Positions 1 to 64,000 of a stretch of DNA of 64,000 bases are shown piece by piece. Position numbers and translations under genes: made by a program. Each line of letters begins with the position of its first letter. Positions within the stretch are counted from its first letter, which is position 1. The notes below the pieces were generated by a model. The model made no database searches. It was given only the letters and a program-made list of their open reading frames with translations, and was not told where the DNA came from. The DNA comes from Asterochloris sp. CNOR1 (lineage: Eukaryota; Chlorophyta; Trebouxiophyceae; Trebouxiales; Trebouxiaceae), in NCBI GenBank assembly GCA_963969365.1, contig OZ017752.1:2604001-2668000 (forward strand). Reading direction: 5' to 3'.

Positions 1-3000
1 CTTGCACCCAGACAAGAGTACCACATGTGTGAGGGGCAAGACACTGAGCCTCAGGCCATGGGTTGCAGGCGCACCTGGTGACTTCCTCAGCCCGGGGCTG
101 CTGTGCTAGCAGCTCGGTGGCCTGCTGCAAGTGGACTTGCTGTACGCTGGATTCTGCCACCAGGCCTGCAACACAAGCCCGCAGCTGCTGCTGCTCCTCC
201 TGCACAGCAGACACCCCCTCTGTCCTGACCTGTGAAGCAGAGGCAGGCCTGGCTGATTTGCTGATGCCCGCAACTTCTGCTGCTGGTCCTGCACAGCGGG
301 TGGCATGTGCTTCAGTGTGAGCGCCTCCTGTTGCGCTTTGCAGAACTTGAACACTGATGCTCAGCAACAGGGGACCCTCCCTGGCAGTGCTGCTGCTTGG
401 TCTCATGCATCAGCTGCAGAGACACCACATCACCCTGCACAGGTCAGTACAAACAGCGGCCCCACCTGGTGCTGCCTGCTGGCCTTCCTGCACCTGCTGG
501 CACAAGGTATTGCTGACTGGACCTGTGCAGCCCACATCTCCTCCTGGCTCAGCAGCTTTTGGCGCAGGGCCTGTTCCACGGAATCCCAAACCTGGTGCAG
601 TCGCCACCAGCTTATGCCCGCTTGCACAGCTCTGCACAAGGCCAATCCCAACAGTGCTGGTGCCATGCATCCAGCACAGACGTCTGCAGCACAGCATGCT
701 TCCAGCAATACCATTGATGTGACCACAGGTGCTGACGCCTTACCTGTTGCGCACAGTGCCCACCACACACGCCCTCCACAGCGCCCTCACCTGATGCTGC
801 TGCTCAGCTTCCCGAAGGCGCAGGCGCAGGGCAGCCTTGGCGTCCTCTGCCTCTTGCCGCGCCCGCTCAATAGCCACGCTGGTGTGCGCTTCATCTGCCT
901 CCGTGGCCCCATCCACACGGGCCCGAAGCTGGTCTCGCTCAGCCTGCAGGGCCCTGCAGGCAGCCTGGGGTGGCGCCAGGTGTTGAAGCGAATCGGGTGG
1001 GGGGATGCACCGTCAATGCCAAGCGCTGCATGACATCAGCCATTCTGAGGCTGCCTGCAAGGTTTGTGGTGGCTGCTGCCTCGTCATGGTCAAGCTGCCA
1101 ACTCGCTGGTTCAGTCCTTGTTGCATTGAGCTCAGGCGCGCCACGGGAACGGGAGTGCGTTGCAGCCGTGTCAGAGATGCAGGGACCATTGCCCTGAAAG
1201 CCAGATCGGGCCCATCCAAGAGCACCTTATTTGCTGCTGGGCCCGCTCCATGTCAGCTGCTGCCAGCTCTGAGTCCTGCTGCTTGACAGACTGCTGCTCC
1301 TCTCGCTGGCTCAGGGCCTCAAACATCCTGTCCTGGGCGCGGCCATGCTCTGCCTGTAAAGTGATTGCACACACGTCTCAACCGCACGAATGTACAGAGG
1401 CCTACTCACTTCCTCAACCCCTGCATCACATTCACTGGTGCAGAAGCCAGGAGTTGCCCCAGCAGGTCTTGACAGCAGCTGTGACTCGCAAGCTGACGCA
1501 GCATGTGTGGAACCTGACAGATATTGCAAGATGCAGCAGCAAGTACAGGTGGATGCGCTGAACCCCAGCTGCGCAGGTGGCGGGACAGCTGGCAGCCACC
1601 TGCAAGCTGTTGTGCTTGGTCTGCAGCTGCTGGAGCTCGGCGCGCAGCTGCTGCTCCTGGGACTGCAGCTTGGCCAGATCGGACTTGGTCTCCTCAAGCT
1701 GTGCGGCACCCCCTGCCTGCAGGGCAACAGATATCATTGATCTTCAGCACCAAGTGGCCCAGCTCAAGCAAGTGACGTGTTGGATAAGATCCTTGGCCAG
1801 TGACGCAGAGATGCACGTTGCAGCCGCAGCTGCAGGTGACAAGTGATGCCAGCCCAGAGCGCGCGGCTGGATTGTTCAGGTATACTGTGAGATGGCCAAA
1901 GGGGTTGGACTGTTGCGCTCCGCAGCTGGTCTCCTGCGACGGTGCCGTGGATACCAATCTAAAGCCACCTGCGTAGGCTGCATGTACTGGCACCAAGTGG
2001 CACCATGATGGTGCCTGCCCCTCTGCCTCAGCTCACCTGGCTGTCCAGCTGCTGCTTCATGCCAAGACTGGCTGCCTCCAGCGTGTGCAGCTTTTCCAGC
2101 AGCTGATTCACCTCAGCATCATCTTTGCTGGCAGCAGCAGCAGCTGCCTCCAGCTGTGCCTGGCGCTTCTCTGCCTCTGCAGGGAATAAAAGCCTTTGCT
2201 GTTTGGGGCCATCACAGGCCACTTTCAGTGCTCATGCGCTCAAGGTTTCATCGCTGGGAGTCTCCCTCTGAAGTGATTCGCCTCGGCTCCCTCTGAATGC
2301 TGCAGCATCTGCGCATGATCTGCTGCCACTAGCCACCGGCAGTGCAGGAAGGTGCACCTGCAGCCTGGCCATCCCTTTTGGGCGTGACAACAGACACACT
2401 CTGCGGAAGGCATCAGGACAGGCAGCAGGAGGCAAGCACAGCCTGGCCTGCCTGGGCAGCCTGGCTTACCCTCCAGCTCCAGAACCAGCATGGCTGCCCC
2501 CTGCAGGACGGGCAGCGGGTCTGGAGCCTCCAGCAGGGCAGTGGCCAGGTTGAGGTAGCCCGTCTCTGCAACATCGAGTCGCCTGCGACATGCAGTAGCA
2601 CAGCTGATGGTGACACTGCATGCCAGCAGTGCGGCCAGCTTGCGGCAGTCGAGGTCTGCTGTCTCCAGATGCTGGCAGTGTGCATCGGCACCGCTGGCGA
2701 CAGCACTGCACTGCACTGCACAATTGATGACAGCACTGATGTAAGGCCAGCTGCACCAATTAGCATGGCCACTGCCATAAAGGAATGCTGCAGTCTGCAA
2801 GAGAGAAGCACACTGGCTTCTGCTGATCATCGAGTGCTTTGGAGTGCGCTACTGACCTCCCAGAGTCAGCAGCAGCCTGCTTGCCGCGCCGGGCTGCATG
2901 GATCTGATCCACTTGCTGCTGCAGTTCACTGCGCTTGCTGGACAGATCAAAGGCCTGCAAGAAACACGCTGCTGCGCTGAATACATGGCCCAGACCAGTA

Positions 3001-3249
3001 CATGCACAACTGTGGCATCGTACCTGCCAGAAGGCCTCAGTCTCTGACACCTCAAGTGCACCTGGCTTGGCGGGGGCCTGCCCTGATTGAGGATACTCCT
3101 CGACAACCTGGGACCATGTAGAATGGATGCTCACGCATGCAGCCAATGGGCTGCAAAAAGACGCCAGCAGCAGGGCTCACCTGCCGTAGATTGTCTAGCA
3201 CCCCCTTTCCCAGGGATTCAAAGTCAAATTTTCCCTGAAGGCCCTGCAT
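1..3249 (-). CDS. Long coiled-coil protein, golgin-like (N-terminal part, runs off the left edge)
   Basis: Ten phase-compatible exons read leftwards: 3249-3181, 3107-3024, 2954-2857, 2582-2470, 2176-2037, 1716-1600, 1353-1226, 953-791, 591-523 and 199-75, about 368 residues, continuing beyond the window. The start is an ATG opening MQGLQGKFDFESLGKG, followed by a short acidic/proline stretch. From about residue 52 the protein is Gln/Glu/Leu/Ala-rich heptad sequence, for example EEQQLRAELQQLQTK-like and LQAERDQLRARVDG. No catalytic motif and no transmembrane segment is visible. The short N-terminal segment followed by continuous coil resembles golgins or TMF-type tethers, and it shares a promoter region with RAB5, which would suit a vesicle tether. 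That assignment is inference; another structural coiled-coil protein is equally possible without the C-terminus. All introns are GT-AG. Confidence 0.72.
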
Positions 3250-3510
3250 GGTGATCCAATGTTCGGTCTGGCGAATTAGACCATGGTCTTAGTGGTCTTC
3301 AGCCCTTGACCTTTGAAATGGGCTTCTCAGAGGCCAGCTCTTTTGAGAGCTAGTTGTGTGCAATAAGAAGTCTCATGACTAACAGATCCCACTCCTGCTT
3401 CTCGGTGACCTCTCAGAGTCTCTCACAAAGCTTGCTGAGAGCTGCTTGTTCAGGTTCCGAGCCAGATTCAAGTATCTCTGTCTGGCCAGCCCAACTTCCT
3501 GACCCTTGAA
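3250..3510. promoter_or_regulatory. Bidirectional promoter region, coiled-coil gene / RAB5
   Basis: These 261 bp separate the two divergent start codons, so both 5' UTRs and both promoters must lie here unless there are upstream non-coding exons. The stretch is visibly more AT-rich than the flanking exons. I see no convincing TATA box and no conserved operator. Confidence 0.5.
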
Positions 3511-5785
3511 ATGGAAACGAATGCTCCGCTTGCGCAAGCCAAGCTTGTGTTGCTGGGGGACATGGGGGCTGGCAAGTCCTCTTTGGTCCTACGTTTTGTA
3601 AAGTGAGCCTGAGTCTTATTAGGGATGCTCCAGTGCTTCCACTGCTCAGCTTCCTCATGCATTACATTGCTGCCTGCAGGGGTCAGTTCTTTGACTATCA
3701 GGTGACCGCTGCGAGCAGAGACCTCCTGCAGGCTATTTCTCAAACCTTACACATGCTTTCTGCCGCTGTTGTGGTATGTGGGTGCTCACCTGCGCTGCTG
3801 CATGCTGCAGGAGAGCACCATCGGCGCAGCTTTTCTCACAAAAACGATGCCGGAGCATGGTATCAAGTTTGAGATTTGGTGCGCCTGAGGCTGAGTGTTT
3901 GGATGGCAGTGACAGGTGCTCAGCGCTGCAACCCTGGATCATGTCCTGCAGGGACACTGCTGGGCAAGAGAGGTATCGGTCACTCTCCCCCATGTACTAC
4001 AGGTAATGGGCACTGCCCCGGGCATTCCGCCACGCTGCAGACATGTGACACTGGCACATGCGAGCCGTACAAAGCTGTCATCGAGTCTTCGTCTTCAGGG
4101 CCAGCCATGAGCTGGCTTCGCCTGTGTTGGCATGTGTTTGCCCGCGCGAGACCAGCTGCGCCACAGCTCTTCAGCCACTGCTGCTCTGCAGGGGAGCGTC
4201 GGCAGCAGTGATTGTGTATGACATCACCAGCTCGGAGAGCTTCAAAAAGGCTCAGGACTGGGTGAAGGAGCTGCAGCGGCAGGTGAGAGCAGAGTACAAG
4301 GCATGGAAGATGTTGAGGCGGTAAGGCTCTCCAGCCTTGAGCCCCGGCAGGTTCTAGCTACCCAGCAGCACAGGCCTGCCAGCTGAAGGCAACATCAGCA
4401 GCGCGCCTGGGAGACAATGTCGCAGTTAGAGCCCTGCCCCGTCAGGGCAATTCCTGCTCCAGCAGCACAGGCCCGTCAGGCTCGAAGACAGCACCAGCAG
4501 TGCCCACGGGAGGCAATCTGGCACTGAGAGCCCTGCCCTGCCCTGCCAGGCCACTGTCCTGCCCAAGCAGCGCAGGCCTGCTGTGCTGAGACACAGTACC
4601 AGCAGCGCGTCAGCAAGGCACTGGTGCAACTGAGCAGCCTGCATGACCAGGTCACTCTGGCGCCACAGGCCTGCCATACTGACAGACAGCGCCACATTGC
4701 CTTGCAGCAGCCAGAGAGAAGGAGCACTGCGGGTGGCTGTGGCTGCCTGACTGTGCCCAGACTTGCTCTGCAGGCGTGCAAGGTCCTCCTGCAGTGTTCA
4801 GGGAGGATGAGACAGCACTTGTTGCTTCACTAATGCTCCGTGAATGCTGCATACGCTCCCATTTAGCATTGCATGGCCAACATGGTCATCATCCTGGTGG
4901 GTAAACCAAGTAAACACGGCCGACCTGTGTGCAGCAGAATCCAGACGTGTTCCTCAGCCTGGCAGACAAACGGGCAGATTGCCAAGAGCTTAAAGCCTCC
5001 TGCATGTTGCCCAGCCTGAAGGTGAGCGCCCCACTCACTCACCGCAACCTGCAGGGCACCCCCAACATGGTCATCAGCCTGGTGGGCAACAAGGCCGATC
5101 TGGAGTCAGCTCGGCAAGTGACGCAGGATGAGGCTAAGAGCTATGCTGAGGAGAATGGCCTCTTCTTCTGGGAGACCAGTGCCAAAAGCAACTCCCACGT
5201 TAGCGAGCTGTTCCAGGACATGGCCAAGCGGCTGCCCAAGGCAGCCTCCGCAGCACCCGCACAGGTGCCTCCAAACTGCATCTGGCTTGAGCTGCTGGCA
5301 ATGACTCACAGTGGCTGTGGGTCTTTACAGCGGCCACCTGCTGTCAGCTTCTGTGGCGCCTGTATCAACACCTCTGGAGCGTAAGTGGCCACAGGGGCTG
5401 GCAGTTGCCGCTGGCAGTCGTCAACCTGTTCACAGCACCTATGGAGTTTGTCTCGGTCCATCAACAGCTCGGCTTAAGGTCCTTGCACTGGGGCAGGGGC
5501 TGGCAGAGCTAAGCACTTGCTTCTCCTGCCACCTCATGAGCTCCCAGACTGGCAGTCAGTCCCCGCACCTGCATCCGGTATTGGGTTGGCAAAGCAGCTG
5601 CTGCAACTGGCCATGCGCCTGCCTCATACACACACAGCTGCACTGCCACTGCACAGCATAAACAGCACAGACTTGCTGCTGCACAGTTTTGAGTGGATAC
5701 CTGACTGCCTTTGCAGGCGCAAGATGGCAACATCCAGCTGGATCAGCCTTCAGAGAGGCCAAAGCGCAACGGCTGCTGCTCATGA
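3511..5785 (+). CDS. RAB5: RAB5-family small GTPase (plant RABF2/ARA7 type)
   Basis: Seven exons (3511-3602, 3680-3701, 3811-3878, 3952-4002, 4192-4282, 5055-5264, 5717-5785) encode 200 residues, the usual RAB length. All G motifs are present: P-loop GDMGAGKS, switch-I threonine in [32 protein letters not shown] and ETSAK. The C-terminus ends NGCCS, a dicysteine motif for geranylgeranylation. STIGAAF and the KRLP segment before the tail are RAB5 hallmarks and separate it from RAB7, RAB11 and the N-myristoylated ARA6 type. The family controls early/late endosome fusion and vacuolar traffic. Intron 5 is unusually long (772 bp) and holds a tandem array plus relic copies of exon 6, one of which could be an in-frame cassette exon (4935-5021). 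The start ATG lies nine codons before the KLVLLGD strand. Confidence 0.95.
4362..4640 (+). repeat. About three diverged ~100-bp tandem units inside RAB5 intron 5
   Basis: A unit starting at a GCAGCACAGGCCYG-type block and containing an AGAGCCCTGCCC block recurs near 4368, 4460 and 4565. The copies differ by substitutions and small indels. There are no terminal inverted repeats or coding capacity, so tandem duplication explains it better than a mobile element. Confidence 0.65.
4935..5021 (+). other. Candidate 87-nt cassette exon in RAB5, derived from the exon 6 edge
   Basis: Preceded by a TGTGCAG acceptor and followed by a GTGAGC donor, this stretch is 29 codons with no stop and is phase 0 at both ends, as its surroundings require. 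Its translation aligns with the start of exon 6: [14 protein letters not shown] against [15 protein letters not shown] more decayed DNA copy of the same edge lies at about 4876-4910. If included, it would insert 29 residues before the G4 NKAD loop and probably disturb GTP binding. It may simply be a relic that kept an open frame. Confidence 0.4.
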
Positions 5786-6099
5786 GGCCTGTCATGCAAT
5801 GCATGGCAATTGCTGCACGTCCATTGCACTGCTGCAGGGATCAGCAGCTGCCTCAAATGCTGCCTAAGAGTGCTCAGATGGCCTGCCATTCTGTGAAACG
5901 GTACATGCCAGCTCCCAGGGCAGCACGCAGCAGCTTCTTCTGCTGGCCAGTATAATGAGGATGTCAAAATCCCCTCAAGTATCCTGCTTACTTTGTGCAT
6001 TTCAACATGGCATGCTGTTTTTGGATAGAACTTGTAGTTTCTTGGCATGGGCACAGCCCTGTATGAGTGTCAGTGTAACACATCACATGTGCAACTCTC
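5786..6099. other. Convergent intergenic region RAB5 / RING gene with a TGTAA signal
   Basis: These 314 bp hold both 3' UTRs. A TGTAA polyadenylation signal of the green-algal type lies at 6074-6078 on the plus strand, about 290 nt after the RAB5 stop and close to the end of the opposing gene. No clear TGTAA is seen for the minus-strand gene here. Confidence 0.5.
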
Positions 6100-8475
6100 T
6101 TATAATTCAGATTTGCTGGCCTCTGGAATGATTTCAGCATTGCATATGGGGCAGACCTGCAGAGGAAGGGAAGCTGTAGGGAGGCAGGCATGCAGCAGCC
6201 AAAGCAGCAGGGGCTTTGACAAGCTGCCCACCTTGTTTATTTGCAGCCACTGCATGGCACAGTCGCTGTGATAAAAGTGTTTACACGGCCACAGGCTGAC
6301 AGAGTCCCCCTGCTCATAATCCATCTGACATATGGCACACCTGCAAATCAGGTGGGCTCTCTCAGTGCAGCTGGCTGGCGCACTGTGTCTATTGCTGCTG
6401 ATCACAGCACAACCAGCTGCAGAATGCTGCACACTGGGCTGTATGTACATGCACTCACTGCTCCTCAGAGTTGGCGCTGCTGCCACAGCATGGGTAGGCC
6501 ATGGTCTGCAGGCTGCTGAGGGCTGCCTGGCAGGCCCCCTTGCTGACAACTCCAACAGCCTCCCCAAGAGCCTGCAGCTCCTGCATGGCAACACCCGAAC
6601 CAGGTGAGGTCAGTCAAGCCATGAAGCACAAGCTGCAGACCAGATGTCTGACAGTTTCCATGTCATGAAGGGAGCAGAGGTGGCCGAGCTTCGCTTCCAA
6701 GCTGTGCCCAAGTGGTCCTGCAAAATCGGGTCAGTGCTGGCTCACGCCTCATTGAGCAAGCGCTGCAAGTGTTCATGAGAAAATACTTTGTGCAGCAGTA
6801 TGGCTGCATTCTGCAAGCGCCAAAAAGTTTGCAGCAGCTGCTGCCATGCTGATGCCCCGCAGAGAAAGACAGCCGCATTCCTGCAACAAGAGCAGGCAAG
6901 CCTTGCAGCTGTTTACCTCATAAGTCATCTCGTCTGGGTCTGCCGAGTCGTCCTCCAGATCAAGGTCTGAGTCGTCATAGGCCATGCCTGCGATGAGAAA
7001 GTCTGCCGCTGAGCCAAAGCAGGGGAGCGAGAACACATATACGGATATGCTGGGGTGAGCAAGATTGGCAATGGGGCCCAGCATTGGACCTTGACGAAGG
7101 GCAGGTGGGTGGGCTGCACTGACCATTGCCCAGTACGCATCCCCGCTGGAAGACAGCAGAGTTGACAGCCTTCCTACACACCCATGAGCTAAAACTTGAC
7201 TGCGTGCATAACCAGTGCATGCGCCTGCTACAGCCTCAGTGGCCTCTTGCATGCCAAAAGGCCTCCCCTGCCATGTCCAGCTTGCATTGTTGCTCTGCAT
7301 GCTGTTCTGCCTGATGGCTCCCTGGCTAGAGCTATTGACTGCACAACAACACGCCTAACCTGCCATCTCCAGCATGCGCTGCTGCAGCGCGTGGTGCTCT
7401 GCCTGATGGAGCTCCAGGGCCACCCTTAGATCCTCGTCCCCATCTGCAGCTTCCCAGGGCCCGCTCACTGCGTCTAGCCCGGCCTCAGCCTCAGCCTCGA
7501 TGCTGCAGTCGACCGATTCAGAGCTGGCGCTGGAGCAGCTCAAGTCCTCGCTTTCAGCCCGAAGTCCTGCCTCTGTGGCCGGGCCGGCTGCTGCCTCGCC
7601 AGATGGAGCCTGCTGCCGCCGCTGGCAGGGCGCAGAGCGCTGGCCAGAGCTGCCGGGCTCCAAGGCAAAGATATTCTCCTGCCTGCAGGCAGCATTGGTG
7701 GGGCAGGGATTGGCAGGCAGCCGCCGCAAAGGTGAAAAGGAGCGCGCTGGGTGTGGCTGCCCTTTGTTGCCTGCAGGCAATGCATGTTGGGCAGGCAGTG
7801 GCAAGTTGCCATTCATCAAGGCAGATTGCTGAGCGGGGCTGCCTGCTCAAAGGCAAAGAAATTGCCTCCCTGCAAACAGGACTGGAAGGCAGGCTTTGGC
7901 AGGCTGCCGCTCGCAAGGAGCAAATCGCTGAGCGGTGCCGCCATGCTCAGAAGCTAGTCGTCTTCGCAAAACAGGAAAGCTCGCTCCTTCTGGCGAGGTG
8001 CAGGGAGCTGGCTAGGGCTGTAAGGCAGAAACTTATCCCGTATGGAGGCAGCAGGGGCGCATGGGCAGTGGTGTGAGCATTCTAGACTGCCTACAGGTGG
8101 CACAGGTCGGTAGGTGTTGGCTGCCCTCGCTATAGGGTTGACGGCCGCAGAGAGTCTTGGAGCTGCAAGGTGCTATGAGAGTCTCATAGGATGCCTACAC
8201 AACCCTCAGGTGCAGTGAGCAGCAGGAGCAGCTCACCAACCCCCATTGCCCTGCATGCCACCCTGAAGCATGAGGAAAGCGCGCTCCTGCTCCTGCAATG
8301 CCTTTGCCAGGGCGAAGTCGTCCTGCAATAGTGATGGGGACACCTGTAAACTCACTGGCTGCATAGGTATGGACAGGCATGGAAGACTGTGTCAAGCAAT
8401 GCTCACTGGAGTGCCTGACATGTCCTGCATGTTCAAACTCTCCTTGAGGACGTCGTCCGGGCTTGAGACTGTCAT
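6100..8475 (-). CDS. RING-H2 E3 ubiquitin ligase, BIG BROTHER-like
   Basis: Seven exons (8475-8407, 8322-8237, 7682-7360, 6987-6917, 6580-6459, 6340-6232, 6156-6100) give 278 residues. The N-terminal third holds the DDFALAKALQEQERAFL helix, echoed later by DLRVALELHQAEHHAL, the leucine-rich helices common in this family. A serine/acidic linker follows, then DDSADPDEMTYEELQALGEAVGVVSKG, the conserved segment before the RING in BIG BROTHER proteins. The C-terminal RING-H2 reads CAIC...C-K-H-FYHSDC...CPIC, with all eight zinc ligands present. It should be a cytosolic or nuclear E3 acting with an E2; the substrate is unknown. The start ATG is the first in-frame one after the divergent promoter region. 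Intron 2 carries three decayed copies of the exon 3 edge. Confidence 0.88.
7660..7935 (-). repeat. Three ~90-bp diverged tandem units at the RING-gene exon 3 acceptor
   Basis: The block containing the real acceptor and the first codons of exon 3 (plus-strand positions about 7660-7735) is echoed twice further upstream in intron 2, at about 7735-7830 and 7845-7935. Each echo repeats the AGGCAAAG / CTGCAGGCA / TTGGCAGGC landmarks in the same order. They look like relics of tandem duplication across the splice junction. Confidence 0.55.
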
Positions 8476-8745
8476 TCTGCTCTTACAGGACAGGCTGCAA
8501 TTACTTTCGTTTTCATTTTCTGACGTACATTGGCCATGCTGGCCCACAGCAGACTTGCGTGACTCTATTTTTCATTCAGCTGAGGCCTACAGCCGCAGCT
8601 GGCTCCAACAGGCCTCGGCATTAGAATGCAACGCCAGCTGCTTACATGCGGCTGGTCAGCCCTACATGCATTGTGCTGTCAGGCACAAGAAGTGCAGCCA
8701 GGCAGCACCCCACACAACTAACCTGCACTGACAAGAGGCATCAGC
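8476..8745. promoter_or_regulatory. Bidirectional promoter region, RING gene / kinase
   Basis: These 270 bp lie between divergent ATGs. A T-rich patch lies near 8505-8520, next to the RING gene's start. No known operator was recognised. Confidence 0.45.
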
Positions 8746-11700
8746 ATGGTAAATGCAGCAATTCCAGTGCTGGCAGTGCTGATTGCTGTACTCTTCATTG
8801 TTGGTGAGCGCACCCTGAGGTAGTGCCTCTGTGCACATGTACTGGTTCCCAGGGTGCACTCAGTTATCAGCAGGCGTAGCTAAGTTGCAATGCATGCTGA
8901 ATTCTGATGCATCATCTTCCTTCCCGATCTGGCAGACTTCATGTGAGCTGCACTCATGGCTGCCATTGCAAGTGCAGCTGCATAGTCTCTCGGGACGGGG
9001 CTACCCCAACACACCTGCAACCTCCATCTGCAGCTTTGTGTGGGTGTGCACGCACCTACATCCCTTGCTCGCTTCGCTGCAGGCATTGTCATTGGCTACA
9101 TGCTGCGGCACCACAGAGCAGTGCTGCACAACAGGTTCAGGGCGCCAGCAGTCACAGAAGATGTGGAGGCAGCCCCGCTGCCAGGTCACCCGCTGTCCAA
9201 GAAGCAGGGCAGGATCAGCAACCAGAGCATCACCATTAAAGCCAGCGCCAGCACCACCTCCAATGAACATGACCTGGTGGGCAGCTGCTGCATCTACTGT
9301 TTGGCTCTGCTGACTCTGCTGACCTAAGTGCTGGGCTGGCTGGCAAGCCTGACGCAGCTTTGTATGAGGGACCCTGCAGCTGGAAGCTGCAGCTAGGAAA
9401 ACTCAGGCAAGAGCCTCAGGGTGACGCTGAAGGGTGACAACGGGAAGCACTGCAGCAAGGAAGCCTCAGTGCACAGCCTGTGCCATGCAGCTATCTGGAG
9501 ACACACAGCTGCAAGTCTGGGAGGCTGGCTGGCAGAGCGGCCCCCACACATGCCATGTTTGCAGGAAATATATAAACTGCCAAGTCTCTTTGCGCCATGC
9601 AAGGTCAGGCTGTGAGGCAAGCCTGTATAAGCACCTAGGTCTGAGCAGCTGATCTGCCAGTGTGAAATGCCAGCGCTGGGCGAGCTGCAGGCCCATGCGA
9701 TGCAGGTCAGGATGGTGGCATACAGTCAACCGGCTGAGCTTGCCTGTGCGCTGCAGGTGTGGTGGCGGGTCATGCTTTTTTTGTTCACAGGCTCAGCCAA
9801 GATGCCACCACAGCAGCCTTGCATTGCCGGGCGGAATGGTGGGCTGCTCTTACAAGCGGACAGGCTCAGTCAGGAACGGCGTCATCTCCCTGATTGCTCC
9901 AGCCACCGTGCTTTCACTGATTGCTCCTACCACCGTGCTTTTTTTGCCCTGCTGTGTGGACTGAGGAAGCACGCTTCTAAACGCACAGGCCAAGTAGCAT
10001 GGGGCCACTTTTGCCTGAATGCCACAGTCACCGGCCAGGTAGCCAGAACCCCTTCCGTGTGCTCTGCAGGGTAGGATGGTGGGACACACCTTCGACTGTA
10101 CAGCCTTGTCCAGCTTGCGTCGCATGCCCCGCTGTGTGCGCTGCAGGGCGGAATGGTGGGCCACGCCTTCAAGCGCACAGGTTCGGTTGAGATGGGCGAC
10201 ATCTTCCGGACCGCATCAGCCATCAGCATGTTTCTGGAGGAGGCTGAGACGCGCCCCTTCATCAACCGCCTGCTGTCCATGCCAGTGATGAACGCTGACG
10301 GCATTGGAGCGCGCCAGCCTGTCCTGGATGCGCAGGCGCTGAATCCCACCATCGAGGTGCGGCTCTGCCCCACCATGCAGTCTCCTGCAAGCCTCCTGTG
10401 GATGTAGGCTGTACATGGCAAACCATGCCAGCTGAATGCTACTGCTGAGGTCAGCAGCTCTGGCTCTATCATGGGAATGCTTGCATGGGGGATGTCGCTG
10501 GAAAGCGAAAGCAGACAGCTTACCCCAGACGCTGAGGGCAGCAGCAGTGCACCCTTTCGCCCTGCCACCTGCAGCACTGAGCGGGCACACTTGTGGGCCT
10601 GTCAGTTGCAGCTGGTGATGGCAGGTCAGCTCAGGTCCACCATCCGGGTGAGAGGTGGCCTTGTCCCCTGCAATGCTGCAGCAAAGCATTGGAGACCACA
10701 TCAAACTTTGTGCAAGCTTATTGTGGATGCATGTCACAGGCAGCCGAGCCATGTCAGCTGAGCCACACCACTGAGATGCACAGCAATGGTGCACGCTGTG
10801 TTTGCTTTTAGGCTTTCAGCTACACACAGTCACACCTTTGACAAGCCAAACAAAATCTTCTTCATTACGCCCACACTTGAGCCTGTCAGCTGCAACCAGC
10901 TGAAGCCGCCATGGCCGTGACACATCTCACAGCTTTGCAGCTAGCACTTGTCACTTGCACCCAGGTCAGCCATAGCCAGCCAGCCCTGTCTAGGACGCTG
11001 CAGTCAGACAGGCAGCACATCATGATCCCTCAGTGCTCACCGGGTCTGTCAGCTGCAGTCAGTCAGGCCAGATCAGCCACAAGCAGCCACGCAGCGCATG
11101 AACATTCGCGGCATACTTCAATGCTGGGAGCAGCGTCGTCAACTTGCTCATCCCTGTCAGCATGTGCAGGCGCCTTATGAGCGGCCAGTTCCTGTCCCCC
11201 ACAACCTGCTGCCGGGCTGCAGGTCAGCATGAACGAAATTGATCTGAATGAGCAGATCGGCAAGGGGGGCTTTGGCGCAGTGTACAAAGGCACCTGGCGA
11301 GGGGCGCCAGTCGCTGTCAAGTACGCTGTCTGCAACACCTCAGACGCTGACAGCATCGAGCAGAGCATCAGGGAGGTGGTGCTCAGCAAGAAGATGTCCC
11401 ACCCCAACGTGGTGAGTTCTGCACCGCTGCAAGCTGCCTCTTGGAGAGAGGAGGGGTTTGCCATGCAGCAAGCTGCTTCTGGCAGAGAGGAGGCCTGAAG
11501 CACCGCCTGTGTGAGGACTGTGGTGCCTTGTGCCGACACGTGACCACCACCTCTGCTGCTGCTTATGGCTGACCCCTACGGATTTCCTGCCTGTGCAGGT
11601 CCAGACCTACGCTTGGACTGTGCTGCATGGGCCCGACAGCCCTGAGCAGGTGAGGTCCTTAGATGAGGAACAGCACCTGAGATGCAGCTGTGGCTGCTGC

Positions 11701-14700
11701 TCCACATGCTGCCTGCAGCTGTCCCTGCCAGCGCTGACGAGCATGCTTCTCTCGCCCCTGCAGGCGCCGCGACCAGTTCCTCCTGTCATGCGTGGCGCCC
11801 GCAAGCGCGTTGCACGCCGGGGTTCCATGTCCCATGAGGCCTTCCAGGTGTTGTATCCATCATGTCTTGTGTCAGATGTTATAGGTCAGGTATCTGCTTT
11901 CATGGTGGCCCCCGTCTGAGACAACACTGAGTTGCACTGCCCATTATGTGCAGCAGCATGGTCTCAATCTCTACCTGCGGCCCTGCAAAATGCAGCACAG
12001 CTCATCACACTGGAGCACCTGCCTGCTGTGTTGTGCCGCAGGTGGGGCCACCACAGCACCCCAGCATGGAGCGTAGCACGTCACGCACAGTCTCCGAGGA
12101 GGCAGGGCTCGCTGACCACTCGGGAACACACGCAGACCTGCCCATCAGTGCGGACTCCATCCACATGGAGGACCTGAGCCCACCCCGCAACAGCCAGGCT
12201 TTGCATTTCCAGCAGCAGGAGGTGGCAGAGGTGGGGCTGCCGTGAACATATCCTTGTGTGGGCAGCATGCAACCCTTTGCACAAAGCTCTGTCCAGCCAG
12301 ACCCTGGACTTCCAGCTGCAACACTACCAGTAACAGAAGGCAGCAGAGGCGCACTGCTGTGATCTACCCAGCTTTCTCAATCGCATCTGCTGAGCCTGGG
12401 GCAGGGTGCATGGCTGCTTGGGCATGCTGCTGTTTGAACATATCACATGCGGTGCAGGCAGCATGTGCAGCTCTTGCATGCCTCAGCTCGCACGAGACCT
12501 GGCAGCAGCCCGACCTGCACAGCAGCTGCAGCAACATTTGCAGCAGCAGATGGCAGAGGCAAGCGCTGACTTGATGCTGTGAACAAGCACATGCGATTTG
12601 TAGAATGCTTCTCAGACCCATGCGTCATGGGCAGGCTTGAGCGTTCACAGCAGGCTTCTTGTTCTGCAAAGCTCAGGAACGATTGCACTGCTGCCAGGTG
12701 AGAGGTGTGAGCCTCGGCCCCTTGTTGGGCCAGTGACTTGGTGTGCTTCCATAGCCGCATCACCCTTGTGCTGTGAGCATCAGTGCCCCAAAGCAGCAAG
12801 CTGGGCAATGGCCACAACATGGACCCCTTACTACTGTACCCCATATGTGGTCCTGCCCTGGCAGGTCCAGGTGCCCGACGCCCGCCTGCATGTCAACCCC
12901 GCGCTGATGCGACAGCCCAGCTCTGTGCGCAGCAGTGAAGGCAGCCACGGGAGTCTGCCCCCGGGGTTTGGGCTGCCGCCGAGGGCGACAGATCGCTCAG
13001 CTGCTCGCCACGCAGCCACTTTGGAGCAGGGACCTGCAGGTGTGGTTTTGTGTACAGAGCCACTGCAGAAGTGGACTGCCTGCTTGGTGCACAACAGATA
13101 GCACAACAGATAGCACAGCAGCTTCACATGCAAAACTCGGACCTCAGCTTGAGCTGACAATGCGCCCATCTTCAGCCTCATTGGTTCCAGTGGTGCCCAC
13201 TCCTTAGCCATTCTGCTGTGGCACATGCGCTGCCTCAAACACTGTGGGCGTGCCTCCAACCTATGCGTGGCCTGCTCCAGGCGAGGGTGGCTCAGCAGGC
13301 TCCGCAGCGCTGGACAGTCTGGCATCCAGGCGTGGCGGCCCTGCAGCTGGGTTGCAGGTGCGGGTGCCGCAGGCGCCGCACCACCCCTCACGTCTGTCAG
13401 GGGAGGGCAGCCTCACTCGCGAGCGGGAGGCCTTGCTGGCCAGCGGGTCAGGGGTGCACGCGACCTCAGAGGGTGAGGCACCTCGCGTGTGGTGGTCACT
13501 CACGGTTCTGTCCCCTTGGTTGTTGTGCTGTCCTCTACTGGTGGACGGTCGAGCAGTGTGCCTTTCATGGCAAACTGCAGGTGCTGTCATGGGCATCTTG
13601 GTGGGGTAGTCATGCCTTGTGGGTTTTGCTGGCAGTCTGCTTGTGGTGGCCACCAATCAGCGGGGCTTCTTTCAGATCAACTTCAGGCGCTGCCTGGCAG
13701 CAGCCTGATGGGGTGTTGGCGCCTTTCAGGGAAAATGGAGAAGCAAATCTCTCCTGTTAAACCTTGCAAACCCTGGTGGACGAGGCTGCTTTGGCCCTCA
13801 TGTTTTCCTCAAGATGAAGAGTCCAGCACCACATGCAGCAGCTCCAGGGCCTTAGAAGACTTGCATGCATGGCACTTGCCTGCCACCCAAGTGCTTCCTG
13901 AAGTGCTATGTCAGGGGCTGCAGCATAGATGGCCAGATAAGTCAGGTGGGGTGCAGCCCAAGGTACACCGCAGAGTTCATGAAGAGCTTTGCAGCCTGGC
14001 ATCAGCACCTCTGGGCCCATCCCACATGCCAAGCAAATTCTTCTATGGGGCACCACTCTGTTGACAGAGGGAGGCTCAAACTCCAGGGCTCCCATGCATC
14101 CACCATTTCTTCCCAGATTTAGTACAGATGGGAGCACAGACCACAGACCTAGCATGCAGGATGTGAGTGGCTCAAGCTTGCTCTCCATTACAGCAAGGAC
14201 AAATCGCACCAGAGAGCAGGACTCAAGGGCTTCAGCGGACTCAGCTGTTCTACATGTCCTCTTTGCAGATGACACGCCGCACCCAGAGGGCCACAGCCCC
14301 ACCAGATTTGACACACCCTCCAGTCAGTCTGTGTCGCCAATGATGCCCCAGCTGTCCCCTGGGAAGCCGCCCGTCTGGGCAGGCGCTGACAGCTTCAAAC
14401 ATGAGGCTGGGCAGGAGCTGCTGATGCTCACTGCCAGCCCCAGCCCGGTTGGCAGCGGCGACTTGTCTGGCGCTGCTTCTGCCGTGGCGGCAGGCGGTGC
14501 GCTGGAGCCTCTTGCTGCAACTCAAGGCCCTTCTGAGGCTCGTCAGGTGAGCTTTAAAGGGGTCAGCAAGCTTTGTGTGGCAGGGGTGCCACCACTACCC
14601 GGAGCTGCTGCCTGCAAGTGATGTGCCTCTGGCGCATGTGAGGCGAGATTTAGAGTGGATAGTGGGTTTAGAGGGGATGGTGGGCATCTGCTTGGCACGA

Positions 14701-17700
14701 GAGCTCTGTTGCTGGAGCTGTTATCGGCATGTTGTGAGCCCTCCTAGCATGCCCCAAAGAGGTTCGCTGCAGTACGCAGTCTGGCCAGGCAAGGATGTTT
14801 TGAGATTGTGTGGCGAGGGTCCTGTAGGAGGTTGCTACAGCGGGACTGTGCAAAGTGCTGGTGCAATAAAGTTTGGCGCAGCATTGGCTTTAGGAGGTAA
14901 CACAATATGACTGTGTGCCAGTGGCGCACCATGATACGTGGTGGGCACTGTGGGCATTGCCCTGCCCAATGCTGTACATCACTGTGCTTTCACGCTGCCT
15001 CTGGAGAGGCACTGTGCACACATGCATGCGTGTGTGCACATGCCCCGCCAAGACGTCCGGGAGCAGCTGTAGAGGCCAGCATCGAGTTTGGAGTCTGTAT
15101 GCATGCATCTGCCCTACAACACCACCCAGGACCAGCTGCAACCCACAGGCTGAGCACATCTGAAGCCTGTCTGGGTGCAGGTGCCCCACCACACCATCCA
15201 GGAGCAGCTGCAGCTGGACAAGGCCATGCCCCGGGGGTGGCTGCCAGCATCGCCACATGCAGAGCGGGGAGAGCAGCCCGCGGCAGGAGGCCCAGGTGAG
15301 AGGCTGCAGGCGTCACACATGCTGAGAGCTGGGGGCTTTGTGGTCAGGTGGTCATCCCGCATAGCAAGCAAGTCAGCTGCAGTCAGCATGCATCTGTGGT
15401 TTGAGCTCTGTGTGCAGCGCTTGATGGGCTCCACCCACATGCAGCACACTCTGCATTGGTCATACCCTGGACCTAACTGCTGCTTGTGTCTACAGGACCA
15501 TCTCAGGGCCCATCAGATCTGCCGCACCCAGCACGCTTCAGCAGCAGCCCTGAGCACCCACCATTCCAGCGCACAAGTTCGAGGTGAGGTTGCAGATATA
15601 ACTCACTTCTACACTACATAACGCCCATTCAGCAGCTGGGGAGGAGGGTGGGGACACTGGTGCATTGCAGCTGGCTCATGCAAGACCCCGCTGACAAGAG
15701 GCTGTGGCCCAACTTGCAGTGATCAGGCTCAGCCTGCTCTGCCAATGCTTTGACACTTCATGAGTGATCAGCTGGGTGTGCAGGGCCGGCAAGCTGGGTG
15801 TAGAAATCTGAAAATGCTCTGTAAACTGCTGGCATCTGCGCAAGACTGCATTGAGACAGTAGCAGGCTGTCTGCCTAGCCCAGAGATTTGCAATTCTGTA
15901 GGCCAACTGGACTGCAGGGCAAGTGGAGCTCACGTCTGCATGACAGCTGTGTTGGCAGCTGGCAGCAGGCCAAGCTCGGGTTGTCAATGGATGGGCATGC
16001 AACCGCCGACTGCTGTGCTGCAGGCTTGGGCGTAGCTCATCATCTGCCGCTGCTGTTGAGCAGCAGCAACCTCGATCACATCGCTCGCTGGATGGGAATG
16101 AGGGTGCTCCCTTAGGAGTCAGGCAGGGGCATGCCATTCCACGGTCGTGCAAGTCTCAAACCTCGCACCAGCACTCCTCAGGTATGTGCCTGGCTTTTGG
16201 AAATCTTGCCTTGCATGCTCTGTCTTACTGCATGCAGGCCAGTGCCGCGTGCTTTGCTGGGCAGCCGTACCAGGCCGCAACGTCCCTTGCAGGGCATTCC
16301 TGCCAGCCGGCTGAGCTCTCGCAGGGCATGTACCCATGTTACTCGTGCTGCAGAAGGCTACAGCTGAGAACCCTCGAAGGCTGCATAGCACACAGCTGTC
16401 AGTGCTGCCAGTGAGTGCTTGCCAGTGCATGTCCTGTGGTGGCGAGGCAACAGGCAGCTGCAATTGGGATCCCTCAGCCGACGCAGCGCGCGTGCATAAC
16501 ACACATATGTTCATTGTGGTACAGGCGCACTTGCTCGAAGCTATCAGACTGCAGGCAGCCAGAGGGCAACACTATTTCAGCCAGGCTAAGTGTGTTTGGC
16601 AGCTGCATGGCCATGGAGGCGTTTGAGTGCAATGCTGCGCTGCAGGGCATCGCAGCCGGGACCCTTCTGACGATGCAGAGCGTGTGCAGAGCACAGATGT
16701 GTCGGTGGCCTCCTTTAACTCAGAGGAGGGCTTTGGATCGCCCCAGATGGCACGCACGGGGAAGGGGCATGTCTCTGTGTTTGACATGGAGGACAATGAG
16801 CTGCAGGTGGGTGAGGCTCCTTGACAACTGTCTGCTGGATTGATCAACTATTGCCCAGATGTGCCTCGTCCCTGAAGGCCTGCAGTGCACGGCGGGGAGA
16901 GCGGCTGAGGCAGGGGTGGTACCACCTATGCAGCACTCCAGGACGGGCAGCAGTGGCCACATCTGGGGCCACTTTACTCCAAGCATGTCCTGCCTACAGC
17001 ATCTCAGGAGCAGCATAGCCTGGACAAGTGGACTCCCTGCACGTTTTCTAAGGCTGAACCTGCTGCCATCGCACTCAGACAGACATGCTTTCAGGCCAGG
17101 CCTGCCTCCAGCCAGTGCAGCCATGTCACCAGTCAAGGCCTTCACCAGGGTCCTGCAGCAATTGATGCAGCAGGCCCCAGTTGAGGCTGCCCGCGCCCGC
17201 CTCACTTCCTGCCACCACGCTGAGCTGTATTACTGTGAAGCCCCTGCATTCCCAGCTGCTGCTAACAGACACACTCCCAAGCTGTGTTTGCAGGGCCCCA
17301 GGTCTGTCTCTCGTTGCTTCTCTGTTGGACGCCCCCAAGCCTGCTCTGCAGGGCCACGAGTCAGTCATTGTTGTCGTCATGGAGTTCTGTGACCTGGGCT
17401 CGGTTCTGCGAGCAGTGACCAAGAAGGCCTTCCGTCCCCATGGGAAGTGGACCTACCACACCACATATGTGAGCGCAGCCTACTGCCTGGCAGCCAGCTG
17501 CACAGCCTCTGTGGCTGGGCCTTTGAGATTGAACAGCGGGTGTGCATGCAGCAAGCTGTCTGGTTTCACCTGCACAAGTGTGGATGCACAGCCTGGTGCC
17601 TTGTTCTGTAGAGGGCATCGCTGTAGATGAAAGGGAACCTCTAACTCTGCGCCATGTACCATTTCATGTGCTGCAGAGGGCGTTGTTGCGGACAGCCCAG

Positions 17701-20301
17701 GAGATAGCCAAGGGCATGGACTACATCCACAGCTTTGGCATCATCCACGGGGTGAGTGAAGCGGCTTTTGCACCCATGCACAGCTATGCACAGCTGTGCA
17801 CATATGCACTGCGGACATGAGTTGTCAGGCTGTGCTTCCTGGCTCAGCTTGCTGCAGGTGAGACTCATGCTGGCAGCTTGGTTGCAGCTGTCACAGGTGC
17901 TAATCAGGGTGGCTGGACCCCAGGCTGCACTGTCAAGTGCGGCGAAGGAATACTGTGCCTTGCTGCACGAGCTGAGCATCGAACGTCCCCAGCTTCATGC
18001 AGGACCTCAAGCTGGGCAATGTGCTGCTGAAGACGCACCGCATCGACAGGCGTGGCTATGTGGCCAAGGTGTCTGACTTTGGTGAGCTGACACTTTGCCA
18101 GCAGCGCCTAGCTTTCCATAATTGCATCCGATAAGGGGTGCAAACATGTGATGCAGCCACTGCCAAGTGTGCCTGGCTGACGATGGCCTGTGGTGCTAGC
18201 TACATGTTACCAGCCCTGGAGGCTTGCTGCCTGCGCACTGCTCTTCAGCAGCCAGCAGCTTGCATATGCATCGAGTCGCCTTAGCTGTACAACATGTCTA
18301 CCTGAGGTACTGAAAACTAGTTGTAATCAGCAGTAGTAAGGATCTTGCTGCCCACTTAGCGCCCTTCATCATGCTTGGCCATCACAGGAGTGCACTGGGA
18401 TGTGCTGTACTCGTGCTTTGCCACCGCCTGCCCGGCAGGACGCAGACAGCCTGTGTTGCCATGAGCTGGCAGATAGCCAACCGCAGCCTCAGAACGGTTT
18501 GCACCTCTAAGTGCTGCGTCTCAGAATGCGTGCACTGGCTGCCGTCCTGAGGAACCCTCTGCTGGACAGGGAAGCTGGTGCAGCTCTGAGAGCACTTCCA
18601 GAAGGCTGGCAGAGTGCTTACTGTGATTCATCTGGTGCCTGCAGGCCTGAGTCGCCCTCTGCTGGAGAGTGAGGATGAGGTGGCAGCTGGGAACCATGTG
18701 GGGACCATCATGTACAGTGCCCCTGAGATCTTTGCCACCAGCCGGCTGACCAAGCCCGGGGACGTCTACGCCTTTGGCATCATGCGTGAGACGGGCAGGA
18801 GCTCATTGCCTTGCCGTGCCATGCCTCAGCTTGGCCACAAGCGCAAGCCCCTGGCTGTGAGCCCTTGCAAAATTAACCTCTGCAGGCACATGCGCAACTG
18901 GTACAGGACCCTGAGTGCTGCAGCCTGCTGTGAAAGGGCAGCCCACATCAACCTGGGCCCCTCAATCAGTACAGACTGCTCGCTGACCATGTATCAGTGG
19001 CGGGAACTTTGGCTGTTTGCCACAGAAGCCTTTGTGGCCCATGCAAGGACCCCACCAGCATTGCCCCCTCCCAGGTTCGGGCCAGCCTCACCCTGCAGCT
19101 CAGACTGTGCCCTGGCCATGCAGTGTGGGAGATGTTCTACTGTCAGACGGCCTATGAAGGGCTGATTGAGGCGCAGATCTGCGTGGGCGTCTGCGACGGC
19201 ACATTGCGGCCTGAGTTTGACGACACCTGCCCCATGCCCTACCAGGGGATCGCTACCTCATGCTGGGCACAGAATCCAGCTGAGAGGTGAGCATGGGGTT
19301 GGCTCTAGGTTTGTGCAGCACCACCGGGGACTGGCCACCACCTGCTGGGTACAAAGCATGGTTGAAGGATGAGCTGCCTCAATGGACACTTGCTCAGCAA
19401 GGGTACATGTGCAGTCAGCCTTGCATACTCTCATCTGATTGACAGACTGTGATTGCACTGTGAATGTTCGGTTAAGTGCCACGATTGTCGTGCAGCACAG
19501 TCAGTGACAGCTCAGGCATTTGAGGATCTCTGCCTGTGGTTACCCTGGGTCCACACATCTGCACACATGCTCTGCAGGCCAACCTTCCAGGAGCTTGTCC
19601 AGATCTTGACTGAGACTGAGGGCGAATTCAGGCGAGAGTGCCACAGGTACAATGCTGCTGCAGTTGCCCGGCCTTGCTGGGTACATGTCTGCTGATCAGG
19701 CTCCTAGGCCATGCCTTTCTTGTTTTTTAGGAGAGTCAACAAACAATGCCCTGGTGGACGAGCTATGTCTGGAAAAAACCATGTCTGAAAAGAACGTGTA
19801 GAAAGGCCTTGCCTGCATTTCGAGAAGTCTCCAAGATGTTTTCCTGTCTGGGTGCAGCAGGCAGCTCATACAACGTCTTGCATTCTGCAGCAACCTTGTT
19901 TGACAACCTTTCAGAATTGCTGCAAGCAGCATCAGCTAGTGAAGCCCCTGATTCCCCTCACATGTAGACAGCAACTTCATTCTGAGTGCTGCAGGCTCGA
20001 CCGCCCCCTTCCCCACCCCCCACCTTCTCCGGATTGTGATGACAATTTGATTTGTGGGTGCAGGCAGCGTCCAGCCGGGGGCGGCCCCGTCCCAGGGACG
20101 CTGACGCCCTCACGCAGCCGGCGACCCTCTGCACAGCCACCAGGCCCCAGCCCACTGGCACAGGCTGCCCTGCTGGGGGCCAAGCCCCTGTCGCGCTTTG
20201 GCAGCGGTGCTGTTGACCCAAGCAGCAATTGCTCCACAACAGCTGGAACCCCCATGCAGAACAGTGGGGGGTCCTCAAACCCCTCACGCCTCAGCAGATA
20301 G
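8746..20301 (+). CDS. Membrane-anchored TKL-type Ser/Thr protein kinase with a ~430-residue insert in the N-lobe
   Basis: About 21 exons, ~946 residues. Well-supported exons: 8746-8803, 9083-9276, 10147-10356, 11223-11411, 11599-11649, 11764-11847, 12042-12221, 12865-13039, 14269-14546, 15181-15295, 15496-15583, 16123-16181, 16646-16806, 17352-17468, 17677-17751, 18003-18081, 18645-18785, 19124-19286, 19578-19646 and 20064-20301. An exon ending at 13472 is likely, but its start (about 13358) does not match phase. Residues 5-27 form a hydrophobic signal-anchor followed by an RHHR stop-transfer. The kinase domain shows GKGGFGAVYKG, VAVK, HPNVV, EFCDLGS, IIHGDLKLGNVLL, VSDFGLSR, APEIF, DVYAFGIMLWEM and CW-NP. 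The catalytic Asp and the DFG motif are intact, but the HRD arginine is Gly (HGD). A Ser/Pro-rich insert with basic-x-x-Ser sites separates HPNVV from the hinge. The tail is basic and Ser-rich. Substrate unknown. Confidence 0.8.
9695..10146 (+). repeat. Relic array of kinase exon 3 (about four decayed copies)
   Basis: The exon 3 edge at 10141 (acceptor, then GGCGGAATGGTGGG and a CGCACAGG block) recurs with decay near 9703, 9826, 9958 and 10064. The copy near 9826 keeps most of the first ~80 nt. Spacing is roughly 80-130 bp. Each copy keeps the order of landmarks, and several keep the CTGCAG acceptor. Confidence 0.65.
15030..15180 (+). repeat. Two relics of the 15181 kinase exon edge
   Basis: Blocks near 15040-15085 and 15118-15165 repeat the order of the CCCCACCA...CCAGGAGCAGCTGCA landmarks of the true exon start, with substitutions. 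They lie wholly within the preceding intron. Confidence 0.5.
16330..16525 (+). repeat. Two relics of the 16646 kinase exon edge
   Basis: The segments around 16355-16410 and 16455-16520 align with the first ~70 nt of the exon at 16646 (CAGCCGGGACCC, GATGCAGAGCGTG, ACAGATGTGTCGGTGG landmarks), at roughly two-thirds identity by eye. Confidence 0.5.
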
Positions 20302-20624
20302 CGGCTACGTATGTGGACAATCTTCCTTTCTGGCTAACCCCCTAAACACATCAGTATTTCTTTTGACAGTAGGGTGGACTCACCCGATGCCCGACAGTCA
20401 AATTTTTGAACAGTTCTGCCCTGTCGCGCTCTGCACTTCATCTTGAATAGCCCCTCCAGTGACTGCGCATTGCAGCTTTCAATGTTTGCAAGCACAACCT
20501 GTCCAGACCACTCCGCAGTGCTTTGATAGCTACCATGTTACATACCAGCTGCAGTGACTTTCAGATCCACAGCAACACATGTTCTGGTGGGCTAGCAGAT
20601 CCTGGAGTCTACTGAGAGAGAACT
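20302..20624. other. Convergent intergenic region kinase / RPL4, with TGTAA on the minus strand
   Basis: These 323 bp hold both 3' UTRs. A minus-strand TGTAA lies at 20542-20538, about 85 nt past the RPL4 stop, a sensible place for its polyadenylation signal. No TGTAA was seen on the plus strand for the kinase. Confidence 0.5.
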
Positions 20625-23600
20625 TCAGGCCGCCTCTGTCTGGCCCTGGCCCAGCCAGGAGCTGAACACCTCGTAGTCCTCACCCTGATAGTCGCTGTCC
20701 TGGAGGAGCTGGTTGTAGAAGCCCTTGGAGCTCTGCAGGAGGGCACCTGCTATTGGCAAACAATCCTAGAACTGATACAAACACCGCTGTGAGGCGGCGA
20801 TGGGCTGGGATCCCATCACCATTTTGCCAGGCGATCATGATGACAAGTGCTTCATAGCTACCCTGAGGGCCACTGCGCAGCTATGCGCATTAGGTCAAGC
20901 AGCTTTTGCAGACAGATGCTCGGGAGGCCTGTGCGGTCTACATCAGTCGACTGAAACTGGCACTCACCTCCTTGGCCTCCTTGGTGCGCTCCTTACGGGC
21001 CTTGTTGACCTTCTCACCCTTAGCCTTGGCGCTTGCAGCCCGCGCCTGCAATATCAATTTAGGCGCATTCAGCACCAAAACAGCAAGCAGCAGCTTTGCA
21101 CTGGTCAGGCTGAGGTGTGCTGCTAAACGATAGGGTACGGCACAGTGCAGGCGGCATATAGAACCAGCACAGGGACGGTCTGAGTGGCCATTGCAGATCT
21201 TTCGGGCTGGACATACTGAGTGCCTGCTGCTGTCTGCAACACGACTGGCAGCCAGTGCAGACAGCTCCCCTGACGGCATCCTGGCCTGGCCACAGAAGCT
21301 CAGCCCTGGCAGCCATCTTCAATCCCGCCGTCAGAAAGCCCGTCTTGGGTATGCATCAAGCATGAGCAACCTGACCTGGCCGCCTGGCAAGTCCTGAGCA
21401 CTGCAGCTTGCACCTAAGGTCCCCTTCGCATGGCAGATGCAGCTGGCACAGCAGCAGCGGCCCACCTGCTGCAACAGCTCAGCCCTGCGGGCCGTCTTGG
21501 CGTAGGGGTTCAGCTTGAGCAGGGCACCCAGGTTCCTCAGAGGGTTCTTCTTCAGGGGCGCGCCCTTGCGCACGGTCTTGGTCGGCCGCACGATGGTCTG
21601 CACCTCGTCGGAGTTGATGAGGCGAGTGATGTCGCTGTTGGTCATGCAGGAGCGGGGCAGCTTGTAGCCCTTCTTCTGCTTGGAGGCCACATCAGTGGTG
21701 CCTGCAAGCCAGGAGCTACAGATGCGTCACCAGGGCGCATGACACTGGATCAGTCCAGCTTAGTCTCAGCCTGTCACGGGTAGTGTCGACATCCAGCAGC
21801 CTTGGGCCTTTGGTGACAGGAGAGAAGGTGTCTAGCAGGCAGCAAAGCCAGTCTGCCCAAGTGCAACATGGCGCCAGCATCAACACGCAGCTGGCAGGCA
21901 TGCTGCTCAGCCTGATCTGCAGAGACACCCATCCAGACACATCAGCTGAGAGAGAAACCCATCTAGCCGCACAGGGTGAGCCTGAGCCCTGGCTTGCTGC
22001 AGAATGACAGTACAGCAGCCAAGTTGCACATGCAGCAAGCTTGTGTGGCTCCTGCCTCACCGAAGATTGTGTCCAGCTGGGAGAAGGCTGACTTGGTCCA
22101 GATGATGAACCTGCCCACGTGGCCGCCGGGCGCCAGCTGCAGCAACACAGGGAGAGTGGTTCAGCCTGGGTAGCAAAGCACAGCGACAAGGGCACAAGCA
22201 TGCCAGCTGCAGACTCATTGCCAACAGCAGCCAGGGGCCAGCTGCAATCACCAGAGCAGGCAGGGCGCAGAAGCAGAAGAGCGTCAGAGGGTCACAGTGA
22301 ACACAGCAGCAGTGGTGCATGCACACCAGCAACAGCATGATCTGAAGGGTGCCCCCGGCTTCAGCTGCCACTCAGCAGGGTCAGGATGGCAATGATCCTA
22401 TGACAGACGCAGCACAGTGCTTCTGCGCCCAGCACATGCATCAGTTCGCAGCTGCAGATCATGCTGCCTCAGAGGTGAAGTGAGGGCAGCTGCTGACCTG
22501 CAGCAGGTTCAGGGCGGTCACGGACGCGGTATCCACGCCTGGCAGGTTCCTGAAGGCGGCTGCAATGCCATCGTCCTTCCCGTACACCACCAGAGGGCCC
22601 TTACGGTTCACATAGCGCCTGTTCCTCATCTTGCCCTTGCCGCGCCTGCAGCGGGGGGCAGCTTGTTGCTTGCTGAGACTGTTGTGGGTGTCATGAAGAA
22701 GTGAGCCTTGCCACATCTGTCGCTGCATCGCCAACCTAGCGCCTGACAAAGTACGCTTCAGAGTGAGCCTCACACTTGCAAAACACCTGAATCTATCTTG
22801 AAAGGGACAGCACATCTGCAGCACCACTGGCACGAGTGCCCAGCGACTTGCAGCCAGCCCTTCTGCCCTGCTGTGCTGCACTTGGGAGAGCTCCTGCGCC
22901 ACTCGCACCTGATGTTGCGGCTCGCCTTGGCCTTCTCCGCGTCGGCGATGGCCCCCACCTTGACAAGCAGGGCCAGGGCCCCCTTGGTCTTCTTCAACCC
23001 CTCCGCAGAGTCGTCCACCACCAGAGGGATCTCCGGCACCTGCACATGTTGTGAGGCTGTTGCAAAGGCTGATACAAGGACAGTGAGGGGGTGACAGCTT
23101 GCAAAGCACCCGGGCTGCTGCCAGCAGAGGGGCCTCTGACAGTTGCAGGTGCCATGCACTGCTGTCAGTGTCACAATGGACCGGAAGCGCCCGGCCAGCT
23201 TGAGGGCTGCGATTCAGCTCTGCTGCGGTGTCCACGTAGATCTGAAGCACCTAGCTTAAGAGCTGCTGTGCAGCTTGGCTGCTGCCACTCCGCACCAGCA
23301 GGGCCACCATGTGCGCTCTCTGCCGCATGATTGCAGGGGCCGAAGGCGGCCTGCCGGTGTGGATGCTGCAATGCAGCCAGTGATAGGTTGCAGGCCAGAA
23401 CTTAGAAGCGTGCTGCATGCTGGGCCTCAGAGGCGCCCGCGCATAGACGCCTCTGCATCTGCAGCCTCCTTTGGGGGTTCACTGTGGCCAAGTTGTTTCA
23501 CGATTTGCTGCTGTGCATGGTGCTTCAGGCAGTCCAGAAGCCTGCTGACTGCATGCATGTGCAGGAGGATCCTGCAAGAAGCCTAGGATCATCCTGGTGC

Positions 23601-24185
23601 GGGCAGCCAAACAGCCCCTGTGTAGGCTGTTGCCTGGGAGCAGGGAGCCGTGTTATCCCTCGCGAGGCTGGTATAGGGGCTTGCTTCTCTGTGCAGCCTC
23701 CAATGTGCACAGACCTCCGAGCAGCCAAGCGACCCGAGACCCACCTTCTCGATGCGATGCCCACGGGCCAGCACCAGGGAGGGCAGCGCAGAGGCAGCCA
23801 GCGCAGAGGCCACTGCGTAGCGCTTCTGGTTGATGTTGACCTTCCGGTGCCACCTGCGCCAGGTCTTGGTGGGCGCAAACATGCGCCCGCCACGGCACAT
23901 GTTGCCGAAGGCTCCCTGCCCAGCCCTGTGCGTGCCTCCGCCAGGCACACGGGGGATACGGGACACAGCCCGCCCAGTTCCCCAGGACTCTGCGCTGCTC
24001 TGCATGCCGGCCTCAAACTTCACAGCATAGGGCTGGCGCTTGTTCTTGGCAATGCCTGTGTGCACCGCCCTGATGATGTCGGGCCTGATGGGGGCAGTGA
24101 ACACGGCTGGGAGGGTGGCCTGCTCGCTACTTTGGGCATCCTTGCCAGAGGCCTGGATGGTCACCAGGGGCCTGGAAGCGGCCAT
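20625..24185 (-). CDS. RPL4: Cytosolic 60S ribosomal protein L4 (uL4)
   Basis: Seven exons (24185-23745, 23039-22909, 22645-22498, 22136-22061, 21701-21466, 21045-20968, 20732-20625) join without phase conflict into 405 residues, matching eukaryotic L4. Diagnostic segments are [14 protein letters not shown], the long loop [35 protein letters not shown] that lines the exit tunnel, [44 protein letters not shown] and the Lys-rich [14 protein letters not shown]. The C-terminal extension is short and acidic at the end ([13 protein letters not shown]). Codon use is strongly biased to C/G-ending codons, as expected for a highly expressed gene. The start ATG is followed by an Ala codon, common in algal ribosomal genes. 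Expression is probably driven from the region shared with delta-COP. Confidence 0.97.
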
Positions 24186-24452
24186 GGCAGATCTAGCCCT
24201 CTGCTGGGCTCAACAGATCAGCTGCTGAACAGTGCCGGCTGTGACCTATGGTGAATCTGAATCCGACAGACGATCAGCTTCTGGCACTCCTGGTCCAGAA
24301 GAGGGATGCATCAGACTGCAACATATTAGTGAGCGCCAGGTTGGAGATCCAGCCAGCCTGCCTGGTCTAGTCTGGGCATCGGAGGGGGGAACGTCTGCAA
24401 AGTGGGGCTGCCCACCAGCTGCTGAAGGAGCAGGAGGAGTGCTGCTGCTGCC
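24186..24452. promoter_or_regulatory. Bidirectional promoter region, RPL4 / delta-COP
   Basis: There are 267 bp between the two start codons. No classic telo-box or TATA element was found by eye. Sharing with a ribosomal protein gene suggests strong constitutive activity (inference). Confidence 0.45.
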
Positions 24453-27400
24453 ATGGTGGTCCTGGCAGCATCAGTGATCACCAAGTCTGGCAAAGGTGAA
24501 CATCATGCCCCATGCAATCTGCATGTGCCACCACCAGGCAACGACAGCCCAGGCCGCGGTGGCAGTGAGCCTACATAGCCCTGGGAGCTGCATAATTCAG
24601 AGCCAGCATTGAAAGGCATCTGCCACCAAAGATGTCACCCCTGCTGCACCTGTGCAAGGCAATGCTGGGATGCGTCAGCAGCGGTGCGGCATGTAGCCAA
24701 GCTTGCCACTGCCTGGCCCCTGCACCAGTGCTGCGCCTCACCAGCACTTGGCCGAGGTGTCCCTTTGTGTGTGGCCATAGTCGTGCCTGGCAACATGTGG
24801 CTATGAGCATGATGGCAAGGCCTGCTGCATCTGGTCCCTGCAAGACAATGCTGCAGCGCTTCCCCTCTGCCGTCTGCGGCAGTTCTGGCAGCAGCTCTGG
24901 CAGCAGCTAAGCCTCATACCAAGGGCTACCTTCTGCTGCCTTGCTTAATCTGCTGGCAGGCCCTTGCACATGGACCTCTTCTGTTGCAGCCCTCAATCGG
25001 CAATACACATGGACACAAGCTGCAGGCGCTACTGTCTGCAAGATGTCGTCGTATCACATCCCTGTGCACTCTGCTGCAGCGTGGTGTTGCAGCTGTATGT
25101 GGACATGAGCTGCATCTCGCCTGGTGCAAGACAATGTCATCTACATAGGGCATTGCCTCTTCGTCTCCGGTGTTCTGACCACAGTCCTATTGTTCTTTCT
25201 TCGGCTTGCAGCCCTGGTGTCGCGGCAGTATGTGGACATGAGCCGCATCCGCATTGAGGGCCTGCTGGCCGCCTTCCCCAAGCTGGTGGGCAGCGGGAAG
25301 CAGCACACCTATGTGGAGACGGAGAATGTGCGCTACGTCTACCAGCCCATGGAGGTGCGCTGGGGTTGCTTAGCACACACTGCAAAAGAAAATCAGCTGC
25401 TGTTCAGACAGCACAATCCAAGGTGCTGAACAACACCTGCACGCCTGTGTGTCAAGAGATGCATCATTTGCAAAGCAGCAGCTGGAAGCACATGGGTGTT
25501 GGCCCTTGCCACGTCAGCTTGTCTGTGGGGTGCCACAGCGCAGGCCATCTAATCTGGAGCGCACTGGCTGTGCATCCCACACCCGTGTGCTGGTGTTCAG
25601 TAGCTGGTGAGGGCCAAACTATACCATGGAAGGACTGTGCATGTGTGCCTCACACTACCTCCCTGCCTGAAGGCGCTGCACTTGCTGCTGGTGACCAGTC
25701 GGCAGCAGCATCCTCTGGCTGAACCCTTTTGCGTCTGCGTGCCAGCAGGAGCTGAGCCAGCTGCCCTTGCTTTACTTCCTCAGCCCACTGCTGATGAGTG
25801 CCTCACTGGCTGAAACCCCTGCCTGCCTCCCTGCAGGCGCTGTACCTGCTGCTGGTGACCAACAAGGGCAGCAACATCCTGGAGGACCTGGAGATCCTGC
25901 GCCTCCTGGCCAAGACGGTGCCAGACTATGTGCAGACGCTGTCGGAGGAGGGCATCGTGGACGCAGCTTTCGACCTCCTGTTCGCCTTTGACGAGGTCAT
26001 CTCCCTGGGCTACAAGGAGAATGTCACCCTCCAGCAGGTGCCTGTCAGACGACCCACACTTCAACTGAATCCCGAACTTACTGATGGTGGCCACTGCACC
26101 TCACACCCATGCTGCCTACATGCAGCCTGTTTTAGGCCCACATGGCAGGCAGCACCGGTGCTGCAGGGCAGAATGAGGAGCTCATGAGTCACACCGTCAA
26201 GCTGTCTGCTGGGGCGGGCACCTTCCTCAGCAGCTTGAAGCTCACCACCAGTATCTGAGCTTGACTGCCTGGCACTGGTGCAGGTGCGCCAGAACACAGC
26301 GATGGAGAGCCACGAGGAGAAGCTGCACAAGATGATCATCCAGAACAAGATCGCCGAGGTGCAGGAGCAGATGAAGGTCAAGGCGCAGGCCATCGACAAG
26401 GCGCGCATGGAGGCGCAGAAGGCTGGAAGGGCCTCCGTGCCCTACGTGCCGCCCTCAGGTGGGGTTCAGCAGGCAGCATGACTTGCCATGGTCAGGCCGG
26501 CACAGAGGGTTCTTTCTGCCCTGCGCAGCAAATCCCTGTTCGCCAAGCATCAGGTGCACTGCAGGGAAAGAGACACAGAAGGTTGGGACATCTCTGCGCT
26601 TTGTCATGCTGTCTGCAGGCGGGGTGGCGCCATGCTTGTAAGGGATGGGGGTTGCTGATGAAGATGCTGCTCATGGGAGTAGGGGTTTCTTGGAGAGTGC
26701 GGGTTGCCAGCAGGGGCTCTCAGCTTGGCCTGGCAGGCACCCACCACACTTTCCAACCCTGGTACCTGCCCTGCTGCAGGCGTCAGCTCAGGGCGGACCG
26801 ACGTGGACACCACGCCCACATTCCTGTCTCGCCCACAGCCCACAGGCTTCGCATCCTCTCGGCCTGGTCTCTCGGGGGCAAACAAGCCGGGCAAGAAGGG
26901 CATGCAGCTGGGCAAGGCGAAGAAGACGAATGACTTCCTGGACTCCCTGCGGGCAGAGGTGCGCACCATGCAGCTGTCTCGCAAAGGATTAGTGACAGAA
27001 GCTAGCGACAGAAGGCACAGGGAGCTGCCGAGATGGCCCATCAAGGGGCAAGATGAAGAGTGGCAAGGGTCCAGACCCCCACGAGGGGCCACTCGCACAG
27101 GCCTGTGAAGGGAATTCATGCACAGGCCATGTTCATTGTATCACTCACGTCCATCAAAAGGACTGCCCTGGCCCCCTGCAGGGCGACATGGTGAACAGCA
27201 TGCAGCACCCGCTTCCTCTGCTTGCACCATCTGCAGTCAATCCTGGTGTGCTCCCCGACTGACACAGCCACTTCTACTCAGATCAGGCGCTTTCCCCCCA
27301 GAATCCTCATAGCTGCTCTCTTTGGTACCTGACTGGTACGGCCACGCCCCTGCAGGGCGAGATAGTGAACAGTGAGGCGGCACCCTCGTCTGTGGGGCCG

Positions 27401-30205
27401 GCGGCTGCCACCGTGCTGCCTGAGGAGCCAGTGAGCCTGGTGGTGGAGGAGAAGCTGGTCGTGGTGCTGAACAAGGACGGCGGCCTGGAGAGCATGGAGG
27501 TGCAGGGCACCATGAGCCTGCAGGTGGGTCTGGTGGCATGGCAGCGATTAGTTGTACAGAGCCTGGAGGTGCATGTGAGCATGGAAATGCAGGTCGTCAT
27601 CAGCTTGCGAAAGGGAGGGTGTACAGTGTGCTGATTGCACTCGGTGTGGAGGTGCAGAGCACCATGAGGTCTTTGGTGAGTCAGGGAGTGCAGGCTGAAC
27701 TGTGGCTGGTCATGCAAGGGGTGGAGTGTGCAGGCTGAGAAAGCCTGTAGGTGGGCGGGATGACTTTGCAGTACCAGTCCTTCATGAATCTACAAGAGAG
27801 TTTGCTGTGGGTGCCTGGTGCTGTGTGCGAGGTTTCTGCTAAGCTTGAAGGCAGGCCTCCATGCGCTCCAGGTCAATCTGTGGCAGATGTATGGCATGGT
27901 GCTGCATGAGCCCTGTACGCTGAGCCTGTAGTTGCAGGACACCATGCCCTCAGCCTGTGTTTGCAGGGCACCATGCCCACGAGTTTGGGGGAAGACGTGA
28001 GCTTGTTGCTGCAGTGCTGCAAGCTGCAGGCATGGATTGCAGGAGAGCATGTGCCTGCACAAGTCATGCAGGGGCGCCACGCACTCCTTCTGCCAACTCT
28101 TATCGTGCAGGGTGCCATGACCTGCCAGCTGGAACACCATGTGGTGAGGGATGCTTTGCAGGCAGCATGTGCCAGCAGACACGCTGGCTGGGAGACTGAA
28201 TTATGCCTGGTGTATCCATTGGCAGGCAGGAGGTGCCTGACCTGCCCTTCCCGGCCTCTGCAGGTGCTCCGCGAGGAGGATGCTGCAGTTCGCATCTACA
28301 TCAGCATGGGCGAAAACTCGGGGTACCAGTTCAAGACGCACCCCAAGCTGGACAAGAGCCTGTACTCGCAGGATAGCATCCTGGGCTTAAAAGACCCCAC
28401 CGCCGCCTTCCCTGCCGGCAGCCCCTTGGGTGTGCTCAAGTGGCGGTATCAGGTGGGCTGCGCTCCCGTCTCAAAGTAGTGCTGCTGGATCAGGCTGCAC
28501 CTTGGGTCTGAAAGACCATGCTCGGCATTGGTCTCAGGTGCGCCCTCCCTTACAGGCTGCTGCAGCTATGCTGTCAGCTCGTGTCCCCAGGCTGGAGGCT
28601 GTATCTGCTGCTGGGGCTGTTGCTGCTGGCTCAGGCTGCAACTGGGGCTGGGAAACCCCATGGCTGCCTCCTGTGCAGGCAGACCCTGGGCGTGCCTAAG
28701 TGGTGGTGTTAGGTGGGGCCCAGCTCCAAGGCTGCTGCGGCTGCTGCAGCTGCTTTTTTTTCACCAACAGTTTGCTCAACACATGTTGTGACTGCAGAAG
28801 CCGCTGTTCAGCCCTCCGCCCCATCTGCCTTCCCTGCTGCAGCGTGCCTCGCCTCGTAAAAGGTCATATGAGCTGCAACGACCCCAGCCTATAACAGGCT
28901 ATCATCGCTGTGCAGGCCTTAAACAGGCTATCATTGCTGCAGGCCAAGGATGAGTCAGAGGTCCCGCTGACCATCAATTGCTGGCCCTCAGCTTCTGGGG
29001 CCGACTCGTACGTCAACATTGAGTATGAGAGCAATGCCAGCTTTGACCTACAGGACATTGTCATTGCCATTCCCCTTCCAGCACTTGCCTCCTCTCCAAA
29101 GGTCAACCAGGTGGGCAGCACAGCCGCCTGTCTGTGCCTCAGCGCAATGGCTTTCCATGACTGCTGTGGAGCGCAGCGTGCCTTGTTGACCTTCTGCTGG
29201 TCTGCCCAGAGGTTCATCAGGTAAGCAGTGCAACTGCAGATGGTGGTTGCACACCACTCGGCCTGATTGCTCTGGGGTGCAGCATATGAGGTACTGTTCG
29301 TGACGGTAGCCAGGTGAGCATGGCAGCTACTGGCAATGGTGGTGGTTGCATAGCACTCTGCCCGGCTGCCCCAGGGTACAACAGAGTCCAGGTACATAGA
29401 TCACTGCTTTCTCCTCCAGGTCAATCAGGTGAGCTCAGGTGATATGCAGCAATGGTATGCAGTGCAGCTACTGGTGACTGGCAGCACCTGAAGTCTCAGG
29501 AACTGCTCATCTTAGGACAATTCGGACCTGTAGGTTAAGTTGGCAGTCTGCCTGTGCAGGTTGATGGCGACTGGCAGTATGATCCTCGCAAATCTCTGAT
29601 GCTTTGGCGGATCGACCTCATTGACGACAGCAATAAGTCTGGGTCCATGGAGTTTGTGGTGCCTGTCACACGCCCAGAGTCTTTCTTCCCCGTCAATGTC
29701 AGTTTCCAGGCTTCAAGAACACTGTGCCAGGTGAGAATCAGCCTGCTGCAAGGTCTGGCGGTGCCTCACCCTGGCTGTACAAGAAGTCTTGTGGGTGCTT
29801 CAAAGTCAGTTCCACAGGCTTGCAAAGACCTGTGCAAGGTGAGCCTGCTGCATGGCCTTGTCCTCTGTAGCCTTGCTTGCCACCAATGAACTGCCAGATA
29901 TGGCCTTGCCCTTGCCTGATACTGTCAGCACCACTGATGATCTGCATCTGGCTTTGGTTGACTGCAGCTTGCTGGGGCTGGCTTGATCTCTGGGAGTGTC
30001 CCCAGGCAGCCCTGCCCGCCCTGCTCTTTGCTGTCATGACTGCCAACTTCTGATCACATCCACTGCATACTGTTCACTTTCATTTCACTGTGGTCGACTT
30101 TGCCTGCAGGTTGAGGTTGCAGATGTCGTGAATGCCGAGTCAGAACAGCCTGTCAAGTACGCAATCCGCACAGGCATGCAAACAGAAAGCTATGAAGTGC
30201 TCTGA
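24453..30205 (+). CDS. ARCN1: Coatomer subunit delta (delta-COP)
   Basis: Ten exons (24453-24495, 25212-25354, 25837-26037, 26284-26458, 26780-26958, 27356-27523, 28264-28452, 28943-29110, 29560-29730, 30110-30205) are phase-perfect and encode 510 residues, the length of human ARCN1. The N-terminus [21 protein letters not shown] is the longin-like domain of the F-subcomplex. It is followed by [15 protein letters not shown] and [14 protein letters not shown], a charged linker, then the mu-homology domain with [40 protein letters not shown] and [10 protein letters not shown], ending in TESYEVL. It acts in COPI vesicle coats on Golgi-to-ER and intra-Golgi routes and binds dilysine or WxW cargo signals. 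Five introns carry decayed copies of the adjacent exon edges, the densest set in the window. A TGTAA overlaps the first bases after the stop (30209-30213). Confidence 0.97.
24960..25125 (+). repeat. Relics of the delta-COP exon 2 edge
   Basis: The true acceptor and exon start at about 25203-25260 (CAGTATGTGGACATGAGC block) is echoed near 25077-25125, where TATGTGGACATGAGC is kept exactly. It is echoed more weakly near 24998-25030 and 24965-24985. Confidence 0.65.
25665..25722 (+). repeat. Relic of the delta-COP exon 3 edge
   Basis: About 50 nt repeat the start of exon 3 (25833-25885): GGCGCTG-ACTTGCTGCTGGTGACCA, then an AGCAGCATCCTCTGG block. Roughly 80% of positions match by eye. It lies about 165 bp upstream, within the same intron. 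Confidence 0.7.
27170..27212 (+). repeat. Relic of the delta-COP exon 6 acceptor edge
   Basis: CCCCTGCAGGGCGA followed by ATGGTGAACAG and a CACCCGC block matches the real edge at 27349-27391 at most positions. It is about 177 bp upstream. Confidence 0.7.
27550..28160 (+). repeat. Relics of the delta-COP exon 6 donor edge (four or more)
   Basis: The end of exon 6 (27496-27525: GAGGTGCAGGGCACCATGAGC, then the donor) is echoed near 27563, 27647, 27900, 27935-27980 and 28110. Each keeps variants of GTGCAG-GCACCATG-C. All lie in the downstream intron, as expected if the donor junction was the duplicated unit. Confidence 0.6.
28680..28722 (+). repeat. Relic of the delta-COP exon 7 donor edge
   Basis: The end of exon 7 (28424-28460) is repeated here with its GTGGG donor. 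CCTGGGCGTGCC-AAGTGGTGGT-T-AGGTGGG matches about 80% of positions by eye. Confidence 0.65.
28890..28942 (+). repeat. Short tandem duplication at the delta-COP exon 8 acceptor
   Basis: A ~27-bp unit, AACAGGCTATCAT-GCTG then CAGGCC, occurs twice back to back. The second copy provides the acceptor actually used for exon 8. The copies are nearly identical, so this is a young example of the junction-duplication pattern. Confidence 0.75.
29200..29425 (+). repeat. Relics of the delta-COP exon 8 donor edge
   Basis: The AAAGGTCAACCAGGTGGGC edge at 29098-29116 is echoed near 29208-29225 and 29408-29427. Between them lies a shared GATGGTGGTTGCA / GGTGGTTGCATAGCACTC unit in two copies. Confidence 0.5.
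29808..29860 (+). repeat. Relic of the delta-COP exon 9 donor edge
   Basis: CACAGGCTTGCAA-GACCTGTGCAAGGTGAG and the following CAGCCTGCTGCA-GG block copy the exon 9 end at 29706-29752 about 105 bp downstream. Confidence 0.65.
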
Positions 30206-30400
30206 GCCTGTAAAGCTTCTGTGTGCTTCAATGGGCAACAGTGTAGCTGTCAACCGCTTTCTCAAAAAGGGCTGCAGGGGCTGCGCGCAATACACCCAAC
30301 AGCCAGGCTGACAGGGGTGTTGCCGATAACATGGCTGACTTGGCACCAGCCAGGACTGGACCAATGCCCAGCCAACCAAGGAGGCGGCAGGGGCTGCCAC

Positions 30401-33400
30401 TCAGGCTGCAAGGCTGAAGCCGCCGCCCACAAAGCGCGGTGCCCCATCCAGCATGGCTGGGGGAGGCTTGGCATTCCGCTCCTTCTCCAGCTGCTCGCGC
30501 CGCTTGTGCTCAAAGTAACGGCGCTTCATGTCGGTCAGCTCCCGTGTCAAGCGCTCAATCTCATACTTATACTCGTTGACTTGTGCCTGGTACATGTTCA
30601 GCTCGCTCGCCATGGCCTTCATCTGCTTGGTCTTCTCCCGCAGAGTTGCCTGCAGGTGGCAAGGGTCCATATTTCAGGCGGCTGCTACCCTTGCTTCTTG
30701 GGCCGTGGACTGCGTGTGTATAGACCATGTGTTATCCCACAAATTGGCCTGCGTGTGGCAAGATGAGGCTCCTGTCAAAGAGGATTACTGCCATTGCATT
30801 GCGGATATGGCCACCACCGCTGGGTTAATGCTGAAGCACAGCAGCATTCACTGCAAAAAGACAGCATGGGCGCCTCCCATCATGGCTGGACACACCTTAA
30901 AGTAACGGGGCCTATGCAGAGCAGACAGTAATTGTGGAAGAGCATCAGCATGTACATGGGGCTCTTTCTGCATATGCAAAAGACATTGCAAACCAGGAAG
31001 AGGGCTTCTGCCTGTAGTGCATGTCACCTTGTGATGCAGCAGCCCCTCACCACGTGGCTGGACCTGCTCTCAGGGCATGCATGCCGCACACAGGTGACCC
31101 ACGCCCCAGCCAGACTCAAAACAGGATATACTTGCGGCGATGCAGCTGCAGCTGATCTGTCAACGTAACACCTATGCAACTGACCACCTGCGGCAAAGCT
31201 ACTGACCTGATACAAGCTGAGCTGCTCCGCGACCTCAGGCCCTGGCTGCCTGGCCAAAATGTTCTTCAGCTCCACATACAGCTTCTCCTTCTCCTGGATG
31301 AGCAGGTCCTGCAGCCAAGGCAGCTCAGCAGTGAGCAGCAGTCTAATGCATAGCAGCCCAAGTATGCAGCACACTAGCCCAGCACCAGCATGCAAGGCAG
31401 CGAGGGGAAACACCTGCAGGTGCACAGCGGTGTGCTTATGCAGCACAGCAGCCTAGCACCAGCAAGTCAGGTGGTGGCCTACTAAGCAGTTGTAAGGGCT
31501 CCGCGCACAGCAGCGCGCTCATGCCTCAGAAGGGCAGGCAGTCAACTGGTCAGTTGATGCAGTGACCATCTCAAGGCGAAGAGTTGTCAGCAGCTGCAAC
31601 TGCTGCATGCCCATCAAACCCTACTGCAAGAGACATGTCACCGGGAAGCCAGACGTCGGTCCCTCATCCTGGAGATCGGTGCTGGTCACTGCCCCAGCGT
31701 CCAGCGGCAAGTGACCGTTGGAACACCAGGTGACACATGCAATGCTCCCACAACATGAGGAGGACGGCTGAGGGAAGCACCCCTAGCCCCCAACGTGTAT
31801 GTGTTTCTGGTCACCCACATTGATGTCCCCACTTGTGCAGCATCAGCAGGGGAGAATCAGAAAGCCAGATCGAGTCACCTTTTCCACCACCTCCTCTGTT
31901 TTGGAGATCAGCCGCTTCTGGAGCGTCTGGATCTTCTGGATCATCTCATAGGTGGAGGGGTCACTGCCCTCCAGCTTGCGCCACCTGCAGCAGAAGTTGA
32001 AAGTTTTTCTAGATTGCGGGGATTTCAGAAGGCAGGACTGCTGCCACGCGGCTATTGCACAGGGGAAGGCGCTGCTACGTGTACTGCAGTCAGCCATGGC
32101 AAACTCAGTGCTATATACGTGGAGTGAACTGTGGTGCAAGCATCAGCAAGCTGCCCCCTAGCTGGCGGCATGTCTGCAGGATGCTCGCAGGCAGGCATCA
32201 TGGTTGGCTTGCAATGAAGCAGGGAGTGCATGGCTGTCATGAAGTGCAGTGTTTCCAGGATGACAAGCCACTTGATGGGCAGCAGTGCCTGACCAACAGC
32301 AAGATGCAGCTTTGCAGAGGATGGCTGCACCTGTGCAGCTGGGTTTCAGGTGCTCTGCCAGCTCTGTTGAAGCATTCGCCACAGACTGCAAAGTGATGTG
32401 CAATATACGAGACATGACTGTGCAGTGCATGCTTGATGCCTTGGGTACAGCACTGTGCTCTGCACCAAGCAGGGCAACGAAATCGGCTCGTGTCTATTGC
32501 TGCCGCACTCAGCACCAAGCAGAGCACACAAGTGGGCTTACATGAGACCTCACCTGTGCACGTTCAGAGGGTTCTCCAGCTCTTCACTTAACGCCTTCAC
32601 CTTGGTGCGCTCCTGCACAACACTGAGAGCAAAGTGACCACCACCTATGTCCAATTGACACGCAGCTGCGGTCCTCATAGCCATGCAGCACCAAAGCTCA
32701 GGACTGCCAGCATGAGACTCTTGCCCTGCACATGCAGGTCCCAATGCACAGCCGCCCCAATATGCAGCGACTGGCAAGAGTCCTGCAACCCGCCCATCCC
32801 GCAACCCCTGCATAGGGATGCCACCGCTCCGCAGCAGGTATGTGGCAAACAGAACACCATGATGATTGCATGCATGAAGCCCACCTGCAGCTTGGTCTCT
32901 GCCAAGCTGTTCCCCCATGCACTGGCTGAAGGTCCCAGCCCAGATTGCCGCCAGTGCAGGGGCTGGACAAGCTTGCCCATGCTGTGCATGGGGACCACTG
33001 AGACCCAATACAGGTGAACCAGTCCAGTGACCTCAACAGCATGTTGTATGCAAGAGGCCACCTGCACAAAGTCCCTGCGCAGGCCCATACAAGTGCAGTG
33101 CCTGCCAGCCGTATGCACCCTGTGACTTGACGCTTTACACATGGCCGGAAAACCCCTGCTGATGTCATGAAAGTTGTGGTGATATGCAGCACACCAGCCC
33201 CACCTGCAGAAGGTCTCTCCCCAGGTGGTGGACCTCATGCTTGAGCACATCAATGTTGGCCACACTGTTCTTCAGGATAAGCAGCTCGCGCTTGAGGTCC
33301 CCCAGCTTGATCTTGAGCACCCGGATCTCGTTCAGCCTGCAGGTGTTGAGCAGTCTCATGAGCATCATTGGATGTCAGTCTGCAGGTGCTGGAGGTGGTC

Positions 33401-36400
33401 ACGGGTGCATGCAGACACTAAGTATAGGCAGTCTTGTTCAGCCTGCAGGCAGGTGACAAAATTAAAAAATGAGAGCAGCTGGCATGCCTTTTGTGACTGG
33501 CAGGCATACTATGACTTAGGCACAAGTGTGTAGGCTTTTGTCCGGCATGCACAGTGTGCGATCAGCAGATGAGATTGGCTGTTAAATGTAGCAGGCTTGC
33601 TGCAGGGGTGGCAGAAGAAAAGCTGACAGCTGGCAGAGCGCAGTGTACTGACCAAGAGCAGATCCACCAGAGGGGCACAGATGTCCCCAGCAATGCCGTC
33701 ACTGGCGCCAATGCAAACACCTGCTGGGCATTCACACCTGGCTGAGGGTAGCAGTATGCCGAGCTGTGGCTTGTTGCAATTGCCCCTTGTCAGGGGGCCT
33801 CCTCTGCTAGGAGGGGACCCTGCCTACCTCCCACCTATATTGACCCCACCCTCCTCAGCTACTTTGCACTGGCAATGCTCTGTTGCAGATTGCCACGACC
33901 CACCTGTCACGGTACTGCAGCTGCCCCTTGTTGAGGGTGCTCTGCTGGATCTTGATCTTTTCATACAGCAGGGCCAGCTCGTCATTGCGGCGGATCAGCT
34001 GGGTTCCCAGGATGTCCCTCTCCCCAATCACAATGTCATACTCCTTGCGCTGCCGCAGACGCTCCTGAAGGCAAGGCATGCACGCTTTGAGGCAGGCTGC
34101 AGAAATTAGGTTTCAGGCCGGTAGCACCTGCAGAAGTGGGCCCGTTGCCTCATGCATGTTCATTTCCCACAGACTTAGTAAACCTCATATGGTCAGCGCC
34201 ACCCCAAAGACGTGGTTCAGTTCTGGGTCCCCATCTGTTTCGCACCTTGAAGCATTGAAAACATGGTCTACAGCCACAGAAGCAATGCTGCACCACATCA
34301 GGCTCCCCACTGACGTGCTCCATCATGCATGAAATGAGATTAGCCCTGCCCGTCACTTTCTCTGCCAAGCAGCTGTGGTGAGCCTCCCCAGGTTTCAGGG
34401 GCGTGACTGCAGCTCGGCACAATCCCTGCAGAGCAGCCCACCTGGTCAGCCTCCCCAATGATGAGATTGAGCTTCTCAATCTCCGCCTTCTGCGCTGCAA
34501 TGGCTGCATCAGCCTCCTTGATCTGAGCGCCCGCCTTGTTTACCTCAAAACGCAGGGCCTCCCGCTCCTTCTCCACCTGCAGAGGTGGGTGCAGGAGGTG
34601 CTTAAGAAGAAGAGGCTTCCTGGTCTGTCTGAAAATTTCAGTGACAGAGTGGCAAGGCATGTGGTTGGTAGCCAGCACTTCTCTACCTGCAGGGGTTTGT
34701 CAGGATTGTCAACCGGTGGAAATACTCGTGCATGTTCAAGGCAGCCAGCAAGCTGCCCAGTCAATGCAGAATGCAGAGGCTTCTGCTGCTGCATATCTGG
34801 CTGAGGAAGGTGGTCAGCCCCTTGCGTAGTGTGGATTGCATGGTCAGACAACTGCTTGGTCAGCTCTGACTGGGAAGGCGGCGACCCAGTTGCCCGCCAG
34901 TGATTTACGATGCCCAGGGCAAGAGCAGCTTGAGCACGATGGCGGATCAGGCAAATATAGAAAGTGCGGCAACTGGTTGCTAGCCCCTTTTGGCTGTGCA
35001 TAGCAGACAGCTTCAGCAGGTGCCAACACCTTCATGTGGTCAAAGTGCTCCTTGACCAGGGCCAGGTCCTTGGCACCAATCTCCTCCTTGAGCTGCTCGA
35101 TCTGGTGGCTCTGCAGGCGCAGGCATGGGGTAGCAGTCAGTGCCTCTGTGTGCATCAGCTGCAACAGGTGCCACCAGATCACAGATGCCCAATCTCATGG
35201 CTAGCAGCACCTCAAGTCAGCCACCCTCAAGGAGCCTAGAACCGCCATACACTGGATCTTGGCAGTGTCAGGCCCCCACCAAGTCATACCATCAACCACA
35301 ATAAAGCCCACCATGATCTTGAATTTGCGCTTCATCTCCTGGATCTCATCCTGCGCCTGAATCAAGTTCTTGCTGTACAGGTTGCGGTCGGCCCGCACCG
35401 CCTCATACAGGTTCTGCTGCTGCTTCAGGCGGGTGTCCCCCTCCCCAATCTGCACCGGCATCGATGTTTAGCTAGCAGCCTGCATGTGTAATAGCACAGG
35501 CTATACTGCTTTTTCACGCAGGGTGGCTACCAGCCTAGTAAGCATATGGCATGGCACCAAACCAGCTGTGAGCTGCAATGGAAGCCAGCAGGTGTTGCTG
35601 CTGCTACACGCAGATGTGACTGGCGGTGTTGCATCCCTTTTGTTGTTTTGGTTGCGCCTGGTAGGCCCTCAGTGATGACATGATGCCAGTTCAAAGCACC
35701 TTCTTCTGCAGGTCGGCGGCTGCCATGTCCCGCAGCTTGACCTGCTCCAGCGCTCCCTGGTACCGTGCAACAGCCTCGCTGGCCTGCAGCGCAGCACAGT
35801 GAGCACTGGTTGCTGTTTACAACACAGAGCAAACCAAGGGGTATGTTCTGACTGACTGCAGAGCACAGCAATGCCAGCATGCAGCGCACAACACACAAAG
35901 GACCAACTGCAGGACACAACACAGGAAACCATGGCTGCAGCACACAGCACAGAAAATCTGCAGCACACAGCCCAGAAGGCCATGACTGCAGCACACAGCA
36001 CAGGCAATCTGCAGCACAAAAGACAGGGAACACTGCAGCTGCAATGTGACCCCTGCTGCCCTGCACAACAACCAGCTATGAGCACTGAACCAGCTGGTGC
36101 AGCTTCAACGTAAGAGAGGCAGAAGCCAGTCAGTCAGCCTGGCAGGCAGTTGTTGCCCACCTGGGCACCGTAGGCCTCCCTCTCCCGCTCAAGCGCCCAG
36201 ATCTGCTTGGCCTGCCTCTGCGCATCGAGCTTGTACCCGTTGAGCTCCTGCTCCAAGTTGCGTTTGGAGTTATCATTGATCTTGATCAGGTCCAGCTGCA
36301 GGTAGGGGAGTGGGAGTGTGGGAAACAGAGATCTTTTGGTTGCAACAGAACAGCCATGCCAGATGACAGAAGCTGTGTGCTGGGATGCAAGGGATTCTGT

Positions 36401-39400
36401 CTCTAGAAGAAGGTGAGACCCAATGTGAGGCGTTGTCGGGTGTTCTTTTGCTTGACTGAGCCATTGGCAGGCACATGGGTCCCCAGCAAAGATCAGCGAG
36501 CGGCTGAAAGACATGGCAGAAGCCTGTCAATCGACACGCCCCAGACCGCCCCTGCTTGCCTGCTTATGCGTGGCATTCTCAGCCTGCGTCTTCAGACGGT
36601 TGAGCAGGTCACGCTCCCTCATCAGCTCATCAGCCTTCTTATGCTCCGCGTCCACCTGCCGCTTCAGGCTATCGATCTCCCTTTCCAGGGCGCCAACCTC
36701 ATTCCTGCAGAAGGGGCCACCGGCCAGTGCTCTCAGCATGCCTGCTCAGGCTGTCACCATCCCACTTCAGGGCGCTGAGCACGTGCCCACAGCAGACAGC
36801 ACTTGCAGCATGCCTGGTGGTGCACAGCCTGCCCAAGCTGACCTCCCTCTCCCTGTCAGCATCACACTGTGAACAGACTGCAAGAGGAGCACAGCCAGGC
36901 ATGGGGCTTTTAGAGCCCCATGTGGCAGCAGGTACAGACTGTTGTCCATCTAGGCTTGGAGACTCACTTGGCATCATCCCTGTTTCTTTCCACATCGCTC
37001 TTCTGCCGTTCCAGCACCTTGAGCTTGGCCAGGGTCTGCTCCCGCGTCTTGGCTACCTTGGCGGCCTCAGCCTACAGCAACACAGGACATGGACTCACAA
37101 AACAATGTCATCTAAGCCTCTTGGCAGGTTTCAAGGGAGGCTCGCTCCCCGTGATGCCAGCCCTGATCATGGCAGGGGCACAAAGCACAGGTATGAGTCA
37201 CAATCGTTTCTGCTGGTTCCCAGGGCAGCCACTCTGCTGCAGCTTTCAAGGCCGTGTCTCAAGCAGCTACTACTTCTTGTGTTTTCTGCTTGCAGTGTTT
37301 GCGTGCATGCAGCTAGCAGCACCTTAACAGCTGCCCAACACAGGCCCATCAACATTTGAAGGCCAGGTGCGCAACGCGGATGCACCCGAGAAACCTTTCA
37401 GGCTGCACAGAAACTCGATACACACAGCAACGGTATGGCCCTCTTCTGTCCTGCAGCCGTGCTGCTCCCATGGCTCTGCTCCCTGCCCCACCTTGATCTG
37501 CTCAATCTCGGCGTCCTTCTGCTTGAGCTCCACCACCTTCTGGCTGTTCTCGGCCAGCAGCTGCGTGTTGGTGTGGATCTGCTCCTCCAAGTCATGGTGC
37601 AGCTTCTGCACCTTCTCGTTCAGCAAATTGTACTCCTTCTGAACACGGTCAGTGGCCACCTGCAGGTTGTAACACCAAGCATTCCATCAGACAAGTCATG
37701 GCCTCCATGGATGGGCTGTGCTCTTGCCTGACAGGCAGTGGCCATTTACAGAGGATACTTGAACACACGATGACTGATCAAGTCAGTCAGGGCTTCTCGG
37801 GGCAGGAGGTACCCTTCGCGGACACAGCCAGTGGCAGCCTGCAGCGCTTGCAAGACTAGCAAAGCAGGATGCCGAATTGAGCGGTGCTAAAGCTGCAGCT
37901 TGTATCCCCCCTGTAGCCACCCAATCTTTGTCTGCAAGTGCAGGTCTTACAGCCCATAGAATGCACCATGTGGCAGTGGCGCAAGCCCTAGTGTGATCAG
38001 GAGCCTTCAGGCTGGTATTCTGGTAAACTCCACAGCTGATCCCAGCCTCACCTGGGACCCCTCAATGCTGAGCGTCTTGACCTGTACAATGTTGACACTA
38101 GATACAACATGCCTAACAATGGCTCATGTTTGGGCCCAACCGGGACACCTCAAAGCTGCGTCGTGACCTATACAACACTGACACTGGACAGAACATGCCT
38201 GACAATGGCTCAAATTCAGCCGCACCTGGGACTCCTTAAGGCTCTGCTCCAGGCGCTGCACCTGCTCCTCTGCCTGTGTTGCGGCTGCAGACTTGGCCTT
38301 GATATCGGCCTGCCGCGCCTCCAGAGCGCTCTTCAGCTCCTTCATCTCCCTTTCCAGGCGCTCCTTCTTGCGCAGCTCCCTGCAGCACATTGTGAGACCC
38401 TCACCTGACAGGGGCTTGACAGCACTCTAGTGTGCTGGCCACCTCATCAGCAGCTGGTGAACCTTGGCAGGCAGAATGCATCCAGGGCAGGCTGCGCAAC
38501 GGGCTACAATAGGCACAGTGCTTCTGTAAGCTGCCTTCGCTGCTTTCGTGGCAGTGTTGCAGGCTACTTGAGGCCTGAGCGCTAAGAAGACCACACAAGG
38601 TGCCTAAGGGAAGAGTGCAGGCCAGGTCAACAACAGGCAAGTTGCGCCCACTGCACCAAGCAGCACTGCTCTCCAGCCTTCCACACAAAACCTCTAGCTC
38701 ACATTAGCAGGCTGCAGGAGATAAGCTTCCTCTGCATAGAGTGCGGCGTCCTTTAGCACCTGCCTACAGGCAAAGACTTTGCCACAGACAAAGTCAGGCC
38801 AGCTGTGCTTCAGCACCTATATCAGCTCATTTGACCAGCTGAGACATGGCCTGGCATAGGGACCTGCACTACATGCGGCAAATTGCATGGCTCACCGCTC
38901 GCCATCAGCCTTGCGTGCAGCAATCTGGTCCTTCAGCGCCTGCACCTGCGCCTCAGCCTCCAGCTTGCCAGCCTCGCTCAGGCGCAGCCCCTCATTGACC
39001 TGCAGGATCTCCCTCCGCAGGGCCACAATCTGGTCCACCTGCACACAGCCACACACAGCCATGTAGCAGGCACCCTCCAGCACGCAGAGACAGTCCCTGA
39101 TTGACCTGCAGGACCTCCCCTTGCAGGCCCAGAATCTTGGCTGCCTGTGTCTGCATGGCCTTGCCTGTGGCGGCTGTGCATGCGCAGGTACCTGCAATAA
39201 ATCCTTCAGGGCCATGTGGCAGCAGGGTCGTCAGGACAAGGTCTTCCTGGTCACCAGGCCAGCTGGGAGCCTGGCCTGGTGCCAGCCAGCAACATGTGTG
39301 GTGCTGCACAGACCTTCAAGGTGCAGTCAGGGCTGCTGCCTGCCAGATTGCTGTCTCTGAAGCATGGGACCCAGCCTTTTCACAGACAGCTCCGTTCTGT

Positions 39401-41013
39401 GGCCACCAGCCGCTTCTATTCTGTACTTCACATACAGCGCCAGCATGCTGCAGTGCAACCCTGACTCAGGCCAGACATTTATCTTCCAGTCCCTAGTCAC
39501 ACCCCTTTCTGCTGCAGCGCAGGCCAAGACTCTCACTGGCAGGTTCAATTTGTACATGAATTGGTGATGCCAGGATGCAGGGCCTGCTGGCATGGATGCC
39601 TGAGTTCTAGCCTATCAGACCCACACCACACACCTGGGCATCCCTCTCCTTGGTCAGCTCCTCCTTCTGCTGCAGCATTTCGTTCATGGTGGCCTCCTCG
39701 CCAATGCTCAGCCCTGCCCCAGCCTCTACCAGGCGCGTCAGATTGTTGATCTCCAGCTTCAGCTGCTGGGTCATATCCTTGGCCTTAGCCTCCTGCAGAG
39801 GTTAAGGGGGAAGCAGCATGTCAGGACACATGCAGCTGGCATGAGCAGTGCGCAGGGTGATCTGAATTGAGCCATGGGCTGCTGCCTGCGTCATGGCTGT
39901 CTGCAGAGACTGTGAGGGGAGAGCGGCATGTCAGTCTGCACTCAGGCGGCATCAGCCATGCCTTGTGGAAGCACAGGTGGGCCACCAGCCGCCAGGCGCA
40001 AGGCTTTTGTCACCTCCCCACCTTGAGGGTTAAGTGCATTGCACCAAGGTCTTTGGGAGCTATCTGCCATGCAGGCAAATTGCTCCCCCGCCTGCTGCCA
40101 CCCACTGCATGTCCTCAATGGTTTTGTCCCAACCAATGTCCAGTATTGTGGCTGTTCACCCATCGACGCCCACCTTTTCATGGCTGGCGTCCACCAGGCG
40201 CCAGGCCTTCTCCACCTCCCCCTTGAGGGTGGAGATGGTGCTTTGGTCCTCCTCGCTGAGGCGCAAGGCTGTCTGCACCTTCGCCGCATTGGCCACAATC
40301 TCGTTGTTTAATTCCTTTACCTTTTTGGTCAGGCGCTTTTCATTGTCTGCATGTGGCAGGACAGACAATGTTACCATGACACACAAGAGAGTGTCACTGA
40401 GCTGCTGCTAGGCATTGGCTCCTACTGGTGTGGGGCAGCGCATGTGGTGCAATGCACAATGTCTTTAAGACTACTCGTCACCCCTGACGGGCAAGCCATA
40501 GTTCAGCTTTGAGGCACATCTATGGAGTCCAAGCTGTGGGCTGCAGCGCTCATGCAGCATGAGGAAGCTTCTAGCAACGAAGCGCGCAGTCTACCCATGC
40601 CTTGCCAGCCCTACAGGCATGCAGTACAGGGCCAGCCCTGACCAAGAGTCAGCAGGCCGATCCTCTGGCTGAGCTCACCATGCGACTTGCGGACCGATTT
40701 GAACAGTTTTTCATACTCCTCCCTGAATCGCTCAAGGCTGCGGTCGCCAGTCAGCTCTTGCAGCACCTGCTGGCCAGCAAGGCTTCAGTCAGATGAGTGC
40801 AGGCATGCTGAGGTACCTGTGCATGCTCATGCTGGTGGAGGGGTTGAACAGACATGCGGGCGTGACCTACTCCCATGTCCTGGCCTCTGCATGAGACCAG
40901 CAATGGCTGGCGACCAGGCAGCCCACTCCCACCTCCTGAAACTCCCGCTCCAGAGCATCAAACGCCACGCCAGACTCTGCTGCAGCTCCCTTACTCTCCT
41001 TTTCGAGCTCCAT
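30401..41013 (-). CDS. CFAP58: Cilia- and flagella-associated protein 58 (CFAP58/CCDC147)
   Basis: Twenty exons join without any phase conflict into 865 residues (human CFAP58 is about 870): 41013-40933, 40766-40679, 40346-40174, 39792-39634, 39038-38896, 38379-38226, 37659-37492, 37071-36968, 36704-36560, 36295-36161, 35783-35700, 35449-35312, 35110-35030, 34576-34442, 34064-33904, 33336-33204, 32612-32554, 31984-31879, 31308-31207 and 30649-30401. The product is almost entirely coiled coil. Strongly conserved blocks are LTGDRSLERFREEYEKL, DNEKRL...ELN-EIV-N-AKV, LKQQQNLYEAVRADRNLYSK, NDELALLYEKIKIQQS, EELENPLNVHRWRKLEGSDP, LQKRLISKTEEVVEK and LARQPGPEVAEQL. The family acts in motile axonemes. 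The donor after 36560 is GC rather than GT, and one acceptor (37072) is TAG. Confidence 0.96.
35870..36050. repeat. Short tandem repeat, CAGCACACAGC-type, in a CFAP58 intron
   Basis: Units of roughly 30-65 bp built from CTGCAGCACACAGCACAG and AA-TCTGCAGCACA blocks recur about four times between exons 35783-35700 and 36295-36161. It is non-coding and probably arose by slippage or tandem duplication. Confidence 0.6.
38045..38240 (-). repeat. Two ~88-bp relics of a CFAP58 exon donor edge
   Basis: On the plus strand, CACCTGGGAC-CCT-AA-GCT-G marks the donor end of exon 38379-38226. The same edge recurs near 38049 and 38138, followed by near-identical ACAA-G-TGACACT-GA and ACA-CATGCCTAACAATGGCTCA blocks. 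The relics lie in the downstream intron in transcription order. Confidence 0.7.
39084..39140 (-). repeat. Relic of a CFAP58 exon segment (39038-38896)
   Basis: TTGACCTGCAGGA-CTCCC-T, then CAGG-CC and AATCTTG, match exon positions 38995-39036 at most bases. The copy lies upstream of the exon in transcription order, inside the preceding intron. Confidence 0.65.
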
Positions 41014-41532
41014 GTCTGTGTCGCCAAAGGCTTGTCTGGAGTCAGACAGTGCTCTGAGAGGACTCCAGGCGGCCCATGCACAACACAATGCTCTGCAAGA
41101 TAGAAGGCAAGTTTGACCTCGACTTTGCAGGCAGCCAATATCTGCAGAAATCTGCCGCAGCAGAAGCAGCATCACCCACTCAAGAGGTGCATCAGACGGA
41201 TCGGCCGGCGACTTGAGATAGCTCCATCTCACCGGCGGGGCAGCAGGCTTGGAGGATGCAGCAGGCTGGGATGCCCGTGACAGGGCATAGTGCTTATTGC
41301 CTGTCCTCCCTGCCAGGATGCAGAGCAGGGCTTTGTCTCAGGAAGGACACCAGTGCTCAGCCATGCTGCAGCGCCCACAACCTCAGGCCAGCACGCATGC
41401 CCTTTGTGCCACTGATTCGCCAGCTGCCTGGGCGCAAACGGCGGCGCCTTACCCATGCCAGGTGCGCTCCGCAGATGAGGTTCTCCTGCCTTGCTGGCAT
41501 TCAGCAATGCACTGCGCCGTTGTGCCACAGAC
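41014..41532. promoter_or_regulatory. Bidirectional promoter region, CFAP58 / EXECUTER
   Basis: This 519-bp gap between divergent start codons must hold both 5' UTRs. It is the longest head-to-head gap in the window, and an upstream non-coding exon for either gene could hide here. No X-box-like ciliary element was recognised with confidence. Confidence 0.4.
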
Positions 41533-44500
41533 ATGGCCACACTTCTTATGCTGCATTGCCTCACCCAGGACATTCATGCATTCCTACAGTGCCCAAGCGC
41601 ATGCAGGTGTCAAGCCTCGGATGGTAGCAGCAGCCGCAACAGTGGGAAGCCTCTGGAGGCCTCAGCCCGGCGCCCCTACAAGCGTATGCAGATGCGCCCC
41701 GAGACGGGCAGCAGCACAGAAGAGGACAAGCGAAGTCAGCAGGCGGCCAGTGCGCCAGACTCTGTGCCAACTGTCAGTGGCAGCGCAAGCTGGGAGCAGT
41801 GGAAGGAGGTGGGCTGCCGGGATGGCAGGGAGCTGTGTGTCAGGAAGCTCTGACTGGGCAGGTGGCAAGTTGGCCTGCTTGCTTGGGCTGCTGGGGTTGG
41901 GTGCATGCAGGCCTCCCAACTTGGCAGTGTGCCTGCCTCTGTGCTCAGCTGGTGACAGCGCAAGCTGGGTGCAGTGGAGGTGGGCTGCTGGTGCCTCCAC
42001 TCTGCTGTTGCTTCTGAAGGTGTTGCGCTGCAGGGACCAGCTGGGGCGAAGGTGCTGCAGATCTTCTACCTGCACGCTTGATTCCCAAGTGCAGCTGTGT
42101 CGTTGCTGCAGTCTTTTCCCGCCTGAATAGCTGGGGCTAAAGGCAATGGTTCAATCAAAACTGCACATGCACTCTCGACTCTTTGTGCTACTCAGTGCTG
42201 ACTGTGGGTAAACTGTGCTGCTGCTGCAGTTCTTTGCCCGTATGGACCAGCTGGGCCAGAAGGCGCTGGAGCTGCGCAGCGGGGTGGACCAGGCAGTGCA
42301 GAACGAGCGCTTCGAGGAGGCCGCCATGCTGCAGGAGCAGATCGACAAGCTCAGTGAGGAGGACGATGTCAACATGGTCATGAATGTGAGAAGGGCAGCT
42401 GCAAGGGGAGCAGTCTGCATTGACTTTGCACTGGGCAGTGGTGCCCAGGCGGCTGGGCAGCCAAGATCACGCCCGACAGGAGGCGCTGGCTGGGCAGCTC
42501 CGCAGGCATGGGAGGCCCTGTCAACATGATCGTGAAGGACGGCTGCATGGGTGGTGTCTGTGCCACTTGCAGTGGGCGGTCTAGCAGCCAGGCGGCTGGG
42601 CAGGCAAAGTCTGGCCAAGGTCTGGTGGTGTGGGGTCGTGCAGGGCAGGCATGTTCATGAGGACGTTGACGTGGCCTGTCCTGGTGTTGTCTGTGTCTCT
42701 GCGGTCTGTGTTGCTCCTCGGGCGGCTGGGCGGCAAAGATTTTTCCAAGGCTTGTTGCTGCTGGTCAGCTGGGCAGGCATGTCCACAGTGTCCTCAGAAA
42801 CTTCCTCTTGGTGCAGTGGTTGTCAGCCCTTTATGTAGCTGTAGTGTCCTCTGAGGTGCCTATGAAGCACAAGGTCTGGGGACCCTGCTGATGCTGCTTG
42901 TGTGCAGCAGGCCTACAGAAATGTCAGCAGCACGCTTGCCGGCCCCAGGCAGTGCCCTGCATGCTTGTGAGGGCGCCCTGGAGAATGTGCTGTTGAGGGT
43001 TCATGGCCAGCATCCCCTGAGCTATGTTGAGCCTGCTGTTCTGCTGCTTTGTCAAGTGTCCTTGTATGAGCCCTGCCTGCACCAAGCAGGCTGTTGAGGC
43101 TGGAGTTTCAGCACTGTTGGCCTCCCGCAAGCCTTGCTCCTGGCGCTGCAGGCGTTTGAGGCCGCCCTGGAGAACGAGGACTATGAGCTGGCCTCCAACC
43201 TGCGGGACAGGGCTGGGGTTGGTCTGTGCGGGTGGTGGGCATGTTCCAAGGGGGACGAGCCGGCTGGGCACTTGCTGTGGGTGGAGCCTGCCTTTGGGCG
43301 CTTTGTGGGGACCTACTTCAGCGCAAGGGAGCTGGCAGAGCTCACGGTGAGGCTTGTTGGCTCAGGCTCTGCTGAGCCCCTGCTCTCTGCTGCCAGTCGG
43401 GAGTGGAGGCCGTCTCCTGCTGCAATTCCATGCTTCGCCGTCGTCTGCATGGCACACCTGCAGACAGCACAACACAGAGGCTGCCCAGTAGCCGCAATAG
43501 TGCTGACCGGTGCTGAACAAGCCTGTTGCTGATGCAAGTACACACTGGCCATTCAGGTCACTCACGATTGCACTGCAGCCCAAATACGAGGCGAGCAGCC
43601 TGAGCCTGCATGAGGCCCTGCCACCGTCCCTCTACACCACAGTCCCTTACCTGCAGGCTCAGGCCTGTGCTGGACAAGGCTGCTGTCCTCTTCTAGCCCC
43701 CACTACATGATGCTGCCACTGTGCCTCAGCAGCATCTAAGCCGGGCATGTCATGAAGAAAGCTGTAGCCCTGCGCTTATGGTGGCCGTGGCTCCATTGCA
43801 TCCTGCCAGCAAGATGCCTGCCTATGTCTGCAGGGTGGGCATGTGATGGACGAGCCTGCAGCCCTGTACCAAGGGCCTCCAGGGCCGCCTTTTGGGCCCG
43901 TGCCAGAGCCTGGATCAGAGGGCGCCAGCGTCCTGGGCTCACCCCTTTTTGAGCTGTTTGTGACAAGCGACCAGTCAGGCAACATCCAGCAGGCCGCTGC
44001 AGTGCTCAAGTCGCCGCCAGGATCAGAGCCCATGCAGCAGCAGACTGGTGAGAGCAGGGCTCTGTGTGCACAACAAGTATGTGCAGGCTGCTCCTGGCCA
44101 TGGCTGGGGTAGTGAGCTGCACTTGCAGTGAGCTTCCAAGCCGCACCTCTAGGCAGCTGCAAGAAGAAAGCTGCCCAGTTGATTCCAGGCTCTGATTCCA
44201 GGCGTTACCCTGCTCTCTTGCTGCACGTGGGAGCCCAGCGTGCAACCCTCCTCCCTGCTGTGCTGCTGCAGGAGAGGCGTCAGGCTACACCCTGGAGCAG
44301 GGGCAGGACCAGCAGGGCAACCACATTGTGCAGATCACCATGCAGAACAACGGGCAGCAGCAGGGCCCACGGCCAGGGCTGCATGTGCCCCACCCCCTGC
44401 GGCCCTGGGGAGGCAGCAGGCCCCTTGCGGGCGTGGGGGCTGCAGTCGGCAACGGCAAGGGCTTCCTGTCTGGTAGCTCCGATGAGTCCAAGATCCTGCG

Positions 44501-47500
44501 CATGGGGCACAGCGGAGACAGCTTCCGCGTGGCTGGTGAGCAGAGGCCATCGTGCTGGTCTGCTGCTGCCTGCTGGGGTTGATGGGGCGTCTCGACCCCA
44601 GCTGCATGCTCCTCTAGACGCCCACCTTGGGGCAACATTTGGGTGCTGCCTGCTCCCTATGAACCCATAGTGCAGGCCTAGTGCTCAGCAGCTGCAGGCA
44701 GCTCAAGTCGGCTGAACATCTCGAATTGTTGCTTTCGCCATGGTGCCGCAAGTCCAAGGGTGCTCTCACCCAGACTTGGCCCTGACACCTTGCACTGTGG
44801 ATCAAGTACCACTCACCTCAATGTTGCACTGCTGCAGGCCCTGCGCTGAGCAGCTATGAGGACTTCAACACGATTCGGCGCCCTGCCAACATCACAATGC
44901 TGAGCAAGGACGAGTTTGTGGTGGACGTGCAGCCTGACGGGTCTGCGTCTGAGCTGCCTTCCACACTGCAGCTTGACTCAGGGTCCCCTGGCATCACCAC
45001 TGTGCCTATCGTTATTGGCGGGAATGTGGACAAGCTCTCAGGTGACCCACTCTTCAGCTCTTTGGCCCCCCTGCACGTGTGCAGTGCCCATGTGTTATCA
45101 CATGACTAGACCAGCTGCAACGTACATAGAAGCATCAAGGTGAGTCCCTGCCTTTGCTGACACATCCACGGTGCTGTTCTTGTCAGGGCTGTTGTGCATA
45201 TGCTGGTGGGCGACAGGGTTCATATGCTCTGCCAGAGAGACTGTGCTCATGCATCTGGGGAAGCAGCAGGCAAGCTGACAGTGTCAAATAGGCTCCCAAA
45301 AAGATGAACCCCTATATGTTTGACTGACACTGCAACAATCTTGACAGCTGCCTGTGGCTCCAGCTGTGCTGTTGTGCCCACCACATTGTGGATGAGAAAT
45401 GTTGCTGCGGATGAGGGCTTGCCAACCAAGAGCAGCTCTCAGTCCTGCCCTGTTTGTGCAATGAGAGCCTGCAGTATCAGCTGAGCGTTGAAGTGTCTTG
45501 TCCTCCCTGCTGTCGTTCATGGCCAGCAAGTCGCTGTCCATTGCACTTGTGTCAAGGATAGCTGTACTGTACTTGGCACCCAGCCCTCTTGTGCAGCGAA
45601 CCAGCACCAAGGTGCCCAAGTCCAGTCCAGTCTTGACCTCTAAGTACAGACACTATAATTCAACCTCCTCTTTTCAGGTAACAGCAAGGAGGAGGCGGCT
45701 GCACTCGCACAATTCATAAATGAGAGCCTGGCCCAGGCAGGGGCCGACCCCATCACCACGCAAGCGCTGGAGGAGGCAGTCAGGCAGGCCAAGCGCGAGG
45801 CTGCTGCACAGGGGCGCCCCAAGCGTGGGCGTCGCGGGGGTCAGCAGCAGCAAAGACAGCTGGGGCTGGTGGAAGGCGTGGTCGACGCCGACCAGATGCA
45901 GGAGCCTCCGCAGCTGCCTGAGGCAGTGCAGAGGGAGCGGGAAGAACGGGAGCGCGAGCTGCAGGCCCACCCGCTGCAGGTTAGTGTTTTGGGGAGTCCT
46001 TTGTGTTTGGCGTCTTGGGGCTGGGGCTTTTAAGGGGGCCCTCAGCTCGCCTCGCAGCTCTGTGAGGCGGGCAACAAGAGCAGGATGAATGGTGTGGGAG
46101 CTGCAGGCCCAGCCGCTGTAGTTATAGTCTCTTTGTGAAGTTTCCATGGGCATGCATTCAGAGAGAGCAGGAGGATTGGGAGCACAAGTTGCAGGCCCAG
46201 CCACTGTGGACATGGTCTTGCCCAGCCATTGTACATGTGTTCTATTCAAGGTGTCGGGTGTTGTGTCTTAAGGTTTGGGGCTTCCAATGGTGTCAGCCTG
46301 CAGGGCCGCTGCCTGAGGCAACTCAGTGGTCAACGGGACGAGGGCTGCAGGCCCTGCTGATGCAGGGGTGGTTCCCTTGAGGGTTCAAGGGCATGTCAAC
46401 CTGCCTGGCAGCTGTCTGAGGCAGTGCGGCAGTGCACCAAGTTGAGCACAACTGCGTGCTGCAGGTGGTGCATTTCTGTGGGATCCTGGGTTGCTGCTGG
46501 ACACGCATGCAGTATGATGTGCCTTGCGCATCTTACAGGCCTAACCCGTCACAGGACAGGTGGTTTACATGGAGGTGTGAGCTGCACGCGCAATCGCTGT
46601 CTTCAGGCTGTTTGAGAGTTCAGGCAGGGCGGCCTTTCATCCACATGGCTGCATGATGTTAGCGCTAGTGGTTCCCGACCCAGGCTGGCAGGCACTGCCT
46701 TTTAGCCCTGAGCCTGCCCCCTAATGCCTAGAAGTCTCGATGCTGTCAAGGCATCTATGTGGGTATGCACAGCCCTGTCCAGCCCAGATCCTCTGGGCAG
46801 CTGGCTAAAGGGACGCTGAAGGAGTGACCCTATGCCACGACCCCTGCAGGCCCTGATCGTGGAGGCGCAGGCTGACGGGTTCTCTGCGCCCCAGGAGCAG
46901 CTCGATGCTGCACTGCGCTCCATAGGCGCAGGCGCAGGCCCAGCCGACGCTAGTCTTACAGCGGCATCAGCAGGCCACTCTGCCCCCGCCGAGGGCGGTA
47001 CCATAGACAGGCCTGCTGCCAGCAGCACTAGCGACAGGAGGCAGGCCCCACAGGCCAGCAACAGAGGCAGTGAGGAAGAAAGGACCCTGTTTGCCATGTG
47101 GCAGGCTGTAGTTGCCCACAAGGCGAGCTTGGCAGACGAGCCAGAGGGCAGCCCAGCCTACATTGCTTACTATAACCTGGCTCAGTACCTGGTGTCCACC
47201 TCCAAGGTGCCCAGCAGGCCGGGCTTGTGGCTCCAGGTCCGCTTTGCGTGGGAGGCCAACTGGCGGCTTGCTGTCGCCATAGGCACCTGCTGGGACCTCA
47301 CAGCGGACAAGTCCTCCGAGGTAGACAGGCTTTCGGAGTGGTTTGCCCCGTTCAGGGAGGTGTTGAACTTCAGCGTGTCACTGCGGGAGCAGATGTTTCT
47401 CATGGGGCAGCACCTTCTCAACAATGCAGCTCTACGCCGCATCAACCGCGAGGAGCAGAAACATGCACGGGCTTATGCCAGGCCGCCCGGCCCCAGCAGC

Positions 47501-50404
47501 AGCAAGGGATCACCCCCAGACCGCGCCAGCCGCACAGCCAGCAGCGGCAGCGCACCAGCAGGGGGCCAGGCTCAGGCTGGCAGCCGCCCCAGCCGCAGCC
47601 GGCACCCCCGCAGCAGCAGCAGCCCCGCAGACGGCGAGGGGCCGCCTCGCAGCGGCTCTGGCAGTGCCGCACGGGGCCGGCGGCGGCAGCGGCGCAGCAG
47701 CGGTGCTGGCGAGAGCGCTGCCGCTGAGCCTGCCAGCTGGGCCGGCGTGGCCTCGCACCTGCTGGAGGCCATGATCATGGTGACACGCCTCTCTGTGCGG
47801 GAAGTGCAGTCAGATGAGGACCGGGAGCGCGCCATATGGCTCATGGAGAAGCTCGAGCAGGTGGGAAGGGGTTGGTGGCAGGATCAGGGCTCGCTGGGTG
47901 GAGGGCTCGCTCTGGGCTGCTGTACTATATATGTGGCGGCAGGGGAGTGAGGGCCAGAGAGATTTCTGGATATCATCGCAGCTGTCCTCGCTGGTTATGG
48001 GGTGTCCAGGAGCGCGCCAAGCGGCTCACGCAGGAGCTCGAGCAGGTGGGGGTCTGAGTGGGGGGTTGCTGGGCAGAGATGCAGGTCCATGATGCTCCTG
48101 GACAAGCCCGACAGATGTGGCAGGGCTGACTGGGTGGGGGACTGCTGTGTGAAGGGCTCGCTGTGATGCAAGGTCTTGAAGCTCATGATGAGAGCATGAG
48201 CAGGTGATTGATCTGGGAGAGGGGGCATAGCGAGGGCTTGTGGCGGCGGCCAAGCGGTGGGTTCCAGTTGTCGTAGCGGCGAAGCAGTGCTGCAGTGTGT
48301 GCTGAGTCCAGCCGTTGTCCTGGAGGCTGCTGTAACTGTCTCTGCTCTTATCTGGCAGCAGAGAGTTGCTGCAGGAGTTGCAAGGAACCACAGCTTGTAA
48401 GAGATTGCTGCAAGCTTCAGCAACATTCAGCCAGCCGCTGCTTTCAAGTGCAAGCCTTTATGGGCTATGTCTTTGGCAGGCACAAGCACTCTTTCAGAAG
48501 TGTCACTGAAGTGCTGCAGACGCCCCAGGCTTGCCAGCCGGACCCTTTTAGGCAGCTGATAAGCTTACACAACGTAACCTGCTGCCGCCCATCTGCAGAC
48601 CGCACAAGCAGTCAGACCGCACCTGAGGGGAGAGGTGGGTGAGATGGCAGGGGAGGCAGAAGCTGAGTCCACAGAACCCATCAATGAGGCAGCACAGGAC
48701 ACAGGTGGGCATGCCTTCGATGCATTGTCTCTCATGTCCTCACTCTGTGCTGCTGTTCTGTGTCCCCCGCAGGTGGGGGGTTTGCAGGTGGTCAAGCTTC
48801 TGGGGGCTGCTGTTGCATGGGAGGGGCGTCCCACACCTGCACGAGACACAGCACAGCAGCGTAACTGGAGAAGCACCTGACCAGGCAGGCCCACCTGTGT
48901 CCCGCACCTGCATGGGACGTAGGTGTGCCGGCCTGCTGTGTTGCTACTGCTGCATGTCCTGCATGCATGACACCTGGGTTTGTGGAGCGGGCAGATCCAA
49001 ACTTTGTGGCCTGCGCCCCTTCTGCTGCCAACACCCGGCGTCAATGAAAACAAGAGCAATCTGCTGCCGCAGTGTCCCGGGATGTTTGCATGGTTGACTT
49101 AACTTTAGGAGCCTGGTGGAGCCGTCAGAGTCACCAAGGCGCAGTTGGACCTGCAGCATGACACACCTGCTCCCTCTGTTGCCTGTAGACAGCTCAGATG
49201 ATGAGGCTGTGGAGGTGCATGTGACCGTGGATGGCGCGGGGATGATCAGCAGCCTGCAGGCACAGGCCCCTGGCAGCAGCGACGGCGGCCAGGGGGACGC
49301 CCCCCTGGAGAAGGCGCTGCAGGCAGTCAGTCAGCTGTTCCAGTCGCAGGGCAGCACAGGGCAGCAGGAGCCCCCACGAGGTAGGCTGCTTGCTTTTCCC
49401 TGTCTTCTGTATTGTGGGCTGCTTGCCTTTGCCTGTATCTTGTACTTTCAGGAGCTGGATTTGTCTTGGTGTGCTGCACTTGGGTGGCTGGGCATGTGCT
49501 GCAGGCTTGTCTGTTTCCTGCAGGTGAATTGCTATACACCTGTCCCCTCTTGCCTGCAGAGCTGTCCAGCGGCGTGCAGTACACCAGAGTGCCCATGGAC
49601 TTGCCAGTGACAGACCCCTTGCAGGGCCTGTTTGTGGGCCACTATGGCCCCCACGGGCCAGAGGTGCTGCAGCTGGAGCGCAAAGTCATAGTGAGCTTGG
49701 TTGTGCTGCCTTGCTTGCCTCCGAATGCTGCCCGGCTGCGCTGGGAGGCCCTTGTGGCAGACCCAACCTGCCTGGCTGCTTCTTGCATGACAACTGGCTG
49801 GGCTGCAACTGTGCCTTCAAAGGGTCAGCAATGGACACTTCCGCTGCCACTGCTTCGAAGTGGGTGTCTGACGAGACATCGGGCATCACCATGCGCAGCG
49901 GGGACGGTCTTAATGCCACTGCCCGCTTTGTTTCATGTGCAGCCTGTGCACAGCTGCAACTCTTCCGTGCCCACAGTGCGCTGCAGTTGGCAGCTCCAGG
50001 CTGCACTGCAGCTGCCCTGCCTCTAGCAACTCCTCGTGCCCGGCCTGTGCCTGCAGGACGGGGAGGAGTGGGTGGAGGCCCTGAAGCTGACCGGCGATGC
50101 CAACGTCCCTGCGGGCGCTGTCAGCTTCAAGGCGCGGGTGGGCGCGGCCCACAAGCGCAAAGCGGGTGGCGCTGGCGTGCCTGAGCAGTTTGGTGTGGCC
50201 TGCCGCTTTCAGGGCTCAGGCTGCGTGGCCCAGCAGGGGAACCAGAATGCCAGCTGGGTGGAGGGGGAGCTCTTAGTATTCTCAGACTCTGGCCCTGTGG
50301 GCCGTCACCATGAGCTAGGATTCATGTGGCATGTCCCTGGGGACCGCAACTTCCTTGTGCTCCTGTCGCGCCTGGACTTGAGCCTGGCCCACGTACAGGC
50401 CTGA
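41533..50404 (+). CDS. EX1: EXECUTER-type chloroplast singlet-oxygen signalling protein with a large insert
   Basis: Thirteen phase-compatible exons (41533-41808, 42230-42385, 43152-43346, 43834-44047, 44272-44535, 44838-45041, 45678-45979, 46850-47860, 48010-48045, 48599-48704, 49189-49380, 49560-49690, 50057-50404) encode 1144 residues, against about 680 in plant EX1. An N-terminus rich in hydroxylated and basic residues could be a transit peptide. WEQWKEFFARMDQLG precedes a UVR motif (AVQNERFEEAAMLQEQI). A second such segment reads ALENEDYELASNLRDRAGVGL, then GWW. Next come SPLFELFVTSDQSGN, VPIVIGGNVDKLSG and the C-terminal EXECUTER domain (DPLQGLFVGHYGPHGPEVLQLERK, ALKLTGDANVPAGAVSFKA, EQFGVACRFQG). 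In plants EX1 sits at grana margins and is cleaved by FtsH2 to relay singlet oxygen. The extra length is a single 337-codon exon. The start is the first in-frame ATG; an upstream exon is possible. Confidence 0.93.
41940..42150 (+). repeat. Relics of EXECUTER exon 1 (donor edge) and exon 2 (acceptor edge) in intron 1
   Basis: 41949-41992 repeats the exon 1 end (CAGCGCAAGCTGGG-GCAGTGGA, then GGTGGGCTGC). 42030-42062 and 42113-42150 repeat the exon 2 start (GGACCAGCTGGG, AGAAGG-GCTG). So one intron carries copies of both of its own junctions. Confidence 0.65.
42500..42680 (+). repeat. Relics of the EXECUTER exon 2 donor edge
   Basis: GTCAACATG-TC-TGAA followed by a donor-like G is seen at 42518-42536, echoing 42367-42386. 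A weaker copy with GAGGACG lies near 42657. GGCGGCTGGGC-G blocks recur at 42450, 42590 and 42720. Confidence 0.5.
46040..46640 (+). repeat. Array of EXECUTER exon 7 donor-edge relics
   Basis: The exon 7 end (45925-45983: AGCTGCCTGAGGCAGTG ... GAGCTGCAGGCCCACCCGCTG, then the donor) is echoed near 46096-46120, 46155-46206 (longest), 46307-46365, 46405-46460 and 46570-46600. GAGCTGCAGGCCCA-CCGCTG is kept almost exactly in the first. Confidence 0.7.
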
Positions 50405-50869
50405 ATCTGGCCGCCAGCACCGGCATGGCCGGGGGGGCGTTTATCTTGAGGCCCCACAAGTTGCAATGCCTGCGCCCTTCTTTTGGAACAACCTTCCCTT
50501 TCCTGTGAGCGCCTGTAGTGTTCATTTTCTGGTTCTGGCCAAAGCGGCGCAGCTGTGCATCCACCTTGGTGATGTTTCTGTCGTGTCATCTGTAAACATG
50601 TCTGAGTGTTGCTCAGCAATGTGTAAGCTGCTATAAGTAAGCAGCACTATTGGCGTTTTGATCACACTGGTGTGGGGAGCAGCAGTCAAGTGCTCTGGAA
50701 CATGTGCTGACTCCCTTGGAAAAAACCCACAACAATGCATGGAACAGGGTCTAGCCACATGATGGGTCACCTCTTTGAGGAGGTGATTATCACATACTGC
50801 CTCATCAACCAAACATCGATTGCAAAAGCTCACGGCTTATGTTACAGGGCAGTTGGGGATTCAGGAAGT
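50405..50869. other. EXECUTER 3' region with a TGTAA polyadenylation signal
   Basis: TGTAA lies at 50591-50595, about 190 nt past the stop, fitting a green-algal poly(A) signal. The sequence becomes visibly more AT-rich after about 50520. No coding frame with family resemblance was found up to the tRNA. Confidence 0.55.
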
Positions 50870-50941
50870 GACCACGGCAGGGATCGAACCTGCAATCTTC
50901 TGCTTCGTAGGCAGCCGCCTTATCCATTGAGCCACGCGGCC
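50870..50941 (-). tRNA. trnR-ACG: tRNA-Arg (anticodon ACG), copy 1
   Basis: This 72-nt cloverleaf reads from 50941 down. Acceptor GGCCGCG pairs with CGTGGTC with two G-U pairs. The D arm is GCTCAATGGATAAGGC-like, the anticodon loop is CTACGAA with ACG at 34-36, and the T arm contains GGTTCGATCCC (B box). The outermost pair of the anticodon stem is G-A, unlike the second copy, so this copy may be slightly degenerate. There is no intron. A run of four T on the minus strand lies about 43 nt past the 3' end. Confidence 0.9.
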
Positions 50942-51457
50942 CCGGAGAACCACTTGCAAACACGTGTTATCAAACAAGAAACGCGGCTCTCCCACTCGCG
51001 GCGTTACCTGGTGTCCCAACTCTACCTGGGCTCAGAATTAGTGGTGGCAGAGTCATAGGCAGTCATTGTGCGAATATTTGCTCAACAACCGTGTGTCCTA
51101 TGCAGTCGTAAAGCAGAACGAAATTGAGGGATTTCAATAGGGTCTGCCACCGAATGCGCCTTCGGACGCGACGAAGTTCGGTTGCAGTGCGACATACACT
51201 AACCCTCGCTTACCTTTCGTTTTGCGTACAAGTCGTGGTCTAACGCAGACAACGAGGCAGAAGATGGTCATCAGCTTTTGCAGTCCAGTGCCTGAACATG
51301 ACTACAAAGCCTTATACGTGTACCCCTGGCCAGGGTCCAACCCACTGAAGCCTGGTACCCTTCCTTGATGCCCTGACGGCAAAGAGGACTAGAGCCATCG
51401 CTCATGTTCATGTAGTCTGATACATATCATCATTCTGACAAATCACCATGTATACGT
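50942..51457. other. Spacer between divergent tRNA-Arg genes, no gene seen
   Basis: These 516 bp are less GC-rich than the rest of the window. I see no open frame with coding character and no extended inverted repeat beyond the tRNA genes themselves. Confidence 0.5.
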
Positions 51458-51529
51458 GGCCGCGTGGCCCAATGGATAAGGCGTCTGCCTACGAAGCAGA
51501 AGATTGCAGGTTCGATCCCTGCCGTGGTC
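51458..51529 (+). tRNA. trnR-ACG: tRNA-Arg (anticodon ACG), copy 2
   Basis: 72 nt with the same fold as copy 1. The acceptor pairs GGCCGCG/CGTGGTC, the anticodon stem TCTGC/GCAGA is fully paired, the loop is CTACGAA with ACG at 34-36, and the T arm is GGTTCGATCCC. A-box-like (TGGCCCAATGG) and B-box sequences are intact. After A34-to-inosine editing it would read CGU/CGC/CGA. It points away from copy 1. Confidence 0.95.
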
Positions 51530-51551
51530 AGTCAGATCAAAGCCAACTATA

Positions 51552-51556
51552 TTTTT
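51552..51556 (+). terminator. RNA polymerase III terminator for tRNA-Arg copy 2
   Basis: A run of five T about 22 nt past the tRNA 3' end fits the Pol III termination signal. Confidence 0.7.
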
Positions 51557-52869
51557 CTGTGGGAAGATTATTGCAGCCCGCACAGGGACATGAGATATCC
51601 CATTTGGAGACACAAGGGTTCTGCTGTCCATATAGCCTTTTGTGGTCCAGTAGCCTGCTTGCTGAGTGTTCCCTGTGCAATTCAGGCTTCCAGGATCACA
51701 TTGTGGGAGTGTACAGACACCTCTTTGACAAGAGCATCTACGTCCTCCCGCGACATGTGTGTGAGAATCCACCTCACATCAACAATCAGGACAGACAACT
51801 CCCTAAGTATATGCAATGTGTCTTGCCATGCAATGCGTTTTTGTTATGCTGCAGCATTGTGCTCACCTAGCCTTGACCTGCAGCAGTGCCTCTGGCAGGC
51901 ATAGCAGCCTAATAAGCTGGCTGCTATCAAACTAGACTTAGCTTGCACTGGCCCATCCTGAAAGGGGGTAGAGAGTGCTGCTGGGGTCCAGCAGGTGTTC
52001 AGCGCTATCAGCAACAGCCTGCCCTGCTGAGATGCCTAGCAGAGGCTCCTGCTTAGGCTGCAGACTTTATGGCAGTGGCACCACATCCCAGCTTTCCACA
52101 TCCTGCACCGCAGTCTACAGGCAGACAGGACTGCTTCCGCAAGCAGAGGGTGCCCGGGACACATGAACAGCACTGACTTATTCTGGCTGTGAAGCATGTG
52201 CTGAGGCAGTGAAAAGTTCTTTTAGGTGGCAACTTGCACCCTGACGCCAGGCTCTGCAGGAAAGCAGCGCTTGACATGTCAGTCGACTGACATGCAAAAC
52301 AGGGTGACTGCTTGCCTACAAGGGACTCCCTGTGCAGCTTGCTGCTCTCACCTGCTACAGCTGCTGCCCTCACACCGAGCCTTATATGCCAGCAGGAATG
52401 TAACATCCATCTAAAGTGCTCATTGCATGTGATGCGGGGCCGCATGGCAACCATGTACTGAATCAATCTACATTTGGACCTGCTGAGCTTTCACATCTTC
52501 AGCTCCTATTCAGGCTGTGCTGCACTCCAGCCTGTGCAACCTATGTCATTGCAACAGCAGAACACTGCAACAGCAGAGTTCCCGCTGTTTGAGGTCCTCT
52601 TGAAGGGTCCCAGCAGCTGCCTGCACCTCGCTGCTGCAGCCCTGGAGCCACCTGGCATGTTCTGAGCTGCTGTGCCATGTGCCTTGCACTCCACTGCCAG
52701 CCTCAGGTCTTCAGTATCCCTCCAGCTCATCAGGACTCACAGTGAATTGCCAAGTCCGCCGCCGCACCCCTCCGCATCCAGGCCAGCTTGCACTCCATTT
52801 CAAATCCATGCAACAACACCCCATGGATGGCAGGGCCCCACTGGCACTGGCTGGCAGGTACTGCCTCGA
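51557..52869. other. Gene-poor stretch, no supported gene
   Basis: Several open frames of 60-140 codons exist, but none shows a domain, consistent codon bias or phase-matched splice sites. A perfect 20-bp palindrome lies at 52275-52294. Confidence 0.4.
52275..52294. promoter_or_regulatory. Perfect 20-bp palindrome centred on GTCGAC
   Basis: The ten bases CATGTCAGTC are followed directly by their reverse complement. It could be a dimeric transcription-factor site for the downstream genes. No family is recognised, and chance cannot be excluded in a window this size. Confidence 0.4.
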
Positions 52870-53023
52870 GATCAGCTTGCTACTGCTTGGCCCTGGCATG
52901 CCCCCTTCAGCTGAGCATTATGTGATGGCGGTACCCGCTGACAGGAGATCAGCTTGCTAATGCTTGGCCCTGGCATGCCCCCTTCAGCTGAGCATTATGT
53001 GATGGCGGTACCCGCTGACAGGG
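52870..53023 (+). repeat. Near-perfect 77-bp tandem duplication
   Basis: Units 52870-52946 and 52947-53023 begin with GATCAGCTTGCTA and end in CCGCTGACAGG; by eye they differ at very few bases (a C/A near unit position 14). The unit is not a multiple of three, so any frame crossing it would shift. It is much younger than the decayed intron relics. Confidence 0.9.
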
Positions 53024-53189
53024 CGTGCGCCTAGAAGTCGCTCTCCGACTGCGAATTGTGCTCAGACAGTAGGATCTGTCTCTGGATGTGTCAGCCTGCG
53101 CAGTGTCTGGTGTCCGCTTTCTGGTCAGCTTGCAGTGCTAGGCATGCAAAGGGAAATCTCATAGGGTCCCAGGGCAAGCCTGCAATTGC

Positions 53190-53850
53190 AGCAGTGCCCG
53201 CCAGATGCAGGCAGGCAGCTCTTACAAGGTCCAGGCAGATGCCCCTTTGCAACCAACCGCCTCTGCTCACAGCAGCCAGAGGGTCCCGTTGATCCGGAAT
53301 GCCAGTTGGCACGATGACAGCCCAAACAGACACTGCAAGCTCTGCAACAGCAGGCCTGTTTGCTCCCCATAGCTATGGGACAGATACATTTGTGAGTGGC
53401 CCGCTGAATGAATACCGTGCCGGGCGGTCATTGCCCCCAGAAATCCTGGAGTGTGATGCTGCCAGTCCTTGGTTAGATTCCTGGCTGCAAGAAAGAAAAG
53501 GCACTCAGACAGTTTGCGCCCATTCCCGCAGGGCGGCCTTTGGCCTGCTGGGGACAGTAACCCAGAGACAGGCCAAGGAGGGCTTCAGGCCACCCCTACA
53601 TCAGCCTGAGGACAGGCACACAAACGACCTTCTCGTTAGGATATCAAGGCATCGCACCCTGCTGCTGGTGAGGACCCATCGAGCCATCGCGCACCCGCCG
53701 ATGCCTCTTGCTTCGTGAGGGCAGCCGCATCCTAAGGGCCCGCAGGTCCTACACTCAGCAGCTCAGGGCTGTCCTGGGGCAGCTAGATCAGTCTGCAGCT
53801 GATGATGGGCACCAGCCTCCTGCTTGTGCCTCGTGCATGCCATGAAGAAG
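53190..53850 (+). other. Possible coding segment, unrecognised
   Basis: A frame open from about 53299 to 53718 includes SGPLNEYRAGRSLPPEILEC and WLDSWLQERKG, which looks protein-like. A second frame, containing GSRILRARRSYTQQLRAVLG and ending at a TGA near 53845, could join it through a ~50-bp GTGAGG...GAG intron. I cannot place a start, name a family or connect it by phase to the downstream exons at 54088. It may be an unrecognised gene or chance. Confidence 0.25.
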
Positions 53851-54107
53851 CGGCGCAAGGCATCTTGCAGGTACCAGGAAAAAAGAGGAGACTGTCAGCG
53901 TGACGCAGGGTGCAGGCCAGCTTTTAAACTTGTCCCGCTGGCGCAGTACAGCACTACTGAAAGTGCCTGTCGGGGCATGTGTGTACTGCATTGGCATGTG
54001 TGTACTGCACTGGCCGCCTCGTGGCTGCCGTCTCCTGCCTGCAAATTGCCATCTCTCAATCATGCTTGCATTTTGTTGTTGTTGCAGGGACCACTCAGCC
54101 CCTCACG

Positions 54108-55020
54108 ATGAGCACAGAGTACCAATTCACACTGCGCCTGTTTAGCTGCAACACTGGCAGGATCGTCGTCTCGCTGATGCCAGAAAGCAGCCTGAGAGAC
54201 CTCCGTGGTGAGCCCCACTTTGCCTGCACATTGACCCTTTTCAAGTGTACCTTGCCGCAAAGTTCACCCCCTGGCCCAACAATGCAGATCATTTGGTGCC
54301 CTCAGAGCGTTACTTTGACAAACTGCTGCTGGCACAATTTTAAGCGTGCCTATCTTGTCTTGCTTCCCTCTGCAGGGCCGACCAAGCCACATGTCTCTAG
54401 TGCCTTTCATGCCATGATGCTGGTGAAAGTGGTTTTGTTACCTGCTGCTGATCCCCAAGATCCCTGCTGCAGAGGCACTGAACAGGGAGGCTTCCATGCG
54501 TCTGGGGGAGCCGGTCTGCATTCACCGCTTCATGGTCTCTGTCTGTGGCCGCACCGGGTGGCTCAACCCTGCGCTGGAGAGCATGCCCCTGGCTGGTGAG
54601 CTGTACTGTTGGCCTGCATGAAGACAGGCTGCTGCAGAAGGGGGCTTGCTTGGTGTCTTGGGGCCCGCCTCATGTTGCTGTCAGCATGTGTCATCAACTA
54701 CTTTGTCAGAGGGGCAGTCATCCCCCTGCAAAGCGCGCATGCTTGGCAGACTGCAGCAGCCTGCCTCATGCAGCCCCCCAAGATTGCGCAGCGCTTTAAG
54801 CAATGCATGCACTTGGGTGCCAGCAACAACCACATCTGCCCATTGCTGGGCAGCAGTTTGACTGGGCATGCAATGTTGTCCTGCAGAGTGTATCCCCGTC
54901 CTCACGCCCACCAACATTGTGCTGGACCTGGTCAGAGCCACACCTGTGCACCACAACTGCATCACCGGCGACACCCGCGCCCACATGAGCCAGCAGGCGG
55001 AGGTCATCCGCGCTGCTTGA
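54108..55020 (+). CDS. Small protein with possible ubiquitin-like fold
   Basis: Three phase-compatible exons (54108-54207, 54473-54595, 54887-55020) give 118 residues from an ATG opening MSTEYQFTLRLFSCNTGRIV. The pattern of strand FTLRLF, turn NTGR, strand IVVSLMP, then ESSLRDLREALNREA and finally PLAECIPVLTPTNIVLDLVRA resembles the first hairpin and helix and the last strand of a beta-grasp ubiquitin-like domain. No terminal di-glycine is present, and the tail HHNCITGDTRAHMSQQAEV is non-conserved. The first exon could extend upstream to an acceptor at 54087, in which case this is only the C-terminus of a longer protein. No homologue is recognised by name. The gene sits on the same strand as taspase, about 500 bp upstream of it. 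Confidence 0.5.
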
Positions 55021-55112
55021 GAGCCGGACAGCACAATTTGCGCGGCGGCACACATACACTCCTCAAATAAGCTGCAAGCAAAGGCCTGCCACGTGTAGGG
55101 CAGCTTGTGCAG

Positions 55113-55331
55113 CTATTCTTCGTCCTCATGGATGTGCAATGTATTCAGTTCCCCAATCTCTGGGGTCCCCAGTCGCCGCCTGTTCCCGGCAAGTACCACC
55201 AAGCTCTGTACCAAAAACCTAGCACGGGCCTGTGATCCGCCTTTGCCTGTGGAACATAGGTCTGTTGCCAAATGCTCCACATGGAAATGGCAAATACCGT
55301 GTCTTGGTGTGTTTTGATGTCTGTCTCCCAA
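55113..55331 (-). other. Short open frame, possible terminal exon, antisense between two plus-strand genes
   Basis: 72 codons end in LVVLAGNRRRLGTPEIGELN followed by TLHIHEDEE and a stop. The frame begins immediately after a stop codon with no good ATG. Neighbouring frames upstream (to about 55500) also look protein-like but do not join by clear splice sites. The segment is more AT-rich than its surroundings. It could be a small unrecognised gene, a gene fragment or chance. Confidence 0.25.
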
Positions 55332-55518
55332 TCAAATTTTGCTAAAGTCTGCCTGGAACGCTTCATTGAGATCCCTGTGTCAGGAAATCCGATGTCCTGC
55401 CCACATGCAGGGGGTGTGCGACATGCTGAGAATCTGTTTCGCAAGACATGCTCGAAGTGAAAGAAAAGAGTTTCTCGCCAACCAGCTTGCCATTTTGCAG
55501 GGGGTTTCCTGCTCAGGC

Positions 55519-58107
55519 ATGGTGTTTGTAGCAGCGCATGTGGGAGCGGGATACCACTCATCAGGCTTGGAGTCTGCTTACCTCTCAGACCTGAAGGCAG
55601 CATGCCATGCGGCACATGCATCGATGCAGCAGGGCAATGGCTTGCAGGCCACAGTGGCAGGCATATGCATTCTGGAGGTCAGCTGATCTGCTTGGTGGTG
55701 TACACAGCCCCCTACAGTGCTGATTCAGAGTGCTGAACGCAGGACTCAGAGTGGGGCAATGCAGGCTTTGGCTCTAACTTGACAGAGCAGGGCTGCGTGG
55801 AGTGCGACGCCAGCATCATGGCAGGCGACTGCTCTTTTGGCGCTGTCGCAGCGGCACCTGGTGGGAGCCTTGCAGCTGATCTCGCTGGGAAATTTGCCTG
55901 CTGACCTGTCACCAGTACCATTTGGGGCAAACACTGAGCAGCATTGCCCATGCCAGATGCGTGCAGGCCTGAAGAACCCTATCGCGGTGGCTGGCCAATT
56001 AGCTAAGGACTCCCTGCAGCTGAAGGCAGCTGGCAGAGTGCCACCTCTGTGAGCCGGTGCAGCCATAGTCTGCACAGCTGAGTTCTGTGTCCACAAGCAC
56101 CAAACATCATCGGCTGGCTGCAGGATGCTGGCAGGGGATCAGGCCAGACAGTGGGCGCTGCGCCAGGGCCTGACTGCCGCTGCTACTGTGGAGGCAGCTG
56201 CTTTGGTACGCCTACTAGTCTGCAAGGCAGCTTGCTCCAGCACATGACGGTCAGCTGTTCCTTCCTGCATGAATACTGACACATCTGGCTTGCATTTTTT
56301 GCTGCAGCAGGACCAGCTTGTTGGTGCATGTTCCCCTCACCTGTCTGCTCCGCTGTTGCAGTGGCATGTGACCAGCAAAGCCCAGCAGCAGCTAAAGCAG
56401 TGGGCAGCCGCCGTTCTGAATGCTGAGCAGCGCTTATCAGCACCTTCCAGTGCATCTTCAGCCAACAGGGGGGTTTCTGGGTCCTTACTGCAACCGAATT
56501 CAGGCAAAGGTCAGGCCAAGGCTTCATGTTGGGCCTGCAGTAATGTTCACCTGTCCAGCTGCTCCTCAAGTACAGTCTTCCCAGCGCACCTTAGATGGTT
56601 TGCAGCAGCTGTGAACAATGACCATTGACCAGATGCAGGTTCACAGGGGAAGAGGAAGATGGAGGCACCTTCTCTGGAGCTGCCGCCGTCCGGGGATGAT
56701 GCACAGCAGGACCCTCTGCCGCACCGACGGGTGCGCCAGAAGCAGACACCTGATCTAGGCTCAGAGCTCTTTGACACTGTCGGCTGCATATGTGTGGGGA
56801 CCAACGGTGAGTGTGCTGTTGGAAGAGCAGCCATGCTTTGCTGTACACAAGCACAGTAACTGAACAGCATCACTACTGCTGCACACAGCCAAAGTTTGAC
56901 TTCGCCAGTCTGCGTGATACGCACCACCTCAGGCAGCAGCTGTGCCTGTGGAGCAGCAGCTTGCTGCCTTCAGCTGGCCACAGCAGTCTGCCTGCAATGC
57001 ATTTGTGGGTTCTCAGGCAGCAGCTTGACCTATAATGCTTCATTCTACCGCCGAAAGCGCAGCACATCCTGCTTGGACTGCTTGCCCTCAAGTGCAATGC
57101 ATGCTGCCTCAGAAAGCCTCTGTCTGCTTGCAATGCAGGACACATCTTGCCTGACCCTCTGCCTATGTTTGCAGCACATATTCCGGTGCTGCAGGCAGAG
57201 TTGCCGCTGGAGTCTCCAGTGGTGGCATTGCCTTCAAGGTGGCTGGCCGCGTGGGGGAAGCAGCCATGTTTGGCTGCGGCTGCTGGGCCGAGGATGGGGA
57301 TGCTGCACGGGGCAGGTGAGCTGCTGAGCATCATACCAGTGACCCACTCATCTGTAATCTAGCAACAGCATCGAGGGCTTCAGCTGCTGAACTTGTTGCA
57401 TGAGGCAGGTGGGGCGCTCGCAGCTGTCCTGCTTGCTCTTTGTATAACTGCAGCAGCTTTGTGTCTTCTGTCTGGATCAAGCTGCTTGCTGCTGCACAAC
57501 AGCTGTCAGGCACCTGCTTACCTGGAGGCCTCGTAGGCAGACCACAGAAGTCGCTCTTTGTCGCCACCAGTGTGCCACCTGGTCAGCTGTTGTGGTGGCG
57601 ACATGCATTCTATGTGTGCTGCTGACAGACACTCAGGACCAGTGCCAGATCTGCAGGCCAGGCGTTGCCTGCAGCGTGAGTGGTGTGGGGGAGGCCATCA
57701 TACGTGCCAACCTCGCGCGCGCCTGCTGCCAGCTGATGCTGGATGCAGGCCTGTCTGTGGAGAGTGCCTGTGAGCAGGCAATGCGGAGCAGCATCCTCAA
57801 GGTGAGTTAGTGAGTTTAGTACGCAACAGCTGGCTCCCTGCACTGGACTCCCAATGCCACTACTCGCCTGCAGGGGCCGCCTCCACGTGATGCAGGCGTA
57901 CTTGCTGTGCGCGTTACTGTTTCTGCAGGACGCCATGGGCAGACGGTCACCGTGGAAGCTGCTGCAGTACACTGCACAGCTTCAATGGGGTTTGCAACCT
58001 GGTGCCCTGGCAGTGATCAAAGCACGGAGCCTACAGCGTGCATCCTGCGTCAGAGCACTCTTGGGAATGTCTGCTGCAGTGGCACCCTTTCCTCTTGGAG
58101 CTGTTAA
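55519..58107 (+). CDS. TASP1: Threonine aspartase (taspase-1-like Ntn hydrolase)
   Basis: Nine exons (55519-55677, 55743-55860, 55967-56048, 56124-56205, 56362-56509, 56639-56806, 57195-57315, 57675-57801, 57874-58107) give 412 residues; human TASP1 has 420. The order of conserved blocks matches taspase: [51 protein letters not shown], a basic linker with KRK and [50 protein letters not shown] and [16 protein letters not shown]. The nucleophile would be the Thr of DTVG, about residue 243 (human Thr234), exposed by self-cleavage into alpha and beta chains. Animal taspase cleaves nuclear proteins such as MLL and TFIIA after Asp; the algal substrate is unknown. The linker basic cluster could be a nuclear signal. 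The N-terminus is shorter than in animals. Confidence 0.93.
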
Positions 58108-58480
58108 TGATGTTGCTTACAAGGAAGCATAGCCTCATCAAGAAATCGTAATGGTGAATGAAACAGGAAGGAGGGGGAACAAAAGCAAAGAAGAGTGCCA
58201 CTCCAAGTGGCGATGATCAAAACACAAATACTGCATTGGTATACAGGGTTGTGATAGCAAGGCAGATGGGTCGCCACTTGAGGCCAGTCGTTGGCAAAGG
58301 TGACAGGGAGAGAAAGTGCCAATCAAATCACAAGCGGCTGCTTGATTCCCCAGACCAGGGGCTCATGTATGCAGTTGGCGCTGTTGGGGCGCGGCACTGC
58401 GCTGCCGCATGCAGGAGCCGGCCCTGCTCAGTCTTAAGGTGCTGTCTTTCCCAGTGCCGGCAGGCACATCCCAGCAAAGG
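58108..58480. other. Convergent intergenic region, taspase / serine-rich gene
   Basis: 373 bp with both 3' UTRs. A minus-strand TGTAA at 58121-58117 is the only candidate poly(A) signal seen for the left-going gene. No coding frame is supported. Confidence 0.4.
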
Positions 58481-60073
58481 TCATGAAAAGGCGCTGTGGC
58501 GCCGCATGATCCGGCTAGGACTCAGCAGATCAAGCTCAGGTGGGTCTGTCAGGTTGAGCAGTGAGAAGCAGGCCTGCACAGCAGCAGCAGCACTATTCAG
58601 CAGAGGTCCAGAAGTGGTGAACAGCACCAGGCGCAAGCCTGCCAGACGCAACCCAGCAGCTCACATAACAGCATTGCCGTGAGCGCAGATGTGGCTATTG
58701 GTTCACACAGGTGCCGCAGCACCCCTGCAGAACCCTCGTTGGATGCATCTGTGCTTCCATGTGCCATCTTCACACCCACAAGCACCAGCACACTCACTTC
58801 CAGCTCATCTGCATTCTCGCTGTAGTAGGCCCACATCGCGCACAGCGCCCTGTCGCGATCTGAGGAGCCTGGCTCGCACTCATTGTAGTCTGCGATGAGC
58901 GCACCCAGCTGGTGTTGCTTTTGCAGCAGGGACGCCTTGCCAGACGATGAGCCTGCACAGCACAAAAGGAGCAGGGTGGGCAGGCGTGGTAGTGGACGAT
59001 TGCATGGCTGACTTACACAGCAAGGGTGAAGCAGCGTCAGACTCACAAGCAGCCGACGCTGGCTTGTGGCTTGAAGAATGTACCGCACAGGACAAAGTCA
59101 GCAGGTGGAAGCCTGAGCTGTCTCTCACAGCTGACTGTCAGGCATGAAGTTGCAGCAGCCCTCTTTCTCCGGCCCCCAGAATGCAAGAATGCGTTTCTTG
59201 GACAGCGCCTTCACAAAACTAGCTCAGCGTCCAGAGGTCTGCGCCCTGCTGATAGCAGGCAGCCCACCATGCAAAAGCCACATGCTCTTCGGCAGATATG
59301 GGGGGAGGTGAGTCACCAGGTACTCATGACATGGGGGCCCGCTCACACAAAGCTTGAACTTGCCTGCAGAGTCACGGCTGCTGCGGCTGAGCCTGCCTGA
59401 TCCTGTGCTGTCAGCAAGCCGCTTTGCAGGCTCCTGGTGGCAGGCGAGGTCGGCCAGGCTGATCGGGCTGGTGGGTGTGTGGCACGCAGAGAAGGGAGTC
59501 AAGCCCGGCAGCAGCGTTCCAGCTGCTGCTGCTGGTGAGCAGGGCTCTGCTGCCAGCTCCATGAGGACATCAGAGGCGCCGCTCATGTTGCTGGTGCTGC
59601 GCAGAGGGGGATGTCCGCTGGACAGGCTGGTGGTGGAGGCAGAGGCGCTCATGTTCCAGGACCTTGGACTGCCCAGCATCTGGTCGAAAGAGCCTGCAGC
59701 CAGGGCGCACACAGGTTGAAGCTACAGTGGATAGCAGGTGCCCCATCGCCAGCTGCAGGGGCACCTGTATGGATGAGAGTGGGCTTGCCTTGCCACCTGG
59801 GGGGTCTGTGTAGCCCCCAGCCATGCATGCCAAAGGCTGTGGGGATGCGCTGCTGGGATGGGGATTCCAGGAGCTTCCGACAGCAATGCGCCAAAGTCAC
59901 TTACCCTCGGAGGGTGCTGCAGAGAGCAAGGAGCTGCTCAGGCGCATCACAGGCACTCTGACGCTCCTGCCAAAGATCTCCACCTCTGCATGGGTTTCCT
60001 GGCTGGGACTCATGAGCCTGGCCAGGGGCACGGAGTGCCAAGAGCAGGGATGATCTGCAGCAGCACCAGCCAT
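58481..60073 (-). CDS. Serine-rich protein of unknown function with an acidic-helical C-terminus
   Basis: Four exons (60073-59905, 59693-59364, 58952-58798, 58573-58481) encode 248 residues with consistent phase. The middle (about residues 57-167) is Ser/Ala/Pro-rich and probably disordered. The last third is ordered-looking: LLQKQHQLGALIADYNECEPG, ALCAMWAYYSENADELEACF, then SLLNLTDPPELDLLSPSRIM and a basic RRHSAF tail. The exon 2/3 junction works only with a GC donor (GCAAGT at 59363-59358), giving a GC-AG intron. No family is recognised. The N-terminal HAEVEIFGRSVRVPVMRL segment may form a short beta unit. It lies 391 bp downstream of the IleRS gene on the same strand. Confidence 0.65.
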
Positions 60074-60464
60074 CAGGCAATCTCGGCCTACTCTAGGCCC
60101 ATAGCGGAGCTTGCGTTGCGCAGGCCGGTCTGGCTGTCCCCGCCAGTGGCGGGGAGGACAAGCAGTCAGTCAGACAGGACACTCTCCCAGCTTAGGCAGA
60201 GGCCTACCTATGCCCTGAGTAGGTGTTGAGAACGTGGATGAGCAAAGGTGGGCTGATGCCGGTTATTGGAGTTTTCGCACTGCTTTGAGGCTGTGATGTG
60301 TTGATGTCGGCAGTGCCTCTCAACTTCCCAATTCTAAGGCGTGCAACGAGGTGCAGCTGGTCCCCCCGCAAATCCAGAAGCGATTTTCTTCTGAAAACTA
60401 AATGTAACACTTTACTTCTTCAACTTGTGTCTCACTGGATCAGGGGGACTACCAGTGCCATGGG
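60074..60464. other. Spacer between IleRS and serine-rich gene
   Basis: 391 bp hold the IleRS 3' UTR and the promoter of the next gene on the same strand. A T/A-rich patch lies at 60380-60425. No gene is seen. Confidence 0.4.
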
Positions 60465-63400
60465 TTAGGCCACCCCTGCAGGCTGCTTGGATGCTGTGGG
60501 CACAGTGAAGTTGATGCGCTGGATGACAGGCAGGCATCTCTCACAGAGCTCGGGGTGCGCAGCATCCTGCCCGCAGTGCGTGCTGTAGTTCCAACACCTG
60601 CAGGGTGGGCAGGTCAGCATGGCGCATCGCTCCTTGCAGCAGCCCAGCAGCAGAGCAGCGCACCTGCTGCATTTCTGGCCCTCAGCTCGCAAGATGCCCA
60701 CAGAGACTTGCCCTGCGCCGTCGATGTCTAGCTGCCCAGAGAAGTCTGCTGCCTGAACAGACGCCTGCAGCAGAAAGGCCTGCAGCTCCTGACTGCGCTG
60801 TTCATTTTCATAGATGCAGTGCGCTGTGGCATAGTTCTGACTGCCATCCTCAGACACCTCGGACTGCACCAGCATGCCTCAAGCTTCACGCAGCTTCTGT
60901 CTTAGGTGCAGTGTGACTGGCATGGCATGCTACTCAGATGCTCAAGCCCTGCCCTCAATCAAGCTGTTGTCTAACACTGCTCAAGCAGACAGACCTGGTC
61001 GGTGACCTCTGCCTGGGAGCTGATGAACAGGTAGCGCAGAGGGTCAATGCCATTGTCCGCAGCGTTGAGGTGATGCAGGCGCTCCTGCAGCCACCCCTCG
61101 CTGCAGTGCACAAGCACCTTGGCCTCCAGGGCAGCCCCCAGGAACTTCTGCCCTCGCGCCTTCTCCAGCACCGAGTTGGCGTGGTCGCGTACGCTGCGCA
61201 GCGTGTGCCACATGCGCAACTCGTCCTGCAGGCAGCGGGGGGACCCCAAACCTTTTTATCAGTGCCACCATCGACACTGGCTGTATGAGTTGCAGCACCT
61301 GCCACGTTTGCAGCTTACCCTGCACAGCAGCGCAGGGGTGGTGTATCTTCAGGAAGAGCATTGAAAGACTGAATAGAATGCGCACACTGGAGAAGCTGAA
61401 GGCAGTGCGCAGCGTCTGCCATGTGCGCAGCTTGGCCTGCAGGCAGGGCCGGGACTTGGAGCGTGCTGATCGATCCTTGTACAGGCTATGCCCCTGCCTG
61501 CTGCGCAGTGTACGCCACATGTACATACTGCTCTGCAGGCAGGCAGGCCAGAGTCATGCATCTGCACTGCCAGTGAGGCAGGCTGGCTCCAGCCGGGAGG
61601 TGGGGTGTGGCACCTCTCACATGCGCAGCTCATCTTGCAGGCTGAACAGAGGCGTTTGGTTGGCACTGCATTGGCATTGTAGCAGGCGACACCTGATGGG
61701 GCTCATGTATGTTGTAGCACAGCCCGGTCTGGGCTGTGACAGACACTTTGACAGCATGTTTGAGAGGCCAGGGCAGGCCTGCAGATGGTCCGTAGATGAT
61801 CCAGCGCAGGGGACAAGCTCCGCGCAGCTTTGCAGGTGGCAATGACCCCTCCAGCAGGAAGTAGCACACCGCAGACAACTGTCTCACCTCAGGCACCTGG
61901 TGCCACTCTGGGGGCGCCTGGAACCAGCCGGCCTCAAACACTGAGCCTTTGGGCTGGGACCATGGCAGGTGTTCCCAGGCGTCCTCCGCCATGTGGGCCA
62001 GTACAGGGGCTATGGCTGGCAGCATGCCCTGCAGCCGGGTGACTGTGGCATGTCCAGGCAGTTCAGCAAAGCGTGCAGCCATGCAGGGCAGAGCAGGGGG
62101 TGACGCTGGGCTGCCATGCAAAGAGAGACAGTCGCATCCAGCGTGACACCTGGGTCTCAACAGGCCTGCATCTCTGCATGAGTAGACGGCATAGGCACCA
62201 CATCCCCCCACAGCAGTGCTCTCCTGGCTGGTTGCAGTTGCCACCATTTTCTTTGCGGGAAAGCCTGTGTCTGACATGGGGGCTCATGAGAGGGGTACTT
62301 TCTGTGTCATGTGGCGACTCACTGAGTAATGGCAGCCCGGCAGACACAGCCCTGCAGGTCCCCGAGGCAAGCAGCACAAGCCCTGCTGCCATTTGCAGGT
62401 TGCAAACAGCTGGGCTCTACTGCGGGTGACCAAAGAATGAAGTCCAGACAAGTTGCACCTGCAGCAGCGCTGCCAGCACTGTCTGGCAGGCTCGCCGGTC
62501 GCTGGAGTCCCCTTGCCTGACATACAGCCTGTCCTTGGCGATGTCCAGGTAGAAATTGGAGAGATCCTGGACCACAAATCGCTGCATTGCCTGCAGAGCA
62601 GCAGAGGGGCAGTGCATGCTGAAGCTTCATCGTGGTGCTCAGGGCTGCAAGACCTATAGTTTGGAAATGGGGAGAGGTGCTGTGCATGTGCTCTATTGGA
62701 GAGAAGGCCTGCAGGCCTGCTGGCTTTTCAGCAGGCAGACCACCTGGTGCTGCTCCCACAGACCTCTGCTCTGCCTGCAGAGCAACATGGAGGCCACTCT
62801 CCATACTTTAGAGAGTGTCACTTGTGACATGTTTGGCTAGGGAGGGCCGCGGCTGCTGCGGGTGTCTTAGGGGTCAGACCTGCAGGCGTGGCACTGTCAG
62901 CCCTGTCTTCAGACACAATGAGGTGGCTGCAAGCATGCAAGGCATGTCTGGCAGCACATGATCTGAACCTTACCACTTCAGACGTAGCACCTTGCAGATG
63001 ACTGCAAGCATATGGGGCCAGGCAAACAAACATATGCACCCAACATACTCAGGCTGCTCAGTTGCTAATGCAACCTGCTGTCAAGGCGGTGCTGACCGTG
63101 CAGCACACCAGGGCTGCGCAAGTGGTTGATGTTCACTCAGGCCCCTGCCACCCCACAAGGCACACCCGTGTCTTGTTGGGTCTGCTCTTGGGCAGCAGCG
63201 ACCTACTGTACCACAGGCTTCACCCAGGCCAGTGGCTGAGGGCCACTTAGTCAGAACCCACAGACAGGCCTGCAAATGCATGGACCTGCTGCGTCAAGCC
63301 ACAGATCGGCGGAAGCTTCACAGCTGAGGCAGCCTGACGTCTGCTGTGAGCCGGGCGCAGCCCACACTGACCTGGAAGAAGCGGAAGAAGGAATACTTGC

Positions 63401-64000
63401 TGTAGGAAGTGTGGGTCTCCTGGAGCACTGTGGTCAGGCAGGCCAGGATGTAGCGGTCCGTGGAGGGCAGCTGGCTGAAGGGGACCTCATGCTGGGCAGG
63501 GTCGAAGTCGTGCAGGTTGCCCAGCAGGTAGCGCACTGTGAAGCGCAGCTTGCGATACACGTCAGACACCTGCATGCCGGATCTTGGTTGAGAGGATGCA
63601 GGTGACCTTGCCTGTGTGTTGACATGTCAAGCAGCGCCTTCTGGTGCAAGCCTCCATGTGATCATTCAGCATGTTCGTGCACAGTCAGGCGCAGATTGCG
63701 GCGCACAACTGGCGCCTGCACACAAGACCGAGATGGTGAGACTCCAGGGGGCCCACAAAGAGAACAGCAGCTTGTGATGCACATCTGCCATGCACACGCA
63801 GGATGCTAGTGGTGAGGCTCCTGGGAACCCATCGCCTTGTTGGCGTACCATGAGGAGGGGTTTCTGCGGCAAAGGGATGCAAATTGACACTGTGGGCGCC
63901 CAGCTGCCATGTCCCTTACAGGAGAGACACAGCTGTTGACTGCAGACCTGGGTCAGGATGCGCCCCCCGATGACCACATCCTGTGTGTAGTCCACAGAAG
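60465..64000 (-). CDS. OVA2: Isoleucyl-tRNA synthetase, bacterial/organellar type (C-terminal part, runs off the right edge)
   Basis: Seven exons are visible (64000-63948 partial, 63569-63372, 62590-62459, 62028-61888, 61225-60995, 60863-60664, 60597-60465), about 362 residues. They cover the end of the catalytic core (DYTQDVVIGGRILTQ) and the anticodon-binding domain (VYRKLRFTVRYLLGNLHDFDP, DLSNFYLDIAKDRLY, APVLAHMAEDAWEHLP, VRDHANSVLEKARGQKFLG). A zinc-binding tail KCSRCWNY...HPELCERC, as in bacterial IleS and plant organellar IleRS, follows. HIGH and KMSKS would lie beyond the window. It should charge tRNA-Ile in chloroplast and/or mitochondria. The intron before exon 61225-60995 carries four decayed copies of that exon's acceptor edge. 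The symbol follows the Arabidopsis organellar enzyme and is by family only. Confidence 0.93.
61280..61650 (-). repeat. Four relics of the IleRS exon 61225 acceptor edge
   Basis: The real junction on the plus strand (about 61190-61242) carries GCGCAGCGTGTGCCACATGC, then GCAACTCGTCCTGCAGGCAG. Copies recur near 61295-61325, 61405-61450, 61500-61550 and 61605-61645. They keep variants of GCGCAG-GT-TGCCA-ATG-GCA followed by CTGCAGG, spaced about 100 bp apart, all in the preceding intron. Confidence 0.7.

Follow-up and report, generated by a model that had tools for sequence, protein, structure and literature searches.

The DNA analysed here (the window) is a stretch of 64,000 nt from Asterochloris sp. 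CNOR1 (assembly GCA_963969365.1, contig OZ017752.1, positions 2,604,001–2,668,000 of the forward strand). Among its predicted genes are those for RAB5, a RING protein, a kinase, delta-COP, CFAP58, EXECUTER and IleRS. The gene models are ab initio predictions throughout: a self-trained gene finder (HMM), applied to the window and to a 200-kb block of a second contig not seen during the first-pass annotation (264 kb together), yielded 48 genes with 581 introns. An earlier gene finder that handled the strands separately produced two giant merged genes and was discarded. Pfam searches gave no match for five of ten single open reading frames (two of delta-COP, one of CFAP58, two of EXECUTER) or in the first 168 residues of CFAP58; NCBIfam gave a single weak match among three open reading frames. 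The first-pass annotation had described introns carrying decayed copies of their own adjoining exon edges (relics) in the seven genes named above. This observation was confirmed, and at least one relic was found in each of them.

In the RAB5 gene (plus strand) a relic of the next exon's 5' edge is located at 4866–4904, shifted by 185 bp from the real copy at 5051–5089. Compared with RABF2b, the real exon aligns from the LQGTPNMV segment and the upstream extension of the HMM is without counterpart. The predicted exon stretch from 4935 to about 5042, which holds a copy, has no counterpart in the best-matching solved homologue. The intron starting at 4283 contains a decayed tandem array (4271–4781) with a period of about 99–105 bp (265/425 matching positions at shift 105), the first unit of which has a 12-bp overlap with the 3' exon edge in a lenient alignment. 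The RING gene (minus strand) carries relics of the donor junction at site 7359 (7248–7307, 42/60) and of the acceptor junction at exon start 7682 (7845–7908, 51/64, with CAG kept). Three acceptor junctions of the kinase gene (plus strand), 10147, 15181 and 18645, have relics at 10050–10103 (41/54), 15089–15140 (41/52) and 18536–18577 (32/42), respectively.

In delta-COP (plus strand), relics were found of the 5' exon edge at 25212 (25082–25116, 31/35), of the acceptor junctions 25837 (25655–25697, 37/43) and 27356 (27173–27215, 36/43), and of the donor junctions 28453 (28674–28717, 36/44, donor GT kept) and 29731 (29800–29843, 34/43). The 3' edge of exon 27356–27523 recurs within the intron 27524–28263 in four degraded copies (27557–27585, 27647–27685, 27920–27948 and 27949–27977) and, judged by eye, possibly in a fifth near 28103–28130. 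The HMM exons 27967–27996 and 28111–28143 are without counterpart in the alignment with delta-COP 5a1u_H and were rejected. At 28890–28942 the acceptor is present in two near-identical copies with a spacing of about 28 bp, just as had been described; the second copy is the predicted acceptor. The intron 29111–29559 (shift 110) has copies of the donor edge near 29220, 29313 and 29428, spaced by about 110, 93 and 115 bp, each of which has kept CAG and GTRAG; a 9-bp HMM exon at 29420–29428 was rejected and read as intron sequence.

In CFAP58 (minus strand) an 86-bp tandem unit at 38101–38207 contains copies of the donor at 38225 (43/57) and of the acceptor at 38081 (55/66), both of which belong to the same predicted intron of 144 bp; the 30-bp exon 38052–38081 is itself an uncertain prediction. 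A further relic at 37809–37844 (26/36) corresponds to the acceptor junction at exon start 37659. EXECUTER (plus strand) has relics of the donor junctions 41809 (41952–41991, 37/40) and 45980 (46091–46138, 37/47, with more copies to about 46365) and of the acceptor junction 43152 (42954–42985, 27/32). A stretch at 48010–48045 copies the 3' end of exon 46850–47860 and has its own acceptor and donor, with a predicted intron (47861–48009) in between. This is a predicted, candidate new in-frame exon of 36 bp, and cassette exons derived from junction copies are only candidates. In IleRS (minus strand) the intron 61226–61887 holds three further acceptor-edge copies, the exon-like parts of which start at 61436, 61532 and 61634. 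Together with the real edge they form a four-copy acceptor array, CTGCAG being intact in two of the further copies and changed to CTGCAA in the third. The predicted exon 61299–61436 was rejected, with 68 query residues facing 17 in 1ffy_A at this place. The predicted exon stretches of IleRS, RAB5 and delta-COP that hold copies are thus all absent from the best-matching solved homologues.

The similarity has a strict polarity: the exon edges that introns resemble are the 3' one of the preceding exon and the 5' one of the following exon, and not the far edges of these exons or non-adjacent exons. For 562 of the 581 introns (60–1500 bp; exon edges below 25 bp left out), the 3' edge of the upstream exon ranked first of 41 in 8.7% (n=495) and the 5' edge of the downstream exon in 8.4% (n=501), against 1.0–3.3% for fourteen other edge classes. 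The corresponding rates at z>4 were 5.9% and 5.6% versus 0.2–2.0%. Counted separately, 24/230 predicted edges reached z>4 in the window compared with 9/1126 other edges; for the unseen block the corresponding counts were 33/766 and 26/3834. Either comparison gives a Fisher p in the range from 1e-12 to 6e-12. The claim that copies of an exon's 5' edge precede it and copies of its 3' edge follow it thus holds beyond chance in each block alone; the excess over non-adjacent exons is confined to the adjacent, predicted edges in both, and intron matches nearly disappear upon shuffling. Similarity seldom extends more than 60 bp into exons. With introns of at least 268 bp, the outermost 60-bp exon windows matched the adjacent intron in 26/213 and 23/209 cases, the windows 61–120 bp from the edge in only 2/147 and 0/143. 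This polarity presumably needs no special rule, since the spare copy of a junction-spanning unit would have to stay intronic for the reading frame to survive.

The copies are local and direct, and the inverted orientation is rare. Lenient gapped self-alignment of introns gives long alignments of about 56% identity spanning whole arrays; the comparison of placements and the tallies by intron rest on it, the remaining analyses on stringent alignment scoring. The latter gave 162 local direct pairs versus one in shuffled sequence. At a score of 95, 119 of 5679 intron windows had direct, 12 inverted and none shuffled matches; intergenic windows also show direct repeats (11/750 direct, 2 inverted). 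The shift was 20–250 bp in 138 of the 162 pairs, 20 bp being the lower limit of the search. The unit size of 30–130 bp given in the first-pass annotation falls within this range, but the shifts spread more widely. Its statement that introns are built from such copies goes beyond what can be seen, since recognisable copies account for only 3–9% of intron bases. Among 854 junctions (427 introns of 100–2500 bp; models with exons below 25 bp dropped) 75 strong matches were found, and most junctions show none. Relic copies recur in 27 of the 48 gene models.

Adjacency, polarity and the direct local orientation, in the window as well as in the unseen block, support the proposed tandem duplication across exon–intron junctions followed by decay. 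We consider it very probable that an ordinary process of small local tandem duplications, mostly 20–250 bp apart, with subsequent decay accounts for the relics. Direct orientation and closeness of the copies are what such a process leaves. Young copies should moreover be present in full length, arranged head to tail, which is the case at eight of 19 loci with K <0.15 (aligned length at least equal to the shift; for example 52861–53022 in the window); the other 11 are partial. As a gauge of possible short microhomology at the breakpoints, the length minus shift in eight events was 7, 3, 8, 3, 8, 1, 8 and 1 (one corrected for a third copy), compared with a simulated median of 1 and mean of 2.8 (p 0.008, with only eight events). 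The age distribution counts against this explanation: nine loci have K <0.1 and 37 have K 0.15–0.25, while simulated detection is nearly flat there, and a steady process does not predict this. The peak in mutational age was weighed as a sign of a past wave, but not taken as one.

According to this explanation by local duplication and decay, small direct tandem duplications would arise along the genome and persist where harmless, mostly in introns. If a unit spans an exon–intron border, the splice site nearest to the coding sequence would stay in use and the spare junction would become intron sequence. The intron would lengthen by one unit, the spare splice site would act as a decoy and decay more or less neutrally, and arrays with as many as about five copies would result from repeated events. 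Duplications across a junction would stand out because the exon copy is held by selection on the protein, so that the pair remains recognisable about twice as long as a pair of intron copies. Presumably duplication proceeded one unit at a time and neutrally, with net intron growth, and break repair or slippage may have been the maker. A comparison of beta-tubulin and light-harvesting paralogues for a copy with and a copy without the duplication polarised no event; most tubulin exon matches have 90–94% identity, with 85% and 90% for the two shortest, and the introns of these tubulin paralogues do not match each other.

A different reading takes splice junctions as duplication hot spots, through CTGCAG microhomology or breaks exposed by transcription or splicing, and as the main engine of intron growth. 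Junction-centred windows match in 27/219 (donor) and 34/219 (acceptor) cases, compared with 22/344 and 16/344 for internal windows (z>4), and matches of exon-edge windows show a roughly threefold excess over those of internal intron windows (Fisher p 1e-4 and 4e-4). Exon constraint alone, however, predicts an approximately twofold excess; the junction-centred excess at donors is about what the slow exon half predicts, and at acceptors it lies above that. Intron windows adjoining junctions do not differ significantly from internal ones (14/233 and 13/233 vs 26/616 and 24/616; p 0.28 and 0.35). In the placement of 156 lenient pairs, 43 were intron-only, 52 spanned a donor and 51 an acceptor junction, where random placement gives 60.9, 54.8 and 33.3; thus acceptors are favoured in these lenient alignments, whereas donors follow random placement. 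Intron-internal duplications are comparably common, which does not bear out junctions as the building material, and the direct repeats in intergenic windows likewise speak against hot spots. For CTGCAG as the cause, the relics have an identity of 0.87 at positions -6 to -4 of acceptors, and match ends lie near TGCAG/CTGCA in 109/616 cases versus 89.3 (sd 8.1) in shifted controls, an excess that alignment anchoring could also yield; the case for this suggested cause is weak. Hence strong hot spots at splice sites are probably not present, and the hot-spot reading as a whole is improbable. Because the excess is two- to threefold (junction-centred) and about threefold (exon-edge) against the twofold predicted, a modest junction preference is possible.

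It is very improbable that the copies are functional, be it as alternative, mutually exclusive or cassette exons or as selected regulatory decoy sites. Some relics have kept both splice sites and the frame, as in EXECUTER 48010–48045, and several appear as exons in the ab initio gene models. However, for the 61 of 75 junction matches that were usable, mismatches are spread evenly over the codon positions (124/603, 108/597 and 128/601). The relics are therefore not coding, and the constraint on both copies expected of a tandem exon duplication with functional copies is absent. The decay of relic splice sites is similar in pace to that of the sequence around them (AG kept in 22/30, GT in 9/16), CTG and CAG of relic acceptors being only slightly better kept (identity 0.87 and 0.82 vs 0.71–0.81). 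In the three genes checked the extra segments are absent from the best-matching homologues. Counts of decoy motifs in intron interiors show no clear separation of sense and antisense (AGGTGAG 16/9, CAGGTRAG 12/11, CTGCAGG 124/115). Repeated insertion of introner-like or other mobile elements with splice sites, which the recurring acceptor motifs of many introns might suggest, is largely refuted, as the first-pass annotation had argued: copies match the host gene's own junction, and within 264 kb no element recurs in many unrelated introns, distant non-self matches occurring in 8/427 introns versus 29/427 with local ones and junction windows matching other genes' introns in 2/219 and 2/219 cases at z>4, none at a score of at least 90.

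In the human genome, small tandem duplications are described as the most frequent type of short insertion and ascribed to repair of breaks with overhangs (PMC8355091). The algal copies share with them the direct orientation, the adjacency, the lack of element ends and, where young and full length, a size under about 100 bp. They differ in that we read them as a population of old and decayed copies, located in introns and at exon borders, for which the repair route is hypothetical. A potato gene is reported to carry a splice junction on a tandem unit, as here, and also an 83-bp tandem duplication within an intron (PMC3443670). In contrast to that account, existing introns of the alga would lengthen and spare sites decay with no new intron needed, and the pattern recurs in the 27 gene models mentioned above. 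Exonize, as described, likewise finds exon-derived matches within introns, including unannotated or degenerate ones, but begins with annotated exons at the protein level, whereas the algal units are part exon and part intron and show edge polarity. Direct repeats near splice sites have been taken as traces of DNA break repair (PMC11782384). These too are exon–intron border repeats, but those described measure 4–30 bp and come from comparing the two ends of one intron, while the algal copies of about 20–110 bp repeat one intron end inside the intron.

Relic junctions also explain a practical problem, in that gene finders take them for exons. Of the seven named genes, three were compared with solved homologues, and it had happened in all three. 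It is improbable that junction-spanning duplication was a main route of intron growth in this alga, concentrated in a past wave, and that most intron sequence, though no longer recognisable as such, derives from the gene's own edges. If it were true, each intron would be a datable record, with the exon as a nearly fixed reference and the relics as clocks. For compact genomes it is difficult to trace intron lengthening, as old intron sequence lacks a partner for comparison. Here the preserved exon half provides the reference, and one genome may suffice to measure the rate at which introns gained units by duplication, together with the age and size of these units.

The first-pass annotation held that introns resemble their adjacent exons only, with copies of an exon's 5' edge in the intron before it and copies of its 3' edge in the intron after it. 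This was borne out by an edge test on 264 kb, comprising the window and, as an independent replicate, a 200-kb block of contig C1. The 60-bp edges of the exons flanking each intron, as well as those of up to three more exons on each side, were aligned to the intron and the score was ranked against that of the same edge in 40 length-matched introns from other genes (562 of 581 introns; exon edges below 25 bp were left out). Among the sixteen edge classes, only two are conspicuous. The preceding exon's 3' edge ranked first in 8.7% of cases (n=495) and the following exon's 5' edge in 8.4% (n=501), against 1.0–3.3% for the remaining classes. Strong matches in the window numbered 24/230 for the predicted edges, 1/230 for the far edges of these exons and 9/1126 for non-adjacent exons; the corresponding values in the C1 block were 33/766, 5/766 and 26/3834. 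Neither of the refuting outcomes named beforehand, a missing excess for adjacent exons or matches between unrelated genes, was seen in the 264 kb. The observation of junction copies in introns holds.

The gene models came from a two-strand, self-training hidden Markov gene finder, seeded with 21 conserved-looking peptides of the window, which called 48 genes, 629 exons and 581 introns in the 264 kb (median intron 233 bp, median exon 113 bp). As a check, delta-COP was aligned end to end to a solved homologue, RAB5 to RABF2b, and IleRS in four pieces to 1ffy. Pfam matches comprised Ras, RING and Ribosomal_L4, both adaptor-type domains of delta-COP, and the anticodon and zinc-finger domains of IleRS. 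UVR and PF12014, the combination associated with the name EXECUTER, were matched in the EXECUTER gene. Fragments of the kinase and CFAP58 scored under the curated Pfam cut-offs, and several single ORFs had no Pfam match. Residual errors in the models are micro-exons and relics, i.e. decayed junction copies, called as exons. Across all models the acceptors are unusually uniform, CTGCAG followed by G (T.90, G.94, C.98); donors read CAG with GTGAG. The window belongs to a eukaryotic genome of 56.4 Mb in 21 contigs, and GC is about 58%. Size, GC content and intron number are similar to those of the lichen alga Asterochloris glomerata, for which PMC6652019 gives 56 Mb, 56–62% GC over 98% of the genome and 9 introns per gene.

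The copies are clearest at the following loci. IleRS has four acceptor copies, with the real exon start at 61225 and other exon-like parts from 61436, 61532 and 61634; CTGCAG is intact in three of the four. In delta-COP, the intron 29111–29559 contains three donor copies beyond the real one, and one exon edge was copied four times, perhaps five, in the intron 27524–28263. An 86-bp unit in CFAP58 holds both splice sites of a predicted 144-bp intron. Positions 41952–41991 of EXECUTER are identical at 37/40 to the donor junction at 41809. At 48010–48045 of this gene the preceding exon's end is copied with its own acceptor, and the resulting predicted in-frame exon of 36 bp is a candidate exon birth.

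Some further features were noted. Between predicted genes, 52861–53022 is a near-perfect 77-bp tandem duplication whose two copies are 95–98% alike. In the C1 block (178213–178359), a predicted coding exon ends in a tandem duplication of 72 bp, a multiple of three; the copies are 73/75 identical, and one of them was called as intron by the gene finder. Two beta-tubulin paralogues fetched for comparison (L022 567–800 and L023) have exons mostly 90–94% identical; one predicted intron early in L022 is absent from L023, and the shared introns compared differ in length and do not match each other. Two tRNA-Arg (ACG) genes with opposite orientations are separated by about 0.5 kb (50868–50941, minus strand; 51457–51531, plus strand).

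Local repeats run in direct orientation. Among 5679 intron windows of 60 bp, 119 matched directly at score 95, 12 in inverted orientation and 0 in shuffled sequence, representing 63 direct and 5 inverted separate places. Stringent tiling gave 162 direct pairs, and 1 when the sequence was shuffled. The shift between copies was 20–250 bp in 138 of the 162, and identity was mostly 65–92%. In exons, the copied part extends for about 60 bp from the edge: these outer 60 bp matched the adjacent intron in 26/213 and 23/209 cases, the next 60 bp inward in 2/147 and 0/143. Junction matches in the 427 introns examined numbered 75 (46 at acceptors, 29 at donors), and 46 of the 75 cross the junction by at least 6 bases on each side (30 acceptor, 16 donor). 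Among these, AG is retained in 22/30 relics and GT in 9/16, not far from the prediction for two bases at the general identity of about 0.77; the relic acceptor hexamer is retained slightly better than neighbouring bases. Exon and relic differ about equally at the three codon positions (mismatches 124/603, 108/597 and 128/601; 61 of 75 matches usable). Hence, the relics are dead copies, and the real exon itself is little altered since copying.

Junctions are probably not special by much, and the tests partly disagree. Matches to the intron downstream or upstream were found for 14/233 and 13/233 of the intron windows adjoining junctions, and for 26/616 and 24/616 of the internal windows, with no significant difference. 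The match rate of exon-edge windows was about twice that of junction-flank windows and three times that of internal intron windows. Junction-centred windows matched in 27/219 (donor) and 34/219 (acceptor) cases versus 22/344 and 16/344 internally. A twofold excess is expected if an exon copy is nearly fixed whereas two intron copies both decay, since this doubles the time over which the pair is recognisable. When lenient pairs were slid randomly within their own loci, donor-junction pairs numbered 52 observed versus 54.8 by random placement, acceptor-junction pairs 51 versus 33.3 and intron-only pairs 43 versus 60.9. Taking window tests and placement together, a modest preference for acceptors is possible. 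Near match ends the CTGCAG motif, whose microhomology was proposed earlier as a possible cause, shows a slight excess (109/616 versus 89.3, sd 8.1), which alignment anchoring could produce. Length minus shift is 1–8 bp in eight young full-length events, compared with 1 (median) and 2.8 (mean) in simulations (p 0.008); with so few events, this is a hint of microhomology at breakpoints. Direct repeats also occur in intergenic windows (11/750); thus, the process is not limited to introns.

Only 9 tandem loci in the 264 kb have a divergence K below 0.1, about fourfold fewer than the 37 at K 0.15–0.25, while simulated detection is nearly flat (at least 0.93 up to K 0.23). A steady process should not yield this deficit of young pairs, which could reflect a past wave, a declining rate, or fast collapse with some sampling effect.

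Tandem duplication as an insertion mechanism, intron gain by tandem duplication and degenerate exon copies have already been described, and dual-specific splice sites are the subject of PMC10809524. A polarity of junction relics towards the adjacent exon edge, as a way in which introns grow, is described in none of the titles and abstracts that were listed, which does not prove its absence.

At least one lenient self-match above the 97.5% shuffle level was found in 108 of 578 introns. Loci longer than 450 bp (intron plus exon flanks) exceeded the 95% shuffle level in 42–50% of cases, shorter ones in 13–23%. Recognisable stringent copies cover 2.6–9.2% of intron bases, depending on length class. 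A rough growth rate is 0.13–0.50 bp added per non-coding bp per substitution per site, an upper guide because deletions are ignored and array shifts are counted as single units. Consequently, the earlier statement that introns are built from junction copies does not describe their present appearance, but stands as a possibility for deep time: at the rough rate, much of an intron would be rebuilt over long times.
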